A stretch of DNA of 64,000 bases from Prorocentrum cordatum (Eukaryota; Sar; Dinophyceae; Prorocentrales; Prorocentraceae): the NCBI GenBank assembly GCA_963575745.1, contig CAUYUJ010015283.1, positions 983,410-1,047,409 of the forward strand, written 5' to 3'. Position 1 is the first letter of the stretch. Each line of letters opens with the position of its first letter. The notes under the pieces were generated by a model. The model worked only from the letters and a program-made list of their open reading frames with translations. It was not told where the DNA came from and did no database searches. Shown one piece after another: positions 1 through 64,000 of this stretch. A program made the position numbers and the translations under genes.

Positions 1-174
1 CCATGACAAGGCTGCTGCAGCAAACTCAACCATCTCGGCTGGGCGACTCGCCTAGTAAGTGAGTTTGGATTGGTGGTGTGGATAACGCGGAGCGTCAAGG
101 ATTTGCCGATGATGTCCCCGTCGCTACCGTCTTGTAGTGTGACGGGGCTCCCGCATTTCCCTGGCACCTGTCTC

Positions 175-285
175 GGGCCCAGGGCACGCCACCAGACACG
201 CCCTCAGACACGTCGCCAGGCACGTCTCCAAGGACGTCCCCTGCCGCGGCAACAAGCACGGCCCCAGACACGTCACCATTATAGG
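175..285 (+). repeat. 12-bp minisatellite (CAGACACGTCGC-like)
   Basis: About eight degenerate copies of a 12-base unit around CAGACACGTC. The length is a multiple of three, so both strands remain open; the minus strand reads repeated G-D-V. Confidence 0.7.
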
Positions 286-619
286 TAGCAGCAGCCGGCC
301 GACGACGAGGCAGGATGCACTCCCCTTCCCAGTTTAACTTGGACTCGAGCAACAGGAACGCAAACATAAGGAACTAAGGGGCTTTCCTGGCCGCGGCGAG
401 CTTCGGCCACGAATTGGTTCCCCGACCTGGCTCAAAAAAATCGGAACCCCTCCTGAACTCAGAAGGATTCTTGCTTCAGCGCCTTAACTGTACGGAACGT
501 GCCCAACACTCCAAGGGCATCATCGCCCCACCCCACCCGAGGAGGAGGAAGAGGAGGAGGACGAGGAGGCCTCTCTCCGCCTCCCACCTCCCTCCCCCAC
601 CATCCTTTCACGCCCTCCA

Positions 620-720
620 TGTCCGCATCCCTGCTCCTCGACGACGACGACGACGACAGCGGCGGCGGCGGCGGGCGGCGGCGGCGGCGGCGGCGGGCGG
701 CGGCGGAAGCAGCGAGCGGC
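620..720 (+). repeat. GAC and GGC triplet tract
   Basis: A run of GAC triplets is followed by imperfect GGC triplets. It lies immediately downstream (in transcription sense) of CobW exon e and gives long Asp, Gly, Arg, Pro or Ala open frames on both strands. Confidence 0.8.
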
Positions 721-751
721 GGCGGCGACCCCCGATGCGCCAGAGGCGCAC

Positions 752-817
752 GCGCGGCGGGTCCCCGATCGGCCATGTCGCGCAGCTCCGAGGCGATGCT
801 CTCTGGCTCCGCCACGC
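752..817 (-). CDS. CobW-family exon e: VAEP motif
   Basis: After the acceptor GGGGGCAG the frame reads GVAEPESIASELRDMADRG. The opening GC completes the glycine left open by exon d, giving ECSG-VAEP as in CobW proteins. The 3' end is uncertain; a GT lies at about 750-751. The exon borders a GGC/GAC-rich tract (640-720). The plus strand is also open here (SAMSRSSEAMLSG) but has no family match. No later exon was seen before the left edge. Confidence 0.75.
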
Positions 818-3800
818 CTGCCCCCGCCGCCACCCACCCACCCCCCTCGAGAAGGAGGGGAGGAGGCAGAGGAACAAAAACGGTGGCGAACCCGAGTCCC
901 GGCAAACCCGGGTCTTACGCTCCCCCGAGAGGAGGCAGAGCATAGAGGAACAAAAACGGCAGAAACATAATTTCCGAGCTCCGCGCGGAGCGCGCCGGGG
1001 GCGGCGACGGAGCGCCGCCAAGAAGGCGCAGCGCAGAGCCGGTAAATCCGTGCAGAGCTCCGAGGAGTTCCGTCGATGCAGCTGGGTTTTACTCTCCGAC
1101 CTCCTCGACAGGAGAAAGGAAGCGCTTGCTGGAGGCGGCTGCCGACTAGGCTCCAGGGGGGACTAAACGACCGGCAAGTGACGAGGCGGGCACACTGGGG
1201 CTCGTCAGTGGGCAGTAGTTCTGAAGGTGGAGGGTTTCCACGGGGTACTTGGTATGGCGATATCATTGGCCTCAGCGAAGTACTTCCAAACCCCCATCAG
1301 GACGGGGAGAACGAGGCCTTCGAAGACGGAGCCTTGGGAGAGGGGTAAACGGGGGAAGGACGAGGGGGAGAATCAGATGCAAGGGCTGGAGTAGCATGAG
1401 CATCAAAATTAGCCTGGCGAAGGACCCAACCATACGCAGTTGTGAATACCGCACTTGTGAATATATACTTCGGTGGCGCTCCCTATGGGGCCACGAACCG
1501 TATGAGGGGTGTGCCGAATTGTGTGATAGGGTACATAACACGAACGAAAACGATAGGTCTGAGTATGAAAGCTTGAGCGCGGGCGAGTCTAAGCGCGAGT
1601 AAGTCTGATTATGAATGAATATGCGTGCGATTGACTCTGTTTGCACGACTGCGAGCATGGAGTCGCCGAGTGTAAATGCATACGACTGTGAATGGTTTGG
1701 GTCTGCCTGACTCTGAGAAATCGTGACACTGAGCGTAGCCTTCGCAAGGAGTTTCCCTGGGACCCCCGACGGCAGCGCCCGCGCGCCGCGACGCCCATGT
1801 CGGCACGCCCCACACGAGGATCGCGCCCGCTTCCTCCCGATCTTTTCCTTCCTCTTTGCCCGCGCACTCCAAAGTTCAAGGCTGCGGGCGCCGCGCTACG
1901 CGCAGGTCGGACGTCGACGACGGACGACGACGACGAAAAAATCGGCCCTAGGGAAGCTGTCGGGACCACCAGTTCCCTATGGGGCCACAAAACGTGTGAG
2001 GGGTGTGCCGACTTAGGTGTGCGGGGCGCATGCGGGCGGCGGCACTGGGGCCTTCGGTGGAGCTCCATATGGGGCCACGAAACGTGTGAGGGGTGTGCCG
2101 AATTGGGTGCGGGACGCATGCGGGCGGCGGCACTGGGGCCTTCGGTGGAGCTCCATATGGGGCCACGAAACGTGTGAGGGGTGTGCTGAAATGGGTGTGC
2201 GGGACGCATGCGGCCGGCGGCGCTGGGGCCTTCGGTGGAGCTCCATATGGGGCCACGAAACGTGTGAGGGGTGTGCTGAAATGGGTGTGCGGGCGCATGC
2301 GGACGGCAGCACTGGGGCCTTCGGTGGAGCTCCCTATGGGGCCGCGAAACGGGTGAGGGGTGCGCCGAATTGGGTGTGCGGGACGCATGCGGACGGCAGC
2401 AGTGGGGCCTTTGGTGCAGCTCCCTATGGGGCCATGAAATCTGTGAGGGGTGTGCCGAATTGGGCATGCGGGACGCATGCGGCCGGCAGCAATGGGGCCT
2501 TCGGTGGAGTTCCCTATGGGGCCACGAAACGTGTGAGGGGTGATGGTGCTGATGACGGCGATGATGATGACGATGATGGTGATGATGACGGGTGAGAGGA
2601 GGAGGGAGGGGGGGAAGGAGGAGGCAGGGCGCGGGGCGCTGTCTCTTCAAAACGAGGACCCAACACCACAGGATGGTTGGAATAATATATCTTGGTCAGA
2701 CACCCATATAACTACTACAACGTCCCATGCCTCTGTGATCAAATTCCTCCACATCATCCCAACCTGTCCTGTTCGTGCTATCTACTCTTGTTCCTAATCT
2801 TCCTCCTCCTCCCTGTCGATGCTCCTCTCCATCTTCTGTTCCATCCGCATCAGCAGTACTCATCATTTTCATGGTCCTGTCCCTGGGGTCGTCCGGTCGC
2901 GCACCACCGTACGTAATGCTACGGCGGGTTTGTCTTTTCGTCTACAGGTCCTGTTTTGTATTTTCCGGGACACCGGCCGTCATAGGTTCCGCCCCAAATG
3001 ACGTCACGTCCCGCGCCGGCGGCGCCCAGGAATGCCTAGAGATGACCGAAGCCAAGCACGAGCAGCATGTAGGTGGCGATTTGCGCAACAACGCCTCTGT
3101 ACACCACACCGCCCAAGTGCACCACAGCGCGCGTGTACACCACAGCGCTTGCGTACACCGCAAAAGACGCGTGCAACGCAGCGCCGCTGTACACCACAGC
3201 GTGCTTGCGGCACCACAACGCCTGTGTACACCACAACGAACGTGCACACCGCAGCAACCATGTGCAAGACAGCGATTGTGTACACCACAATGGATGCGTG
3301 CACCACACCGCCTGTGCACATCACGGGGCCTGTGTACACACAGCATCCTCGTGCAACGCCTTTTGGTTCTTGGACGGCCAAATCTGCGGGAGTTTCCTGG
3401 ACGCAGGTGGGAAGAGTTAGGATGATGCGGGGAGGATGCGTAGATTCTAGCGGCACTCCTTGTTCCATAAAGATTCGCCTCCAACTTTGTATAACTATCC
3501 TGCGACGTACCCAACCCTTTGTACACAAAAGGCAATTGCATTCAAGACCACTCAATACCGAAGGACATGTCGGCGCCATGGTATAGTGGTGACTTGCGTA
3601 GGACGTACCTCCGATGAGCCTCCCAGAAGCCCATGCGCGCCAGCTGAACCAAGCGCGCCAGGCGCGCCAGGTGCGCCAGGCGCGCCAGGTGCGAGAAGAT
3701 GCGCCACGTGCGCCAGGCGCGCCAGGTGCGCCAGATGCGCCAGGCTTGCCAGGTGCGCCAACTGTGCGCCAAGTGTGCGCCAGGTATGCCAGCTGCGCCA

Positions 3801-6800
3801 GGTACGCCAGGTGCGCCAGGCGCGCCAGGCGCGCCAGGTGCACCAGGTGCGCCAGATGCGCCAGGCGCGCCAGGTGCGCCAGGTGCGCCAGGTGCGCGCC
3901 AGGTGCGCACCTGGCAGGCGCGCCAGGTGCGCCAGCTGCGCCAGGTACGCCAGGTGCGCCAAGCGCGCCAGGCGCGCCAGGCGCGCCAGGTGCGCCAGGT
4001 GCGCCAAGTCCGCCAGATGCGCCAGGTGCGCCAGATGCGCCAGGTGCGCCAAACGCGCCAGGCGCGCCAGGCGCGCCAGGTGCGCCAAGTGGGCCAAGTG
4101 AGCCAGGTGCGCCAGGTGTGCGCCAGGTGTGCGCCAGGTGCGCCTAGCGCGCCAGGTGCGCCAGGTTCGCCAGGTGCGCCAGGTGTGCCAGGTGCGCGCC
4201 AGGCGCGCCAGATGCGCAAGGTGCGCCAGGTGCGCCAGGTGCGCGCCAGGTGCGCACCTGGCACCAGGTGCGCCAGTTACGCCAGGCGCGCCAGTTGCGC
4301 CATGCGCGCCAGGCGCTCCAGGTGCGCCAGGTGCGCCAGGTGTGCCAGGTGCGTCAGGTGCGTCCAGCGCGCCAGGTGCGCCAGGTGCTCCCAGCGCCCC
4401 AGGTGCGCCAGGTGCGCCCCGCGCGCCAGATGCGCGCCAGGCGCGCGCCAGGTGCGCCAGTTGCGCCAGGTGCGCGCCACGTGTGCGCCAGGCGCGCGCC
4501 AGGTGCGCCAGGTGCGCCAGTTGCGCCAGGTGTGTCAGGTGCGCCAGGCGAGCCAGGCGCGCCAAGTGAGCCAGGTGCGCCATGTGCGCCAGGTGCGACA
4601 GGTGCGACAGGTGCGCCAGGTGCGCCAGGTGCGCCAGATGCGCAAGGTGCGCCAGGTCTGCGCTAGGTGTGGCAGGTGCGCCAGGTGCGCCCAGCGCGCC
4701 AGGTGCGCCAGGTGCGCCAGATGCACCAGGTGTGCCAGGTGTGCCCCAGGTGTGCGCCAGGTGCGCGCCAGGTGCGCCAGGTGCGTCAGTTGCACCAGGC
4801 GCGCCAGGTGCGCCAGGTGCGTCAGGTGCGCCCAGCGCGCCAGGTGCGCCAGGCGCGCGCCAGGTGCGCTCAACGCGCCAGGTGCGTCAGGTGCGCCCAG
4901 CGCGCCAGGTGCGCGCCAGGTGCGCGCCAGGTGCGCGCCAGGTGCGCGCCAGGTGAGCGCCAGGTGCGCGCCAGGTGCGCGCCAGGTGCGCGCCAGGTGC
5001 GCCAGGTGCGCCAGGTGCGACAGGTGCGCCAGGTGCGCCGGGTGCGCCAGGTGCGCCAGGCGCGCCAGGTGCGCGCCAGGTGCGCCCAGCGCGTCAGGCG
5101 CGCCAGGTGCGCCCAGCGCGCCAGGTGCGCGCCAGGTGCGCGCCAGGTGCGCCAGGTGCGCGCCAGGTGCGCCAAGAGGACAGGGAGGCCTCAAAGTGGT
5201 CTGCGTCGGACGTACCTCCGCTGGGCCTCCCAGGAACCCAGGAAAGCGGCGACACTTGCGCAAATCGCAGCCCCGCAGGGGACAGGGAAGCCTCAAAGTG
5301 GTCTGCGTAGGACGTACCTCCGCTGTGCCTCCCGGGAACCCACGAAAGTTGCGACAGTTTCGCAGATCGCAGCCCCGCAAGGGACAGGGAGGCCTCAAAC
5401 TGGTCTGCGAAGGACGTACCTCCGCTGGGCCTTCCAGGAACCCACGAAAGTGGCGACAGTTGCGCAGATCGCAGCCCCGCAGGGGACAGGGAAGCCCCAA
5501 ACTGGTGTGCGTAGGACGTACCTCCGCCACTGGGCCTCCCAGGAACCCACGAAAATGACGACAGTTGAGGAGATCGTAGCCCCGCAGGGGACAGGGAGGC
5601 CTCAAAATGGTATGCGTAGGACGTACCTCCGCTGGGCCTCCCAGGAACCCACGAAACTGGCGACAGTTGCGCAGATCGCAGCCCCGCAGGGGACAGGGAG
5701 GCTTCAAACTGGTCTGCGTAGGACGCACCTCCGCTGGGCCTCCCAGGAACCCAGGAAAGCGGCGACAGTTGCACAGATCGCAGTCCCGCAGGGGACAGGG
5801 AGGCCTCAAAGTGGTCTGCGTCGGACGTATGAGGATCTCACTGTTACAGGGTTTGGTGAAGCCAGCGGGCCTGTGAAGGAAACGCGTTTCTTCCTTCACA
5901 GTGTCGTCGGGGAGGCGTCTGTGAAGGAAATGGCCGCGAATTCATTCACATGAGAAGTTCTCAACATAAAAGAAAGCTCGCCAGCGTTGCGAAGCGAAGC
6001 GCAGCGAACGACGCAGAAATTAACATAACTGAGATCGCAACCAAAACGCAACTGCCAAAACGATGAACGGCCACAAGTTTCTAACAACAAAAACTGCTCA
6101 AACCTTTAAACCTTACACGGGCCAGGGGCTCAATTTCTGTCAAAGGTGAATGTTCGGGGCTGCCCAGAGCATCGCATCCCCCTTCATCCTCTGACTCGGC
6201 GGAACGGCGGAAGCCCTGTAAAACATGAGATCATTGCATCCTCGCTCTCTCGAACCTGCCCCCCAGCAAAAGAGAAGACGCGCCGCCCTGTTGCACGCAA
6301 GGCCGCCGCGGCGGCAAAATGAATCTCCGCGTTCGTCGCGGCGTGAGCCGCACGAGCCCAACGAGGGCCTCGCAACCGCTACCGAGCTAAGGGCCAGCTC
6401 GCTAGCCTCCTGCCTGCATCCCGCTCCTGCCCCTGAACGGGCGGGGCGGCTGGGGCGCAGGAGGCGACGAGGGGGGGGGGGGCGATGCGCAATGAAAGCT
6501 ATACTACATAGCCTTCTCTCAACATCATCCTCATTAGGGCTGCCCTCCGAAGACCCCAGAGACTCCTCAATCATCATTCTTACTTCCTCCACGTACCTCC
6601 TTACTCCTCCCTCTCCGTAGCTCCTTGTCTCCGCCCGCCGCACTATTCCCCCTCCCCTTCGATTCCGAACCTCCTCCTTATCGGCCCCAACCCTCTTCCG
6701 CATATCCCCCCGCGTGCGCTCTGATTGCGCACCCCCCTGAATTAAGGCCCAGCTCGCTCGGGCCGCAACTCACCCGAGGATGTGCCCGACGCCCTCGCAG

Positions 6801-9800
6801 CCGCGTTTGATCGGCCCAAGTCCGCCGCCCTCCCCGCCTCCCCCCCCCTCCCCCCCGCCGCCACCGCAAGCGGTGGCGACGCCGTCGCCGCCGCCGCCGC
6901 GCGTTTGCCGACGCCGTCGCCTCACCATTCCCATTCTCCTCCGCCCTTTCGGTCCCCTCCTCCTCCCCTTTCGTCTTCTCGTTCTCATCCGACTCATCCT
7001 GCCCTCCTCTCCTCATTGTCGTCGGCCGTCAGCGTCTTTCGGGCGCCGCAGAAAGACGACCTCCTCACTCCCCTCCCCACTTCTCCCTCCCATCTTCATT
7101 CGCCCTCATCCTCCTCCTCTACGTACTCCTCCTCCACGCCGTATCCTCCTCCTCGAAGCAAACGGGTTGCCAAAAAGCGCAGGCCTTGGGCTTGTTGGCG
7201 CCGCTGCCGCCGCTGCTCTTCGGCTCCTCCCAAGGGAACCTCTTGCGCGACAACGGCATCAGCTTCTCGCCGCCGCCCTCCACGGCGGCCGCAGTGGCGT
7301 TGCCGACCTCGAACTCGGAGAGCACGAGCTTGTGCCACGAGATCTTCACTGGCTCCATCTGCACGGCAGGCAACGGATAGAACGCGGCCTCGCGCATGGG
7401 GACCTCGATCTCCTCGACAACGATGTCCATCGTCGCGTCGAGGGGGTCAGCCACGGCAGGGATAGACCTGGGCGCCAGCAAAAAAGGGCGGGGCCAGCGG
7501 CCTTGCCCCATCCCGTCCCTGGGCATAGCCGAGAACCCTTACCCTCAATCTGAATGGAGGAAGCGGGAGCGGCGGGAGCGGCGATGGAGCGTGAAAGTAT
7601 TTGCCCCATGGGCGACCACGCTGGGGTGCTCGCAGCCCCCCTGACGTCGCGGAAGTTGTGCCACGGCGACACCAGCAGGTTGAAATCGACATCATCGATC
7701 TTCACGCTGCCGATCGCGATGTGCGGCCCGCTCCAGCTCGAACCTCGACAGGCCGCCCATCAAAAATAACTTCACCTCCCTCCTTTCTCCTCATCCATCC
7801 CCGTTCAGCCTTCGGTCCGAGCGACCTGGCGCCTGGAAGAGGAGGGGGAGGAGGAGGAGGAAGAAGAGACGCAGGAGGTGGAGAAGGAGGAGGGACGGGG
7901 AGCAGCAACAGCAGGAGGAGGAGGGAGATGTGATGAAGAGGAGAAGAAAGAGGATGAAGAGCATGAGGAGCAACAGGATGGGCGAGGAGGAGGAGGACTG
8001 AGAGCAGGAGGGGGAGGATATAAGGATGAGGAGGAGAAGGAGGAGAGAGGAGAAGGAGGGCGAGCTGAGCGGCGAGCTGGATGGAGAGGGATCGATGAGG
8101 AGGGGGAGGCGACCAAGGATGAGAGGCGGGATCCGCGGTCCGAGGCCGTCCGAGGCCTTCCTTACACAAGACCCCGCATGTCTAAATTCCCTGGCTGGAG
8201 GGATGAGGAGAGGGAGGAGGAGGAGGACGAGGAGGAGGAGGGGGAGATGAGGAGGAGGAGGAGGAGGCGGAGGAGGAGGAGGAGAGGAGGAGGCCCCTTC
8301 CCGTTTCAAGCGCATCGCACCTGGGGTAAGCACGATGCGCCCAGCGAAGTTCAACTCCATCGACTGAACGGGCGCGGAGTTGCGGCTGAGCAGGTCGAGG
8401 AGGAGACGCACGGGGCCCTTCGCCGCAGCGACCTGCGCCTCCGCGCAGACGATCCACTCCAGACCACGATCTGAGACGGTCACCGTGGGCGGCAAAATCT
8501 GCGACGGCCGCTCGTCCTCGCTCTTCGGCTGGGACACGTTCACCGTCAGCCAACGCTTCTCGGCCCAAACGTTGAGCTCCGCGGCCACCCTCTCGGCTTT
8601 GAACATTGTCATGAGTGCCGCAGAGCCGTCCATCGCCCTGAACAACATGAAGAACCTCTTGTCGTTGATCATCGTCACTCCTGCGGATGCCAGCCCCGCG
8701 TCTATGTTGGCGGTCGTGGCATCGGACACAGCCAGTCCCGAAGACGCCGACGATGCCTCGTCGATCTTGATGTGGTTGATGCCCTTGGTTATGGCGAGCT
8801 CGACCAATGATTTCCACCGCGCTACCTCGGCAGCGCTCTTCGCCTTCTGGACTGCCAGCCTGTTGCTCACCACGAGGCCCACAAGCACGCCCTTCGCCTG
8901 TTGGGCCAGGCCATCGGGCAACTGGTCGGCCTCGATCTCTTTCTTGGCCGCCGCGACAACGTCGGTTTTGTTCATGGCAGTAACCGCCGACCTGATCGCG
9001 TTCTCCTTCATCCTCAAGGGAGGTCCGCAGAACTTTGTCGCATCCCTGCTACGGCATTCCACTGCTCCGCCTCCTGATCCTCCTCCTCCTTCTCCTTCCG
9101 CTCAGCCCAGACAGGCCTGACCTCGCCTCGAGGCCCGCTGCTCATCCGCATCCTTCTCCTCCCGACCGACTCCCGACCAGCCGCCTTCTCCTCCCCGCCT
9201 GTCCGTCATCCCTTCTCCCCCCCCTGTGCCCCAGGGCCCAACCTGGGGGCGTCATGTTGATTTTGGGTGTTGCCCGCCCAAAATCCTCCACGAGGCTTCG
9301 GAAGGCTCCACGGCAACGCGATCGTGCAAGCGGTCGCCAATCTTGAAGATCGTCGCCCACGCGTCGCTCAAGCCCGCCGCGTTGTCGAACACGCCCCGCA
9401 AGAGGTCGTTCGAAGTGCCGCCCGCCTGCAGCAGCCTCTCTGTGAAAGCAATGCCGCGCGTGCAATGTCCGTGTGCCTCGGCGGAGAGGTTCTTGGATAC
9501 GTCAGTGACCAGCTTCGCAAGCAAGAGGTTGGTATACACGATCCGCGTGTAGTGAACGCCCGACAAGACCCTCTCATCCTGCCAGATGGCGCGGACGAAC
9601 GAAGCCACAGCAGGGTCGACCGCCTCGACGTAGAGCACCCACTCAGGCTCCGTGGAACCACGCTTAACCGCCGCCGCCACCGTCTTACGCCTCTCTTCGT
9701 CCGCGCTTGCAGCTTCGACCAGCTTCAGCGCGAGGCCCGTCAGCTTGAAGAGGTTCATGGGCACCGCGGAGTCCACAATCCGAAGGACGCTGTCGACGAG

Positions 9801-12800
9801 GATTGCTGCAGCTTCGGCGCCACTGCCCTTGATGTCCCCCGCGGCCTTCGCTGCCTTCGTAAGTGCAGTGTTCATGCGTGTGAACGCCACGTGCGTCGTC
9901 TTCACCTCGTCGGGCGAATCCGTGAACGGGTTGTCGTTCATGTACTCGATGAGCAATGTCTTCGACCTACTCCTCGACTTGGCGTCGATACCGATCGTCG
10001 ACATGATGTTGGCAGCGGCGACGCTTGCGGCGTCGGCAGCATCGTCCGCCGCGCCGCCTCCGCCAAAGCTAGTCATGTCAGAAGCATCCAGCCCATGCAC
10101 AGCCCTCAGGTGCGAGTAGATGCGAGGCCGAAGCTGGGACCACTTGGTGAACTTCTCATTGACAGTCTTGTCGCCCACCGTGAACGCGAACTCCAGAGGC
10201 CCAGAGTTCTGGTCTTTGAAGCCGAGGCGACAGCCATAGCGCAGCATCTGCCCCATCGCATCTGCCTTCCTGTCCGCGGCGCTCACGTCACGGACCGCGT
10301 GGAAGATGATGTTGACGACGTCGTCCAAGTACAATGTCGGGCGGTTGCCCGTCTTCGCCCCCTTCGCGCCACCACGGGCTGCCGCCTGCAGGGCAGAGCC
10401 CAGTGACGGCCACGACGCGCGCGCAGGCGCACGCTGCCAAACGGACTGGGCGACGATCGTAGCACCGCGGGCCCAGCCCACAAAGCCGCGACTGTCACTC
10501 TGTCCGAGGCAAGCTGCGCACCACGCACGTGCCTGGGCTGCCACTGACCCCGCTCGCCTTAGCCTCCGCGGCGACCTTCTTCTTCGCAGCTGCCTTCTCT
10601 GCTGCTCTCCTTTGCTTGAGGGGCAGGTGCGAGAAGTCCTGGTCCTTGCACGGGCTGGTGAGCTTCATCCGAATCAACTTCTTCGACGGGCTCAAGTCAA
10701 GGGCCTGCGAGAACACCTTGGACGTGCTCATCGGAGTGAACAACCTCGCAAGCGCAGCGCAATCCTTGTTGACCTTGAACAACCAAGTCACGTCTTGATC
10801 AGGGTGAGTCAACATGTCCTCCTCCCAGTTGTCACGATCGTCGGCGTCCCTCTCAAAATTTGTCGGGACAGCGTACTTGAGAACCTCTGCCAACGCATCG
10901 TTGAAGGCGCCCTTATACTCGGGTTTCAAGAAATACCCCGAAATCGTGTTGAAGACCCCGAGCACGGTATTCGACCTGGGATGCGCCCAGATCGCCCCAG
11001 ACCGCCTCGATTGATCAGCTGGTCGGCCCCTCGAGCATTCGAGGCAACCTGAACAGATCAGTCGACTCGATCATGGACGACGGTCGCATCGATGCGACCA
11101 GGGCGCGATCGAACCCGATGAAGTTGAGCCGCCAAGGCGGCGACTTCATCGAGGAGTCCTCGAACGCGACGCAGTCGCCCCACCAGTCAGACACCCTCTC
11201 CCAGATGCCAGCCTGCTCGATCTTCCCGCGAAAGAGGTTGGCCTTCTTGAACTCCTCCCGCGTCGCGAACACGTCGCCGTAGTTGTCCTGAATGTACTTG
11301 GTGCACTCATTGTAGAACCCGCCCTGAGTCCTCGAACCCTTGCTGGCACCGCCTTCTGGCGAAAGGCCAAGGCGAACCGACGGGCCGCGGCCCCCGCCCC
11401 TCTCCCCCCTGTCAGGCTGCGGGAAGGCAGGGGGCACGCAGAAGACGGGGAGGGGGGATGGAGGAGGAGGAGAAGAAGGAGGAGGAGGAGGAGGAGGAAG
11501 AGAGGAAGAGGAGAAGGAGGAGGAGAGGCCGCGAGGAGGGGCGGAGGAGGAAGAGGAGCGGGAGGGGGAGACGGACAAGGAGGAGGAGGTCAGCAGCAGC
11601 AGCAGCAACCCGAGGGGCTGGGGCTGCGTGGCGGGGGGCGTTCTTTCGGACTCCTCCTCCCCGCCCTCCCTCCTCCTCCTCCTCCTCCTCCTCCGACTCC
11701 TCCTCCTCCCTCCTCCTCCTCCTCCTCTCCCTCCTCCTTCTCCTCCCCCTCATCCCTCCCTCTCCTCCTCCTCCTCCACCACTCCTTCTCCTCTCCAATT
11801 CGCTCCAATCTTCCGCCGCCTCGGCCTTGTCCTCCGTCCCTTCTCCTCCTCCTCCTCCTCCCCCTCCTCCTCCTCCTCCCGCCTCCTCCTCCTCCCCCTC
11901 TCCTCCTCCTCACTCCTCCTCCTCCTCCTCGTTCTCTCTCCGCGTTGCGACTCCTGGACCTTCGCCGTCGCCCTCGGCCTCCTCGTCGCCGGCCTCCGGG
12001 CCGTCCTCGGCCTCCTCGTCGCCCTCCTCGTCGCCGCCGCCGCCCCTCCTGCGCTTCCGAAGCGATGCGCGGTACTGCTGCCAGTCGCGCACGATGACGG
12101 GCGTCAGCTCGAGCTTCTCGAAGAAGCTGGTGGTGCTGCCGATGGAGACCATTTTATTGCATTGCACCCTCACGTAGTACAGAGCATCAGGGGGCGCGGT
12201 CGGGTGGACGAGCTGGATGCGGGGCACCCGGGCTTAGCATTGCAGAGCGGGAGGTAGGGCAAGGGGTGGACAACAACGGGGCTTCGCTCGCACAGGTCTT
12301 AGCGAATCCTCGGGCGGCCCTCGGGGCATCCAGCTGCACGTGGCATTAGAACTGAGGGGGGGGCAGGGGGATCTGCAGCAGCAGCAGCGGGTTTGCAGCA
12401 GCCAGGGCATGAGCAGGAAGAGCAACGGAGCAGGGGGCAGGAGGAAGAGTGGGAGATGGGAGAGGACAGCATGGCTGACGACGGCGATGATGTTACTCCT
12501 CTGGCACCTGCCCCTCAAGCAGCTGCAAGACCTGCTCGTTCTTCGGCGCGTCCCTGATGGCCTCGTAGCAGGCGTCCAGCAGGGTAGCCCCGCCGAGAAC
12601 CTTGAGGGTCCACTTCGTCGGCTCCAAGCAGGTCGGCTGGACTACGATGTCGCCAGCCCTGTCCGACCAGGTGACGCCGACCTTCAGAATCAACTTCTTG
12701 TAATACCGCATGGTGGCCTTCTGGCGGCGCTGGTTGAGCTCGTGCCTGACAAACACGCGCTCTCCACCGCGAAAGAACGGCTGAGCAGAGTTCCACGGCA

Positions 12801-14015
12801 GCACGTAATCTTTGGTGAACTGGGGGGGAGCGGCTTCGAACGCACAAAAGCCCCGTGACGACGCGGCCCAACCAGGTGGGGAAGGGGAGACATCCGTGGA
12901 TGCCCCAGCCCATGCCCCTGCCTAGGAGGGTCGTGGCTTCGTGGGACCATGGGTGAATACTTAGTTTCTGCCAGTTGCCCTGGCGACCTGGGCCCGAAGA
13001 ATAGAGCCAGACTTCGAGGGGTGGCGCGCCTCGTAGCTGCTGTAGCCCTGGTCGAAAGCGGTGGACGACCCGCGCGGTACATAAGGGTGATGGAGTTCAC
13101 ATAACAGCGGCCCGCACAAGGTCCGTGCGAACAGGGAAAGAGGGCGAAGACGAAAGGGCTGGCATCCAGCGTGATATACATGTGGAAAGGAGTGGCGTTT
13201 AGAAAGGGGCAGACGCGGGAGGCGGCCCCACCCACCCACCCCGTCCCAACTCAGCCTCAGAGCCCCCAGCTGCTCCTGCTGCTGCTGCTGCTGCTCCTCC
13301 TCCTCCTCATTCTCATTATCATTCTCCTCCTCTCCTCCTCGACTCCTCCTCCTCCTATCCTCCTCTCCCTCCTCCTCCTCCTCCTCCTCCTCATCCTCCT
13401 CCCTCCTCCTCCCCATCCTCCTCTCCTCCCTCCTCCTCATCCTCCTTCACCTGCTCCCCATCCTCCTCCTCCTCGGCGTCGTCCTCCTCCATGTGATCCG
13501 AGGAGAGGCAGGGGCAGGGGCGGGAGCGGGAACAGGAGGGGGAAGAAAAGGAGGAGACGGAGGATGAGAGGGAGGAGGCGGAGGAGGAGCAGAAGGAGGA
13601 GGAGGAGGAGGGGCAGGAGGAGAAGGAGGAGGAGGAGCAGGACGGGGGAGGAGGAGGAGGAGGAGGAGGAGGAGTCCAGGAGGAGGAGGGGGAGGGGGAG
13701 AGGGGGGAGGGAGAGGCTGCTGGAGGGAGGAGGAGGAGACAGGGAAGACGGAGGATGAGGAGGAGGAGGAGGAGAAGGAGGAGGAGGAGGAGGAGGACGA
13801 GGGGGAGCAGGAGGAGGAGGAGGAAGAAGAGGAGGAGGGACGAAAAGATACGCTACCCCCGATTGCCTGCAGGGCGTCGGACAACGCCTTCATCTCCGAC
13901 GAGAGCGAGACGATGCTGCCGCCGTCGCCGCCTGGCGGTGCAAGGCGCGGGATGGGGCGGGGGTGGAGGGGGGCGCGAGGCAAAAGGCGCGTTGCGGAGC
14001 AATGGGCGACGCGAC

Positions 14016-14092
<77 letters not shown>

Positions 14093-14105
14093 TCGACGGC
14101 GACGT

Positions 14106-14142
<37 letters not shown>

Positions 14143-17100
14143 ACGACGACGACGACTGACTGCAAGACCAGCACGCTGAAGGAGGTAGGACGGGACGTAG
14201 GATACGATCGTCTGCGCTGCGACGCTGCGAGGGGTCTCACGGGCTCCACGCACGCTGGCTCGTCTACGCGCCTGCGCGCACGCTGCGGGCCCCGCGTTGT
14301 CGCGGGGCGGCGGCGGCATGCTCAATTATGCTCAATGCTCTACTCATTGTTATCGTGCGACGTCCACGGTCGATATACACACGAGCGCGGGCTCCCTGCC
14401 TAGTGCTAAACCTCATGCGACTAGGTTGGCGGCGCCGCGCAGACCGCGAGCACGTGCTCGGAAAGAGGAGCGTTCAAAATCTAGGCCGTGACTGCAAGGA
14501 CTTCCCCACCCCGAGCATTATCCATATCCTAGCCCTCGTCCAGTCCTCTCTAAATCCTCCACTCAGCCCATCCCTCCTCCTCCACCTCCTGAGGAGGTGG
14601 AGGAGGTGACCTCCTCCTTCTCCCCCTCCTCCTCCTCCTCCTCCTCCCTCCTCCTCCTCCTCCTCCTCCTCATCATCATCGCAGCGCTGGCAATTCCCTC
14701 CTCGTTCCCTCTCTCCCCCCCCCCCCCCCCCCCCGCCTCCCCCACCCCTGCCCCCATCCTGCCTTCTGAGAATCCTCATGCCCCTCGATCTCCCTTACGA
14801 ACGTGGCGCGCCAGCCCCCCGCTCAGGCATCAGTCGGAGTCTGAGATCGGCGTCTTCTGCTCGGCGGCGTCGGCAGCGCCCTCGGCCGCCTCCCCCTCCG
14901 ACTCCTCGGTCGCACGGGCCGCCTCCTCCTCCTCGCCGCCCTCTTCCTGCACGAACGAATCGGGGGAGCGCTGCGATCGCTGGTAATCGTCCGACTCGTC
15001 AGGGGTCTGCGGCACCATCTTGCCAATCCTGGGGTCGAGTGGCGGGCTGGGCGCCGCAGGCCCCGTCGACGGCGCGGCTTCTGGGTGCGGCTTGTCCGAC
15101 TCGCCAGAGTCGTCGTCGCGGTCCGCGCGCTCCGCCAGGAGACGCGCTGGAGCTGGCAGCGGCGGCGGCCCCGCCGACGGCGCGGCGTCTGGGTGCGGCA
15201 AGACCTCGTCCGACGCCGCGTCCGAGATCGGTTGACCCTCCTGGCCGTCCATGCCGTCCATGCGGTTGATGACGTAATCCTCGGGGGGGCGCATGCTACT
15301 GCTACACTACCCTTCCTTGTGCAATCACTTCCAAGAGCCGCCGTCACGCTCCCCCCTCCCCCATCTCCATTACACTCGTAGCCCGAGGCCCCTGGTCACA
15401 AGGAGGGCGAGGCGGTCGGCGACAAAGCTGATGGGGTGGTCATGTAAAACGGTGGGCCGTTGTCGTTAACCGTCGCCCCCGAGGGTCCGAATACTTCTTG
15501 GAGGACAGGCTGCTGCGGCGGCGGTGCATGACGGCCTTCTTGTAGGGCAGCACCCCCCTCGCAACCTCGGCTGTGCAAAGGGGTGAAGGAGGGGCGGTGG
15601 TGGGTCGAAAGGGAGACATTGGCAATCGGACCATGACCCGAACTGGACCAGCGACGACACGACGGCACCACGGGGGCAAGCAAAGGCACCGCGAGGATCC
15701 AGGATCGGTTGCGCGGCGGGGTGGCGAGGCGAACAGCAAAGCGACCACCAGACAGCAATAGTCTGACCGTTCGGCCACTGCGGGCCTCCGACAAGGCGAC
15801 AAGGTCCGACCAAGGCTGCTAAGGCGGCAGCCCGTCTGATGCAATTGGTGTGGTGGCTGCTGCGCCCGAGGCCGATGCATTCGTTCCTCCAGCGCCCCTG
15901 GCCACACCAATTCTCGTCCACCGACCACGCGCCGCATTTCACGCAGAACAGGCAATCGAAAACCTCGTCTTCCTCTCTGTTATCTGGATCGTGCTGGACC
16001 TCGCATGGAGGAGGAGGGATGGGCGAGTGCTGAAGTTGGTGGAGGAGAGGAGAGTGCTAATTTCTGCAGGGTTGACATTGAAGCTTCCTGGTGCCGCTTG
16101 GGGTCTTTGGGCTCTGGACCCCTTGGGGACCGTCTCCCGACGGAGAGGAGCAGGCGCTAAGTTTTGCGCGGGCCGCGCTGGGGCCGCGCTGGAGCCTTGG
16201 AGCCCGATGTAGCAATGTTGAGGTTTTCTCGGTTCCGTCGTCAGGCCATGTCCTGGCACGATGACGCCATGACATCTCTTGGGTTACGTCCAGGGCCCCC
16301 TAGCCACGCAGGAGGGGCGTGAGACGAATGAGGGGTGGAAGGGGGAGGGAGGGGCGGAGGATTCGGACGAGGGATGAAGTCAGACCAGCACGCGGCGGAT
16401 CTCGTGCGTCGGATGAATCCAACTGCCACCCGTCCCAATCACGAGGTCGTGGTACATCGGGTCCAAGAATCTTCGGCGGCAGCTGAATTGATAAAGAGAG
16501 CCGCGGATGCTATGCGCTGCCTCCGAGGGCAAAGGTGGCTCGCGGCTGCGTTTCTATCCGCCGAGGCAGCGTAGCAGCGGCGACTCACCAATGACCTGGG
16601 TGACAGCCATCACCATTCCGACTCCCCCTCTCTCTCAAGCCGAAATGACGTCCCACGCCACAAAGTGGCGATCCTCACTTGAGCTTCACGTTTGGCAAAC
16701 GTGTTATCTTAGGTTCCAAGGGCCCTGGGTTACACGCGCGCTCTCGCCCTATATATATCTTCTCTCTAGTTGTAATATCACGTGCGCCCCGTTTCACCCC
16801 CTCTGTTGAATATCCCGGGTGACGCGAGACTGCTTCTGTAGCTGAGGTTGCGCGGCCATGTCTGGCACCGCATGTCCGCCTCGATGTCCGCCCTGTCGAA
16901 CGACCAGGGCACTGGCTCGAGGACCTCCGCCGCCGCTGCCTCTCGAGAGAGAGGACAGGAAGGACCGAGAAGAGGGGGGGCTACGGCGGGCGAGGAGAAA
17001 TATGGAAGAAGATAAGCATGATGAGGAGAAGGCGGAGAAGGATTGGGAAGAAGGGCTGTCGGAGGGAGGAGAAGACGAGGGGACTTCAAGTTGGAGCAGG

Positions 17101-20100
17101 AAACTCGTGCGAGATAATGCGAATGCAATCGAGAACGAGAGAGTCTCCAAAGTGCCTGAGGTGCCTGCGCCAACTGCAGCTCGGGCGGCCCAGGCGGCGC
17201 CTGCGCGATGGCTGCTGCAGCGTCCGCAGCCGCGGCCGCGGCAGCCTGGGCAGCTGCGTCAAGTGCGGCTGGGGCTAGGGCCGCGTCTGGAGCAGGTGCA
17301 GGCGGGGGAGCCTGATCGTTGAGCCGCGGCTGCACCATGCGGTACGGCATAGGCTCGCGGTCCTCCAAACAGCGACGGCGGGCCTGCGTAGACCAAGATG
17401 GGTTGGCCATCGCACGGACGCGGATGCGAACGGTAGCAGGTCACTGAGACTCTACTGAAGCCGAAATCCTTGAGCCGCGAACCCTTCGCACGACGGCAGC
17501 TATAAGCGGCCAGCAACTAGACGTTCTAAATGCAAGATCATGGCTCTCCTGGGGTCATCTAGTAACGCCGAGAAAAGTAAACAACTCAAGGTGCGACTTG
17601 CATGCGCACCCGCGGCCCTCCGCGGCCAGTATTGGGACATGCTTGGAGCCGTCTTGGAGGCACCCAAAGAGCTTCAACATGGTTCAAGAGGATATCTCAT
17701 GGCCAGCATGTACCCTTCTTAGGCCCACCATGATGGTGCATAGCTAAGGGCATTAAGTTATTTACGCAATCAGCTGCTTTCATAGAGCTGTCTTGGAGTA
17801 CCCAAGATGGCATCTGACGGCTCCCTTGAGGTTATAACATGCCTTTCAGAAATAAAATAAGGGATGGAGTTGCACTCCTGCAACAACATAAATGCCTTCG
17901 GCGAAACGGTTTGAGTCACTGGTGCGCTCTGCGGATACACTCCTGTCATTGGGACGCACGCTATGAATGGATTACATTCACAGAGGTGCGCTCTGTGAAG
18001 GGACCACATTCAATGATGCATTCCACGCAAAGAGAGTCTCTTCCCAGAGACCGCGCTCTGCGAAGTGAATCCCTTCACAATCGACCTCTGCGAAGCGAGT
18101 TCCTTTCAGAGAAACGTCGTCCATGTGAAGGGGCCTCCTTCACATGCGAATATCCTGTGAAGGGAATCCCTTCACAGAGACATCCTGTGTGAAGGGATTC
18201 CCTTCACAGATAACCCCTCTGTGAAGGGAATCCCTTCACAGAGACCGCGCTCTGTGAAGGGATTCCCTTCACAGGTGCCCTCTGTGAAGGGAATCCCTTC
18301 ACAGAGGTCACATGTGAAGGGAATCCCTTCACAGAGATTACCCTCTGTGAAGGAATTCCCTTCACAGATGCATCATCTGTGAAGGGAACCCCTTCACAGA
18401 GGGCACCCGTGAAGGGAATCCCTTCACAGAGCGCGGTCTCTGTGAAGGGATTCCCTTCACAGAGGACCCCTGTGAAGGGAATCCCTTCACAGATGGTGGT
18501 CTCTGTGAAGGGATTCCCTTCACAGAGGGATCGGCCGTGAAGGAATTCCCTTCACAGGAGGCTGTCCGCGTGAAGGGATTTCCTTCACAGAGATCGCGCG
18601 CGATGCCATTCCTTCACATGCGGTTCACCTGCGAAGGATATTGCTTTAAAGATAACGATTCAGTGAAGAGAACCAAGCGAAGCGCTATGTCTTACGAGCG
18701 CGCGCAAATGCTCTCATTTGCAAAATTCATCTCTTACTCTATGAAATTTACTTCGCGAGCGGCGCGCGCCAGATCGGATTCACATATCACGTGGCGCGCT
18801 CAACAACCGAACTCAGCGCGACAAAAGCGCAAGTGCTACCACTTTTCGCAGAAGCGGCACTCGTACTTCGCAACTCCTGGCACCGACGTTCGCAGCGCAC
18901 ATTCAATTGCGCCACTGATTGCACGCTGCACAATGCAACATATCATTTAATATCTGCTGAGCGTCGATGAACCAAGAAAGCCTGATCCCCCTCTATTCCT
19001 CCCCCTCCCTATCCCACGCCCCACCAAACTTTACCTCGCCATCCTCTCTCCTCCCGCAATTTCGGTCTCCAACATGCCTCTCCCCCTCCCGCCTCTCCGC
19101 GCCACTCCCGCGCGCCAAGCCCAACATTCAACGCGATCTGAAAGCGCAAGCAAAACGCAATGGTAGAAAGATCTTTATCGAGAATGGTAGGGAGAGGCCT
19201 GGGAGATAGCTATCGAGAGAGGCGCGTCGGAGCGCGTGAGGGATATAGGCGGAGAGGGAGGGCGTGAGAGCGCGGCATAGAGAAAACGGAGCAGTCGCGC
19301 GGAGGCGGTGCCGCCTTCGAGGAGACCGTCTCCTTCCTCAAGTCCTCCGTCTGCAACAACAACGGCATCTTCGGGATGATGATCCGTCATCGCTGAAGGC
19401 GAGCTCGGGTGGGCCCCCGCTCGGCAGGCAGGTGGAAGGGGTGCCTAGGCGAGCGGAGGCGCGAGCTGGCGCCGAGCTGGCGCTTGATGCGCTGGCTCGG
19501 TCGGTGAGCGGCGAAGCAAAACACTGCTGCACCAACGCGCAGCCGACAGACCCTCCCCCGCTCTGGCTGCAATGCCAGGCCGCCGACGAACGGACCCCTG
19601 GGAGCAAGAATGGCGACCCCGTGCCGCGAGATCAGCGGCGGGCGGCGGCGACGTCGTCGCGGGCCTCAGACGCCCCGCGCGTGGCCGAGACGACGCGGCC
19701 CCGCTGAAGAGCAGAGCCCCTGGCCCTGGCCTTTAGGATGCCCTGGAGGAGAAGGGCCCGATACAGCCCAATACATCACCAGATCACTCCGAAATCCCAA
19801 CGAACGCAATCGAGACAGACAGACACACATGCACTAAAGCGACGGCAGCCCATCCTTCCTCACGCCGTCCCCCTCCCCCCACCCCCTCGCCAATACCCCT
19901 GAGCTGCCCCGCTCCCTGATCCACCCTGCCACCCGCCGCTGTCGCTTCCTCGTTCTCTCCCTATCTCTCTCTCTTCCCTCTCATCTCTGTGATATCCCTT
20001 TCTCTCTCGCTCTCCCTCTCTCTCTCTCTCTCTCTCTTTCTCTCCCTCTTTCTCTCTCCCTCCTTCTGCCACCTGCGTGCCTGCGTGCGAGCGCAGAGCC

Positions 20101-23100
20101 CTCCCCGCCCCAGGCTGAGGTGTGTCCTCCAAATACGCGTGCTTCTAGTTATCCTGCAGCTCCGAGTTAACCCCCCCCCCCACCTGCTGCGTTTACTTTG
20201 CACCGTGATGCTTCCTGCTGTGACACATTATGGCTGGAGCAGACCTGGTTCAGTCTCTACTTGCACGCCGCGCGCACTCCCGCACGCGCGCACGCATGAT
20301 GGCGCGCGTAGCCTCCAGGAGCGAGTATACCTAGTCTCTGTCCCCCAGCCCCACAGCCCCTGGAAGGCAACGGGCGGCCAGAAGGCGCATCGAGGGCGGC
20401 GCGCGATCGATCGCTTCAGTCACGCACCCGCAGGGAGGAGGGGGGGTGCGCGGGATCGCGGTGGATCAGGAAACTCAGCTGCGCGGGCCCGCTGCAGGGC
20501 CCGCCAAATGGTCGGCCCTCCGCGGGGCAGCCCGCAACAAATGTCATGTCGTTGCGGGTGGCGCCCCCTCCCTCCCTCCTCATCGCCTGCGGCGCCACGC
20601 GATTTGCTACGTGAGAGGCCGCGATCATAGGAGGCCTCGACCAGGGCTGTCCAGGTTGCATGGGGGGAGGGGCGGTGAGAGTAGGAGAGGCAAGCGCAAA
20701 GCAGGGCGCGGGAGAGCAGACTGCATCCGCTGCAACGTAGGAAGGTGTCCCGACCTCCGCCGCCAATCTCCCCGCACCAATGGTTAGTTAAAGCGGCAGC
20801 TGTTCGCCATTTCACATCTGCGCTGTCGGCGCCACGAGTCAGCCAAAGCCGAAAGAGTTCTGCAAGCGGAACATCTCCACTCTTATGCGATTCCAAAGCG
20901 CCGCGCGTCGGCGGCAGTTGCGGCGGCAGGTGCAGGGCGGGGGCGGCGGGGAGGAGCAACGCTGAGTTTGAACTACTTGTGCATCCTGGAGGTCTGAAAC
21001 GTTTCACCGCCGAGGAAGGAAAGGCCCCTAATTGGCCACGCACGGGGCCCCGAAGCCAACTGCGACGGCCAACTAAACATGAGCCCAGGGCGACAGCCAC
21101 CTAGCTTGGTGGCCTGACAGCGAGCTTCCTACAGAACAAACACAACGAGGCTGGATCTGACAGAGGGAATAGCTCAGCGACGGCACCGAGCGCACTATAA
21201 CGCTCAACGATGCATCGGCCGATGCCGCGTCCGCCAACAGGGTCGTGCGGGTTGTACTCCGCGAAGAGCTCGTCCATGCGCACTCCTGCGGGATGCAACA
21301 GGACAGTTGCAGAGATCAGTGATTACGTACAGCCAGCAGGGGCAGGGGCGGCAATGACAGAGGAGGTTGCGAGGATGGGAGGTTGACAGGGGGAGAGGGG
21401 AGGAAGGTGGAGCGAGGGCTGGGTGGCTGGGTTGACAAGCATCAAAGAGTGGACGGGTACACGCTGTTGGCAGCACGTTGGCACTGCCCCTTGTACCCAG
21501 CCCTCCTCCCCCTCGCCACCTCCTCCCAATTATGCCTCAGCACCGCCGTCGGCAGTCGTCGATCCTGATCGACGTCAACTCAACTCCCCTCCTCACCCCT
21601 CCCCCGCCCTCCCCCCCGCCCCCCGCCCACCCCCCGCTCCCTGCCCCGCCGCTCCTGCATCGGCACCGTCAACGCCGCGCAGGCCGATCATGTCGCCGAG
21701 CGTCTGCATGCAGTTCTCGTGCCAGCCGACGTGGCACAACTTGCACCGCCTGGCAGCAGGCCGCGCGGGCGGGGAGGGGCGACAGAGACGTGCGGATCGG
21801 CCGCGGACTCGGCATATTCACTCGAAGGCTCGAAGGGGTGAAGGAGGGCGGAGGTGGTGGAGATCCCATCCAATCGATGCGTTTCTGGCTGGGTGCGTCG
21901 GCGCTTGCTGGCCCGCACGCTGGCCCCCCGCCCCCTGGATCGGACAATATCGAATCCCCCGTCGGTGTCACTGTCACAGTGCCATCATTCTGCTTCTTCT
22001 TCTCCTCCCTCCCCCCCCTCCTGTCGGCCCGCCGCCGCCTCGCCGTTGCCCAATCCTTGCCGCGCGCCTCGCAGTGCGCGCCAGCGCTGGACTTGCAGTG
22101 CGCGTTAACCGAGACAGCAAGCCTGCTCACAGAGGGCTGCACCTTCTGCTTCATGAACGCCTTCACCGCCCTGATCATACCTGGGGCTGACAGCGATAGC
22201 GGGCAAGCGCTGCTCTCCATCCCCCCTTTCCCCGTGATCGCCCAAAACTACTTCAGGAGTCCCAGCGCAACTGGCAGCGGCGGCAACGGCGAGCGAGCCA
22301 GCGAGTGAGCGGGGGAGGGTACGAGAGCCGATATTTGGGACAAGGACGTGCATCACACCGAGCTCGATGTCGTCTTTGAAGTTGGTCTTGTACCTCCAGC
22401 GGCGGGGCCCTCCTCCTCCTCCTCCTTCTCCCCCTCCATCACCTTCCTTCTTCAACTCCTCTTCGTCCTCCGTCTTCATCCTCCTCCGCCTACCCCCCCT
22501 CCTCCTCCTCCTCCTCCTCCTCCTCGTCCTCCTCCTCCTCCTCCTCCTCCTCCCCCTCCTCCTCCTCCCTATCCCGCGTTGGCGGGCAGAGCGAGCTTGC
22601 CCGCGCCAGGAAACTCGAATTTCTTCCCGTGCGGCTTCTTGTAAACGATGGTGTTATCATCGTCGATATCGAGGTCCCTGCCCTTCCACTGCTCCACGCT
22701 GTCCCAGAAGATGTACTTTATCGGCGCGTAGTCCACGTCGTCGCCTCCGCCGTCGCCAGGTCCATCGCCCACCGAAGCGGCGGCGGCGGCAGCTGGAGGG
22801 CGAACGTACACCAGCGAAATGCACCTGTCTGTGAACAGCTGGTGCAGTGGCGACGCCAGCTCCTCAAGCGCGTTGGCTGTCTCCCATACGCCGCCAGCCC
22901 ACGACTGAAGAAGGCGAAGCTTGACTTCAGCAGCCCTGATGATGTCGGCGACGCCTTCCTCACGCGGCGCCTCATGATGGTGACCAAGGGCGCCCTGCAA
23001 CAACGCCTCATCCTCTGCGCGGAACGCGTCGTGAACCAAAGACGGGTCGACGATTGCCGCGTGCTTAGCGTGGCCGAAGATGCGAGACTCATCATCCAGC

Positions 23101-26100
23101 CTCTTACCACACTGGGCCGCGGCTGCTCTCTCCATCTCCTCCATGTCGCCAAACAACCCATTGTCGCCAAAGTCTGGATCCTCATCGGCGCCACAAGCCA
23201 CGTCGCCGCGACCGTGGCGATCGGGAGGCTTGGCTGCGCGAGGCCCCAGATCTGCGCCAGCTGTCTCGCAGAGCTTCGCGAACGCCCCAGCCGCCTCCCC
23301 CGCGCCTGGTTCACCAGGTTCGTCTCCGTCGTCGGCTGGCCCGTCGCGCGACAGGTCCTCCCAGAGCGCCTCCAGCAGCTCAGGGTCGAACTCGTCATGC
23401 TCGTCGTTGTCCTGCTCGTCTGGCTCATCGTCGCCAGCATCGTCACCGCGTCCGCCGCCGCCGCCGCCGCCCCCTGGGCCGCGGCCGCCGCGGCGCCCCC
23501 TGCACAAGCACGCCGTACCTATCGACGCCTCCCTGACGGCATCTTTGCAAACAGCCGACTGCAAGGACTCCAGCTCCCACGACAGTTCGACGACGCGCAA
23601 CGCACCCGTCCGCGCAGCAGCAGGGCTCCTGGCAAGCATCAGTTCGTGGACGCCCTCGGCCACCGATCGCAACGACGCGAAAGCAAGTGGGAGACCAACT
23701 TGGTAGATCGCGCCCTTCTCGTCGACCTCCCCGTTCACGAGCCAGTACCCGCGGCGGAACCGATGCGAGATGATCCACGCGGCCTCGACGGCGCCCTCAA
23801 ACACGAGCATCAGGCCAAACTTGCTGGAAGCAGCCCGAAGAGGATACGAAGTGATGAACTTGGCAGCTATCCTCGCCGAACACCTGGGAACCCGCGGTCG
23901 GCGCGGCGGGCGCGGCAACGGCACGACCTGACCACCCGCCTCGCCGTGCGGCGGCAACGCCGACGGCAGCGGCGGCAAAGGCAACGGGCCAAGCTCGGGG
24001 GCAGGCAGCGGCGGTAGCTGGCCGTCGGGCAGGACAGGCTCAGCTGGGAACCTCAAAGCATCTTGCAAAGCCTCCTTGGCTGCCTCGTGGTGTAGCGCGC
24101 AGCTCGCGACCACGCCGTCGAGTGCCCTTGGGTCTCGGCCCAGGCCAAGCCAATTCACCTTTGCGATGCGCGCAACATAAAACACTTCTCCATCCTCCCC
24201 CCCCCTCCTCTTCTCCTCCTCCTCCTCCTCTTCCTCCTCGTCCCACTCCTTCTCCTCCTCCCCTCCCCTCCTCATCCTACTCCTCCTCCTCCTCCTCCTC
24301 CTCCTCCTCCCCCCCATCCTCCTCCCCCCCCTCCTCCTCCTCCTCCTCCTCCTGATTCCTCCTCCTCCTCCCCCCCCCCCCCCCCCCCCCCATCCACCTC
24401 ATCTCTGCTCCCTCTCCTCATCATCCTGAATCATCCTGCTCATCATGCCATCCTCCTCCTGCTCCTCTCCTCCTGCCCTCTCCTCCTCAGACGCCTCCTC
24501 CCTCCTCCTCATCCTCCTCATCCTCTTCTTCTTCTTCTTCCTCCTCCTCCTCATGGGCTCCTCACCCTCATCCTCCTCCGCATCCCCCCCCCCCGTCCCC
24601 GGGGCCCGCCCCCCCCCCTCCCCCCCTCCCCCCAGGCCCCAACCCGTCCCCTCCGCATCCCCCCCAAGCCCCAATCGCGCTGCCGCCGCCCGCGATGCTG
24701 CTGCCGCCGTTCATCCGCCACGCATCCCCATCATCATGCGTCGTCGTTCTTGCGGTGGTGGGGAGGTGGGCTTTTGGAACAACCAACGGCGGTGACCGTC
24801 TTTCTCAGCAGGGCCCGACTCGAGAGCAGCTGGAGGCCCATCCCTGGAGCCATCTCGAGGCACCGCTTGATGATGCTATTCAAGCCTTCCACCTCCTGCG
24901 TATCTGAAGCCAACATCCGCGTGATCGTGCGAGCCAGCACCCAGAGTTGACGATCAATGCGGCCCGTGCGCTCGGCGTCCTGACGGGGGGGGGAGGAAGG
25001 AGCGCGCAGGGACCGCGCAGGGCGACAGAGGGGAGCTGGGCGGCGGGAGCGGGGGGTCGGGGAAAGGAGAGGGACTGGGCAGGAGAGGGACTGGGCAGGA
25101 GAAGTGGAAGGAGGATGGGGCGGAGGAGGGGGAGGAGGTGCAGGAGGAGGAGGAGGTACTCGGAGAATTGAGGAGGCAGCAGTGCCCATGCCCGACCCCC
25201 CGAGTCCTCCAACTCGGACGTAAAGCACGTCGCAATCTTCCAGGGCGTAGCTGTGTCCAAGGCCTCTCTAACAGCGCGCTGATCGGCCGCGCGGGTCAAC
25301 GCCAGCCAGTCCTTTGCGACGGCTGCTCGCTTCTCGCACTGCGTATCTGGAGCCTCGCGGCACAGCCAGACAATGGTGTACGGGAACTTGCCCAGCACGC
25401 AAGCAAACCGCCTGTAGTAGTCCGTGCCCGCGTCTAGCACGTGTTCGACGCACGTGCGCCGCACAACAGATAAGTCCATATCTGCCGACACGTGCTCCCA
25501 CACAGTGGACCACCTAGAATGGTACGCGGCGGGGCTCAGCAACGACTCGAAGTCAGTAGACACTGCGTGGCTCTTTTCAACAACGAGCTCCTCAAGTGTA
25601 CATGCACAGTCGTCTTCGAACACGCGGGCCCTCCGATCAACGAACCCGACTGACATCTTCTCGAACCAATACAAGAGGCGCTGGATCGGAGCACCGCTCA
25701 CGTTGAAAATCGCCATGTCCACCCAGAACTGCGACGAATGAACTGCCGCGAGGGCGTCTGCTTGCCACCTCGAGCGAGGCAGTTCCAAAACGAAACGAAG
25801 CACACATGCGAAAGTTGCGCCTAATCATCTGCGATTTCACTGGGCAAAGCGCCGCCCCGTCGCACCCTGGAACCCTGGGGCCTCAAATGCTCCTGGGATG
25901 CACTCGCCACGGCCCGACCCGCGCGCAATTTCACTCAAGACATCACCACGACGGGCACGCACGCCACCCACCCACCACCTCCCCCTCCCCCTTCCCCCCT
26001 TTGCCCGACCCCTCGTCGTCCGTTCGGCTGGCCGCTGCTTGCGTCGTTGCCGCTGCGCCGCTGCCCACTCTTACTCGTCTTCCATCGCTGCGCCTCCCCC

Positions 26101-28478
26101 ATCCCCCTCCTCTTTTCTCATCCGCCTCCTCCCTTGGCCATCTCCCACCCCCCACCCCCTCCCCCTTCCCCCCGTCTGGCGGCGAGGCGACAGGGTCGAA
26201 GCAGCTGCCAATCGCGCCCATCGAGGCTCGCGATCGGGCGAGGGGAGGGGCGAGGTGGAGGGCAGGGGGAACGAGCGCGAGTTCGGACGATGGGACGGTG
26301 GCCGAGAGCGATGGGACGAATGAGGGATGGGAGGAGGAGAGTGAGGAGGAGAAGGAGAAGGAGGAGGAGGAAGAGAAGGAAGTTTTTGGTTACCGACGGC
26401 CTGTTCATCCTGCCGACGAAGTTCTCGGCCTGGATGTCCTCGCTGAAGGCCATGTCCGCGTCGGAGGCGCGCCCCTGCTGGGTCGGGTCGAACACTGAGG
26501 CGAACACGGCGGCCATCTCGCGGCGCGTCGCCCTCAAGAAGTGCTGGCCCGTGCGGTAGATAGATCCGAACCGTCCAGTGAGTGGTTTCGGGGGAAGCCT
26601 ACCAGCTGCTTCCTTCGCCCTGTCAGCGCCATAAAGACGCTGCCACTCCTGGAACACTTTGACGGACTTGTGCGGGGCGCGCCAGCTGTTGGCACACTTT
26701 GCCATCCTGCTGTAATAATTCTGGCACCGCTTCAGCTGCGACTTAGCAATCAAGTGGATCTGATGCACCAAGCAGAAGCTCCAGAACGGCCACACGAAGG
26801 GAAAAGACGCCAAGTCATCGAACACGCGCCGACGGCATCCGACGACGTCGCCACCCGCATCCGTCCCGAAAAGGTAGCACGTGACGTGCTTCCAGCGCAA
26901 CGGCTTGTCCGTGCTTTGCTGGCGGAGCGCATCGATGAGAGATGTCGGCTCGCGGGATCCGAACGCAGCCCAAGTCTGCACTCCAAGCTGGGTCAGCTTG
27001 TCCTCAAACAATCGTTTTTGAGACTCGCCGTCGTTGTTCATGGGCACCCATGCCAGGTCGGGGTAGTGAAGGGAAGACCAGCGCTTGAACGCCGCGCCGA
27101 CGGCGCCGCCTGAAGATCGAGCCTCGACCACGTGCGAGAAGCTCGACCAGATCTCCGACGCAAAAACCTTGTAGGACCTGAACGCAGTCGAGTTCGACGC
27201 GTCACCACGGATGGCGTGCACGTCGAAGGACACATGGGCGCTGCCGACGACGTCGTGGCGGAAGCCACTCTGGATGGCAGACTCCAGGGACTCGTAGCTG
27301 GAGCGGTACCAGCATTGAGCAGCGGCGAAGACGGCGGACCTGGTCAAGTTTTCCGCCTTGACTACGGTGTTTGGCGCTACGGGCGCTTCCTTGCTGGATC
27401 GCGATGGGCGCGACAGCGCACGCTCTGCCCCAAGGGGGGTGAGGGGCGAGGGGCCCTCACGGAGAAGGCAGAAGCCCTAAGGAATCTGAGGAAGAGAAGG
27501 GAGCGAAGGAAGGGAGAGGGCCAGCAGAAGGCGGGAGTGGAAGAAGAAGCGGGCCTACGGTAAAGGAGAAGAGAAACAAACGATGAAGATTCGGAGATGA
27601 CGATGGTGGCGAGGATATGGCGAAGAGGACTAGAGGAGGGGGAGGAGGAAGCGGAGGAAGAGGAGGAGGAATGCGGTTAGCGGGGGGAAGGGGGGGGGAC
27701 ATCATTTCATAAATGGTGGTGGTGTTGGCGCGTGCTGCCGACCCGTCCGATCCAGCATGTCCAACGTAGTACGGCAACTCGCGTACCCGTAGTTCCGCTT
27801 GAACCCCGGACGGTACCAGCCGTCGCGTGTCATCACCTGACGCAGAGGCACAGGCTCAGCCGCCGTCGCCCGCCGCCGCGGGTTCGCCTTCACGAAGGTG
27901 AAGCCACTCAAGCGCTCCTCGAGCGACGCGATGGTCGCTGCCTGGCGACTGGCAGTGGCAGCCGCGTTCTTGCGCTTACGCCTCACGGCTTGGGCCACAT
28001 GGCGCATCTCGCGGTGCTTCGACACCAGCTGGGCCGTGAGCTCGAGCACCGACGCGACCAGCTGTTCGCGGCTCATCGACAGAACGGCAACGTTGAGCGC
28101 CGCCGCGTGACTGGCGGCAGCGCGGGCGGCACTGCGGCGCCGGTCGCGCTCGGGTTCGGCAGGCTCGGCAAGCTCGGCGAGCCAGGGCAACGGCGAGGGT
28201 GCGTCGGCCGAGGGCGAGGAGAATGATGCCGACGAAGCCGACCGAGACAGCGTCGACGTCGGCGTCGCCGAAGCCGAAGCCGATCGCGGCGACGCAGGCG
28301 GCGGCAATGCAGATGCTGGCGCCAGCTGTCCTGCGCAGGGGAGGGAGCGGGGGGAGGGAGGGGGGGGGGATGGGGGAAGGGCGCGGAGGAATGGGGCGAG
28401 CTGGGAAGCGGGGCGGGGAAGTGGCGGCGGGGGGCGAGTGGAGTGCGCAAGAGGAAGGGGGGAGATAGAGAGAGAGAG

Positions 28479-28541
<63 letters not shown>

Positions 28542-31500
28542 AACAAAGAGAGCGAGAGAGGGAGAGGGAGAGGGAGAGGAGGGCGACAGAGAGAGAGAGA
28601 GGTGGCACGCACGCATGGGCCCACGATAAGAAATGGAAGAGGAGGAGAAGGGCGAGGGAGAGGAGGATAAGGACGAGGAGGAGGAGGCGGATAATGGAGG
28701 GAGGACGAGGAGGATGATTGCTTCTCTTCTTCTCCGTATCCATCCCACCGTCGTCCTGATGCCCATCCCTCACGCCCTCCTCCTCCTCCTCCTCCTCCTC
28801 CTCCCCCTCCTCCTCCTCCTTCCCCCTCCCCCTCCTCCTCCTCCCCCTCCTCCTCCTCCTCATCCTCCTCATCCGCTTCCTCCTCCTCCTCCTCCTCCCC
28901 GCCTCCTCCCCCTCCTCCTCTTCCTCCTCATCCCTCTCCTCCTCCTCATCCCCATCCCCATCATCCTCCCCCTCCATGGAGGGAGGGCAAGAGGGCGGAT
29001 GATGAGGGACGATGAGGAGGGGGGAGCTCTCAATCCCCATTAAGGGGAAATGACGGATGATTTGAGAGAATGAGGGATGATTGGGGCAATCTGATTGGGG
29101 TTGGTGGCGTGAGGGTCTTGTGGGGCCCTCCTCCTCCTCCTCCTCCTCATCCTCCTCCTCATCATCATCATCTTCTCCTCCTCCTCCTCCTCCTCCCCCT
29201 CCTCTTTTCTCCTCCTCCTCCTCCTTCTCCTCCTCCTCCTCTTCCTCCTCCCCCGTCCTCCTCCTCCTCCTCCTCGCCGCCCTTCTCATCCGCCTCCTCC
29301 TGCCCCTGCTCATCCTCCCTCCTCCTCCACCATATTGCCTCTTCTCCTCACCTGTCCTGTCCTCCTGCTCACCCCCTCCTCCTCTTCCTCCTCGTCCTCC
29401 TCCTCCTCCTCAGCCTCCTCCTTCCTCCTTCGCCTCCTCCCCCCCTCCCGTCGCCCTCGCCCTTCTTCTACATCATGGCTCTTCTGGCAGCGGCATATGC
29501 GATCCCTCCCAGCTCAGGGCCCGTCGCCTACCTCCCCGAAGGGGGGATGGGGTGGAGGAGGAGGGGGAGCAGCAGCAGCAGCAGCAGCAGGAGGATGAGG
29601 AGGACGGCGAGGAGGAGGAGAAGGAGGATGATGAGGAGGAGGAGGAGGAGGAGGAGGAGGAGGACGGGGGAGGGGGGGAGGAGGAGGAGGACGTCGAGGG
29701 GAAGGAGGAAGAGGAGGAGGAGGAGGAGGAGAAAGAGGAGGAGGAGGAGGAGGAGGAGGAGGAGGAGAAGGCGGAGGTGGAAGCGGGCTCCACAGACCCT
29801 CACGCCACCAACCCTAATGGGGAGAATGAGACCCTCACGCCACCAGACCCTCGTCATCGTCATTTCCCCCCAATCCTCCCTATCCCACATGTCCAGCGGC
29901 GTGCATCTCCCACGCCCGCTGGTCCACTGCGCGCCCCAGCGCCGCCGCGCCTGGGCCCAGGCGCAACCCTGCCGCCTCCGCCCCGCGGATCACGTCGATC
30001 ACCGTGAAGGGCGGCGGCGACAGGGGCTGCCACCAGCCTGGCACGAGCGCGGGCGCGCGCAAAACGAAAGGGCGCCAGCTACAGTGAGGGGTACGATGAG
30101 GACGATGAGGAAGGCAACGGAAGATTGCGACGTCGTCGTGGAGGAGGGAGACGAGAAGGATGAGGACTGCGGGAAAGGAAAGGGGGGGACACGGGGGAGG
30201 AAGGGGGATAGGAGCAGGAGGAGGAGGAAGAGGGGGAGGAGGAGGAGGAGGAGAAGGAGGAGGAGGAGAAGGAGGAGGAGGAGGAGGAGGAGGAGGAGGG
30301 GCGACCCCTTAGAAGAACGCACAGGCAACTTCATAATGTGCCCAAGAATCGCCGCGATTCTTGGGCAAGCGCCGCTCTTGTGTCGCATTTTCTGCGTTTC
30401 CTCTCTCTCTCACCCCAGTCATGCTCATTCCTCCCATTACCCTTGCCATCGCATCCGCATCATGCCCCCACCCCCATCTGATTATTACTCCCCCACCCCC
30501 TGCTCCTCATTACTCGTACCCCCTCTAATCCTTCCATTCTCTTATTCGTCATCGTATTCCTCATAAACCGCTCACCTTCACCCCTGCACTCCTTCAGGCT
30601 GCGTTGTCTGACGCCCCCCGTCGCCCCCCTCGTCGCGCGGGCCTGGGACCGTGCCCCCGAGGGTGCTGACAGCGGCCCTGAGGGCCGCGGTCCCTGGCAG
30701 CAGCATGTGGCACCCATCGCGCGGCGAGCGCGACGGGTGCGCCACGAGCGCCAGGGCCCTGGCCAGCAGGGCTTCCATCCCTGCCGACAAAAAGCCAAAA
30801 TGGCTTTGCGTTGCTGCCGTCGCCGTCGTGGCCGCGCCCCCCCCCCCCTGTGCTTTGTCCGCCGCCTCCCTCCTCCTCCTCCTCCTCCCTCTCCGTCTCC
30901 TCCTCCTCCTCCTCCTCCCCCTCCTCCTCCTCCTCCTCCTCCTCCTCCTCCTCCTCCTCCTCCTCCTCCTCGCCCCATCCCTCCTCAGCATCCCTCCTCA
31001 TCCCCCCTCTTGCCCCCCTCCCCCACTCGGTGGGTGGGAAGGGAGGGAGGGAGGGAGGGAGGGAGGGAGGGAGGGAGGGAGGGAGGGAGGGAGGGAGGGA
31101 GGGAGGTAGGAGGAGAAGGAGGAGGAGGAGGAAGAGGAGGTGGAGGCACCGCCCTCTCCATTCCTTTATTCCTGTCCAAACCCCTTCGAAATTACGGCAG
31201 ACTCGTGTTGAAACGGAGCCGACATCCGTTCCGCACAACGAAAGGCATCAGAATCAATAGGAACTTGAAGAAGCTCAATCGCATGAGCGCGATACAAGCT
31301 CTCGCAACCAACGCCGAAGAAATACGCATAACCTAAGGATGACAACATGCTACTGTGAAGGGAGTCCCCGCGGACTCCTTCACAGAGGCCGCGGCGCGAC
31401 ACTGTGAAGGAAGAAACGCGTTTCCTTCACGGGCCCGCTGGTTTCACCAAACCCTCTCCTTATGAACACCTCATCGGACGTACCTCCGTTGGGCCTCCCA

Positions 31501-34187
31501 AGAACCAACGAAAATGGCGACAGTTGAGCAGATCGCAGCCCCGCAAGGGGACAGGGAGGCCTCAAAATGGTATGCGTAGGACGTACCTCCGCTGGGCCTC
31601 CCAGGAACCCACGAAAGTGGCGACAGTTGCACAGATCGCAGCCCCGCAGGGCACCGCGAACACAGGAGAGAAAAAGGAGGAGAGGGCGGGAGGTGGATAC
31701 CACAGTGCTCTATTCAAAACGAGCACCCAACACAAGGAGGGTTGGGAAAAATCAGAAAACGGTTCGCCGCCTCGACTCCGCCGCCAGCCCAAACGGCGAG
31801 CATAGATCGGGCGAAACCACGAACGCATTCGAATGCCCACACGTCGTCCTCGTAGTTTTCGTATTCGTCCCCGTCCTCCTCCCCATCCTGATCATCGTCG
31901 TCGTCTTCCTCCTCGCCCTCCTTCTCATCCTCCTAATCTTCTTCGGCTTCATCCTGCTCCAGCTCCTCCTCGTCGTCCTCGTCTAGGACCGCGCCATGAA
32001 TTGCGCCCTCGGCATCGTAGAAAGGACGATTCATGCGAAACTCGCCAAAGCCCACTGCGCCGATGTGCGTCGAACCTGAGATCGATAGCAGAGCGGCCGA
32101 TGGCGGACATGCCGAACGAAATGGGATGCGAAGGCGGGGGGGGGAAGGAAAAAAACGAAGAAGGGCGCGGGATAGGGTCGAGAGCTCCTGGGCGCGTGTG
32201 TGCGCCCATCCGAAAAAACGGTGCACCCCCTTTCCCATCAGTGGCGACGAAGTACAAGCTGTTTGGGACAAGAAGGCCCCAAACCCCACCTATCCCCCCC
32301 CGCGGACTGAGTGACCACCCAGGCCAGCGGAGAACGTCATAAGGGGGACGGGGGCCGCTACGTCGATGAGAGAAGGAAAGAGAAGAGGGCGGAGGGAGAT
32401 ACGGCAGACGAAAGCCCTTTTAGGCTTTGCCCGGCGTGCGAGATTGCCATGTTGGCGTACTTTGCGGGGGCGAACCCGCGCGTCGCTCGAAAACGACTGG
32501 GCGTTCCTACTCTCTCGCGCGTGCATGCGCAGCGCCGCGGACGTAGCGTTAAGAGATTGAGCTCGCCAAGAACGAAATCGCAATTGTTGCCGGATCACCG
32601 CCGCGATATTTTCAATTGGCTGGAAGCGCGGGGACGTCCGTGGCGAAGTAAACGCGGATAGCGTTCGAAGCGGGACCCCCCCGAGCCTGTCGACACGCAA
32701 CAAAGCGCAAGGCGCCTCGCTGACTGGATGCTGCATGGGCTGCATGGGAGTGGGTGGCGATGCGAGACAAGAAGTTTCTCTCCTGACGCTGCAGGACTGC
32801 GAACTGAAAAGGACGCGCTCGAGGTCGGTCGACGTGACGTGGACGCGACAACAACGCGGAGCGCGTGAATCTTATCCTGGGTCTAATTCGCACAGATAGT
32901 TGAGAGATCGGCCGTGGCCGCCGAGATTCGTTCAGATTAGCCACCAATGACACCGAGGGCAAGTACAATTCAGCGCTGAAGCCTGGAATGGTGCATTTGT
33001 ACGCTGAAGGAAGATACAAGATGTCGTGGATGCTTTGCCTGCGCGGTGCGTTGCATGACCCCATAGTTGGGCCGTCTCCGATCGGTTGTGCCATAGGTTG
33101 CGGCCTCAACGGCCGATGATAAAACCGTCTCCTATCGGTTGCGCCATAGGCTGCGGCCTCGGCGGCCGAGAATAAAACCAGCTCATATCCTTTGCGCCAT
33201 AGGTAACGCCCTCGGCGGGCGAGAATCGAACCGTCGCGTAACGGGTGCGCCATAGAATTGCGCCCTCACCGGCCGAGAATACAACTGTCGCGTCACGGAT
33301 GCGAGCAGTCTGTTCACTTCGGTTCAGCTCAGCCCAGCTCAGTTCAGTTCAATCCAGTTCAGTTCAGTCAAGTTACCTCGCGGGAAACAAATCGAGCTAT
33401 GCCCGAAAACAAATGTTTCTGTGGCATTCACTGGCGTTCCATTTTGTCATAAGGTTTCGATCCCAAAAATCTATACAGAGCAAAGGTGTTTTGCTGAAAA
33501 CGGTCGCAATGGCGCACAGATAGAAGGAACAAACTGCACACAACAAAAAAATGTTGGCGCTCAGAGCGGATTTCTAGGACTTGCGCTGGACGCCCCTCGA
33601 GCGCGCCAGGGGCGGCGCCAGAGGCGCCTCCAGGGGGCACCAGCGCAGACTCAAGAAACGCGCACGGAGCGCCAAAAGTATGTTTATGTATGTTGTTGGT
33701 TGTTCTTCGGACACAGACGCCGTGATGTACATAGGAACTGTGGTGCACGCGGGCACTGTGGTGTACACTGGTGTTGTGTTGCACACGGCGAATGTGGTGT
33801 ACGCAGGCGCTGTGGTGTACACAAGCGCTGTGGTGCATGCAGACACCATGGCACACACTGGCGATGTGTTGCGCGCGGCTGCTCTGGTGTACATCGGCGG
33901 TGTGGTGTACACAGGCGCTGTGGTGCACGCAGGCACTGTGGTGTACACAGGCGCTTTGGTGCAGATCGCCACCTACATGCTGCTGCTACCCTTCCTCTGT
34001 CATTCCTAGGCATTCCCAGACGCCGCCGCCGCGAAGCGCGACGTCATCGCGCCCCCTCCCCCCCGCCCCTCCCCCCAGATGACAGTCGTCATCGGCTTAT
34101 CATCACAAAATGTGACGTGAGCTGCCCCCTCCCCCCCCCGCCCCCCCGTAAGCGGCTGTCATCGGCTCATCATCAGTCACCAGCACT

Positions 34188-34242
<55 letters not shown>

Positions 34243-34882
34243 GCGTCATCAGCGTCATCACCATCAGCATCATCATCATCATCATCATCATCGTTGACAT
34301 CATCATTTGCAACGCCATCATCTGGATGATCCAATCATCATCGAATTCATCATCATCGTCAGCATCCTAGGTCCTAATCATCAGCATCGGCATCATCATC
34401 AGCAGCATCACCATCATCATCATAATCCGAATCATCCTCATCATCACCATCAGCGGGATCAGCATATTAATCATGATAAGAATGATACTCATCAGCAGCA
34501 GTATCCTCATCCTCGTCGCCATCAGCATCAGCATCGTCATCAGCAGGAGCACCATAAGCGTCACCATCATCAGCAGCAGCATCATCACCATCATCAGGAT
34601 CATCATCATCATTATCATCATTATCATCCCCATCCTCATCTTCAACCTCATCCACCGCCTCCTCACCATCATAATCCTCATCAGCATCAGCATCATACTC
34701 ATCATCAGCATCCTCATCCTCGTCATCGTTATCGTCATCGTCATAACCATGCCCATCATCATAGCTAACATATTCATCCCCTTCATCATTATCACCATGA
34801 TCATCATCATCATCATCATCACCATCATCACGATCAGCATCATCATCATCAGCAGCGTGATCATCATCATCATCACCACCAC

Positions 34883-34967
<85 letters not shown>

Positions 34968-37900
34968 GCCAAGCTGATCATCATCGTCATCATCGTCGTC
35001 GACATCATCAGCAACATCAACATCCTCATCCTCACCTTCATCCTCATCCCCATCCTCTCCGCATCCGTGGCCCACCAGAGCACTCCACGACGAGCCGATC
35101 CCAGCCCTTGTCCAGCTTGGAGATGCCTGCGACGTCGAGCGCCAAGGACCAAGGTCGGTGAGAGGCGGCGGAAAGGAGGTCGTGGCTAGAATCGAACAGA
35201 AGGTACGCGAGTGAACGGATGAATGAGGATGGGGAGGATGGCGTGCGAGTGCGAGGATGGTGGTGGGGAAGGACGAGGTAAATGGCGATGTGAAGGGATC
35301 GTGATGGTCGCTGCCGATCGGACAATGTCCAGAGAGAGAGGGGAAACGGCCTGCCGCTCAGCCGCTGCCATAGTTAGGCGCGCTGCGCGACCTGCAGTCG
35401 GCGGATCGCAGCAGCCAAGGGAGGATCACCATCATCGCCAGCATCATCATCATCATCATCAGCATCACCACCATCCTCCTCCCTCCTCTCAGCATCACCA
35501 ACAAAAGTATCATCACCATCATCACCATCATCATCGACATCATCATCATCAGCAGCAGCAGTATCAGCATAAGCATCAACATCACTACCATCATCAGCAT
35601 CATCAGCAGCATTAACATCATCATCATCATGATCATCATCATCGTCAGCAGCATCATCAGCATCCTCATATCCATCAACAGCAACAGCAATCAGCATCAC
35701 CATCATCCACAATAACAACATCGTCGCCATCGTCGTCATCATCAGTATCAGCATCAGCATCATCATCAGATGCATCATCACCATCATCAGCATCGCAACA
35801 TTTCTCTGCTTCATCATGATCACCACCATAAGCATCATCATCGCCCTCACCGTCGCAACAGTCGTCATCATCGTCATTACCATTGTTCGCCGCACCGCGC
35901 ACGCGTCCTCATCAATCGTCATCACCGTCAAGTAAAAATAAAAGCTCGCCGACCCCCGCTTGCCAGGGGTGAAATGGCGTGCGAGACATGTGGCTGTCCA
36001 CCTTCCCCTGTTCCCCCTCCCCCAGGGTCAAAATCGCGTTCGAGGGAGCTCCCCAACTCACCCCTGAGGCCTCCGGAGCCTGCACGTCCACCCTTCGCGG
36101 CGGCCAAGATCCCAAGATGCTTGCTAAGATGGCTCCAGAAGAGCCCCAATACGCCTGAGAAGCCTCAAAAACACCCGAGATAGTCTCAAGACGGTCGAAG
36201 ACGCCGAAACTAGGCTAGCGAAAGACCCAACCATATGCAGTTGTGAGTACGGCAATTGTGAGTATTGTCATCGGTGGAGCTCCATATGGGACCACGACAC
36301 GTGTGACGTGTGTGCTGACATGGGTGCGGCGGGCGCGTGCGAGCGCAGCCACGAGGGCCTTCGGTGGAGCTCCCTCTGGGGCCACGCAATAAGTGAGGGG
36401 TGTGCCGAAATGGGCGCGGCGGGCGCATGCGATGGCAGCCACGAGGGCCTTCGGTGGAGCACGCTATGGGGCCACGAAGCGTGTGGGTGTGCCGACATGG
36501 GTGCGGCGGGCGCGTGCGAGCGCAGCCACGAGGGCCTTCGGTGGAGCTCCCTATGGGGCCGCGAAACGTGTGAAGGGAGTGCCGTAATGGCTGCGGCAGG
36601 AGCGTGCGAACGCAACCACTGGGGCCTTCGGTGGAGCTCCCTATGGGGCCACGAAACGTGTGGCGGGTGTGCCGACATGGGTGCAGCGGGCGCATGCGAA
36701 CGCAGCCACTGGGGCCTTCGGTGAAACTCCCCATGGAGCCACGAAACGTGTGAGGGGTGTGCTGAAATGGACGCGACGAACGCATACGAGCGCAGCCACT
36801 GGGGCCTTCGGTGGAGCTCCCTATGGGGCCCCCAAAAAAACATCCCAGAATCCCCAAAGAGACACCAGTCAGCTGCACGAAGCGAGCCTCAAAGAGACCC
36901 CGCGCAGCATTACTGCCCGCCCCGTTGTCCTGGATAACCTCCTCCGTTTCCTCATTCCTCTCAGCGTCGTCGTCATGTATCTAGTAATTGACTTCATTCT
37001 CCCTCATTCTCCGAATCCCCAAATGAGAAGGTTCTATCGACAGCACTCCAGCAACATCTCGCTGCATGCGCAACGGGCAACATGTTCCAGTGTTCGTTCC
37101 AGAGAAGCGCAGGAGCAATGAGTCCCAAGCGCGGAGTAGCGAATGCGCGGCGGCCACTCTTCCCGCGCACCCGGACTCTTGAAGGCATCCCATGCGCGCG
37201 ACGGCGTCCAAGAAACAGCCAGCGAGCACCCAGGAAACTCTGACGAGGCTTCAAGAAGCCAACCGAGACGCCCACAAATCCTCGATTCGTCTGGCGGTCG
37301 ACGGAATGGCGTAAGTCTTGTGACAGAATCATCAGCCTTATCTCGCCACCTTCAGCGTCAGCATCACCATCCTCACCATCATCATGATGATCAATCATTC
37401 CGGCCATCCCTAACCGCATGCCGATGATAATAAAGGGACCCCCCCTTCAGTGTTTAGAGTTGATTATCGTCGACCAATAAGAGTTTGGTCGGGGGCGCGG
37501 GGGCGCGGAGGCCGAACTTCATTATCACGGGAAAAATTCGCCATCGAAGTTACTTCCTTCTTATGTTGAGATAACAACATCAAGCGAAGCGAACACGTTG
37601 TTTCAGGATGTCTCAAGCGAAACCAATGTCTTTATGTCTCTTTGTAGTTCTTTCTGTCTCTCTTTCTTTCTTTCTCTGTCTCTCTCTCTCTCTGTCTCTC
37701 TATCTCTTTCTCCTTCCTGGCCTCTCTGTCTCTCTCTCTCTGTCTCTCTATCTCTTTCTCCTCCTCCTCCCCCTGGCGCCCTGAACTTGTTTATCGCTGG
37801 GGTTGATCCTCCAGGGAAAACGAGGCACGTGAGCTACCCTACACGAGCACTTCAAAAAATAATCTTCATAAAGCGCATGTACATAAGATTTAATACATTT

Positions 37901-38718
37901 GAATATTCAGATGTTTTGTCTTATCCTCCTTTCCTCTTCTCGTTATCCTTTTCATTTATTATTATACTTTGCTTTTTAAATATACCTTCTCTCTTTAAGT
38001 CCTTCCTTTCTTTTTCTGTATGATGTATCTCTCTTTCTCTCTCTCTCTCTCGTTCTCTCTCTCTCTCTCTCTCTCTCCAGCCCCCCCCCCTCTGAACTGT
38101 TTTATCCCTGGGGTTGATTATCCATGGAAAATGAAGCACATGAGCTACCCTACACGAGCACTTAAAAATTTCAATTTTCATAAAGCGTTTGTAAATAAAA
38201 ATCTAATACATTTGAACTTGAGATTGTTCCTTCTCTTTCTCCTCCTCCTCTATTTTCTTTTCTGTTTGATGTTTTCCTTTTTCTGTTTCATTTCTTATTG
38301 TTTCTTTTTATTTTTGTTTTTGTATATCGCTTTCTCCATTTCTCCGCCTTTCTTAAGCGACATAAGCAATAGTTTGACGGTGTCTCAAGCGAAATAAGCA
38401 ATAGTTTGTGGATGTCTCAAGCGAAACAAGAGATTTGTCGAGGATGTCTCCAGCGAGATAAGCCATTGTTGAGGATATTTCTATGAAGACTAAACGCCAA
38501 GAATGTCTCAAAACGTGCTCGGCTTGGTCTCCTCTTGATCATCTCTTACTTCGAGATTATGCTGAGGTCTGTTGGGCTACTTTGAATATCTCTCCCTGAA
38601 CCCCGACCTTTATTATCCCCTAGTGTTTATTCTCACGGGTATGAGGTTAACGTCATCATCATCAGCATCATCATCATGATCATCATCATCATCAGCGTCA
38701 TCATCATCATCATAATCG

Positions 38719-38756
<38 letters not shown>

Positions 38757-39227
38757 GTCACCATCATCAGCATCGTCATCATCAGCATCAACCTCATCGC
38801 AGCAAGCGTTATCATCAGTAGCAGCATCAACATCAGCGCCACCATCATCATGAGCAGTATCACTACCATCATCAGCATGACGACCAACATCATCATCAAC
38901 AACATGAGCATCAGCATAATCAGCAGCATAATCATTACCACCACCACCATCATCAGCAGTAGCATCATAAGCAACAGCAGCATCATCACCAGCACCACAA
39001 TCACCATCATCAGCAACACCGTGATGATGCACATCCTCATCTTCATAACCATGGCCATACTCAGCAGCGCCATCATCATCACCAGGTTCCTCCTCCTCAC
39101 AATCATCATTTTCTTCAGCATCAACATCAGCAGCAGCAGCAGCAGCGTCAGCACCTGCATCATCATCATCATCAGTAGCATCACCATCATCAGCATCATC
39201 ATCACAATCGTCATCATCATCATCGTT

Positions 39228-39287
<60 letters not shown>

Positions 39288-39634
39288 GTTATCATCATCA
39301 TCGTTATCAGCATCATCGTGATCATCGTCATCATCATCATCCTCGTCATCATCCTCATCCTCACCCTCATCATCATTCTCATCCTCATCCTCCTCATCTT
39401 CCTCATCCTCCTCCTCCTCATCATCAGCATCATCCGACGGCGAACTAGGGGGGAAATGAGAAAGACAAGGCCTCCTCAGAAGGCGGCGGGACTTCTCAGA
39501 GAAGTTGTCTATGTCTCTGGGGGGGGCTTAGAAACCTCCTGACAAGGCCGAGGGACTTCCGAGCTTTCTGAGAAGGCCTGCCCCTTCTCATTCCCCCCCT
39601 CCCCAGCTCGCCGCCGAATCACCATCATAATCAG

Positions 39635-39666
<32 letters not shown>

Positions 39667-42078
39667 CCGTCGTCATCATAATCCCAAGCATCATCATCAG
39701 CAGCATCATCATCAGTATCATCAGTATCATCAGTATCATCACCACCACCAGCATCACCAGCATCACCATCAGTAGCAGCATCATCACCATCAGCACCGCC
39801 ACCGTGAGCATAATCAGAAGCAGCAGCGTCCATCCGTACATGCATCCACCTCCATCCTCCCCCAACTCTTGGTACCCTCCCTCGACCCCGCCCCCCCGCC
39901 CCTACTTCTGCTCCATTCTCCCCTCTCCCCTCATCGTCCATCCTCGTCCCTCCTCTTCCCCCTCACCCTCCTGTCGTCCTCCTCCGCCGAAGACCGTCGC
40001 ATGGTCAGTGTGTGTCTGAATGTCCGACTGCACACTTCGCCCTGCCTGCCATCACCATCCTCTTGGCCGGGTCGAAGGGAACGAATGGGGCGAAACGACG
40101 ACGACGACCATTGACGCCTGAGCTGTCCGCCAGGGCTCGCAGCTGGAAGAATAGGTCGTCGCGGCCGGAGCAGCACACGCAGCCGTTCTGCAGGGCCTGC
40201 GCAGGGCCACGCCGGGCGGCGGCGGTGGGCGGAGGCAGAAAACGCCCCTGGTTCACATGCGCTGCTGGCCGAGTTCACTGTGGTGCTGGAATGCACAATG
40301 CCCGTGATAAGGGGGCATTGCGTCGCCCATTAACGGGATGGACAAGACCCATGTCATCCAATGCATTGCGATTTGGCAGGAACGGTTGGAGAGGCTACTG
40401 CCGACCTCAAGGTGGATGCTTCTGTGGGGAAGTCTGCCAGGGGATCAGGCCGCGCCTCGAAGCTGCAGGCTCGGTTCGCTGAGAGGCGCTGGCGCGCCAA
40501 ACGCCAAGAGAAATGAGCGAAACTCTTGGCTGCAGGGGCCTCCAGACACTCGCTGTTGCAACCCTTGCTGGAAGGGACTCGTGGGACGAATATCCCAAGG
40601 GCCCGTGATCATGATCTCCTGCGCATGCGGCGCAAGCCACTCTTCGCACGCCTTGATTTTCAACTGGGCGTTCGCCCACCCCGCCGTGCAGCCCCGCAAC
40701 CTCAATTGGAAGAGGGGTACTTGGCATGATCAGCTGAATGGCTTAAAGACTCGTGCGCCCCTGTAAACGGGAGACATGTTCTTGAACGGTTCCTGTCAGC
40801 GGTATGCGGCAACATGTCTCAGCAGTATATCCTAAACCATTGGCTGCGCATGATGACGCAGGTTGATACATTGGGGACCCTACGGGCCCTGTTTGGAATG
40901 AGTACCACGCAGGCTCATCATGCTGGTGAGTTCATGGCGAGGAGGTTGGATGTCAGCATGGTCATGCATCACATCGCGCAATACCCTGGCTGCCTGAACT
41001 TGTTTCTGTGCGTCGTTCGGAAACGAGGCTCCGCAGTAGGAGCATCATGGAAGCAAATGTGCGTGAAGACGCTGCCTCATTAGAAATGTAAAAGAAGTCT
41101 CTGCCCAATGTGACTCGCTCGATAAAGGCAGAAGTAGGTATGCAACGCTGCCTCCAATAGAACAATAATGTATGCTCTAATCCTCCATCCCTCGAGCAAA
41201 GTGGCGCATACAAAGTAGTTTTTCATGGAGTGGCCTCGCCTGCACTTCACATGCGCACCAAGAGGGCCGCTGTCGCCGCAAGAGTCCGCTGTGAAGCGAT
41301 CCAGCCACTGCTGCGCGAAGAGGCAAGGCAGATGTAGATGTCAAACTCTTTACATTGCTCGACAAGCAGAGCCTGAGCACGGTGCCCGGCACGCAAAGTA
41401 GGCTCACTGGGTTTGCCAGGCGTCCCGTATTTCAAAAGCGTGGACGGATGGGAGGTGGATGCTGGCACAACCATGCCATCTTTTCTGTTGTTTGCCAATC
41501 CGGGCAAACCCGTAAAGAACGGCTCGTTCTGAATGGGAGAGAATCCCGCAGTGCCTGACGTATCCCAGCGTTGCGGCAATGGGCTGGTGTGCAGAGGCGT
41601 CCTCAGCAAGACTGGCCACTGCCCCTGCAATACCAGGTGCTCCAACTTGGGCCGGCCGACGCTGTCAAGAACTACCCACATGTTCGCGCTGCCGCGCAAT
41701 GGAGAACGATGCGTTTCGCATCGATCCCCATCAATTCCCATTGTATGGTATGTCGTATGGGCCCCTCTCCTCCTCCTCCGTCTCCCCCAACGCCCGCGCC
41801 CGCCCCGCCGCACACGTCGGATACGACATCCTGCAGCCCTTGTTCGAGGGCTGGGCCTACGGAGTAAAGGAGACGGGTGGGTTTGGTTTTGTTGCTCGGG
41901 TCTCCTTTTTGGGTAGGGTAGGTGTCAGCTCTCCCCATGAAGGTCGGCGTTTGGTTCGCCCCAGCGTAATCTTGCCGGAGGAGGTCGAGTTGCCCACTCT
42001 ACCTTTCCTCGTCTCCCCTCCCCTCCCCTCTCTCTCTCTCTCTCCCTCTCTCTCTTTTGTTCTTTCTCTATCTCTCGT

Positions 42079-42109
<31 letters not shown>

Positions 42110-45100
42110 GCAAGTCCCAGTGCCTGTGCCGCAGTCCTCTGGTGCGCTTGTCGAGTGCATGACTGTTGGACACATCTTGTCGCACTGCCGCAGAGAAGGG
42201 ACAGGGAGGGGGGCGGAGGAGGATAAGGCGGAATGACGGGGATAACCGAACAAAAAAGTGTGATAGAAAAACAAACTGGGAGGAAGGAAGGAGGAGGAAG
42301 GGAAAACCGACAAGCAGGGAAGAGGAAGAGAAGAAGAAAGAGGCGGATACAAAAAAAAGGGTGAGGATGAGGAGGATGATGAGGAGGAGGCGGCGGCAGC
42401 AGAGGGAAGGGGAGGCAAGAGGCAGGAAGGGCAATGAAAAAGAGGAGGACAAAGGAGGGAGCAGAGGGATAATAATGCGCAACGAAAGCGAACGAAGTAT
42501 CAATAGCACTATTAGTATATCCATTAAGGGACAAACAAACCTACCTCGCTTTTGACCATCCTCGCTTCCAAGAGATACTAAGCGATGCCAAACTACGGCC
42601 TGTACTGGTCAGGCCGCTTGACGAGGAGGCGCGTGGTATGACTTGGTTTTGCCTAGAAGCGAAAGCGGGGTAGGTAATTCACGCTCTGATCCATGCGGCT
42701 TCGTATCCACCATTATCCGCGGGTTCGCGCCCGAAAATCCAAACTGCACGGGCGTTGATATCAATGTGGTCGGTGCTCGTGGCTCAAGCCGCGTAGTTCG
42801 GAGGGGGCGACGGGTAGGACACAGACAGCCGCCGCTGTGAAGTGTTCGCAACGGCGCTCCCCACTGGCGTGGCTATCAGGACACTCGCTTTTCATCCTGT
42901 GAAGTTGTCTGACAGCCCCTGGGCCAGTCGGGGCACGATTGTGGCACTACGCGCAGGTATTACTATTCGATGTCATCGTTCGCCTCATCCTCCTCCCCCT
43001 CCTCCCTCCATCCCTCCCTCCCGATCCGCCGATCCCCGCTTGCCGGGGTGAGAAGGCGCGCGGGATGTTTGGCAGTCCCCCTCCTTCCCCCAGGTGACCT
43101 AGCACTCCACACAAGCTAGGCCCACAAACGACCCACGTAAGTCCAGGGGTCGGCGGATGTAGCGCAAACCTTTGGAATATCAGTAGCACGAGGAGTGCGA
43201 AGAGGGAGCGCCAGGGAGGAGGAGGAGGAAGAGGAGGAGGAGGAGGAGGAGGAGAAGGAAGAACAGGAGGAGGGAGCAAGGTGGAATGGGCAAGGAGGAG
43301 GAAGCAAGGGGAACGGAGCAGGAATGAAGGAGGTGTAAAGGATGAGGGCGAGGGATTTGTGGACTGCGACTCTGATGAAACTCTAGGCTTAACAGAAAAG
43401 CGCAGCACTCAACGAACTGCAGACGGACACTGTGTCATCTAGAGACAAAAGCAGCAACGCGCACAAGCAGTACGGGCGCAAAGAATGTGTGAAATCCAGG
43501 TCCGTCCCAACCCCCATGCACCTCCACCATCCTCAACAAGGACTCACATGCCGGCACAGCAAGTCACCAGCTGTCTACGCACTGGCAGGAGAAGGCGAGG
43601 GAGGAGGAGGGAGGGAGGAACTATGATCCGAAAGGAGAGACTGAGTCTGGGACGCAGATCCAAAGCTTCCAGCTCGGTAGGAGAGCATTCCGAGGGGGAG
43701 TCGCGAGAAGGCTGCCTGACAACTCCGGCCCGTCCGCTCTCCTGAGGAGGCGGCGCTGCACAACGAACGCACAACAACAGTTCGTCGTCCCGAGAGGGGA
43801 AGGAGCAAATCTTCGCACCCTGACGCCCGGAAACGCAAGACGAGACGGCGGGCGAACACCGCACGATGATTTCCACGCCAGTCCGAGGAAAGGGGCGCCG
43901 GCCAGAGCAGCAGCGGCGAGCTCGGCGCGGGAGTCCTGGCCGAGCTCCCGGGCGGCGGTCTCGGCGAGCTCGGCGCAGGACGAGTCGGCGGGCGCCGGGG
44001 CGGTATGGGGCCGCCGTGGGCGGCGGCGGGGCGGCGGTCGCACGAGTTCGCGTCGCACGATCCCCACGGCCTCCTCACAAGGGGCCTCCAGCGAACCTCC
44101 AGAGGCGGCTGCTAGCAGGAGGCGACTGCAAGGGCCGCTCGGCGTGCCTCCCGCCTCATCTCTTCCGAGCATCCTCCCGGCCGATCCCCCGGCCAACAGT
44201 CGGAAGAGGACGCCTGCGGGTGGAGGGAAACATGAGCGATCTACCGAGGGTACGAGAATCCAGCCTCGCGAGAATGGTATGCTGCAATCATCGGCCTTAT
44301 CTGGGCTCGCACTCGCAGAGCACAGCATGAGGGATAATGAAAAAGGGAGCGAGGACAGGAAGGAAGGAAGGGGCAACAAACGTCTGGGACACATGGCGCA
44401 TGCATGATCATCCAACGGCTCGCCACCTCTCCACAGACTGCCTCCGTCGAAGCTCCAAGGAAATGGGGGCACGCGAGCCCACTGCAGGGGCAATCTGCTC
44501 ATCTGCGAACCTGCATACCTGCATACATCTGCTATTCAATCTACACCGCCATTCAGGAGACCCAGCGATTTGCTCAGCTGAAGCGGCATCTAGCAGATCT
44601 GCCAAAAGACGGGGAAGAGGCAAACGCATACAAGGCAGAGGCCAGGGCCGTACCCAGCGACGCACATGACGAGCATTATCATATTGGATAGCACTGTTTA
44701 TGTGATCAGACTGCATACTACACATGTTAGCCCAAGATCGCGAAATGCGAACCCATTTCCAACGCATGCCGAGGACGACGACGCTCTGCCGCGCCGTGGG
44801 ATGCCAAAGTACGCGCTCATCGCGCACCTCGGCCAGTGACGCGTTCACAGCTGGAGTCGGGGTGGGGCCCGTAGGCTGCCGCGCCGCCTCCCCTTGGCCC
44901 CGAGAGGGGACGCTGGGGGGGGAGGGACTTGCCCACCTCCGCACTCGCAGCTGGAAGCGGGGTGAGGCCCGTAGGCTGCCGCGCCGCCTCCCCCGGGCCC
45001 CGACAAGGGACGCTGGGGGGGAGGGGCTTGCCCACCGCCGCGGCGCGACCATCCCGCCCTTCGGACGCGGCCACAGCAGCGACATCAGGATCCAGTGCCA

Positions 45101-48100
45101 CGCGCTGCCAGTATCGACGCAGGAAAGCACCACGGTCTGGGGTGGGGAGACACATCGCCGCCACCGTCAGCTTACCGCCTTTCACGAGCAGCATTCCGGC
45201 ATCTGAGACCACGGCGTAGCGGTCCACGGCAACTGGAGGGTCCACAGCAGCTGAACCCACAACGCCTGGCACCGATCGTGCGAAAGGGGCGCAGTCCCTC
45301 GCGGCCACGGCCATCTGCGGCGCATCGGCGGCAGGACACTGCGGGGCCGGCAAGGGCGCAGCCAGCCTGGCCATGGCAGCCTCCGCCTCCGCTCTGTCAC
45401 GTGGACGCTCCCGAGCGGCTGATGGCACCTCGCCGCCCCCCCCGGGCCCCGACGGGGGACACTGGAGGGAGGGGCTCGCCTCCCCCGGGCCCCGACAGGG
45501 GACGCTGGGGGGGAGGGGCAGCAGGCCGAGGGACACGAGCACCAGCCTCTGCTTCGAGCTCGGCGGCGCAGTGGGGCCATGGCCGCTGCCGCCAGGGGTG
45601 CTGGGGAGCGAGTTGCCCGGCGCCTGCCCAGAAACCCAAGGCGGTAGAGCTGGTGCCGGCGCCTGCGCAGAACGAGCAGCAGCACGATCCAGAGCAGCCT
45701 CCGAGCGCCGACGACCTGCAGCATCGTCAGCACGATTCCGGAACGGCAGCAGCTGCATCTCCAGCAGCGGCAGCCCGGCAGCTCCGAAAGTGGTGACCAG
45801 GAAGGCGCCGGCATGGTGACGCAGGGCCCACGGCATCCGTTCCAGGAGCGCGATGGGCCGGCGGCGACACCAGCGCCATCGGCCTCGAGTCGGCTCCAGC
45901 ACTGGGGCCGGCAGGAGGGGCAGCCGACGGCGCGGCGCCCGGTGGCTACGCGTAACAACGAACAGCAGCACCAGCCGGAGGTCGATGAGGACCATCGCGG
46001 TCCGGCACGGCGGGTCCACGAACAGGCTCGGGACCAGGACGAGGAAGTAGACCAGGACCTCCTGGCAAGGACGCATCAACAGCACGTCGAGGAACCCGCG
46101 CGGCATCTTCCGATGGCGCGGCGCCCGTCTTCCACCGCTTAGCATCCGGCGCCTCCACGTGCTCCAAGGGCTCCCGCAGCAGGATGTCCGCAGGTGACAT
46201 GTCGAGCCCGGGCGGGGTGCCACACCTCATCAGGATGCGCACGGTCAGCGCATGCACTTGCGCATGTCGGACGGCTACCCTGCGCGCCATGAGGCGGCGT
46301 CTGCCAGCAGCGGAGGCCACACTGGATGGGCGGCACAGCATGGGGCAGTACATCCGCAGGCAGCCATGGCGGGGCACGGCTGGCCCGACGCGCCGAGATC
46401 GGCGAGGCTGGTGCGTCTGGCAGCTGTCCCGACGAGGTTCGCAGAAAACCTCGAACCGGGACGGCGGCTTGGGCCAAAATGGCTACGGAGGGGAAGAGGG
46501 GTTGAGGGAGGAGCAGGAGAAAGAAAAACGGATAAGGGAGGCAGGGAAGAGAAGTAGGATATTGAGGAGGCGTCTCCGTGGAGGCCCTCCCCCTCTATCT
46601 CTCCCTCGTCCCCCCCCCTTCCACTTGAACCCCTGGCTCACCACCATGCCGTCCGCGTCGGAGAAGGTTAGCACCTCGGAATCGATGTTCGCCTCTGGTA
46701 GGCAGGAAGCGGAGGAGGAAGATGAGGGGCAGGAGGCTTAGGAGAAACACGAGGGGGAAAGCTGTGCTGTCAGAAACGAAGCAGCACGAGGCACCCGATG
46801 AATATATCCTTTCCCCGTGGGTGTGGAAAGGACTGCGATCAAACAAGCCGAGGTCCTCGACGGCACGGAACAAGTGGATACGATGATCTTCTGTACAAGT
46901 TGTGGCAGCAATGTCTATTGGGCGATGCGAGGTAATGCGAGGGCGCAGTGCGAGTAACTCGACACCTGTTGGCCACGCACGACGATGGGCGAGAGCACTG
47001 AACCGCATCTTCGTCGGCAAACAGCCCCTCACATTCACGCATCGAACCGCCCGCGATGCTGGAAGCCTCGGCTGCAAGAGCCAGGAGCTGTGGTTGCCGT
47101 CCCCCGAAGCCCTAAAGATGGACAAGAACGAAAGCACGGGGGGCGGCTGAACCGTTACAGAAAAGCAACAACTTCATAGGCACAACCCTCAGGGGGCCCG
47201 CGCTGAGTTCTTAGATCGACGCTGGAATCCCCCACTCTGGCGCGCGGAAGGCGCCAGGGGCGGCGCCAGAGGAGCCGTCAGGAGGGTCAAGCGCGGATAC
47301 AAGCAATGCTAATTGACCTCCGAATGTTTACGCAAATGCAGCTGCTTCGTCTTCGAAGTCAGTCAGATCACGATTCGAGGAGGCCTCAGGCGTCTATGTA
47401 ACCTGAGGGGTCGCCCTTTGCGCCTGGCCGCCGACGCGTCCTCAGGAGGCTGTTCGGCATCGGGCGGTGGCTATGGCTCCTGAGCAATGTCTGCCAGACA
47501 GGCCCTACGGGGGGGCTCTGTGTCACTCGGTCCCGCGGGCCTGGCCCGACGCCCCTCTTGCGTCTGGGCCCCGAATCTCCTCTTGCAAAGAATGGAGGAG
47601 CACCCGAACCGCTCCAGACCGATCGAGGAAAACTGTGACGAGGGAAAAATGACGATGAGGAAGAGAAGGAGGAGGAGAGGGAGGACGAGGAGCGGGCTGA
47701 GGCGACGCATGGGTATGGAGAGCTCAAGGGTGGCGATGAAGATCAAGCAGGCAGGAGAAAGTGGAGGAAGGGAGGGAGGGAAAGAGGGAGGAGGAGGAGG
47801 AGGAGGAGGAGGAGGAGGAGAAGACGGATGCTAGGGGTCTGTGGCCGTTGTGCTTCAAGGCACGAACGCCCGGGCCCGCCTCCCGACCCGAGGGTCGCGG
47901 CGGCACCCAGGGGTGGCACCGTTCCCGCGCCATGGCGGACTCGGAGCCCGCGACGCACCTCGAGTCAGCAGCCTTGGCCGCTCCCGCAGCGCGCGGAGAA
48001 GGCCTTCGTCAGCAAGAAGGACGTCAGCTTTAACCACAACGAGAACGGGACCCACAGCCTCTGGGCGACGGCCGTCGGGGACGCTCGGAAGGGCAGGCAA

Positions 48101-48971
48101 GCCAGCGCGCGCCACCTGGGCCAGACGAAGCTCGCGGAGCAGGCGCAGATCATCAAATAGTGGCCCGAGCAAAAGAAACACAGCACAGCGCCGAAACACT
48201 GAAACAGAATACAGGCTCAACTCCTTCCCTTTCAACACAGATGCAGACGACGTTGTCCCTGTTCTCGTGCGCGGCACCATCCTTCCAGACGCTGGTGAGG
48301 GCATACTTGAGGAGGCCAGCCACTGCGCCAAGGAGCCCAGGGACACCCGCGCCTTCGACATGCTGCCGCCGCCCACGCACCCGCCTTCAGCTCGGGACCC
48401 AGCCTGGGGACGCGAGAAAAGCCTAGGCGATCCTGGCCCCCGAGGCGGCGGCCAAGCGTCGGGCGGAGCACGCCGCCCTGGGCGCCGCCAGCCTTGAGCC
48501 GCCTGCCGCCAGCAGAGGCAGCGCCGCACCGCGAGACGGACGTTCTACCCCAAGGTCAAATTGGAGGTCGACCGCATCACCCACCTCGTAAACGGCGACC
48601 CCCTGACCCGCCACGCCAGGGCCGCCAGCGAGGGGAGGGTTGCGCCCAGGATGGCACCACAGCCCGCAGTACCAAGGTAACAAAGATGCGAGGAAGGAGG
48701 GGGAGGAGGAGGCAGAAGGAGAGGAGAATGGAGGATGAAGAGGAAGGTGAACCAAGAGGAGGAGAAGGAGGAGGGTGGAGGGAGAGGAAGAATAACGGGA
48801 GAGCAGGGAAGAGGAGGAGCAGCAGAAGCTCGATAAACCAGGAGCAGGAGCAGCAGGATTATGAGCTGGAGCAGGCGGAGCTTCCAACCGCCTCAGCCAC
48901 GTCGTTGACAACCACGCCGACTTTGAGACCCTCACGGTTGGACAGGATGTGCTGGACCATGGTGGTCTTCC
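752..48971 (-). CDS. CobW/COG0523-family GTPase gene, partial, five exons spread over 48 kb
   Basis: Members of this family are P-loop GTPases that deliver metal ions (zinc, cobalt) to client proteins. Five minus-strand exons of 51-80 bases were found at 48892-48971, 46642-46692, 40118-40196, 35076-35126 and about 752-817. Translated in order they give the family motifs in the expected order: GKTT (end of Walker A), NREGLKVGVVVNDVAE, ANID, NGCVCC (the CxCC metal site), WDRLVVECSG and VAEP. Codon phases at the joins agree (0, 0, 1, 1). Codons end mostly in C or G. The start of Walker A upstream of GKTT and the part of the G-domain after VAEP were not found, so the gene runs off both ends. Introns are about 2.2, 6.4, 5.0 and 34 kb. 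I am very sure of the family and sure of the exon order; whether one transcript really spans all five is inferred. Confidence 0.85.
1410..2540 (+). repeat. 90-bp tandem array, locus A
   Basis: The core TATGGGGCCACGAAACGTG recurs at 1981, 2071, 2159, 2249, 2338, 2428 and 2518, about 90 bases apart. One detached, diverged unit lies at 1470-1545, preceded by a leader GCGAAGGACCCAACCATA. Because 90 is divisible by three the array is open in several frames, giving 30-residue repeats such as GAFGGAPYGATKRVRGV. No evidence that it is translated. Confidence 0.9.
2644..2690 (+). repeat. Dispersed tail motif, copy 1
   Basis: TCAAAACGAGGACCCAACA followed by GGATGGTTGGAA. The same motif occurs at 31713-31755 and 63315-63362, each time after a purine-rich stretch and a tandem array. 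Confidence 0.7.
3080..3350 (+). repeat. 18-bp minisatellite array 1
   Basis: Units of the form ACACCACAGCGCCTGTGT repeat with an 18-base period. Left flank (3000-3080) contains CCAGGAATGCCTAG and TAGGTGGCGAT. Right flank (3365-3500) contains TTCCTGGACGCA and GAAGAGTTAGGATGATGCGG. The same flanks occur at the other arrays. Confidence 0.85.
3650..5170 (+). repeat. 9-bp satellite array, (GTGCGCCAG)n, about 1.5 kb
   Basis: The array consists of 9-base units GTGCGCCAG with GCGCGCCAG variants and occasional frame-shifting insertions. No stop codon can arise from the unit in any frame, so all six frames are open for hundreds of codons. One plus frame reads collagen-like Gly-Ala-Pro; others read Arg-Gln-Val or Cys-Ala-Arg. 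Confidence 0.95.
5179..5830 (+). repeat. 102-bp tandem array, locus A
   Basis: GACAGGGAGGCCTC starts units at 5179, 5281, 5383, 5485, 5590, 5692 and 5794, that is every 102 bases with one of 105. Each unit contains GGACGTACCTCCGCTGGGCC and GCGACAGTTGCGCAGATCGC. The period is 34 codons, so the frame stays open. Adjoins the 9-bp array directly. Confidence 0.95.
5825..5950 (+). repeat. Hairpin-tipped end of the 102-bp element (right end)
   Basis: Contains GGGTTTGGTGAAGCCAGCGG and then the palindrome GTGAAGGAAACGCGTTTC-TTCCTTCAC. The reverse complement of this block is found at 31395-31470, at the left side of the other 102-bp copy. A second GTGAAGGAAAT...ATTCATTCAC stem follows. Confidence 0.8.
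6184..6368 (-). CDS. Gene 2 probable last exon
   Basis: The frame after GGTTGCGAG reads PRWARAAHAATNAEIHFAAA, then RVFSFAGGQVRESEDAMISC, ending FRRVRG and TGA at 6184. It looks like an Ala-rich helix followed by a short tail. A competing frame (ending APNIHL) is less codon-biased. The link to the exons above is inferred from strand and spacing. Confidence 0.4.
6184..17410 (-). CDS. Gene 2: large multi-exon gene of unknown function
   Basis: At least 17 minus-strand blocks with C/G-biased third positions are read here. Approximate positions: 17156-17410, 16830-16937, 16401-16455, 15780-15985, 14830-15294, 14167-14237, 13849-13935, 12985-13075, 12526-12821, 11955-12232, 11027-11418, 10549-10980, 9290-10401, 8320-9043, 7543-7733, 7167-7472 and 6184-6368. 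Many start after a pyrimidine-rich AG and some end at canonical donors, for example GTAAGG at 7541. The proposed start is the ATG at 17410 (MANPSWSTQARRR). The introns are packed with GGA/CTC microsatellites. I recognise no family. The gene may be two genes, and the whole locus lies inside the last visible CobW intron. Confidence 0.55.
7167..7733 (-). CDS. Gene 2 exons near the 3' end
   Basis: The exon at 7543-7733 contains SSWSGPHIAIGSVKIDDVDF and ends at a canonical donor (GAGG then GTAAGG). The next exon, 7167-7472, starts after GCGCCCAG and contains DATMDIVVEEIEVPMREAAF and KISWHKLVLSEFEVGNATAA. The intron between them is about 70 bases. Both read as folded protein; no family match. Confidence 0.6.
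7830..8300 (+). repeat. GGA-rich microsatellite in a gene 2 intron
   Basis: Imperfect (GGA/GAG)n for about 450 bases. It corresponds to CTC/TCC on the transcribed-sense minus strand, between the exon at 8320-9043 and the exon ending at 7733. Confidence 0.85.
8320..9043 (-). CDS. Gene 2 exon, about 240 codons
   Basis: After GCCGTAGCAG the frame reads DATKFCGPPLRMKENAIRSA, then KSLVELAITKGINHIKIDEA, then RFFMLFRAMDGSAALMTMFK and WIVCAEAQVAAAKGPVRLLL. Codon use is strongly C/G-ending. The 3' end runs into the GGA-rich tract at 7830-8300, with a candidate donor GTGCGATG. Function unknown. Confidence 0.6.
9290..10401 (-). CDS. Gene 2 longest exon
   Basis: This is an uninterrupted frame of about 370 codons starting after CTGCCCTGCAG. 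It includes LYLDDVVNIIFHAVRDVSAA, FTKWSQLRPRIYSHLRAVHG, and several Ala-rich helical stretches near EAASADEERRKTVAAAVKRG. The plus strand is open over the same length but has the codon bias of an antisense shadow. No family is recognised. Confidence 0.6.
10549..11418 (-). CDS. Gene 2 exons joined by a short intron
   Basis: Two exons lie close together. The first (about 11027-11418) contains GGFYNECTKYIQDNYGDVF and ERVSDWWGDCVAFEDSS. The second (about 10549-10980) contains NTVLGVFNTISGYFLKPEY and a basic Ala/Lys coiled stretch (AAEKAAAKKKVAAEAKA). They are separated by roughly 50-65 bases ending CATCCCAG. The first donor is not GT. Function unknown. Confidence 0.55.
11455..11940 (+). repeat. 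GGA tract next to CTC tract
   Basis: Plus-strand purine (GGA)n at 11455-11590, then pyrimidine (CTC)n at 11655-11940. Two complementary mirror tracts lie in one gene 2 intron and could pair with each other. Confidence 0.85.
11955..12232 (-). CDS. Gene 2 exon with acidic tail
   Basis: The exon reads RIQLVHPTAPPDALYYVRVQ, then an FFEKLELTPVIVRDWQQYR segment, and finally a basic RKRRR patch and a Glu/Asp/Gly run. The donor is GTCCAGGAG. The acidic run grades into the adjoining GGA-rich intron, so the exact 3' end is uncertain. Confidence 0.55.
12526..12821 (-). CDS. Gene 2 exon, unrecognised folded segment
   Basis: After the acceptor CTCCCCCCAG the frame reads FTKDYVLPWNSAQPFF, then RYYKKLILKVGVTWSDRAGD, and ends LLEGQ at a GT donor (GTGCCA). 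Composition is that of an ordinary globular protein, unlike the surrounding repeats. No domain is recognised. Confidence 0.55.
13270..13840 (+). repeat. CTC tract followed by GGA tract
   Basis: (CTC)n at about 13270-13495 is followed by (GGA)n at about 13505-13840, again complementary to each other and intronic to gene 2. Confidence 0.85.
14012..14158 (+). repeat. GAC triplet microsatellite
   Basis: Nearly pure (GAC)n interrupted by GTCGACGGCGACGTCGGC. Open in every frame, producing Asp, Arg, Thr, Ser or Val runs. Confidence 0.95.
14570..14690 (+). repeat. CTC microsatellite with a palindrome
   Basis: (CTC)n is broken by CCTCCACCTCCTGAGGAGG and its complement, forming a strong hairpin near 14580-14610. 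Confidence 0.8.
14830..15294 (-). CDS. Gene 2 acidic low-complexity exon
   Basis: The open frame starts MRPPEDYVINRMDGMDGQEG and continues as a Pro/Ala/Glu/Asp-rich chain with two similar copies of an HP(D/E)AAPS motif. It ends ISDSD followed by TGA. The acidic composition suggests a disordered linker. Whether the TGA is a true stop or is spliced out cannot be decided from sequence alone. Confidence 0.45.
   Translation of the reverse strand: MRPPEDYVINRMDGMDGQEGQPISDAASDEVLPHPDAAPSAGPPPLPAPARLLAERADRDDDSGESDKPHPEAAPSTGPAAPSPPLDPRIGKMVPQTPDESDDYQRSQRSPDSFVQEEGGEEEEAARATEESEGEAAEGAADAAEQKTPISDSD
15780..15985 (-). CDS. Gene 2 Cys-rich exon (zinc-binding-like)
   Basis: The frame reads DCLFCVKCGAWSVDENWC, then GQGRWRNECIGLGRSSHHTNC. 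This is a C-x2-C-x2-C start with further Cys and His residues that could hold a metal. It follows an AG acceptor in an acidic run (NREEDE). Cys-rich segments containing CxxCGAW/CGAY recur in dinoflagellate proteins as I remember them, but I cannot name a domain. Confidence 0.55.
17156..17410 (-). CDS. Gene 2 first exon, Pro/Ala-rich N-terminus
   Basis: The exon opens with ATG and reads MANPSWSTQARRRCLEDREP, then MPYRMVQPRLNDQ. A long Ala/Pro stretch follows, ending in QLAQAPQ. Codons are strongly C/G-ending. The exon closes at CAG followed by a GC-type donor (GCACTTTGG). No signal peptide or membrane segment is visible. GGCTCAAG, the last eight bases of the dinoflagellate spliced leader, lies about 65 bases upstream, but that is too short to weigh. 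Confidence 0.55.
17440..18100. other. Gene-poor stretch before the palindrome array
   Basis: No codon-biased frame on either strand. The sequence is less GC-rich than the genes on either side and contains degenerate halves of the GTGAAGGGA motif, for example near 17998 and 18062. Confidence 0.5.
18100..18610 (+). repeat. Array of about 15 short palindromes, TGTGAAGGGA-TCCCTTCACA
   Basis: The unit TGTGAAGGGA plus one base plus TCCCTTCACA is a perfect or near-perfect inverted repeat of about 21 bases. It recurs roughly every 30-36 bases from 18116 to 18591. The bases between units vary (GATAACCCCTC, GACCGCGC, GTGCCC). Compensating changes keep some stems paired (AAGGAATTCCCTT). Precursor-like degenerate copies lie at 17980-18115. 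Confidence 0.95.
18620..19260. other. No gene seen
   Basis: Mixed-composition sequence with short CT-rich runs after 18980. No exon with the codon bias seen elsewhere. Confidence 0.5.
19273..19396 (+). CDS. Short exon-like block, unrecognised
   Basis: About 40 codons read AAFEETVSFLKSSVCNNNGI, then FGMMI, with nearly all codons ending in C or G. A GT lies at the end (ATCC then GTCATC). The antisense frame is open but lacks this bias. It lies between genes 1 and 2, on the opposite strand. Confidence 0.35.
19985..20065 (+). repeat. CT dinucleotide microsatellite
   Basis: (TCTC)n with a few interruptions, in the gap between genes 2 and 1. Confidence 0.9.
21101..22393 (-). CDS. Gene 1 small 3' exons with Cys/His motif
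   Basis: Four small exons are read. 22323-22393 is YKTNFKDDIELGVMHVLVPN. About 22050-22180 is GMIRAVKAFMKQKVQPSVSR followed by a Cys pair. 21674-21749 is CKLCHVGWHENCMQTLGDM, with a C-x2-C-x3-W-H-x2-C arrangement that could bind zinc. 21101-21285 is VRMDELFAEYNPHDPVGGRG, ending in TAG. Donors at the first and third are GTACCC and GTTGAC. The assignment of all four to gene 1 is inferred from strand and order. Confidence 0.45.
21101..30780 (-). CDS. Gene 1: transposase-like multi-exon gene
   Basis: Minus-strand exons are read at 30582-30780, 29889-30078, 27743-28330, 26394-27424, 25197-25820, 24784-24979, about 22578-24187, 22323-22393, about 22050-22180, 21674-21749 and 21101-21285. The proposed start is the ATG at 30778. 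Exon 4 has a hAT-like SFCLVHQIHLIAKSQLKRC stretch and a later RFGSIYRTGQHFLRATRR segment; exon 6 has EVEGLNSIIKR. The long seventh exon carries a Gly-rich and Asp/Glu-rich insert. The tail has a CKLC-x3-WHENC motif. Order and composition suggest a transposon-derived protein, but no DDE triad was identified. Phases were confirmed only at some joins. Confidence 0.5.
22400..22575 (+). repeat. CTC microsatellite in a gene 1 intron
   Basis: (CTC)n between exons 22323-22393 and 22578-24187. GGA-rich in the direction of transcription. Confidence 0.85.
22569..24187 (-). CDS. Gene 1 long exon with Gly/Asp/Glu-rich insert
   Basis: The frame stays open for about 540 codons. It begins EVFYVARIAKVNWLGLGRDP and is then Pro-rich. 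It continues with RAASSKFGLMLVFEGAVEAA, a Gly run followed by an acidic Asp/Glu region, IVDPSLVHDAFRAEDEALLQ, and DYAPIKYIFWDSVEQWKGRD. It ends KKFEFPGAGKLALPAN, followed by A-G-stop in frame. A GC donor at that point (GCGGGATAGG) would let the protein continue into 22323-22393. Confidence 0.6.
24195..24600 (+). repeat. CTC microsatellite with long C homopolymer
   Basis: (CTC)n interrupted by a run of about 20 C at 24370-24390. Lies in the gene 1 intron between exons 6 and 7. Confidence 0.85.
24784..25820 (-). CDS. Gene 1 exons 5 and 6
   Basis: Exon 5 (25197-25820) contains RWQADALAAVHSSQFWVDMA, IQRLLYWFEKMSVGFVDRR and FACVLGKFPYTIVWLCREAP. Exon 6 (24784-24979) starts after CCCCCGTCAG and reads RIDRQLWVLARTITRMLASD, then EVEGLNSIIKRCLEMAPGM. 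The LNSIIKR segment recalls C-terminal transposase helices. Between them lies a GGA/TCC-rich intron. The donor of exon 6 is GTTGTT. Confidence 0.55.
26394..27424 (-). CDS. Gene 1 exon 4, hAT-like core
   Basis: An open stretch of about 340 codons starts after TTGGGGCAG. It contains NLTRSAVFAAAQCWYRSSYE, a long helical region, FPFVWPFWSFCLVHQIHLIA, and PPKPLTGRFGSIYRTGQHFL. The C-x2-H followed by hydrophobic residues, with a later R-(W/F)-x-S pattern, resembles the middle of hAT transposases. It ends near MNRPS at donor GTAACC, after which the intron is CTC-rich. Alternative donors GTCGGC and GTCGGT lie just upstream. Confidence 0.55.
27743..28330 (-). CDS. Gene 1 exon 3, Ser/Pro-rich then coiled coil
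   Basis: After CCCTGCGCAG the frame is Ala/Pro/Ser-rich. It then reads ALNVAVLSMSREQLVASVLE, LVSKHREMRHVAQAVRRKRK and ATIASLEERLSGFTFVKANP, a likely coiled coil with a basic patch. It ends MTRDGWYRPGFKRNYGYASC and TLDMLDRT at donor GTCGGC. The phase (1) matches the next exon, which opens with AG to complete a glutamate codon. Confidence 0.6.
28460..28600 (+). repeat. GA dinucleotide microsatellite
   Basis: (GA)n of about 75 bases with shorter GA-rich continuation, just upstream of gene 1 exon 3 (CT-rich on the sense strand). Confidence 0.9.
28775..29775 (+). repeat. CTC and GGA microsatellites in gene 1 intron 2
   Basis: CTC tracts at 28775-28975 and 29128-29430 and a GGA tract at 29548-29775, with little unique sequence between. 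All within the intron between exons 29889-30078 and 27743-28330. Confidence 0.85.
29889..30078 (-). CDS. Gene 1 exon 2
   Basis: The acceptor CACTGTAG is followed by a frame reading WRPFVLRAPALVPGWWQPLS, then PFTVIDVIRGAEAAGLRLG, ending WEMHAAGH at donor GTGGGATAGG. The same GGGATAGG follows the end of the seventh exon at 22570, where the donor would be GC. Confidence 0.55.
30582..30780 (-). CDS. Gene 1 first exon with candidate trans-splice site
   Basis: The ATG at 30778 starts MEALLARALALVAHPSRSPR with strongly C/G-ending codons. Two bases upstream is an acceptor-like CTTTTTGTCGGCAG, preceded directly by AGCCATTTTGGCT, identical to 13 bases of the dinoflagellate spliced leader. The exon ends at GTGAAG (phase 2), which fits the one base opening the next exon. 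Confidence 0.55.
30793..30805 (-). promoter_or_regulatory. 13-base match to dinoflagellate spliced leader core
   Basis: On the minus strand AGCCATTTTGGCT lies 14 bases upstream of the gene 1 ATG and is followed by TTTTTGTCGGCAG. The leader added to dinoflagellate mRNAs contains the same 13 bases followed by CAAG. Genomic relics of the leader arise when processed mRNAs reinsert. The CAAG end is not present here, so it could be a decayed relic or chance. Confidence 0.45.
31354..31470 (+). repeat. Hairpin-tipped end of the 102-bp element (left end)
   Basis: Two palindromes, CTGTGAAGGGAGTCC-GCGGACTCCTTCACAG and GTGAAGGAAGAAACGCG-TTTCCTTCAC, are followed by GGTTTCACCAAACCCTCTCC. The block is the inverted copy of 5825-5910. 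Confidence 0.85.
31470..31755 (+). repeat. 102-bp repeat, locus B, with dispersed tail motif
   Basis: Two 102-base units with the same sequence as 5179-5830 (GGACGTACCTCCG, GGCGACAGTTG). They are followed by a GGA-rich bit and the tail TCAAAACGAGCACCCAACA...GGAGGGTTGGGAAA. Confidence 0.9.
31800..33080. other. No convincing gene
   Basis: Short frames exist, for example a minus-strand THIGAVGFGEFRMNRPFYDA block near 32000 after a CTCAG acceptor and a plus-strand LCPACEIAMLAYFAGANPRV block at 32420. Neither has clear splice sites at both ends or a family match. Confidence 0.4.
33084..33296 (+). repeat. 53-bp tandem array, four copies
   Basis: Units start at 33084, 33137, 33190 and 33243, exactly 53 bases apart. 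Each contains TGCGCCATAG and GGCCGAGAAT(A/C)(A/G)AACC. Confidence 0.9.
33722..33965 (-). repeat. 18-bp minisatellite array 2 (inverted)
   Basis: The plus strand shows GTGGTGTACACAGGCGCT units, the reverse complement of array 1. The right flank 33966-34040 (GATCGCCACCTACATGCTGC, CCTAGGCATTCC) is the reverse complement of the left flank of array 1. Confidence 0.85.
34170..35060 (+). repeat. CAT/ATC triplet microsatellite, locus A
   Basis: About 900 bases of (CAT)n with CAG, CGT and CCT variants. It lies just downstream of CobW exon d in the intron. Produces long spurious Met, Asp, His and Ile frames. Confidence 0.95.
35076..35126 (-). CDS. CobW-family exon d: DRLVVECSG motif
   Basis: The 51-base exon follows the acceptor GTCGCAG and reads ISKLDKGWDRLVVECSG once the split glycines are joined. 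It corresponds to the family segment (F/Y)D-hydrophobic-VIES(T/S)G, which precedes the (I/V)(S/A)EP turn. The donor is GTGGGC, phase 1. The downstream intron starts inside a large CAT microsatellite (34.15-35.06 kb). Confidence 0.85.
35420..35905 (+). repeat. CAT/ATC triplet microsatellite, locus B
   Basis: About 480 bases of imperfect (ATC)n with CAG interruptions, upstream of CobW exon d. Confidence 0.9.
35948..36040 (+). repeat. Dispersed block with CCCCGCTTGCCAGGGGTGA, copy 1
   Basis: This block is matched at 43028-43100 (CCCCGCTTGCCGGGGTGAGA followed by GGCAGTCC and CTTCCCCCAGG). CGCTTGCC then GGGGTGA forms a small stem. Confidence 0.7.
36215..36835 (+). repeat. 90-bp tandem array, locus B
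   Basis: Same family as 1410-2540. The core TATGGGGCCACGAA or variants recurs at 36288, 36378, 36468, 36555, 36645, 36735 and 36825. It is preceded by the same leader (GCGAAAGACCCAACCATA, then GCAGTTGTGAGTA). Unit consensus differs slightly (GCGCGTGCGAGCGCAGCCAC). Confidence 0.95.
37600..38500 (+). repeat. AT-rich duplicated block with CT microsatellites
   Basis: Two copies about 320 bases apart (37770-37915 and 38090-38225) share CTGGGGTTGAT, GAGCTACCCTACACGAGCAC and a CATAAAGCG...TAATACATTTGAA segment. Each is preceded by a (CT)n run. TGTCTCAAGCGAAA repeats at 37608, 38380 and 38413. The composition is far more AT-rich than the window average. Confidence 0.85.
38655..39440 (+). repeat. CAT/ATC triplet microsatellite, locus C
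   Basis: About 780 bases of (ATC)n with CAG, CGT and CCT variants, in the CobW intron between exons c and d. Confidence 0.95.
39615..39830 (+). repeat. CAT/ATC triplet microsatellite, locus D
   Basis: About 215 bases of (ATC)n with AGT and AGC variants, close to CobW exon c. Confidence 0.9.
40118..40196 (-). CDS. CobW-family exon c: CxCC metal-binding motif
   Basis: The 79-base exon begins after TGCGCAG and reads ALQNGCVCCSGRDDLFFQLR, then ALADSS. NGCxCC followed by (S/T)xRDDL is the diagnostic metal-binding motif of COG0523 proteins. The exon ends in phase 1, which requires a GC donor (CAG then GCGTCA); a GT two bases further on would break the phase with exon d. CAGGC is repeated at the start of exon d. 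Confidence 0.9.
40445..40705 (-). CDS. Exon-like block, unrecognised
   Basis: The frame reads GCTAGWANAQLKIKACEEWL, then APHAQEIMITGPWDI, with C/G-ending codons in its first half. It lies just upstream of CobW exon c on the same strand. It does not match the CobW family and would interrupt the good join between exons b and c, so it is treated as a separate intronic block. The plus strand is open here as well. Confidence 0.3.
   Translation of the reverse strand: MRLRGCTAGWANAQLKIKACEEWLAPHAQEIMITGPWDIRPTSPFQQGLQQRVSGGPCSQEFRSFLLAFGAPAPLSEPSLQLRGAA
40814..41083 (+). CDS. Short open frame, unrecognised
   Basis: The frame MSQQYILNHWLRMMTQVDTL, then RALFGMSTTQAHHAGEFMAR and VVRKRGSAVGASWKQMC, has protein-like composition but a different, less GC-biased codon use than the exons nearby. 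It could be an old coding remnant. No family seen. Confidence 0.3.
   Translation: MSQQYILNHWLRMMTQVDTLGTLRALFGMSTTQAHHAGEFMARRLDVSMVMHHIAQYPGCLNLFLCVVRKRGSAVGASWKQMCVKTLPH
41247..41813 (-). CDS. 188-codon minus-strand frame, unrecognised
   Basis: The uninterrupted frame contains NMWVVLDSVGRPKLEHLVLQ, SGTAGFSPIQNEPFFTGLPG and LLVEQCKEFDIYICLASS. It is not repetitive, so length alone gives it some weight, but it overlaps a codon-biased plus-strand block at its left part. It sits inside the CobW intron between exons b and c. Confidence 0.3.
   Translation of the reverse strand: MRRGGRGRWGRRRRRRGAHTTYHTMGIDGDRCETHRSPLRGSANMWVVLDSVGRPKLEHLVLQGQWPVLLRTPLHTSPLPQRWDTSGTAGFSPIQNEPFFTGLPGLANNRKDGMVVPASTSHPSTLLKYGTPGKPSEPTLRAGHRAQALLVEQCKEFDIYICLASSRSSGWIASQRTLAATAALLVRM
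41704..41871 (+). CDS. Exon-like plus-strand block, unrecognised
   Basis: The frame ENDAFRIDPHQFPLYGMSYG, then a Ser run, then HVGYDILQPLFEGWAYGVKE ends at a GT (ACGG then GTGGGT). Its last half has almost exclusively C/G-ending codons. Overlaps the antisense frame at 41247-41813; only one is likely real. Confidence 0.35.
42010..42110 (+). repeat. CT microsatellite
   Basis: (CTCT)n with a few interruptions. The following 450 bases (42180-42560) are purine-rich with no gene seen. Confidence 0.85.
43868..44180 (-). CDS. Ala/Arg-rich coding block, unrecognised
   Basis: A strongly C/G-ending frame with a possible ATG (MLGRDEAGGTPSGPCSRLLL) continues through EAVGIVRRELVRPPPRRR and AELAETAARELGQDSRAELA to FLGLAWKSSCG. 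It lies on the minus strand inside the CobW intron between exons b and c. No family is recognised. It may be an exon of a larger gene or of an inserted element. Confidence 0.4.
44404..44691 (+). CDS. Short open frame, unrecognised
   Basis: The frame ends with SIYTAIQETQRFAQLKRHLA, then DLPKDGEEANAYKAEARAVP and HDEHYHIG before TAG. The C-terminal half looks like a helical protein segment. The antisense frame is also open. No family recognised. Confidence 0.25.
   Translation: MIIQRLATSPQTASVEAPRKWGHASPLQGQSAHLRTCIPAYICYSIYTAIQETQRFAQLKRHLADLPKDGEEANAYKAEARAVPSDAHDEHYHIG
44817..46440 (-). CDS. Unrecognised minus-strand gene with repeated inserts
   Basis: Two connected frames are seen. The upstream one (about 45950-46440) includes VAVRHAQVHALTVRILMRCG and PADILLREPLEHVEAPDAKR. 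The downstream one (44817 to about 45870) includes PWALRHHAGAFLVTTFGAAG, EMQLLPFRNRADDAAGRRR and DRYAVVSDAGMLLVKGGKLT. A change of frame near 45870-45950 suggests an intron. The downstream part is interrupted by several near-identical GC-rich segments, each ending CCCCCCAG. It is nested in the CobW intron between exons b and c on the same strand. Function unknown. Confidence 0.45.
44848..45520 (-). repeat. Repeated GC-rich segments resembling introner elements
   Basis: On the minus strand a segment containing CCCTCCCCCCCAGCGTCCC and TCGGGGCCCGGGGGAGGC recurs. Two long copies lie 100 bases apart (44848 and 44948 on plus coordinates) and shorter ones lie near 45437-45520. Each contains a pyrimidine tract plus CAG like a 3' splice site. 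They interrupt an otherwise coding-like frame. Confidence 0.75.
46642..46692 (-). CDS. CobW-family exon b: ANID segment
   Basis: Seventeen codons read ANIDSEVLTFSDADGMV. This fits directly after NDVAE (family pattern NDxAExNID) and directly before ALQNGCVCC. The acceptor is CCAGAG before GCGAAC and the donor is a canonical GTGAGCC. Both ends are phase 0. The sequence GAGGCG occurs at the end of exon a and again at the start of this exon, so the intron is flanked by a short direct repeat. Confidence 0.85.
47655..47825 (+). repeat. GGA microsatellite
   Basis: (GGA)n with interruptions, upstream of the plus-strand exons at 47990. Confidence 0.85.
47990..48676 (+). CDS. Plus-strand exons of an unrecognised gene inside a CobW intron
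   Basis: Three plus-strand blocks are well codon-biased. 47990-48157 starts RAEKAFVSKKDVSFNHNENG and ends in a TAG. 48241-48294 is 18 codons, MQTTLSLFSCAAPSFQTL, between a TTTCAACACAG acceptor and a GTGAGG donor. 48427-48676 begins AILAPEAAAKRRAEHAALGA, changes frame, and ends with FYPKVKLEVDRITHLVNGDP before donor GTAACA. They lie antisense to the CobW gene, between exons b and a. I do not recognise the product. The frame change and the TAG leave open that this is a broken copy. Confidence 0.5.
48892..48971 (-). CDS. CobW-family exon a: Walker A end and NDVAE motif
   Basis: The 80-base exon starts after a pyrimidine-rich acceptor ending CCCGCAG and opens in mid-codon (two bases of a glycine). 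It reads GKTTMVQHILSN, then REGLKVGVVVNDVAE, an almost textbook CobW N-terminal segment. The residues just upstream in the open frame (ALPA) do not match the usual GFLGAG, which is why an intron is placed inside Walker A. The donor appears to be GC (GAG then GCGGTT). The preceding exon was not found up to the right edge. Confidence 0.9.
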
Positions 48972-49894
48972 CTGCGGGTAACGCAGGGGGGGCAAGGGTC
49001 TCGAGGAAGGCATCAATTCTGGCTGGATTGCCTGGGTACGGGAATCGGGAAATACATTCGCCCATCCGTAATCCGAGGGCGGGCGGAATGGCGCAAGCCT
49101 CTTGAATAGAAGAAGAAGAGACAAGGCCCAACAGGGCCCCAGTATGACCACACGAAGGGGCCTCCCAAGAAGCGCGAAGATCACAGAATTCTAGCTACCA
49201 CCGCCAAACAGTGCCGCAATCGGAACGGACACACGGGCAAGTGCCAGCGATGCTACAGAGCGGGCTGTAAGAAAGTACGTCGTGCAATGTACGTGCTGCG
49301 TTCTACGTATGTTGTGCAACCTATGTGGTGCAATCGACGTGGTGCAATTCACCATACCGAACTAGAAATTCGCCAACTCCACTGCTCGCGCAATCATCCA
49401 ACCCACCCACACGCAACTTGGTTTGCAAACCCCACGCGGCAACGATTGCGATGACCGCTCGGCGCTGGCTGGCGCTTCGCTGCGGCCGTGGTAGCCTGCA
49501 TGCTCGCGCACGAAGCCGCCAGCTAGTTTGGCGCGACCGACGCGGCCGCGGTGGCGCTGACCGCTGGGCACATCAGTGCGAGCCAACGACTTGGGCAGGC
49601 GCGGTATAATGGCAACGTCGTTAACGGTAGACACGATAACGGTAGTAGCGGTGCTGGTGGCGACGATGACGAAACACAACGGCAAGGCCAGCGACGGCGC
49701 CGAGGCTGATCACGCTGACAACGATGACGGCCTCCCGGCCCGCATGGTACCATGTAACACAGATCGTGCCCCCCCAGCACGCGCGCAACATCGTTCGAAT
49801 GATTTCGACAGGCAGCGCGAGGGGTCCGTTTGGCAGAAGTTAATGAAAATGTTGAACCATCCATGGTTTTCTAAAGCATTCGAATGAGCACGGA

Positions 49895-50345
49895 CGCAAG
49901 CATTTTTTGAAACCTGATGTTACCAGACAACATGTGTCTTATATGGTTGTCGGGGCACTCGATTTTGAAATCCTTACGAAACGCGTGGTTTTGAAAAAGT
50001 TCGGCATGCGCGCGCGCGACGGCGCGCGCGTGCGCACTTCGTCCCGTGTTCTGCGAAGGATTATTGCGACAGCTCGCGCGCAAGGGCGTTCGGGTGATGT
50101 TGACATGCGCGCTCGAAGGGCACGTTCGCTAGCACTGTGAGGATGTTGAAGATCCGAAGCTTTGCTGAAAAATCTGCAAGAGCGCGAGTGCAGGCTTTTT
50201 TGAAAACCATTGCTCCGAAACCATATGTTGTCATATGTATTTGGGACACTCGATTTTGAAATCCTATTGAGGGATTCCAGCATACGCGTGCGACGACGCG
50301 CGCGTGCGCACTTTGCCCCGTTCCGATGATTTGTTGGGATTATTG
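49895..50345 (+). repeat. Diverged tandem duplication, about 300 bp
   Basis: GGCACTCGATTTTGAAATCC (near 49955) and GGACACTCGATTTTGAAATC (near 50245) anchor two copies. Both are followed by a CG-rich GCGCGCGTGCGCACTT stretch and end at GGATTATTG / GGGATTATTGG. No gene seen. Confidence 0.8.
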
Positions 50346-50869
50346 GAAACTTGGATTCCGGGTCCTGTGCACTTGTCCGATGGATTACTGGAAACTGATG
50401 GTTTTTGACAAACGAGTGCGCGCGTATAGCATCTGTTGCAGAGGATGAGGGAGGGGATACTGGTTCACCAAGGGCAGCACGACTTGGGATATACGGTGCG
50501 GCTGAATCATATGCAAATTGCAGTACCCCAGGGGGAATTCAGAAGCCCCGGAGGGGAAAATCCTACTACTCTTTGAGAAAGGAGAATACGTGTGGTGCAA
50601 TGCGAGGCCGCAGCAAGGCAGCAACGGCGACTACATAGCCGCCAGACCGACGAACAGGCCTGGACGATGGGCCGCAATGAGGCAGCGACAGGGCGGCGAC
50701 GGCGAGTACATAACCGCCAGACCGACGCAAAAGCCCCAAGACTAGAACAGAAGTGAGAAGCCCCAAGTGCACGCTTTGCTTGGAACAAAAACTCCTCTCA
50801 CACCTCCACACGTGTCTGTAAGGCGGGCTGAGCGATTCGCGTGAGGGCGCTTATGATCTGGAAGCTTGG

Positions 50870-52340
50870 ACTTGCAACAACTTCACAGATGGAGGGCGGG
50901 CCGTTGTCTTAATGTGGCTCTCGCCCGAGCGCCGCGCACATTCGTCTCAAAGTTCGCACAAGCTTCACGGATGGAAGGCGGGCCGTTTTACAAATGTGAC
51001 TCTCGTCCTCGAGCCGCGTACATGCGTCTTACAAGTTTACAGCCGCTTCATCGATTCTTATGGTTGCCGTCTCAGATGTGGTGCTCCGGCACGGTTTGGG
51101 AATATCGGGGATAGAAGGGCGCAACGGACACGCTGATTCGTGGTGTTGCAGTCCTAGGGATGGCGTTCTTGGGCGATTCGGGAGTGTCTGTACGCAACAG
51201 TCACATTGATTTGCGGCGCCGAACCCCCAGTACGGGGTGTGTCAACCATTGAGGATTCTCAGACGGCTGTCTTCCAATGCGACACTTCCTACAATGAGAA
51301 CAAGCTCTTGCAGGGCTCGACGAAGGGGAAACTTGGAGGGAGGATGTATTGCAACATCGGTGTTGCGTCTTGGGGTTACACTGGTCCTCCTCCTCCTCCT
51401 CCTTCTCCCCCGAGGTACCCCTCCCCCTCCCCATCTTGCTCCTCCATCCCTTGCCCTTTATGAATCATTCCTTCCTGCCGAATCCCCAGGCGCGTCGGTA
51501 GGGCGGGCCGGACGTTTCGCCAGAGAACTCCTCGCCGCTTGTGAATCTGAAACTTGAATGTTTCAACAGCTTCGCTGTTCAAGTCAGCAACAGCTTCAAG
51601 GATGGAGGGCGGCTGGTTTCCAAAATGTTTCTCTTTTTCTTTCGGCGCAGCTGAAGGCCGAGCGCGGTAAGGCGAATATGACAATCGAGGGTAAGAAAGC
51701 ATGCAAGTTGTCATCTTGGGTTATGGCGCTGTGCGAAGCTATGAAAAATTCTGAGTCCTGGTCGAGAGCCATGGCCTCAGAGACGAAGGAAGACACGACG
51801 CCGACATCATCTAAACACACACACACAAGCCATAGAGACAATTTAGGAAGCGACCCCCCAGACTGCCTCGAGGATTCAAGCAGCTGCGAAACACGAGTCG
51901 CCCCGGCGACCGCCGTCGCAGTGGACAAAATCTGACCCACGAGACTGACTGCCTGCGGCCAACAGCCGCACGCATTCGTGTTACAAATTTACAGCAATTT
52001 CTGAGACTTGCCACGTTGACGTTCCAAGGACAATGTTCTGACACGTTTTGGAATTGCCAGGGCACATTCGACACGTTAATTCGCGATGACATCCCCAAAG
52101 ACGGCTTCTGGCAAGAATTAGGATTGACAGAATGCAACAGTAGAATTGGGTCGCGTCGCTGAAGTCCCTGGAACGGCGTTATGACACGATGAAGGATTAT
52201 CAGACGTTTGCATTTCAATTGGCAACGCCCCGCGACGAAAATTATGCCTTGTATGGGGCCGATTACAAGGGGAACTTGGAGGGAGGATGTATGGCAACAT
52301 CGTTGGCGTATCTTGGGTTTGCACTTATCCTCCCCTCCTC
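50870..52340 (+). pseudogene. Decayed tandem copies of a coding-like sequence
   Basis: Copies about 935 bases apart share a recognisable protein. One gives LQQFLRLATLTFQGQCSDTF and a later YQTFAFQLATPRDENYALYG. The other gives LQPLHRFLWLPSQMWCSGTV and SQTAVFQCDTSYNENKLLQG. The shared pattern is CS-x-T-x-W and EN-x-L-x-G...K-G-x-L-x-G-G. A further short motif GGATGGAGGGCGG recurs at 50888, 50969 and 51600. Stops and frame changes suggest they are not functional. Both end in a CTC or CAT microsatellite. Confidence 0.6.
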
Positions 52341-52369
52341 CTCCTCATGCTCCTCCTCCTCATCACCAT

Positions 52370-52775
52370 CATCAGTATCATCAACATCATCAGCATCATC
52401 ATAAGCATCATCATCGGTATCGCCATCGTCACCATCATTTTCATCACCTACATCAACAACATCATCAGTCGCAACAGACTCATCATCCTTATCAACATCA
52501 CCACCAGCATCATAATCATCATCAGCACCATCATCATCAGCACAGACACTTGCATCATCATAATCATCATCATCACCATCACCATCAGCATCACCAGCAT
52601 CGTCATCATCGCATCATTAACAGCAGTATCAGCATCACCATCATCATCATAAGCGACAACACATACACCATCAGCAACATCGTCAGTGCCGTCACCAACA
52701 TCACCATCATCATAACCATCATCAGCAGCATCATCAGTATGATTGCCATTGTCATCATTATCAGCAGCAGCAGCA
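52370..52775 (+). repeat. CAT/ATC triplet microsatellite, locus E
   Basis: About 400 bases of (ATC)n with CAG variants. It begins exactly where the second decayed coding copy ends. Confidence 0.9.
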
Positions 52776-53049
52776 GGAGAGGGTTTGTTGTGTTTGGCGA
52801 TGACGGGCGTGTCAATGGGGGGGAGCGGGGGGGGTATGACGTACAGTCGAGGCGTTGACCCAAGGAACCCTAAATTCGCCGGCCCAACGGGCCAGGGCGT
52901 GCTAAGATCTCCGGTAACTGGTTAACAGTATTAACAGTATTTCTAGTTCGCGCGCGCGGGGCGGCCCCTGGGGGTCCCCCGGCGAAAAGTACCCCGACCA
53001 ACGCCCGACCAAGTCTACTCAGAGATGGTTTTCCTTCTGGGTGCGGCCT

Positions 53050-53600
53050 CTCAGGCTCCCCAGAGCGCGCTCAGTGCCCCAAGAGGCCCCCAAGACTGCC
53101 CAAGAGGCCTCCAAGACGCCCCAAGGCCTTCCAAGAGGCCTCCGAAGAGAGCCCCAAGAGGCCAAAATCGTTGATTTTCATTGGTTTTTTCGATGTTTTT
53201 TGTGTTCTGGCTTTTTCGGCTTCCGGACGCTCCAAGACGGCCCAAGAGGCCCCCAAGACCGCTCCAAGACGGCCCACGAAGCTCCCAAGACGGCGCCGAA
53301 ACGACCCAAGAGAGCCCTCAAGACGGCCCAAGTGCCGCCCAAGACGGACCAAGAGGCCCCAAGACGGGCCCAAGAGGGACTCAGGAGGGATACCGAGAAC
53401 TCAAAAATGGAGCCCTCCGTCCCAGAAGGCGCCCAGGAGGTCCCAAAGAGGCCCCAAGAGGCCTCCAAGAGGCCCCAAGATGTCGCCAAGAGGCCCCAGG
53501 AGACTCCCAGGAGGCCCAAAAGAAGCCCCAGAAGGCTTCAAACATGTCTCCCAGGCGCCCCCGAACGGCCTCTCAACAGACCCCAAGAGGCCCCCCAAAG
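53050..53600 (+). repeat. Degenerate CCCAAGAGGCC repeat, locus A
   Basis: Imperfect repeats of (GCC)CCAAGA(G/C)GGC with an AT-rich island at 53165-53222 (ATCGTTGATTTTCATTGG). Frames read Pro-Lys-Arg on plus or Gly-Leu-Leu-Gly on minus. Near-identical island at locus B. Confidence 0.85.
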
Positions 53601-54044
53601 AAGCATCTTGACGACGACTCTATTTCGCCCCATCGAGAGACGACCCCCAGGGAACTGCTTCACCATCAAAACTCCCCACGCAACGCGTCCGAACGACACC
53701 CGCCCCCAAGAGCGCAACATGGGCAACGAACACGCAGACAAAAACCAGCGATGCCATATCACGGGCCGGCGGAATGAGCGAAGCGATTCAATAAGGAACG
53801 AGGTCCCTATTTTCCATAAAGAAAATCTGAGGCAAGCTGCGAAACAATCAAGAAACACGGAGCCCCTCCCCAACGAAAAGGGTTCCTTCTTCAGGGCCCC
53901 GACTGTAATGCCCCCCCGCGCCGTGACGGGCCGCGTGGCTCTGGCACCACAGCCAGCGCATGACGACGATGAGCGACAAGCGACGAGTGACGAGCGACAA
54001 CGACGACGACGACGACGCGAGCAACACGCAAGTGGCGATCAGCC

Positions 54045-54350
54045 CCACAGCGCCGTGTACACCACAACGCTCGCGTGCACCACAGCGCGCGTGTACACCA
54101 CAGCGCCTGCGTACACCGTAACAGCCGTGTGCAACGCAGCGCCTGTGTACACCACAGCGCCTGCGTCCACTAGAGCGCCGGTGTACACGACAGCGAATGT
54201 GTACAGCGCAGCAACCCTGTGCAACGCAGCGCCTGTGTACACCACAACGCATGCATGCACCGCAGCGCGCGTGTACACCACAGCGCCTGTCTACACCACA
54301 GCGTCTGCGTGCAACGCAGCGCTTGTGTACACCACAACGCAAGCGTGCAC
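54045..54350 (+). repeat. 18-bp minisatellite array 3
   Basis: Sixteen or so 18-base units, ACACCACAGCGCCTGCGT type. Right flank 54487-54620 matches the right flank of array 1 (CTCCTGGACGCA, GAAGAGTTAGGATGATGCGG, TAGATTC(C/T)AGCGGC). Confidence 0.9.
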
Positions 54351-54699
54351 AGGACAGGTGGAAAGAGCATGTAACTCAAGATCTGCTGCGGATGGCTAAA
54401 CGCCACGCCAGGGAAGCGCTGAACAGCGCACGTGCGCATCTCAGCATGCACCGCAGAATGGTCCATTGAATGAGTCCAAGTGAGTCTCGGACGGCCAAGT
54501 TTGATGGAGCCTCCTGGACGCAAATTGGAAGAGTTAGGATGATGCGGGCGGACTCGGGAGGACTCGTAGATTCCAGCGGCGCTCCTTTTTCCGTAAGGAT
54601 TCCGTTCCAAATCCTATATAAAACAATTGTTTATGTGGAATCCACAGGCGCTCCATTCTGTCATAAGGATTCCTTCAAAAATCTATATGAAACAGGTGG

Positions 54700-54990
54700 C
54701 ACTCTGTTGCACACGGTTGCTGTGGTGCACACAGGCGCCGTGGTGCACACAGGCGCTGTAGTGCACGCAGGCATTGTGGTGTACACGGCTGCTGTGTTGC
54801 ACACGGCTGGCGTGGTGCACGCAGGCGGTGTAGTGTACAGAAACGCTGTGGTGCCCGCAGGCAGCGTGGCACACACTGGCGATGTGTTGCACGCGGCTGC
54901 TCTGGTGTACTGGTGTACATGGGCGGTGTGGTGTACGCAGGCGCCGTGGCGCACGCAAGCCCTGTGGTGTACATAGGCGCTGTGGTGCAA
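54700..54990 (-). repeat. 18-bp minisatellite array 4 (inverted)
   Basis: Reverse-complement orientation to array 3, 350 bases away, so the two form a large inverted pair. Left flank contains CTCCATTCTGTCATAAGGAT, also seen at 33438-33455 beside array 2. Confidence 0.9.
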
Positions 54991-55199
54991 ATCCGCCGAT
55001 CCGGCGTGTGAGTTTCAAGGAGTCTCAGCTACAGCCTCGAGGCTGAGCTTCAGCCTCTGGGGGGGTCGCCGGGGTGGCTCTGCCGGGGAAGGGGGGGTGG
55101 GGGGGGGGGGGGGGGTGCGAGTTTCCGGCGAACCCCGGGGCCGCTCCGGGGGAGTGGAAGATAGGGGGGGGGGGGGCGCCATGCTCCGCTTTTTCCGGC

Positions 55200-55760
55200 G
55201 CTTTGGAGGAGGGGGGGGGCCCAAGAGACCCCCAAGGGGTTCCAAGAGGGCCCCGAGTCGCCGAAAAATCGCTCCAAGACGCCCGAGATGGCCTCCAGAC
55301 GGCCCAAGGTGTCTCCAAGACGCCCCAAGAAGCTTCCAAGAGGCCTCCCAAGAGGGCCCCAAGAGGCCAGAATCGTTGATTTTCATTGGTTTTCTCAGGG
55401 TTTTTAGCGTTCTTGCCTTTTCGGGCGTCCGACGCTCGAAGACGGCCCAAGAGGCCCCCAAGTCCGTCCCAAGACGGCCCACGATGCTTCCAACACGGCC
55501 CAAGAGAGCCCCAAGACGGCCCAAGAGGGCCCCAAGACGGCCCAAGAGGGCCTCTGGACAGCCCAAGAAGGCCCCAAGAGAGCCCCAAGAGGGGCCCAAG
55601 AGGGGGACCACGAACCGAAAGAACCGAGCTTTCCGCCCCAAGAGGCCCCCAGGAGGCCCCAAGAGACCCCCAAGGGGCCCCAAGAAGCCCACAAGAGGCC
55701 CAAAAGAGGTTCCAAGAGGCCCCAAAACAGCTCCCCAGAGGCCTCCAGACTGCCTCCGGC
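55200..55760 (+). repeat. Degenerate CCCAAGAGGCC repeat, locus B
   Basis: Same family as 53050-53600. The island AATCGTTGATTTTCATTGG followed by a TTTTAGCG...TTTTCGGGCGTCCG segment at 55370-55440 aligns base for base with locus A, with the same CCAAGACGGCCC units on both sides. Confidence 0.85.
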
Positions 55761-55944
55761 AGGCCCCCGGTTTCTTCCGCGGCACCGCCCAGGGCGCCAC
55801 CGGCAGGATGTCCTCCGTCTCATCGTTTTCCTTCAAGTTATCGCCTCTTCCTCATTCTCCTCCTCCTCCTCTGCGACCTCACTCCTATCCCTCAACGATC
55901 GCGTCACCGAGTGCCTCTTCTTTGAAACATCCTCGCTCTTCAAA

Positions 55945-56295
55945 CGCACATCCATACACACATGCATACATACCTACATTTAAACACATTTGCATACATA
56001 GAAAAACAATCTTCCAGACATACATACTTACATTCACACACATACACACATATTATCATACACACATACAAACATACATACAAACTAAATACATACATAC
56101 GCGCACAAGCATACATACATACATACGTACCTACACACAGGCACACATGATCAATGCATGCATACATGCATGCACGCGTACATACACACACATATATCGT
56201 GAAACTCACCGCGTGCTCGAAACTTGAGAGAGACCGCGGGAAGTCGAGAGAAGCCGCGGAACGAGGCCTCTACTACTACTACCACTACTACCACA

Positions 56296-56358
<63 letters not shown>

Positions 56359-56405
56359 GCTACTACTACTACTACTACTACTACTACTAATACTACTACT
56401 AGTAC
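55945..56405 (+). repeat. ACATACAT-rich tract followed by TAC microsatellite
   Basis: ACATACATAC and CACACATAC variants at 55945-56200, then (TAC)n with a few CAC and GCT interruptions at 56270-56405. Confidence 0.9.
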
Positions 56406-56569
56406 TACAGGAGCGTTTCCCAACTAGTATGTGTGTGTGGGTGATGCTGTGTGCGCATGTCTGCGGCGCAGGTTAAGTGGTGTGACTGTGTGTGTGCGTT
56501 TGAGTGTGCGCCCATAATTTCTGCGTCTGGAGAATAACCCCGAGCGACCCGGATCGGCGGCACTGGCCG

Positions 56570-56670
56570 AAGGCCACTACAATCACCACCTACAGCTGCT
56601 GGTACCCGTCCCCCAGTCATTCCTAGGCATTCCCAGACGCCGCCAGCGCGAAACGTGACGTCACCGGCCC
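56570..56670 (-). repeat. Lone flank of the 18-bp array element
   Basis: CATTCCTAGGCATTCCCAGA followed by CGCCGCCAGCGCGAAACGTGA matches the flank beside array 2, but here no 18-bp units are next to it. GACGACGATGAGCGAC units follow at 56745, as they precede array 3 at 53960. Confidence 0.75.
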
Positions 56671-57039
56671 CCTCCCCCACCCCCCCAAGATGATGGCCAT
56701 CATCGGCCCCGAATAAAAAAAAGGCTCCAGCCGCGCCCGCGCGCACGACGACGATGAGCGACCAGCGACGAGCGACGAGCGACGAGCGACGACGACGACG
56801 ACGTCGACGACGATGACGACTGCGGACCAGACTCCTATGCGGACCCCTATGCGGACACCTATGCGGATCCCGATGCGCTCGGCGGCAGTGCCTGGAGCGC
56901 ACTGGGGGGAGAGCGTTACGTCATGGGGTGGGGACGGGGGGGGTCAGGGGCCATGACGCCCGTCATACCCCAAGCAATCAAGAATCACTCTCCAGTAGCA
57001 GCATGGTCAGCATCGTCGGCAGCATAATCAAAGTGGTCC

Positions 57040-57490
57040 TTTTCACCATCATCAGCATCATCAGCAGCATCATCATCAGCATCACCATGACCATCATCAT
57101 CGTCGTCATCGTCGTCATCATCATAATCACCATCATCATCACCATCATAATCATCATCAGCACCATCATCATCAGTATAATCAGCATCATCGTCATCATC
57201 ATCAGCGTCACCAACATCATCATCAGCATCATTAGCAGCATCATCATCATCAGCAGCATCAGCATCAGCATCTACATCAGCATCGTTATCATCATCAGCA
57301 GCAGCAGCATGATCATCATCATCACCATCACCATCCTTGTCGTCGCCGTCGTCGACGTCGCCGCCATCCTTTCATCCTCATACTAGTCCTCCTCATCCTG
57401 CTCCTCCTCCTCATCATCATCACCTTCCACCCGTCCTCCTCTCCTCCTCCTCCTCCTCCTCCTCCTCCTCCTCCTCCTCTTCCTCGTTCT
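57040..57490 (+). repeat. CAT/ATC microsatellite running into CTC microsatellite
   Basis: (ATC)n with CAG variants at 57040-57330, then CTC-rich sequence to 57490. The following plus frame (SKGNRRARQKKLAWGKDAKT) at 57560-57745 is weakly coding-like only. Confidence 0.85.
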
Positions 57491-58284
57491 CCTGTTCATT
57501 CCAAATCTCCCTATCCCCCCTCGCAACGTCGCCCGCCTGCTCCCAGGAAACCGCAGACGATGGAGACGGGCACCTCTCGCGCAGCAAGGGGAACAGGAGA
57601 GCCAGACAGAAGAAACTGGCATGGGGCAAGGATGCCAAGACGAGCGGGAGAACTAGGGGCAGCAAGGCGAAGCGAAGAGGAGCACGGAGGAGGGGGATTG
57701 GTCGATCGAGCAGTCGGGCCGAAATCTGGGCTGCTGCGCGGTAACCAGGGCGGCAGGGCGTTGTGAAGTCAGTCTGGCCCAGCTGTGCTCGCGATGGCCT
57801 TAGAGCTGAACTTGCAAGCGCTTGCTACCTAGCACTGTCAGGAATCGCGCTGAGCATAGCAGGAGCATTGGAGGGAACAAGCGGGGAGGGGGAGGTGGAA
57901 CGGGGAGGGGAAGAAGGATGAAGAAGATAAAGGGGAAATCACAAGAGGGTAGTATAGGACGGTAACCCCCTAAGGAACCCTCTTGGCTCGAAGCAAGACG
58001 GGACGCAGCCCACGCAGGTTCCGGAAAACAAGTCGACTAGAGGGATTGCCACACTCTGTACAGGGAGTCTGCCAAACCCTCCCCCCGGTAATGCATGATG
58101 GCCGCGAGCGGGCCCGAGGACCGGAAACCAACCCTCGACCCGAACGGGCCGAACCGGACCGGCCCAACCTCGGACACAGACGTATCGAGCCGAGCGAACC
58201 GAACCGGAGAGCAGCCCCCGCTGGGGCGACGGCGTGTGGCGGCGTGCGACGGCGAGTGCGAGGGCCAAAGGGAACAGAGTAGGT

Positions 58285-58560
58285 CCCCACCACCAGGACA
58301 GAGTAGCCACCCCCTGGGACAGAGTAGGCCCCCCCCTGGGACAAGGTAGGCCCCCCCTGGGACAGAGTAGGCTCCCTCCCCCTGGGACAAGTAGGCCCCC
58401 CATGGGACAAGGTAGCCCCCCCCCCAGGACATAGTCGGCCCCACCCTGGGACGAAGTAGAACCAACCCCCCCCCTATGGGACAAAGTATGACCCCCCCTG
58501 GGACAAAGTAGAAACCCCCCATGGGACAAAGGTGTGCCCCCCCCTAGGACAGAGTAGGCC
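58285..58560 (+). repeat. About 20-bp repeat, GGGACAGAGTAGGCCCCCCC
   Basis: Eleven or more degenerate units of CTGGGACA(A/G)AGTAGGCCCC with variable C runs. Confidence 0.9.
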
Positions 58561-58760
58561 CATAATGGTGCTTGCACGAAACGGGCCCGGGGACATGGCA
58601 TACTTGGGCCTGAACTTGAAAACGCACGTTTGGTGAACATCCGGAAACCACCGTCTCTTCACTTCCACGATCCACCCCCAAATGAAAAAGCGGGAAGGCG
58701 AGGGGCGAGCGGGATGAAATGAAGGGCCAAGATGATACGATGAGAGCATGAGGGCGTCGA
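58560..58760 (-). CDS. Possible exon
   Basis: The minus frame reads IWGWIVEVKRRWFPDVHQTC, then VFKFRPKYAMSPGPFRAST. It is not repetitive and is next to the GGGACAAAGTAGG repeat array. No splice sites could be fixed and no family is recognised. Confidence 0.25.
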
Positions 58761-58899
58761 ACATGAAGATTATAATGATGAAGATGAGGAGGTGATGAAG
58801 AAGAGAACGATAGCGATGAGTAAGAACGAGTTTTGCTGAGGTTTGCGGTTAAGGAACATGCATCGCAAACTCATCGAGGGACGTTCACCCTCAAGCATC

Positions 58900-59222
58900 T
58901 GCATCACCATCACTATCACTAGCATCATCAGCAGCATCTGCATCAGCATCTGCATCAGCATCATCATCACCATCATCATCAGCATCGTCATCATCATGAA
59001 TGGGGGCGGTCGTTCTTCAAAAATGGAATATCGCTGGACATCGCGTTAAACTGTATGATGATTATTGGGTCTCACGGTATTCATCCTCCTCCCTCATACT
59101 CCTCATCATCAGCATCAGCATCAGCATCAACATCAGCATCAGCATCAGCATCAGCATCAGCATCAGTATCAGCATCAGCATCAGCATCAGCATCAGCATC
59201 AGCATCAGCATCAGCATCAGCA

Positions 59223-59319
<97 letters not shown>

Positions 59320-59330
59320 CCATCATCTGG
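58900..59330 (+). repeat. CAGCAT hexamer array followed by CAT triplets
   Basis: ATC-rich sequence at 58900-59000, then pure (AGCATC)n at 59107-59222, then pure (ATC)n to 59330. A sharp switch between a hexamer and its triplet derivative. Confidence 0.95.
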
Positions 59331-59349
59331 CGGAAGTGGCGACGAAGAC

Positions 59350-59690
59350 GACGGCGACCAAGGCCCCGAACCGCGCGGCGTGCTGGGCGGCCGCGCCTTG
59401 GGCTCCCTCCGGGCGCTCGTTGCGGCGCCGAGGCCGTCGTCGAGGCCTGTCACCGCCGGGCAGGAGGGGGGGCGGAAGAAGCAGGCAGGGAGGGGGAGCG
59501 GCCCCGACACCTTGACGTCGTGAAAAAACACGGCGGGGGGGGGGCCATCTTCGGCCCCCTCCAGGCCCTGGAACCGTCCAAGAACGAGTCGGGGCAAAAG
59601 AAGTGGTCCACGGGAACGTCTGGATCTGGGGGTCCACGCCATGAAAAATCATGGCCCTGGGGTCGGGGCGGGGGGAGGAGGCGCAAGGAG
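59350..59690 (-). CDS. Exon-like minus-strand blocks, unrecognised
   Basis: One frame gives [20 protein letters not shown], then DSFLD, ending at GTTCCAGG. A second frame further along gives [20 protein letters not shown], then [18 protein letters not shown]. Both have C/G-ending codons. They adjoin the long CAT microsatellite at 59222-59330. Strand matches the CobW gene upstream side, but no CobW motif is present. Confidence 0.3.
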
Positions 59691-60039
59691 GTATCCACGA
59701 CCCGCGCGGCCGAGCTTCAGGCGGGGAGGCGCCCCCCCCCGCAGGAAGCCTCGCTGCCTCGAGGGGAGGCGTCGTGCTGGCCGAGGCCGTCGCCACCAGC
59801 AGCCACCCGGCTCATTCGAGGCGGGCGGCGGCTCGAAGCTCTGCGGGGCACCTCAAGGGCGCGCCGCCGACACGCGGGGGCGGAGCGAGAATCGACGCGC
59901 GGGCCCCGAGGCCCTCGCTCTCCCCCGTGCTGCACAGGAGGCGGGACCTCCGCCCGACGCCTGGCATCGAGGGCTGAGGCTAGTGCACGACAAGACGAGC
60001 ACGTGCGGCGGAGCGCGTGTGCCCGTGCAGAGTTGGGCA

Positions 60040-60597
60040 AGGCGCGCGAGGCTGTAGCCTCAGAAGGAAGAGCTGAGGCAACGAATACGCCGACGAGCCA
60101 AGCTCATCCATACGAGGCCGCGTTGACCCGGCCCCAGCTCCGCATCGGCATCTCGCTGCGGGGCCCCCTCGCACTCACCACACGGCTTCACTTCACGCCC
60201 GGGAGGGAGGTGGAAACGGAGAGCCCACGGCGCGAAACGTTCGAGCCCGAACTCGGCCAGCGACCTGCTCTTTCGCGCGCTGCACTCCCTCCACCGCCAC
60301 AGAGCCCGACCGGGTCTGCTGGGGCCCCTTCAGGAGCGGCCTCTCGTCGGCCGCACGGTTGCCGGCTCGAAGACAACGGGCATGCTCTGCGCCGCCGTCG
60401 TCGCGCTCAAGCGCATGGCCCGCAACTCTCACGACGATCACCTCTCCTCAACTCGCCCGCCCGTCCTTGCACGTGTGCCCATATATGCGCACAAGCTACA
60501 CGCAGACATCGAGCCCATGAGATCTGCGCGCCCCTCGGCGACATTGCTGACCACCCGCTGGCAGCCATTCAGGGACGAAACATTGCCCCACGCTTGA
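60040..60597 (+). CDS. Plus-strand coding block, unrecognised
   Basis: Two frames with good codon bias overlap here. Upstream: ALTRPQLRIGISLRGPLALT. Downstream: SASDLLFRALHSLHRHRARP, then VGRTVAGSKTTGMLCAAVVA and LKRMARNSHDDHL, ending WQPFRDETLPHA and TGA at 60597. A frame switch near 60240 suggests a splice or an indel. No family recognised. Confidence 0.4.
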
Positions 60598-61129
60598 CAC
60601 AGGATGTACACGAGGAGCAGAAAGGATTTCGCCCACCTTAGAGCCCTGGTGGAGGTCCTGAAGTATGGACGAAAGGACGGACTCCACTGCGAACAGAGTT
60701 CGGCCCCTGGGAGGCTGGGCGGGCAGCGCCGCGGCGCTCAGGTGTCCTCGACGTGTCGCCTGCAGAATGCGCCTTGAAACATCACACCCTTTTGTCCGCG
60801 CAAGAACACAACGATGTCGTCGATCAATCTTGTATGGGGCCTATGCGCAGTCCCAGAAATATAAGAAGGAAAATCACGGAGACGGGGAGGGGAGGAGGCA
60901 GACGAATGAAGGAGAAGGAAAGTGAAGAGAAGGTGAAGGAGAGGACAAAAACAGGAGCAGGAGTAGAGGGGACAGGACGACTAATATGAGCAGGAGGGGG
61001 AGGGAGGAAGGCGTGTAGGAGCAGGAGAGAGAGGGGACAAAAAACACATGAGAAATGAAGGAGGAGGAGCGAAGGAGAGGAAAGGGGAAAGGGACAGAAG
61101 CAAGGGGTGGGAGCCGACGCCTCCCTGGG

Positions 61130-61640
61130 GTGATCCACAGCCCCGCAGGGCTTCCAAGACGGCACACGAAGGCCACCAGGGCCGCCAAGATGACACCGAA
61201 ATTTCAAGATGCCCCCCAACGGCCCCTTAGAAGACATCACTAGGCGCCCAAGCTGCCTCGAAAGGAATCCAAGGTACCAAAGAGAAAGAGAAGGCAAAGA
61301 GGCTGCCCAGCAGGTTCAAAATCATTCAACCCTGGGGAGCTCATTGAGCGGTCGAACAAAAGTTGCTGCCAGGATCTCAGCTCGAGGGGGTTCTGAGAGG
61401 GTCTGAAAGGAGCCCCAAAAATGCCAAAACACCCCAACGAGGGTCCTACGGAAGATCCTCAGGCGGCCTGGTACACCCCCAAGAGAGCCCGAGGATGGCC
61501 AAAGAGGGGCCCAGGGCAGCCCAAGAGAGCCCCAAAATGGCCTAATGGCAACAACCCCCAATCGGGCACCAAGGCTGTCCAAAAGGGCCCCAAGCGAGCC
61601 CCGAGACGACCCCACGGCAGCCCAAGTAGGCCCCATGGGA
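61130..61640 (+). repeat. Degenerate CCCAAGAGAGCCC repeat, locus C
   Basis: More diverged relatives of the 53 and 55 kb repeats (CCCAAGAGAGCCCGAGGATG, GCCCAGGGCAGCCCAAG). No AT-rich island like the other two loci is apparent. Confidence 0.65.
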
Positions 61641-61749
61641 GCCACTCAAGGATTAGAGGCGAGATGTTTCCCATGTTATGGCCTTCTGGAATATGCTCGA
61701 AGCGTCGCCAAACGGCACTGCACTGGCACGGTGGCGGAACTTGCCCCAG

Positions 61750-62400
61750 GCAGCTAGATAATATCTAGAGCGCAAAAGAAGGGTGCGGTTGCATTCTCAG
61801 AACATGTTCCTGTCGCCTCGCCATGAACTGTGACGCTCCCTACGAGAGGCGGATTATTGCTCCTCTTCACGCAGGGATTTACACAGGCCATGCGTGAGGA
61901 GGATGACCAGGAGGGCGGAGGGAGGAACAAAGGAAGGGAGAGGAGAGGAAGGAAGAAGAGGAATAGTAGGTTGGTAAACCTCACGTGGATTCATCAGCAT
62001 TGTTTGACTCCTCATTATCCTCGCCACTATCCCTCACCAGCCTTGCCACACCCTCTCCTCATCTTCCTGCTCCCTCGCCTCCTTTTCCCATCGTCGCATC
62101 ATGTTGGATGCGGGCCTCCAAAGCCACCCATCCCGTCATCGTCGAAGTTGAATGCTCTTCTTCGGCTGCGCGTCGACAGCGGCCGAAGCACAACGCCTCC
62201 CAAGCGACAGGGAAATTAGAAGGAGAGGTTGTGGAACGTGGAGCTATGCCAACCCGTTTTGCAACAAGTGACAACGTCAAACGGGCTCACCCACGACGAA
62301 GGAATATGTTAAATGCGTGTTGGCCCCTATGCGGGCTACATGAGGAACCTACGCATAACAAGCCCCCAGGAATACTACACAAGCCAGTGCCGAAGGAAAG
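61750..62400. other. No convincing gene
   Basis: Short frames only; none shows the codon bias and splice sites seen for the exons called elsewhere. Confidence 0.4.
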
Positions 62401-62409
62401 TCGACTGCA

Positions 62410-63110
62410 GACCTGAGGCGCCCATCCACCGAAGCTTCCAAGAACTCACGAGACTGGCGACAAGTGCGCATTTGGCATCACCCGGGGGGAGGGATTCCTG
62501 GTTTGGGTCTGCGGAGGCCCGCGCTCCGCTGACACCCCAGCAGCTCACGAAAGTGGCGCAAGCTAGGCAGTTGGTAGCGTACAGGGGAAGGGGTCCGGCT
62601 TGCTCCGCGCAAGACGCCCCACTGGACCTCACGGGAGCTCCCAGAAGTGGCGGCAGCTGCGTTGTTGGCAACGCTGTGGGGAGGCGAGGCCCCCTCTGAA
62701 ACCGTTGAACACTGCACTCCTCTGAACACTCAAGGAGCTATGGCGAGCTCTGACAATTTCGCTGTCAACAGCGCAACGGGGGGACCAATACTTTGGGGTC
62801 CGCGTAGGGCCTCGCTTCGCTGACCTCCTGAGAGATCGAGAGACTGGCAGCAGGCAAGGCACAAGTACTTCGGGCCCGCGCAAGGCCGCACCCCGCTGGA
62901 TCTCTCAATCAAGGGATCACGATGCTGGCGACGGCTGCGCAGAGGGCAGCGTCCAGGGAGAATACTGTTAGTTTGGGTCCGCGAGAGGCCGCACTCCGCT
63001 GGACCTCCCAAGAGCTCCCAAAGGTTCCAGCAGTTGCGCAGACGGCGGCGGTCAAGGAACGGGCCTGACAGTTTGCGTCCCCGAGCTTCACTCCGCTAGA
63101 CCGTAGGGTC
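62410..63110 (+). repeat. Diverged relatives of the 102-bp repeat
   Basis: Blocks of about 100 bases share a TCCGCTGGACCTCCCAAGAG...GGCAGCAG or CAGTTGCGCAGACGGC...GTTTGGGTC layout with the 102-bp unit (TCCGCTGGGCCTCCCAGGAA, GACAGTTGCGCAGATCGC, GGTCTGCGT). At least five blocks can be followed. Confidence 0.65.
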
Positions 63111-63314
63111 CCCCTCAGCTGGACCAGTCAAAGCATCATGAGCCTAGCGATGGTTGCGCAGTCGCGAGCGCCCAGGGACGCAAAGCGAGAAAGGAAGAGC
63201 CAGCGAAGAGGAAGCGAAAATGCAGCGATGAAGGTGGGCGTGAGGCGGCAGCAAGGAGGAGGGGGAGGAAGAGAGTGGTGGTGAGAGGAGGCAGGAGGAG
63301 GAACGGCAGGGGCC

Positions 63315-63362
63315 CTGCTCAAAACGATGACCCAACCAAAGGAGGGCTGGGGAAAGACCAGC
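63315..63362 (+). repeat. Dispersed tail motif, copy 3
   Basis: TCAAAACGATGACCCAACC followed by AAAGGAGGGCTGGGGAAA, as at 2644 and 31713. The remaining sequence to 64000 shows overlapping open frames on both strands without clear codon bias. Confidence 0.7.
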
Positions 63363-64000
63363 AAGATGGAAGCAGATGAGGGAAGGCGAGGGAGCAGGAG
63401 GATGAGGAAGCGGATGAGGAGGAATGCGAGCAAGAAGAATAGGGGAGGAAGAAATGCGAGGAATGCGGATGAGGGGGAGGAGGAAAATGGCGCGCCGGCC
63501 ACGACCAGAAAGGAAGCTCCTCAACGACGTCGCAGGTCGAAAGCGCATGAAGTACTCGATGGCGTGGGGCGGGCTTGGCGCTTTGAGTACTGCGTTTAGG
63601 CTGCCCACTGGAGCGGACTTCACGCAAGGCTTTGACTGCTATGTATTGCGGCCGCCCTGGGGCGGGCTTTGGGCCTTGAGCCGTCACTGCGAAGATCGCA
63701 TGATATGCAGCACCCCTGATTACATTAGTTGGGCCGAAGCCCGCGTAAACATTGCAATAGTAACAAAGATACTGGCTGTGATGAGCACTCCTGGCCCCCT
63801 GCCTGAACGAGCTGGGCGGCCATGCCGAGCACTTTCGCTTCTCCACTACCTCCAGGCTTCCACCGCACGGTGAAGTCAACAAAAACAAAGCACGGCGTTC
63901 CCCATGGCGAACGCTGGTCGCGCACGCTCAGCTACATCCATCGTGCTACCATCAAGCACGACGAATACGGAACGAACCTCCTTCTAGGCCCCAAACGCGC

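Follow-up and report, generated by a model that had tools for sequence, protein, structure and literature searches.

The GTP-binding part of a CobW-family gene in exons of 37-80 nt across long introns of dinoflagellate DNA

Short coding pieces that lie kilobases apart on one strand raise the question of whether they belong to a single gene. At the locus described here, the preliminary description had joined five minus-strand exons, none longer than 80 bases and together amounting to about 330 coding bases, into the G-domain of a CobW-family GTPase stretched over more than 48 kb. All five are present and open on the minus strand of the window (the whole 64,000-base stretch that was analysed, with zero N and 60.5% GC), all lie on one contig as supplied, and the exons, e1 to e5, sum to 327 nt. 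The span of more than 48 kb is likewise borne out, and it is extended to 56,822 bp by a further exon, e0, that had been missed. The earlier observation is thus confirmed and its interpretation supported, and both can be extended. The pieces very probably form the N-terminal, GTP-binding part of one nuclear dinoflagellate gene for a CobW/COG0523 (G3E) GTPase, with exons of 37-80 nt and introns of 2.2-34.3 kb.

Six exons and their joins

The exons were first located by motif search and then read with their flanks, and their limits were set by phase and splice dinucleotides. In protein order, they are as follows (a slash in the text below marks a splice point or join).

62155-62116, minus strand: probable N-terminal exon, AFNFDDDGMGGFGG; GGAG followed by a GC donor, 5' end not fixed
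57573-57537, minus strand: exon e0, 37 nt, VPVSIVCGFLGA plus the first base of G; carries the first half of the P-loop
48971-48892, minus strand: exon e1, 80 nt, rest of G plus KTTMVQHILSNREGLKVGVVVNDVAE
46692-46642, minus strand: exon e2, 51 nt, ANIDSEVLTFSDADGMV
40196-40118, minus strand: exon e3, 79 nt, ALQNGCVCCSGRDDLFFQLRALADSS plus the first base of G; metal-binding CxCC
35126-35076, minus strand: exon e4, 51 nt, rest of G plus ISKLDKGWDRLVVECS plus the first base of G; Walker B side
817 to about 752, minus strand: exon e5, 66 nt, rest of G plus VAEPESIASELRDMADRG and onwards; 3' limit not fixed

Joined, e0 to e5 give 364 nt without a stop or frameshift, and all phases agree. The gene extends at least from 57573 to 752, which corresponds to a coding density of 0.64% (364/56,822 bp), and it probably starts near 62155. 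At the other end, a GT donor at 751 is one option for the 3' limit of e5.

Exon e0 was found by prediction. The family match of e1-e5 starts inside the P-loop, at GKTT, so that a preceding exon ending in GFLGAG was to be expected. A six-frame scan of the window with the probe VPVTILCGFLGAG places this exon on the expected side and in phase, at 57573-57535 of the minus strand, where the sequence reads VPVSIVCGFLGAG and scores 62 of 69, against 27 for the runner-up site in the window and 30 for the best of 10 shuffled windows. With a probe longer by two residues, the score there is 61 of 81, compared with 39 for the best shuffle. The exon is bounded by an AG/GTGC acceptor and a GCAG/GCGG donor and ends in phase 1, fitting the start of e1, while an alternative acceptor two bases upstream (GCGAG/AGG) is possible.

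Further upstream, the minus strand at 62155-62116 reads AFNFDDDGMGGFGG and then shows a GGAG/GC donor, and several homologs start with a stretch such as MLDFDDGMGGLGG. When only verbatim homolog N-termini are counted as probes, 9 of 14 match best in the window at this site, and eight of these nine beat all 30 shuffles, with P0001 as the exception; the other five (P0031, P0032, P0035, P0043, and P0050) match best elsewhere in the window. On this likeness 62155-62116 is a probable N-terminal exon, which is kept apart from the six firm ones. A linker exon may exist between it and e0, because homologs have a longer glycine-rich linker there, of roughly 10-30 residues. The continuation after e5, corresponding to the homolog segment FLAGIICVVDAS, was not found within the window, and the C-terminal half of the gene, with the NKxD motif and the CobW_C domain, would lie past the low end.

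The possibility that unrelated motifs had been assembled by chance was addressed with a position-specific matrix made from 19 homologs and containing no window letters, the homologs themselves having been found via the window's peptide. Each 14-column stretch of the matrix was slid across the six frames, with a threshold of 36.7, which is 4 below the top of 36 shuffled frame-scans (40.7). Exactly six diagonals rise above it, with best scores of 50.5-80.7, and they are the six exons e0-e5, which share the minus strand and follow one another strictly in protein order. Chance assembly is rejected on the strength of these six collinear diagonals and the absence of any other above the threshold. 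Exact copies of four-letter motifs do occur elsewhere (ECSG at 6148 on the plus strand; VAEP at 25532, ANID at 8700, and DGMV at 41469 on the minus strand), with flanks unlike those of the family.

The joins were examined by comparing 35 homologs (P0001-P0012 and P0029-P0051) one by one with the six-exon peptide, a homolog being taken to span the joins when its alignment begins no later than residue 8 and reaches residue 105 or beyond. All five joins are spanned by 19 of the 35, of which 18 are gapless and 70-82% identical, and the remaining one, P0049, has one gap. These 18 cross without interruption the four joins on which the five-exon model depended most, NDVAE/ANID, DGMV/ALQNGC, SSG/ISKL, and ECSG/VAEP. 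Transcripts that cross the joins in a related species had been named as support for the model, and transcript-derived homologs do provide this, including at least P0030 (TRINITY), P0035 (CAMPEP/MMETSP, Noctiluca), and P0040 (mmetsp), as judged by their source names. P0001 and P0036 come from a source called 'merc', a marine eukaryote transcript catalogue.

Family, relatives and likely function

The joined peptide of e1-e5 matches the Pfam family cobW (PF02492) with E=2.3e-25 (89.6 bits against a cut-off of 20.7) over profile positions 12-102 of 180, and the Escherichia coli YjiA structure 1nij with E=2e-15. Together with the joins, which are in phase, the Pfam match upholds the proposal of a family-typical G-domain in the right order and with matching phases. 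The Walker A motif GxxGxGKT is present as GFLGAG/KTT, split across e0 and e1, the metal-binding CxCC as CVCC in e3, and the Walker B region VVECSG lies across e4 and e5, as in dinoflagellate homologs. The bacterial subfamily ZigA (NCBIfam NF038288) was considered and rejected: its cut-off of 600 is reached neither by the fragment (83.1 bits) nor by four dinoflagellate homologs (109-211 bits), and consequently no bacterial subfamily name is assigned.

A protein search with the e1-e5 peptide returned 28 matches among 36 candidates, the best being 77% identical across the whole query. A second search, with X padding added to the query to admit full-length relatives, gave 347 matches. Among the best 120 of these that were listed, a leading group is 65-82% identical, the matches below it are at most 53% identical, and no protein exceeds 82%. 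The named near homologs come from Durusdinium trenchii (80%), Noctiluca scintillans (79%), and Cladocopium goreaui (78%), over 92% of the query, and from Polarella glacialis (77% over 74% of the query). In a tree, the row of the window joins P0031 (Durusdinium), P0038, and P0046 (Cladocopium) with support of 84/76, the bootstrap being unsettled. A second, more distant CobW-type protein (P0066, P0070, and P0071; 45-46% identical) is found in Cladocopium and Polarella, which suggests two or more COG0523 lineages in dinoflagellates.

Most full-length dinoflagellate homologs carry a His-rich loop and a CobW_C domain (PF07683). The mRNA of the present gene would be expected to yield a similar protein of roughly 415-516 aa, composed of the G-domain, the His-rich loop, and CobW_C. 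This protein most likely binds GTP, together with Zn(II) or Co(II) at CxCC, and would pass the metal to client enzymes. Its likely function as a GTP-dependent zinc/cobalt chaperone is drawn from knowledge of the family and from work on ZCRP-A, a diatom COG0523 protein for which a role as a Zn/Co chaperone is suggested in passages of the published description (PMC9010474).

The locus could also be a non-functional relic, its exons being left over from a CobW copy that was active in the past but has ceased to be spliced, and whose introns grow unchecked. The end branch of the window's row in the tree is 0.27, compared with a median of 0.11, which fits a fast-evolving copy as well as a decaying one. 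Exon e3 is also less conserved (65-73% identity to eight homologs, with 71-96% for the other exons), the introns are very long, and a near-identical protein is absent among the matches listed. However, the coding sequence has remained free of stops and frameshifts over its 364 nt, its phases are consistent, the splice dinucleotides are all intact, and the GTPase and CxCC motifs are retained. GC content at codon positions 1, 2, and 3 is 67, 44, and 85%, respectively, the last of these standing well apart from the 51-63% GC of the introns. A decayed copy is accordingly regarded as unlikely, and a functional gene is much the more likely.

Long introns and what they hold

The five introns between the six exons average 11.3 kb. 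They are listed here with the one feature inside them that bears on the lineage of the DNA.

48972-57536, minus strand: intron 1, 8565 bp, GC-AG
46693-48891, minus strand: intron 2, 2199 bp, GC-AG
40197-46641, minus strand: intron 3, 6445 bp, GT-AG; holds the spliced-leader relic
46488-46468, minus strand (the gene's sense strand): spliced-leader relic CCGTAGCCATTTTGGCCCAAG, in intron 3, about 150 bases after e2
35127-40117, minus strand: intron 4, 4991 bp, GC-AG
818-35075, minus strand: intron 5, 34258 bp, GT-AG; holds sense-strand open reading frames (ORFs) and tandem arrays

All six acceptors, as placed, read AG/G, and the five fixed donors comprise three GC, two GT, and no GA. Expression of the functional gene would involve transcription of the minus strand across at least 57 kb, with the spliceosome joining the AG/G acceptors to GC or GT donors. 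Introner elements are recognized, under the criterion given in passages of PMC10666404, by two features close to both intron ends, namely inverted repeats 8-20 nt long and direct repeats 3-5 nt long. In this gene the intron ends show no convincing inverted repeats: the best arms contain no more than 7 exact bases, a level equalled in 9 to 160 of 200 shuffles. By eye, 8 of 10 bases pair between the outermost ends of intron 1, an arrangement ranked lower by the scoring used. Junction repeats of 5-6 bases are present in three of the five introns and are partly explained by AG/G.

The relic in intron 3 matches the dinoflagellate spliced leader at 20 of 21 bases, or 21 of 22 including the preceding T. 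Elsewhere in the window the closest site differs at 6 positions, and 20 shuffles yield nothing nearer than 5 mismatches. A scan with a shorter, 15-base leader was weak, giving 1 match at up to 2 mismatches, and 17 of 100 shuffles also had one. The bases that follow are CCGCCG and do not form a splice donor, so that the sequence is taken for a relic rather than for a leader gene. Passages of PMC7245778 give the leader sequence and trace such relics to mRNAs that re-integrate. The relic marks a retroposed mRNA, the identity of which was not found. Being genomic, it shows lineage, not trans-splicing of the CobW gene.

Two groups of ORFs lie on the sense strand in intron 5. At 7791-11070 (minus strand), three overlapping or adjacent ORFs of 436, 470, and 191 aa contain protein-like, non-repetitive stretches and may represent a nested gene or a mobile element. 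At 22569-27476 (minus strand), three consecutive ORFs of 609, 314, and 452 aa resemble exons of one large gene and are possibly a mobile element. A Pfam search of nine long intronic ORF translations gave none above the cut-off, and the two weak matches obtained fall short of it (E=0.036 and 0.11); six of these ORFs had nothing in PHROGs at E<=0.01, and two had no match in the PDB. For ORF 26118-27476, a protein search considered 7994 candidates sharing most words, none of which reached E<=0.001; the low-complexity end of this ORF may have absorbed words. The window as a whole contains 0 Rfam families at gathering thresholds and 0 tRNAs in a tRNA scan.

Tandem arrays make up 42 TRF rows with a score of at least 150 in the window, overlapping rows counted. 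Related arrays of a 90-base repeat lie 34 kb apart in intron 5 (1974-2542) and intron 4 (36271-36830). A 102-base repeat forms an array at 5178-5829, with two more copies (66% and 96%) at 31443-31659, 26 kb off in the same intron. About 165 copies of the 9-base unit GCGCCAGGT, with 79% matches and several frames open, occupy 3637-5174. At 18040-18597 lies an array of palindromic units based on CTGTGAAGGGAATCCCTTCACAG, with periods of 32, 63, 95, and 158 bases, and within it a long inverted repeat (18188-18306 and 18438-18556) that is 90% complementary. Arrays of an 18-base unit of the ACACAGGCGCTGTGGTGC type are found at 3079-3357, 33696-33982, 54037-54368, and 54675-54987, some of them mutually inverted.

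The length and content of intron 5 bear on whether one gene or two are present. If there were two, e0-e4 would come from one CobW gene, with its later exons lost or located elsewhere, e5 would come from another copy, and the 34 kb between them would be intergenic DNA with other genes. The interval 818-35075 is fourfold longer than the next longest intron and contains the sense-strand ORFs of 191-609 aa. Yet the break would fall inside the conserved ECSG/VAEP, where phases match and a GT donor faces an AG/G acceptor, and in the profile scan no other exon of that type turns up in the window, the bare VAEP at 25532 (minus strand) having non-family flanks. Two genes are therefore highly improbable. 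Least probable is an assembly artefact in which the exons are closer in the real genome and repeat arrays have been expanded or the contig is chimeric: the many intronic tandem arrays are hard to assemble, but the six exons are correct in order and strand, array expansion leaves the non-repetitive sequence between them unexplained, and published mean introns, in passages of sources that include PMC10666404, are already 3.5-4.7 kb in large-genome dinoflagellates.

In the single working gene, the introns would have been enlarged by insertions, among them the tandem arrays, the retroposed mRNA fragment bearing the spliced leader, and the ORFs. It is conceivable, though offered tentatively, that intron 5 ranks among the longest recorded in dinoflagellates and arose through nested insertion, and that retroposed mRNAs and ORFs reside inside the introns of a working metal-chaperone gene. 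In that case, more than 100 kb of DNA would be taken up by the complete gene for a protein of about 440 aa, and its expression would depend on either highly processive transcription or recursive, stepwise splicing.

Placement among dinoflagellate genes

The DNA is of dinoflagellate nuclear origin, because of the nearest named homologs, the AG/G acceptors combined with GC and GT donors, and the 20/21 spliced-leader relic. A bacterial or viral origin is rejected on account of this relic, the dinoflagellate homologs, and the split exons. Protein-profile scanning alone recovers a conserved gene from raw dinoflagellate DNA at such a low coding density, down to an exon of just 37 nt. According to passages of PMC10666404, long-intron genes of dinoflagellates are predicted by published pipelines. 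The locus offers a test case for exon recognition by dinoflagellate spliceosomes where exons measure 37-80 nt, donors are a mixture of GC and GT, and introns reach 34 kb, and also for the question of whether current annotations lack or break up genes of this sort.

Among proteins, the closest comparison is with dinoflagellate CobW/COG0523 members (P0031, named 'Metal chaperone YciC', P0035, P0050, and P0046), which are 77-80% identical, share the order of motifs, and align without gaps over the covered part. Unlike these, the window holds only about the N-terminal quarter, and the likeness is read from proteins, not from gene structures. The diatom ZCRP-A likewise belongs to COG0523, comes from an alga, and has the Walker A, CxCC, and Walker B motifs; it is likened here by its description in passages of PMC9010474 and not by sequence. 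The same passages report a ZCRP-A homolog matching the dinoflagellate Azadinium spinosum in ocean metaproteomes.

In gene architecture, the nearest reference is the Prorocentrum cordatum genome, for which passages of PMC10666404 give averages of 4709 bp per intron, 240 bp per exon, and 24,462 bp per gene. Donors there are GC (51.4%), GT (24.7%), and GA (23.8%), and 79.7% of acceptors are AGG. The locus resembles that genome in GC content (59.7% there, 60.5% in the window), in its GC and GT donors and AGG acceptors, and in having long introns, whereas it departs from those averages in its mean intron of 11.3 kb and its exons of 37-80 nt. For Amphidinium gibbosum, a mean intron of 3468-3732 bp is given in passages of published sources, PMC10666404 among them. 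Intron 5 is long even for dinoflagellates. Its counterpart as a single very long dinoflagellate intron is one of 26,372 bp in Crypthecodinium cohnii, cited as notable in passages of a review (PMC11453091); intron 5 measures 34,258 bp, and no length record is claimed for it. The gene is an extreme case of the long-intron layout already known in large dinoflagellate genomes, and not a new kind.
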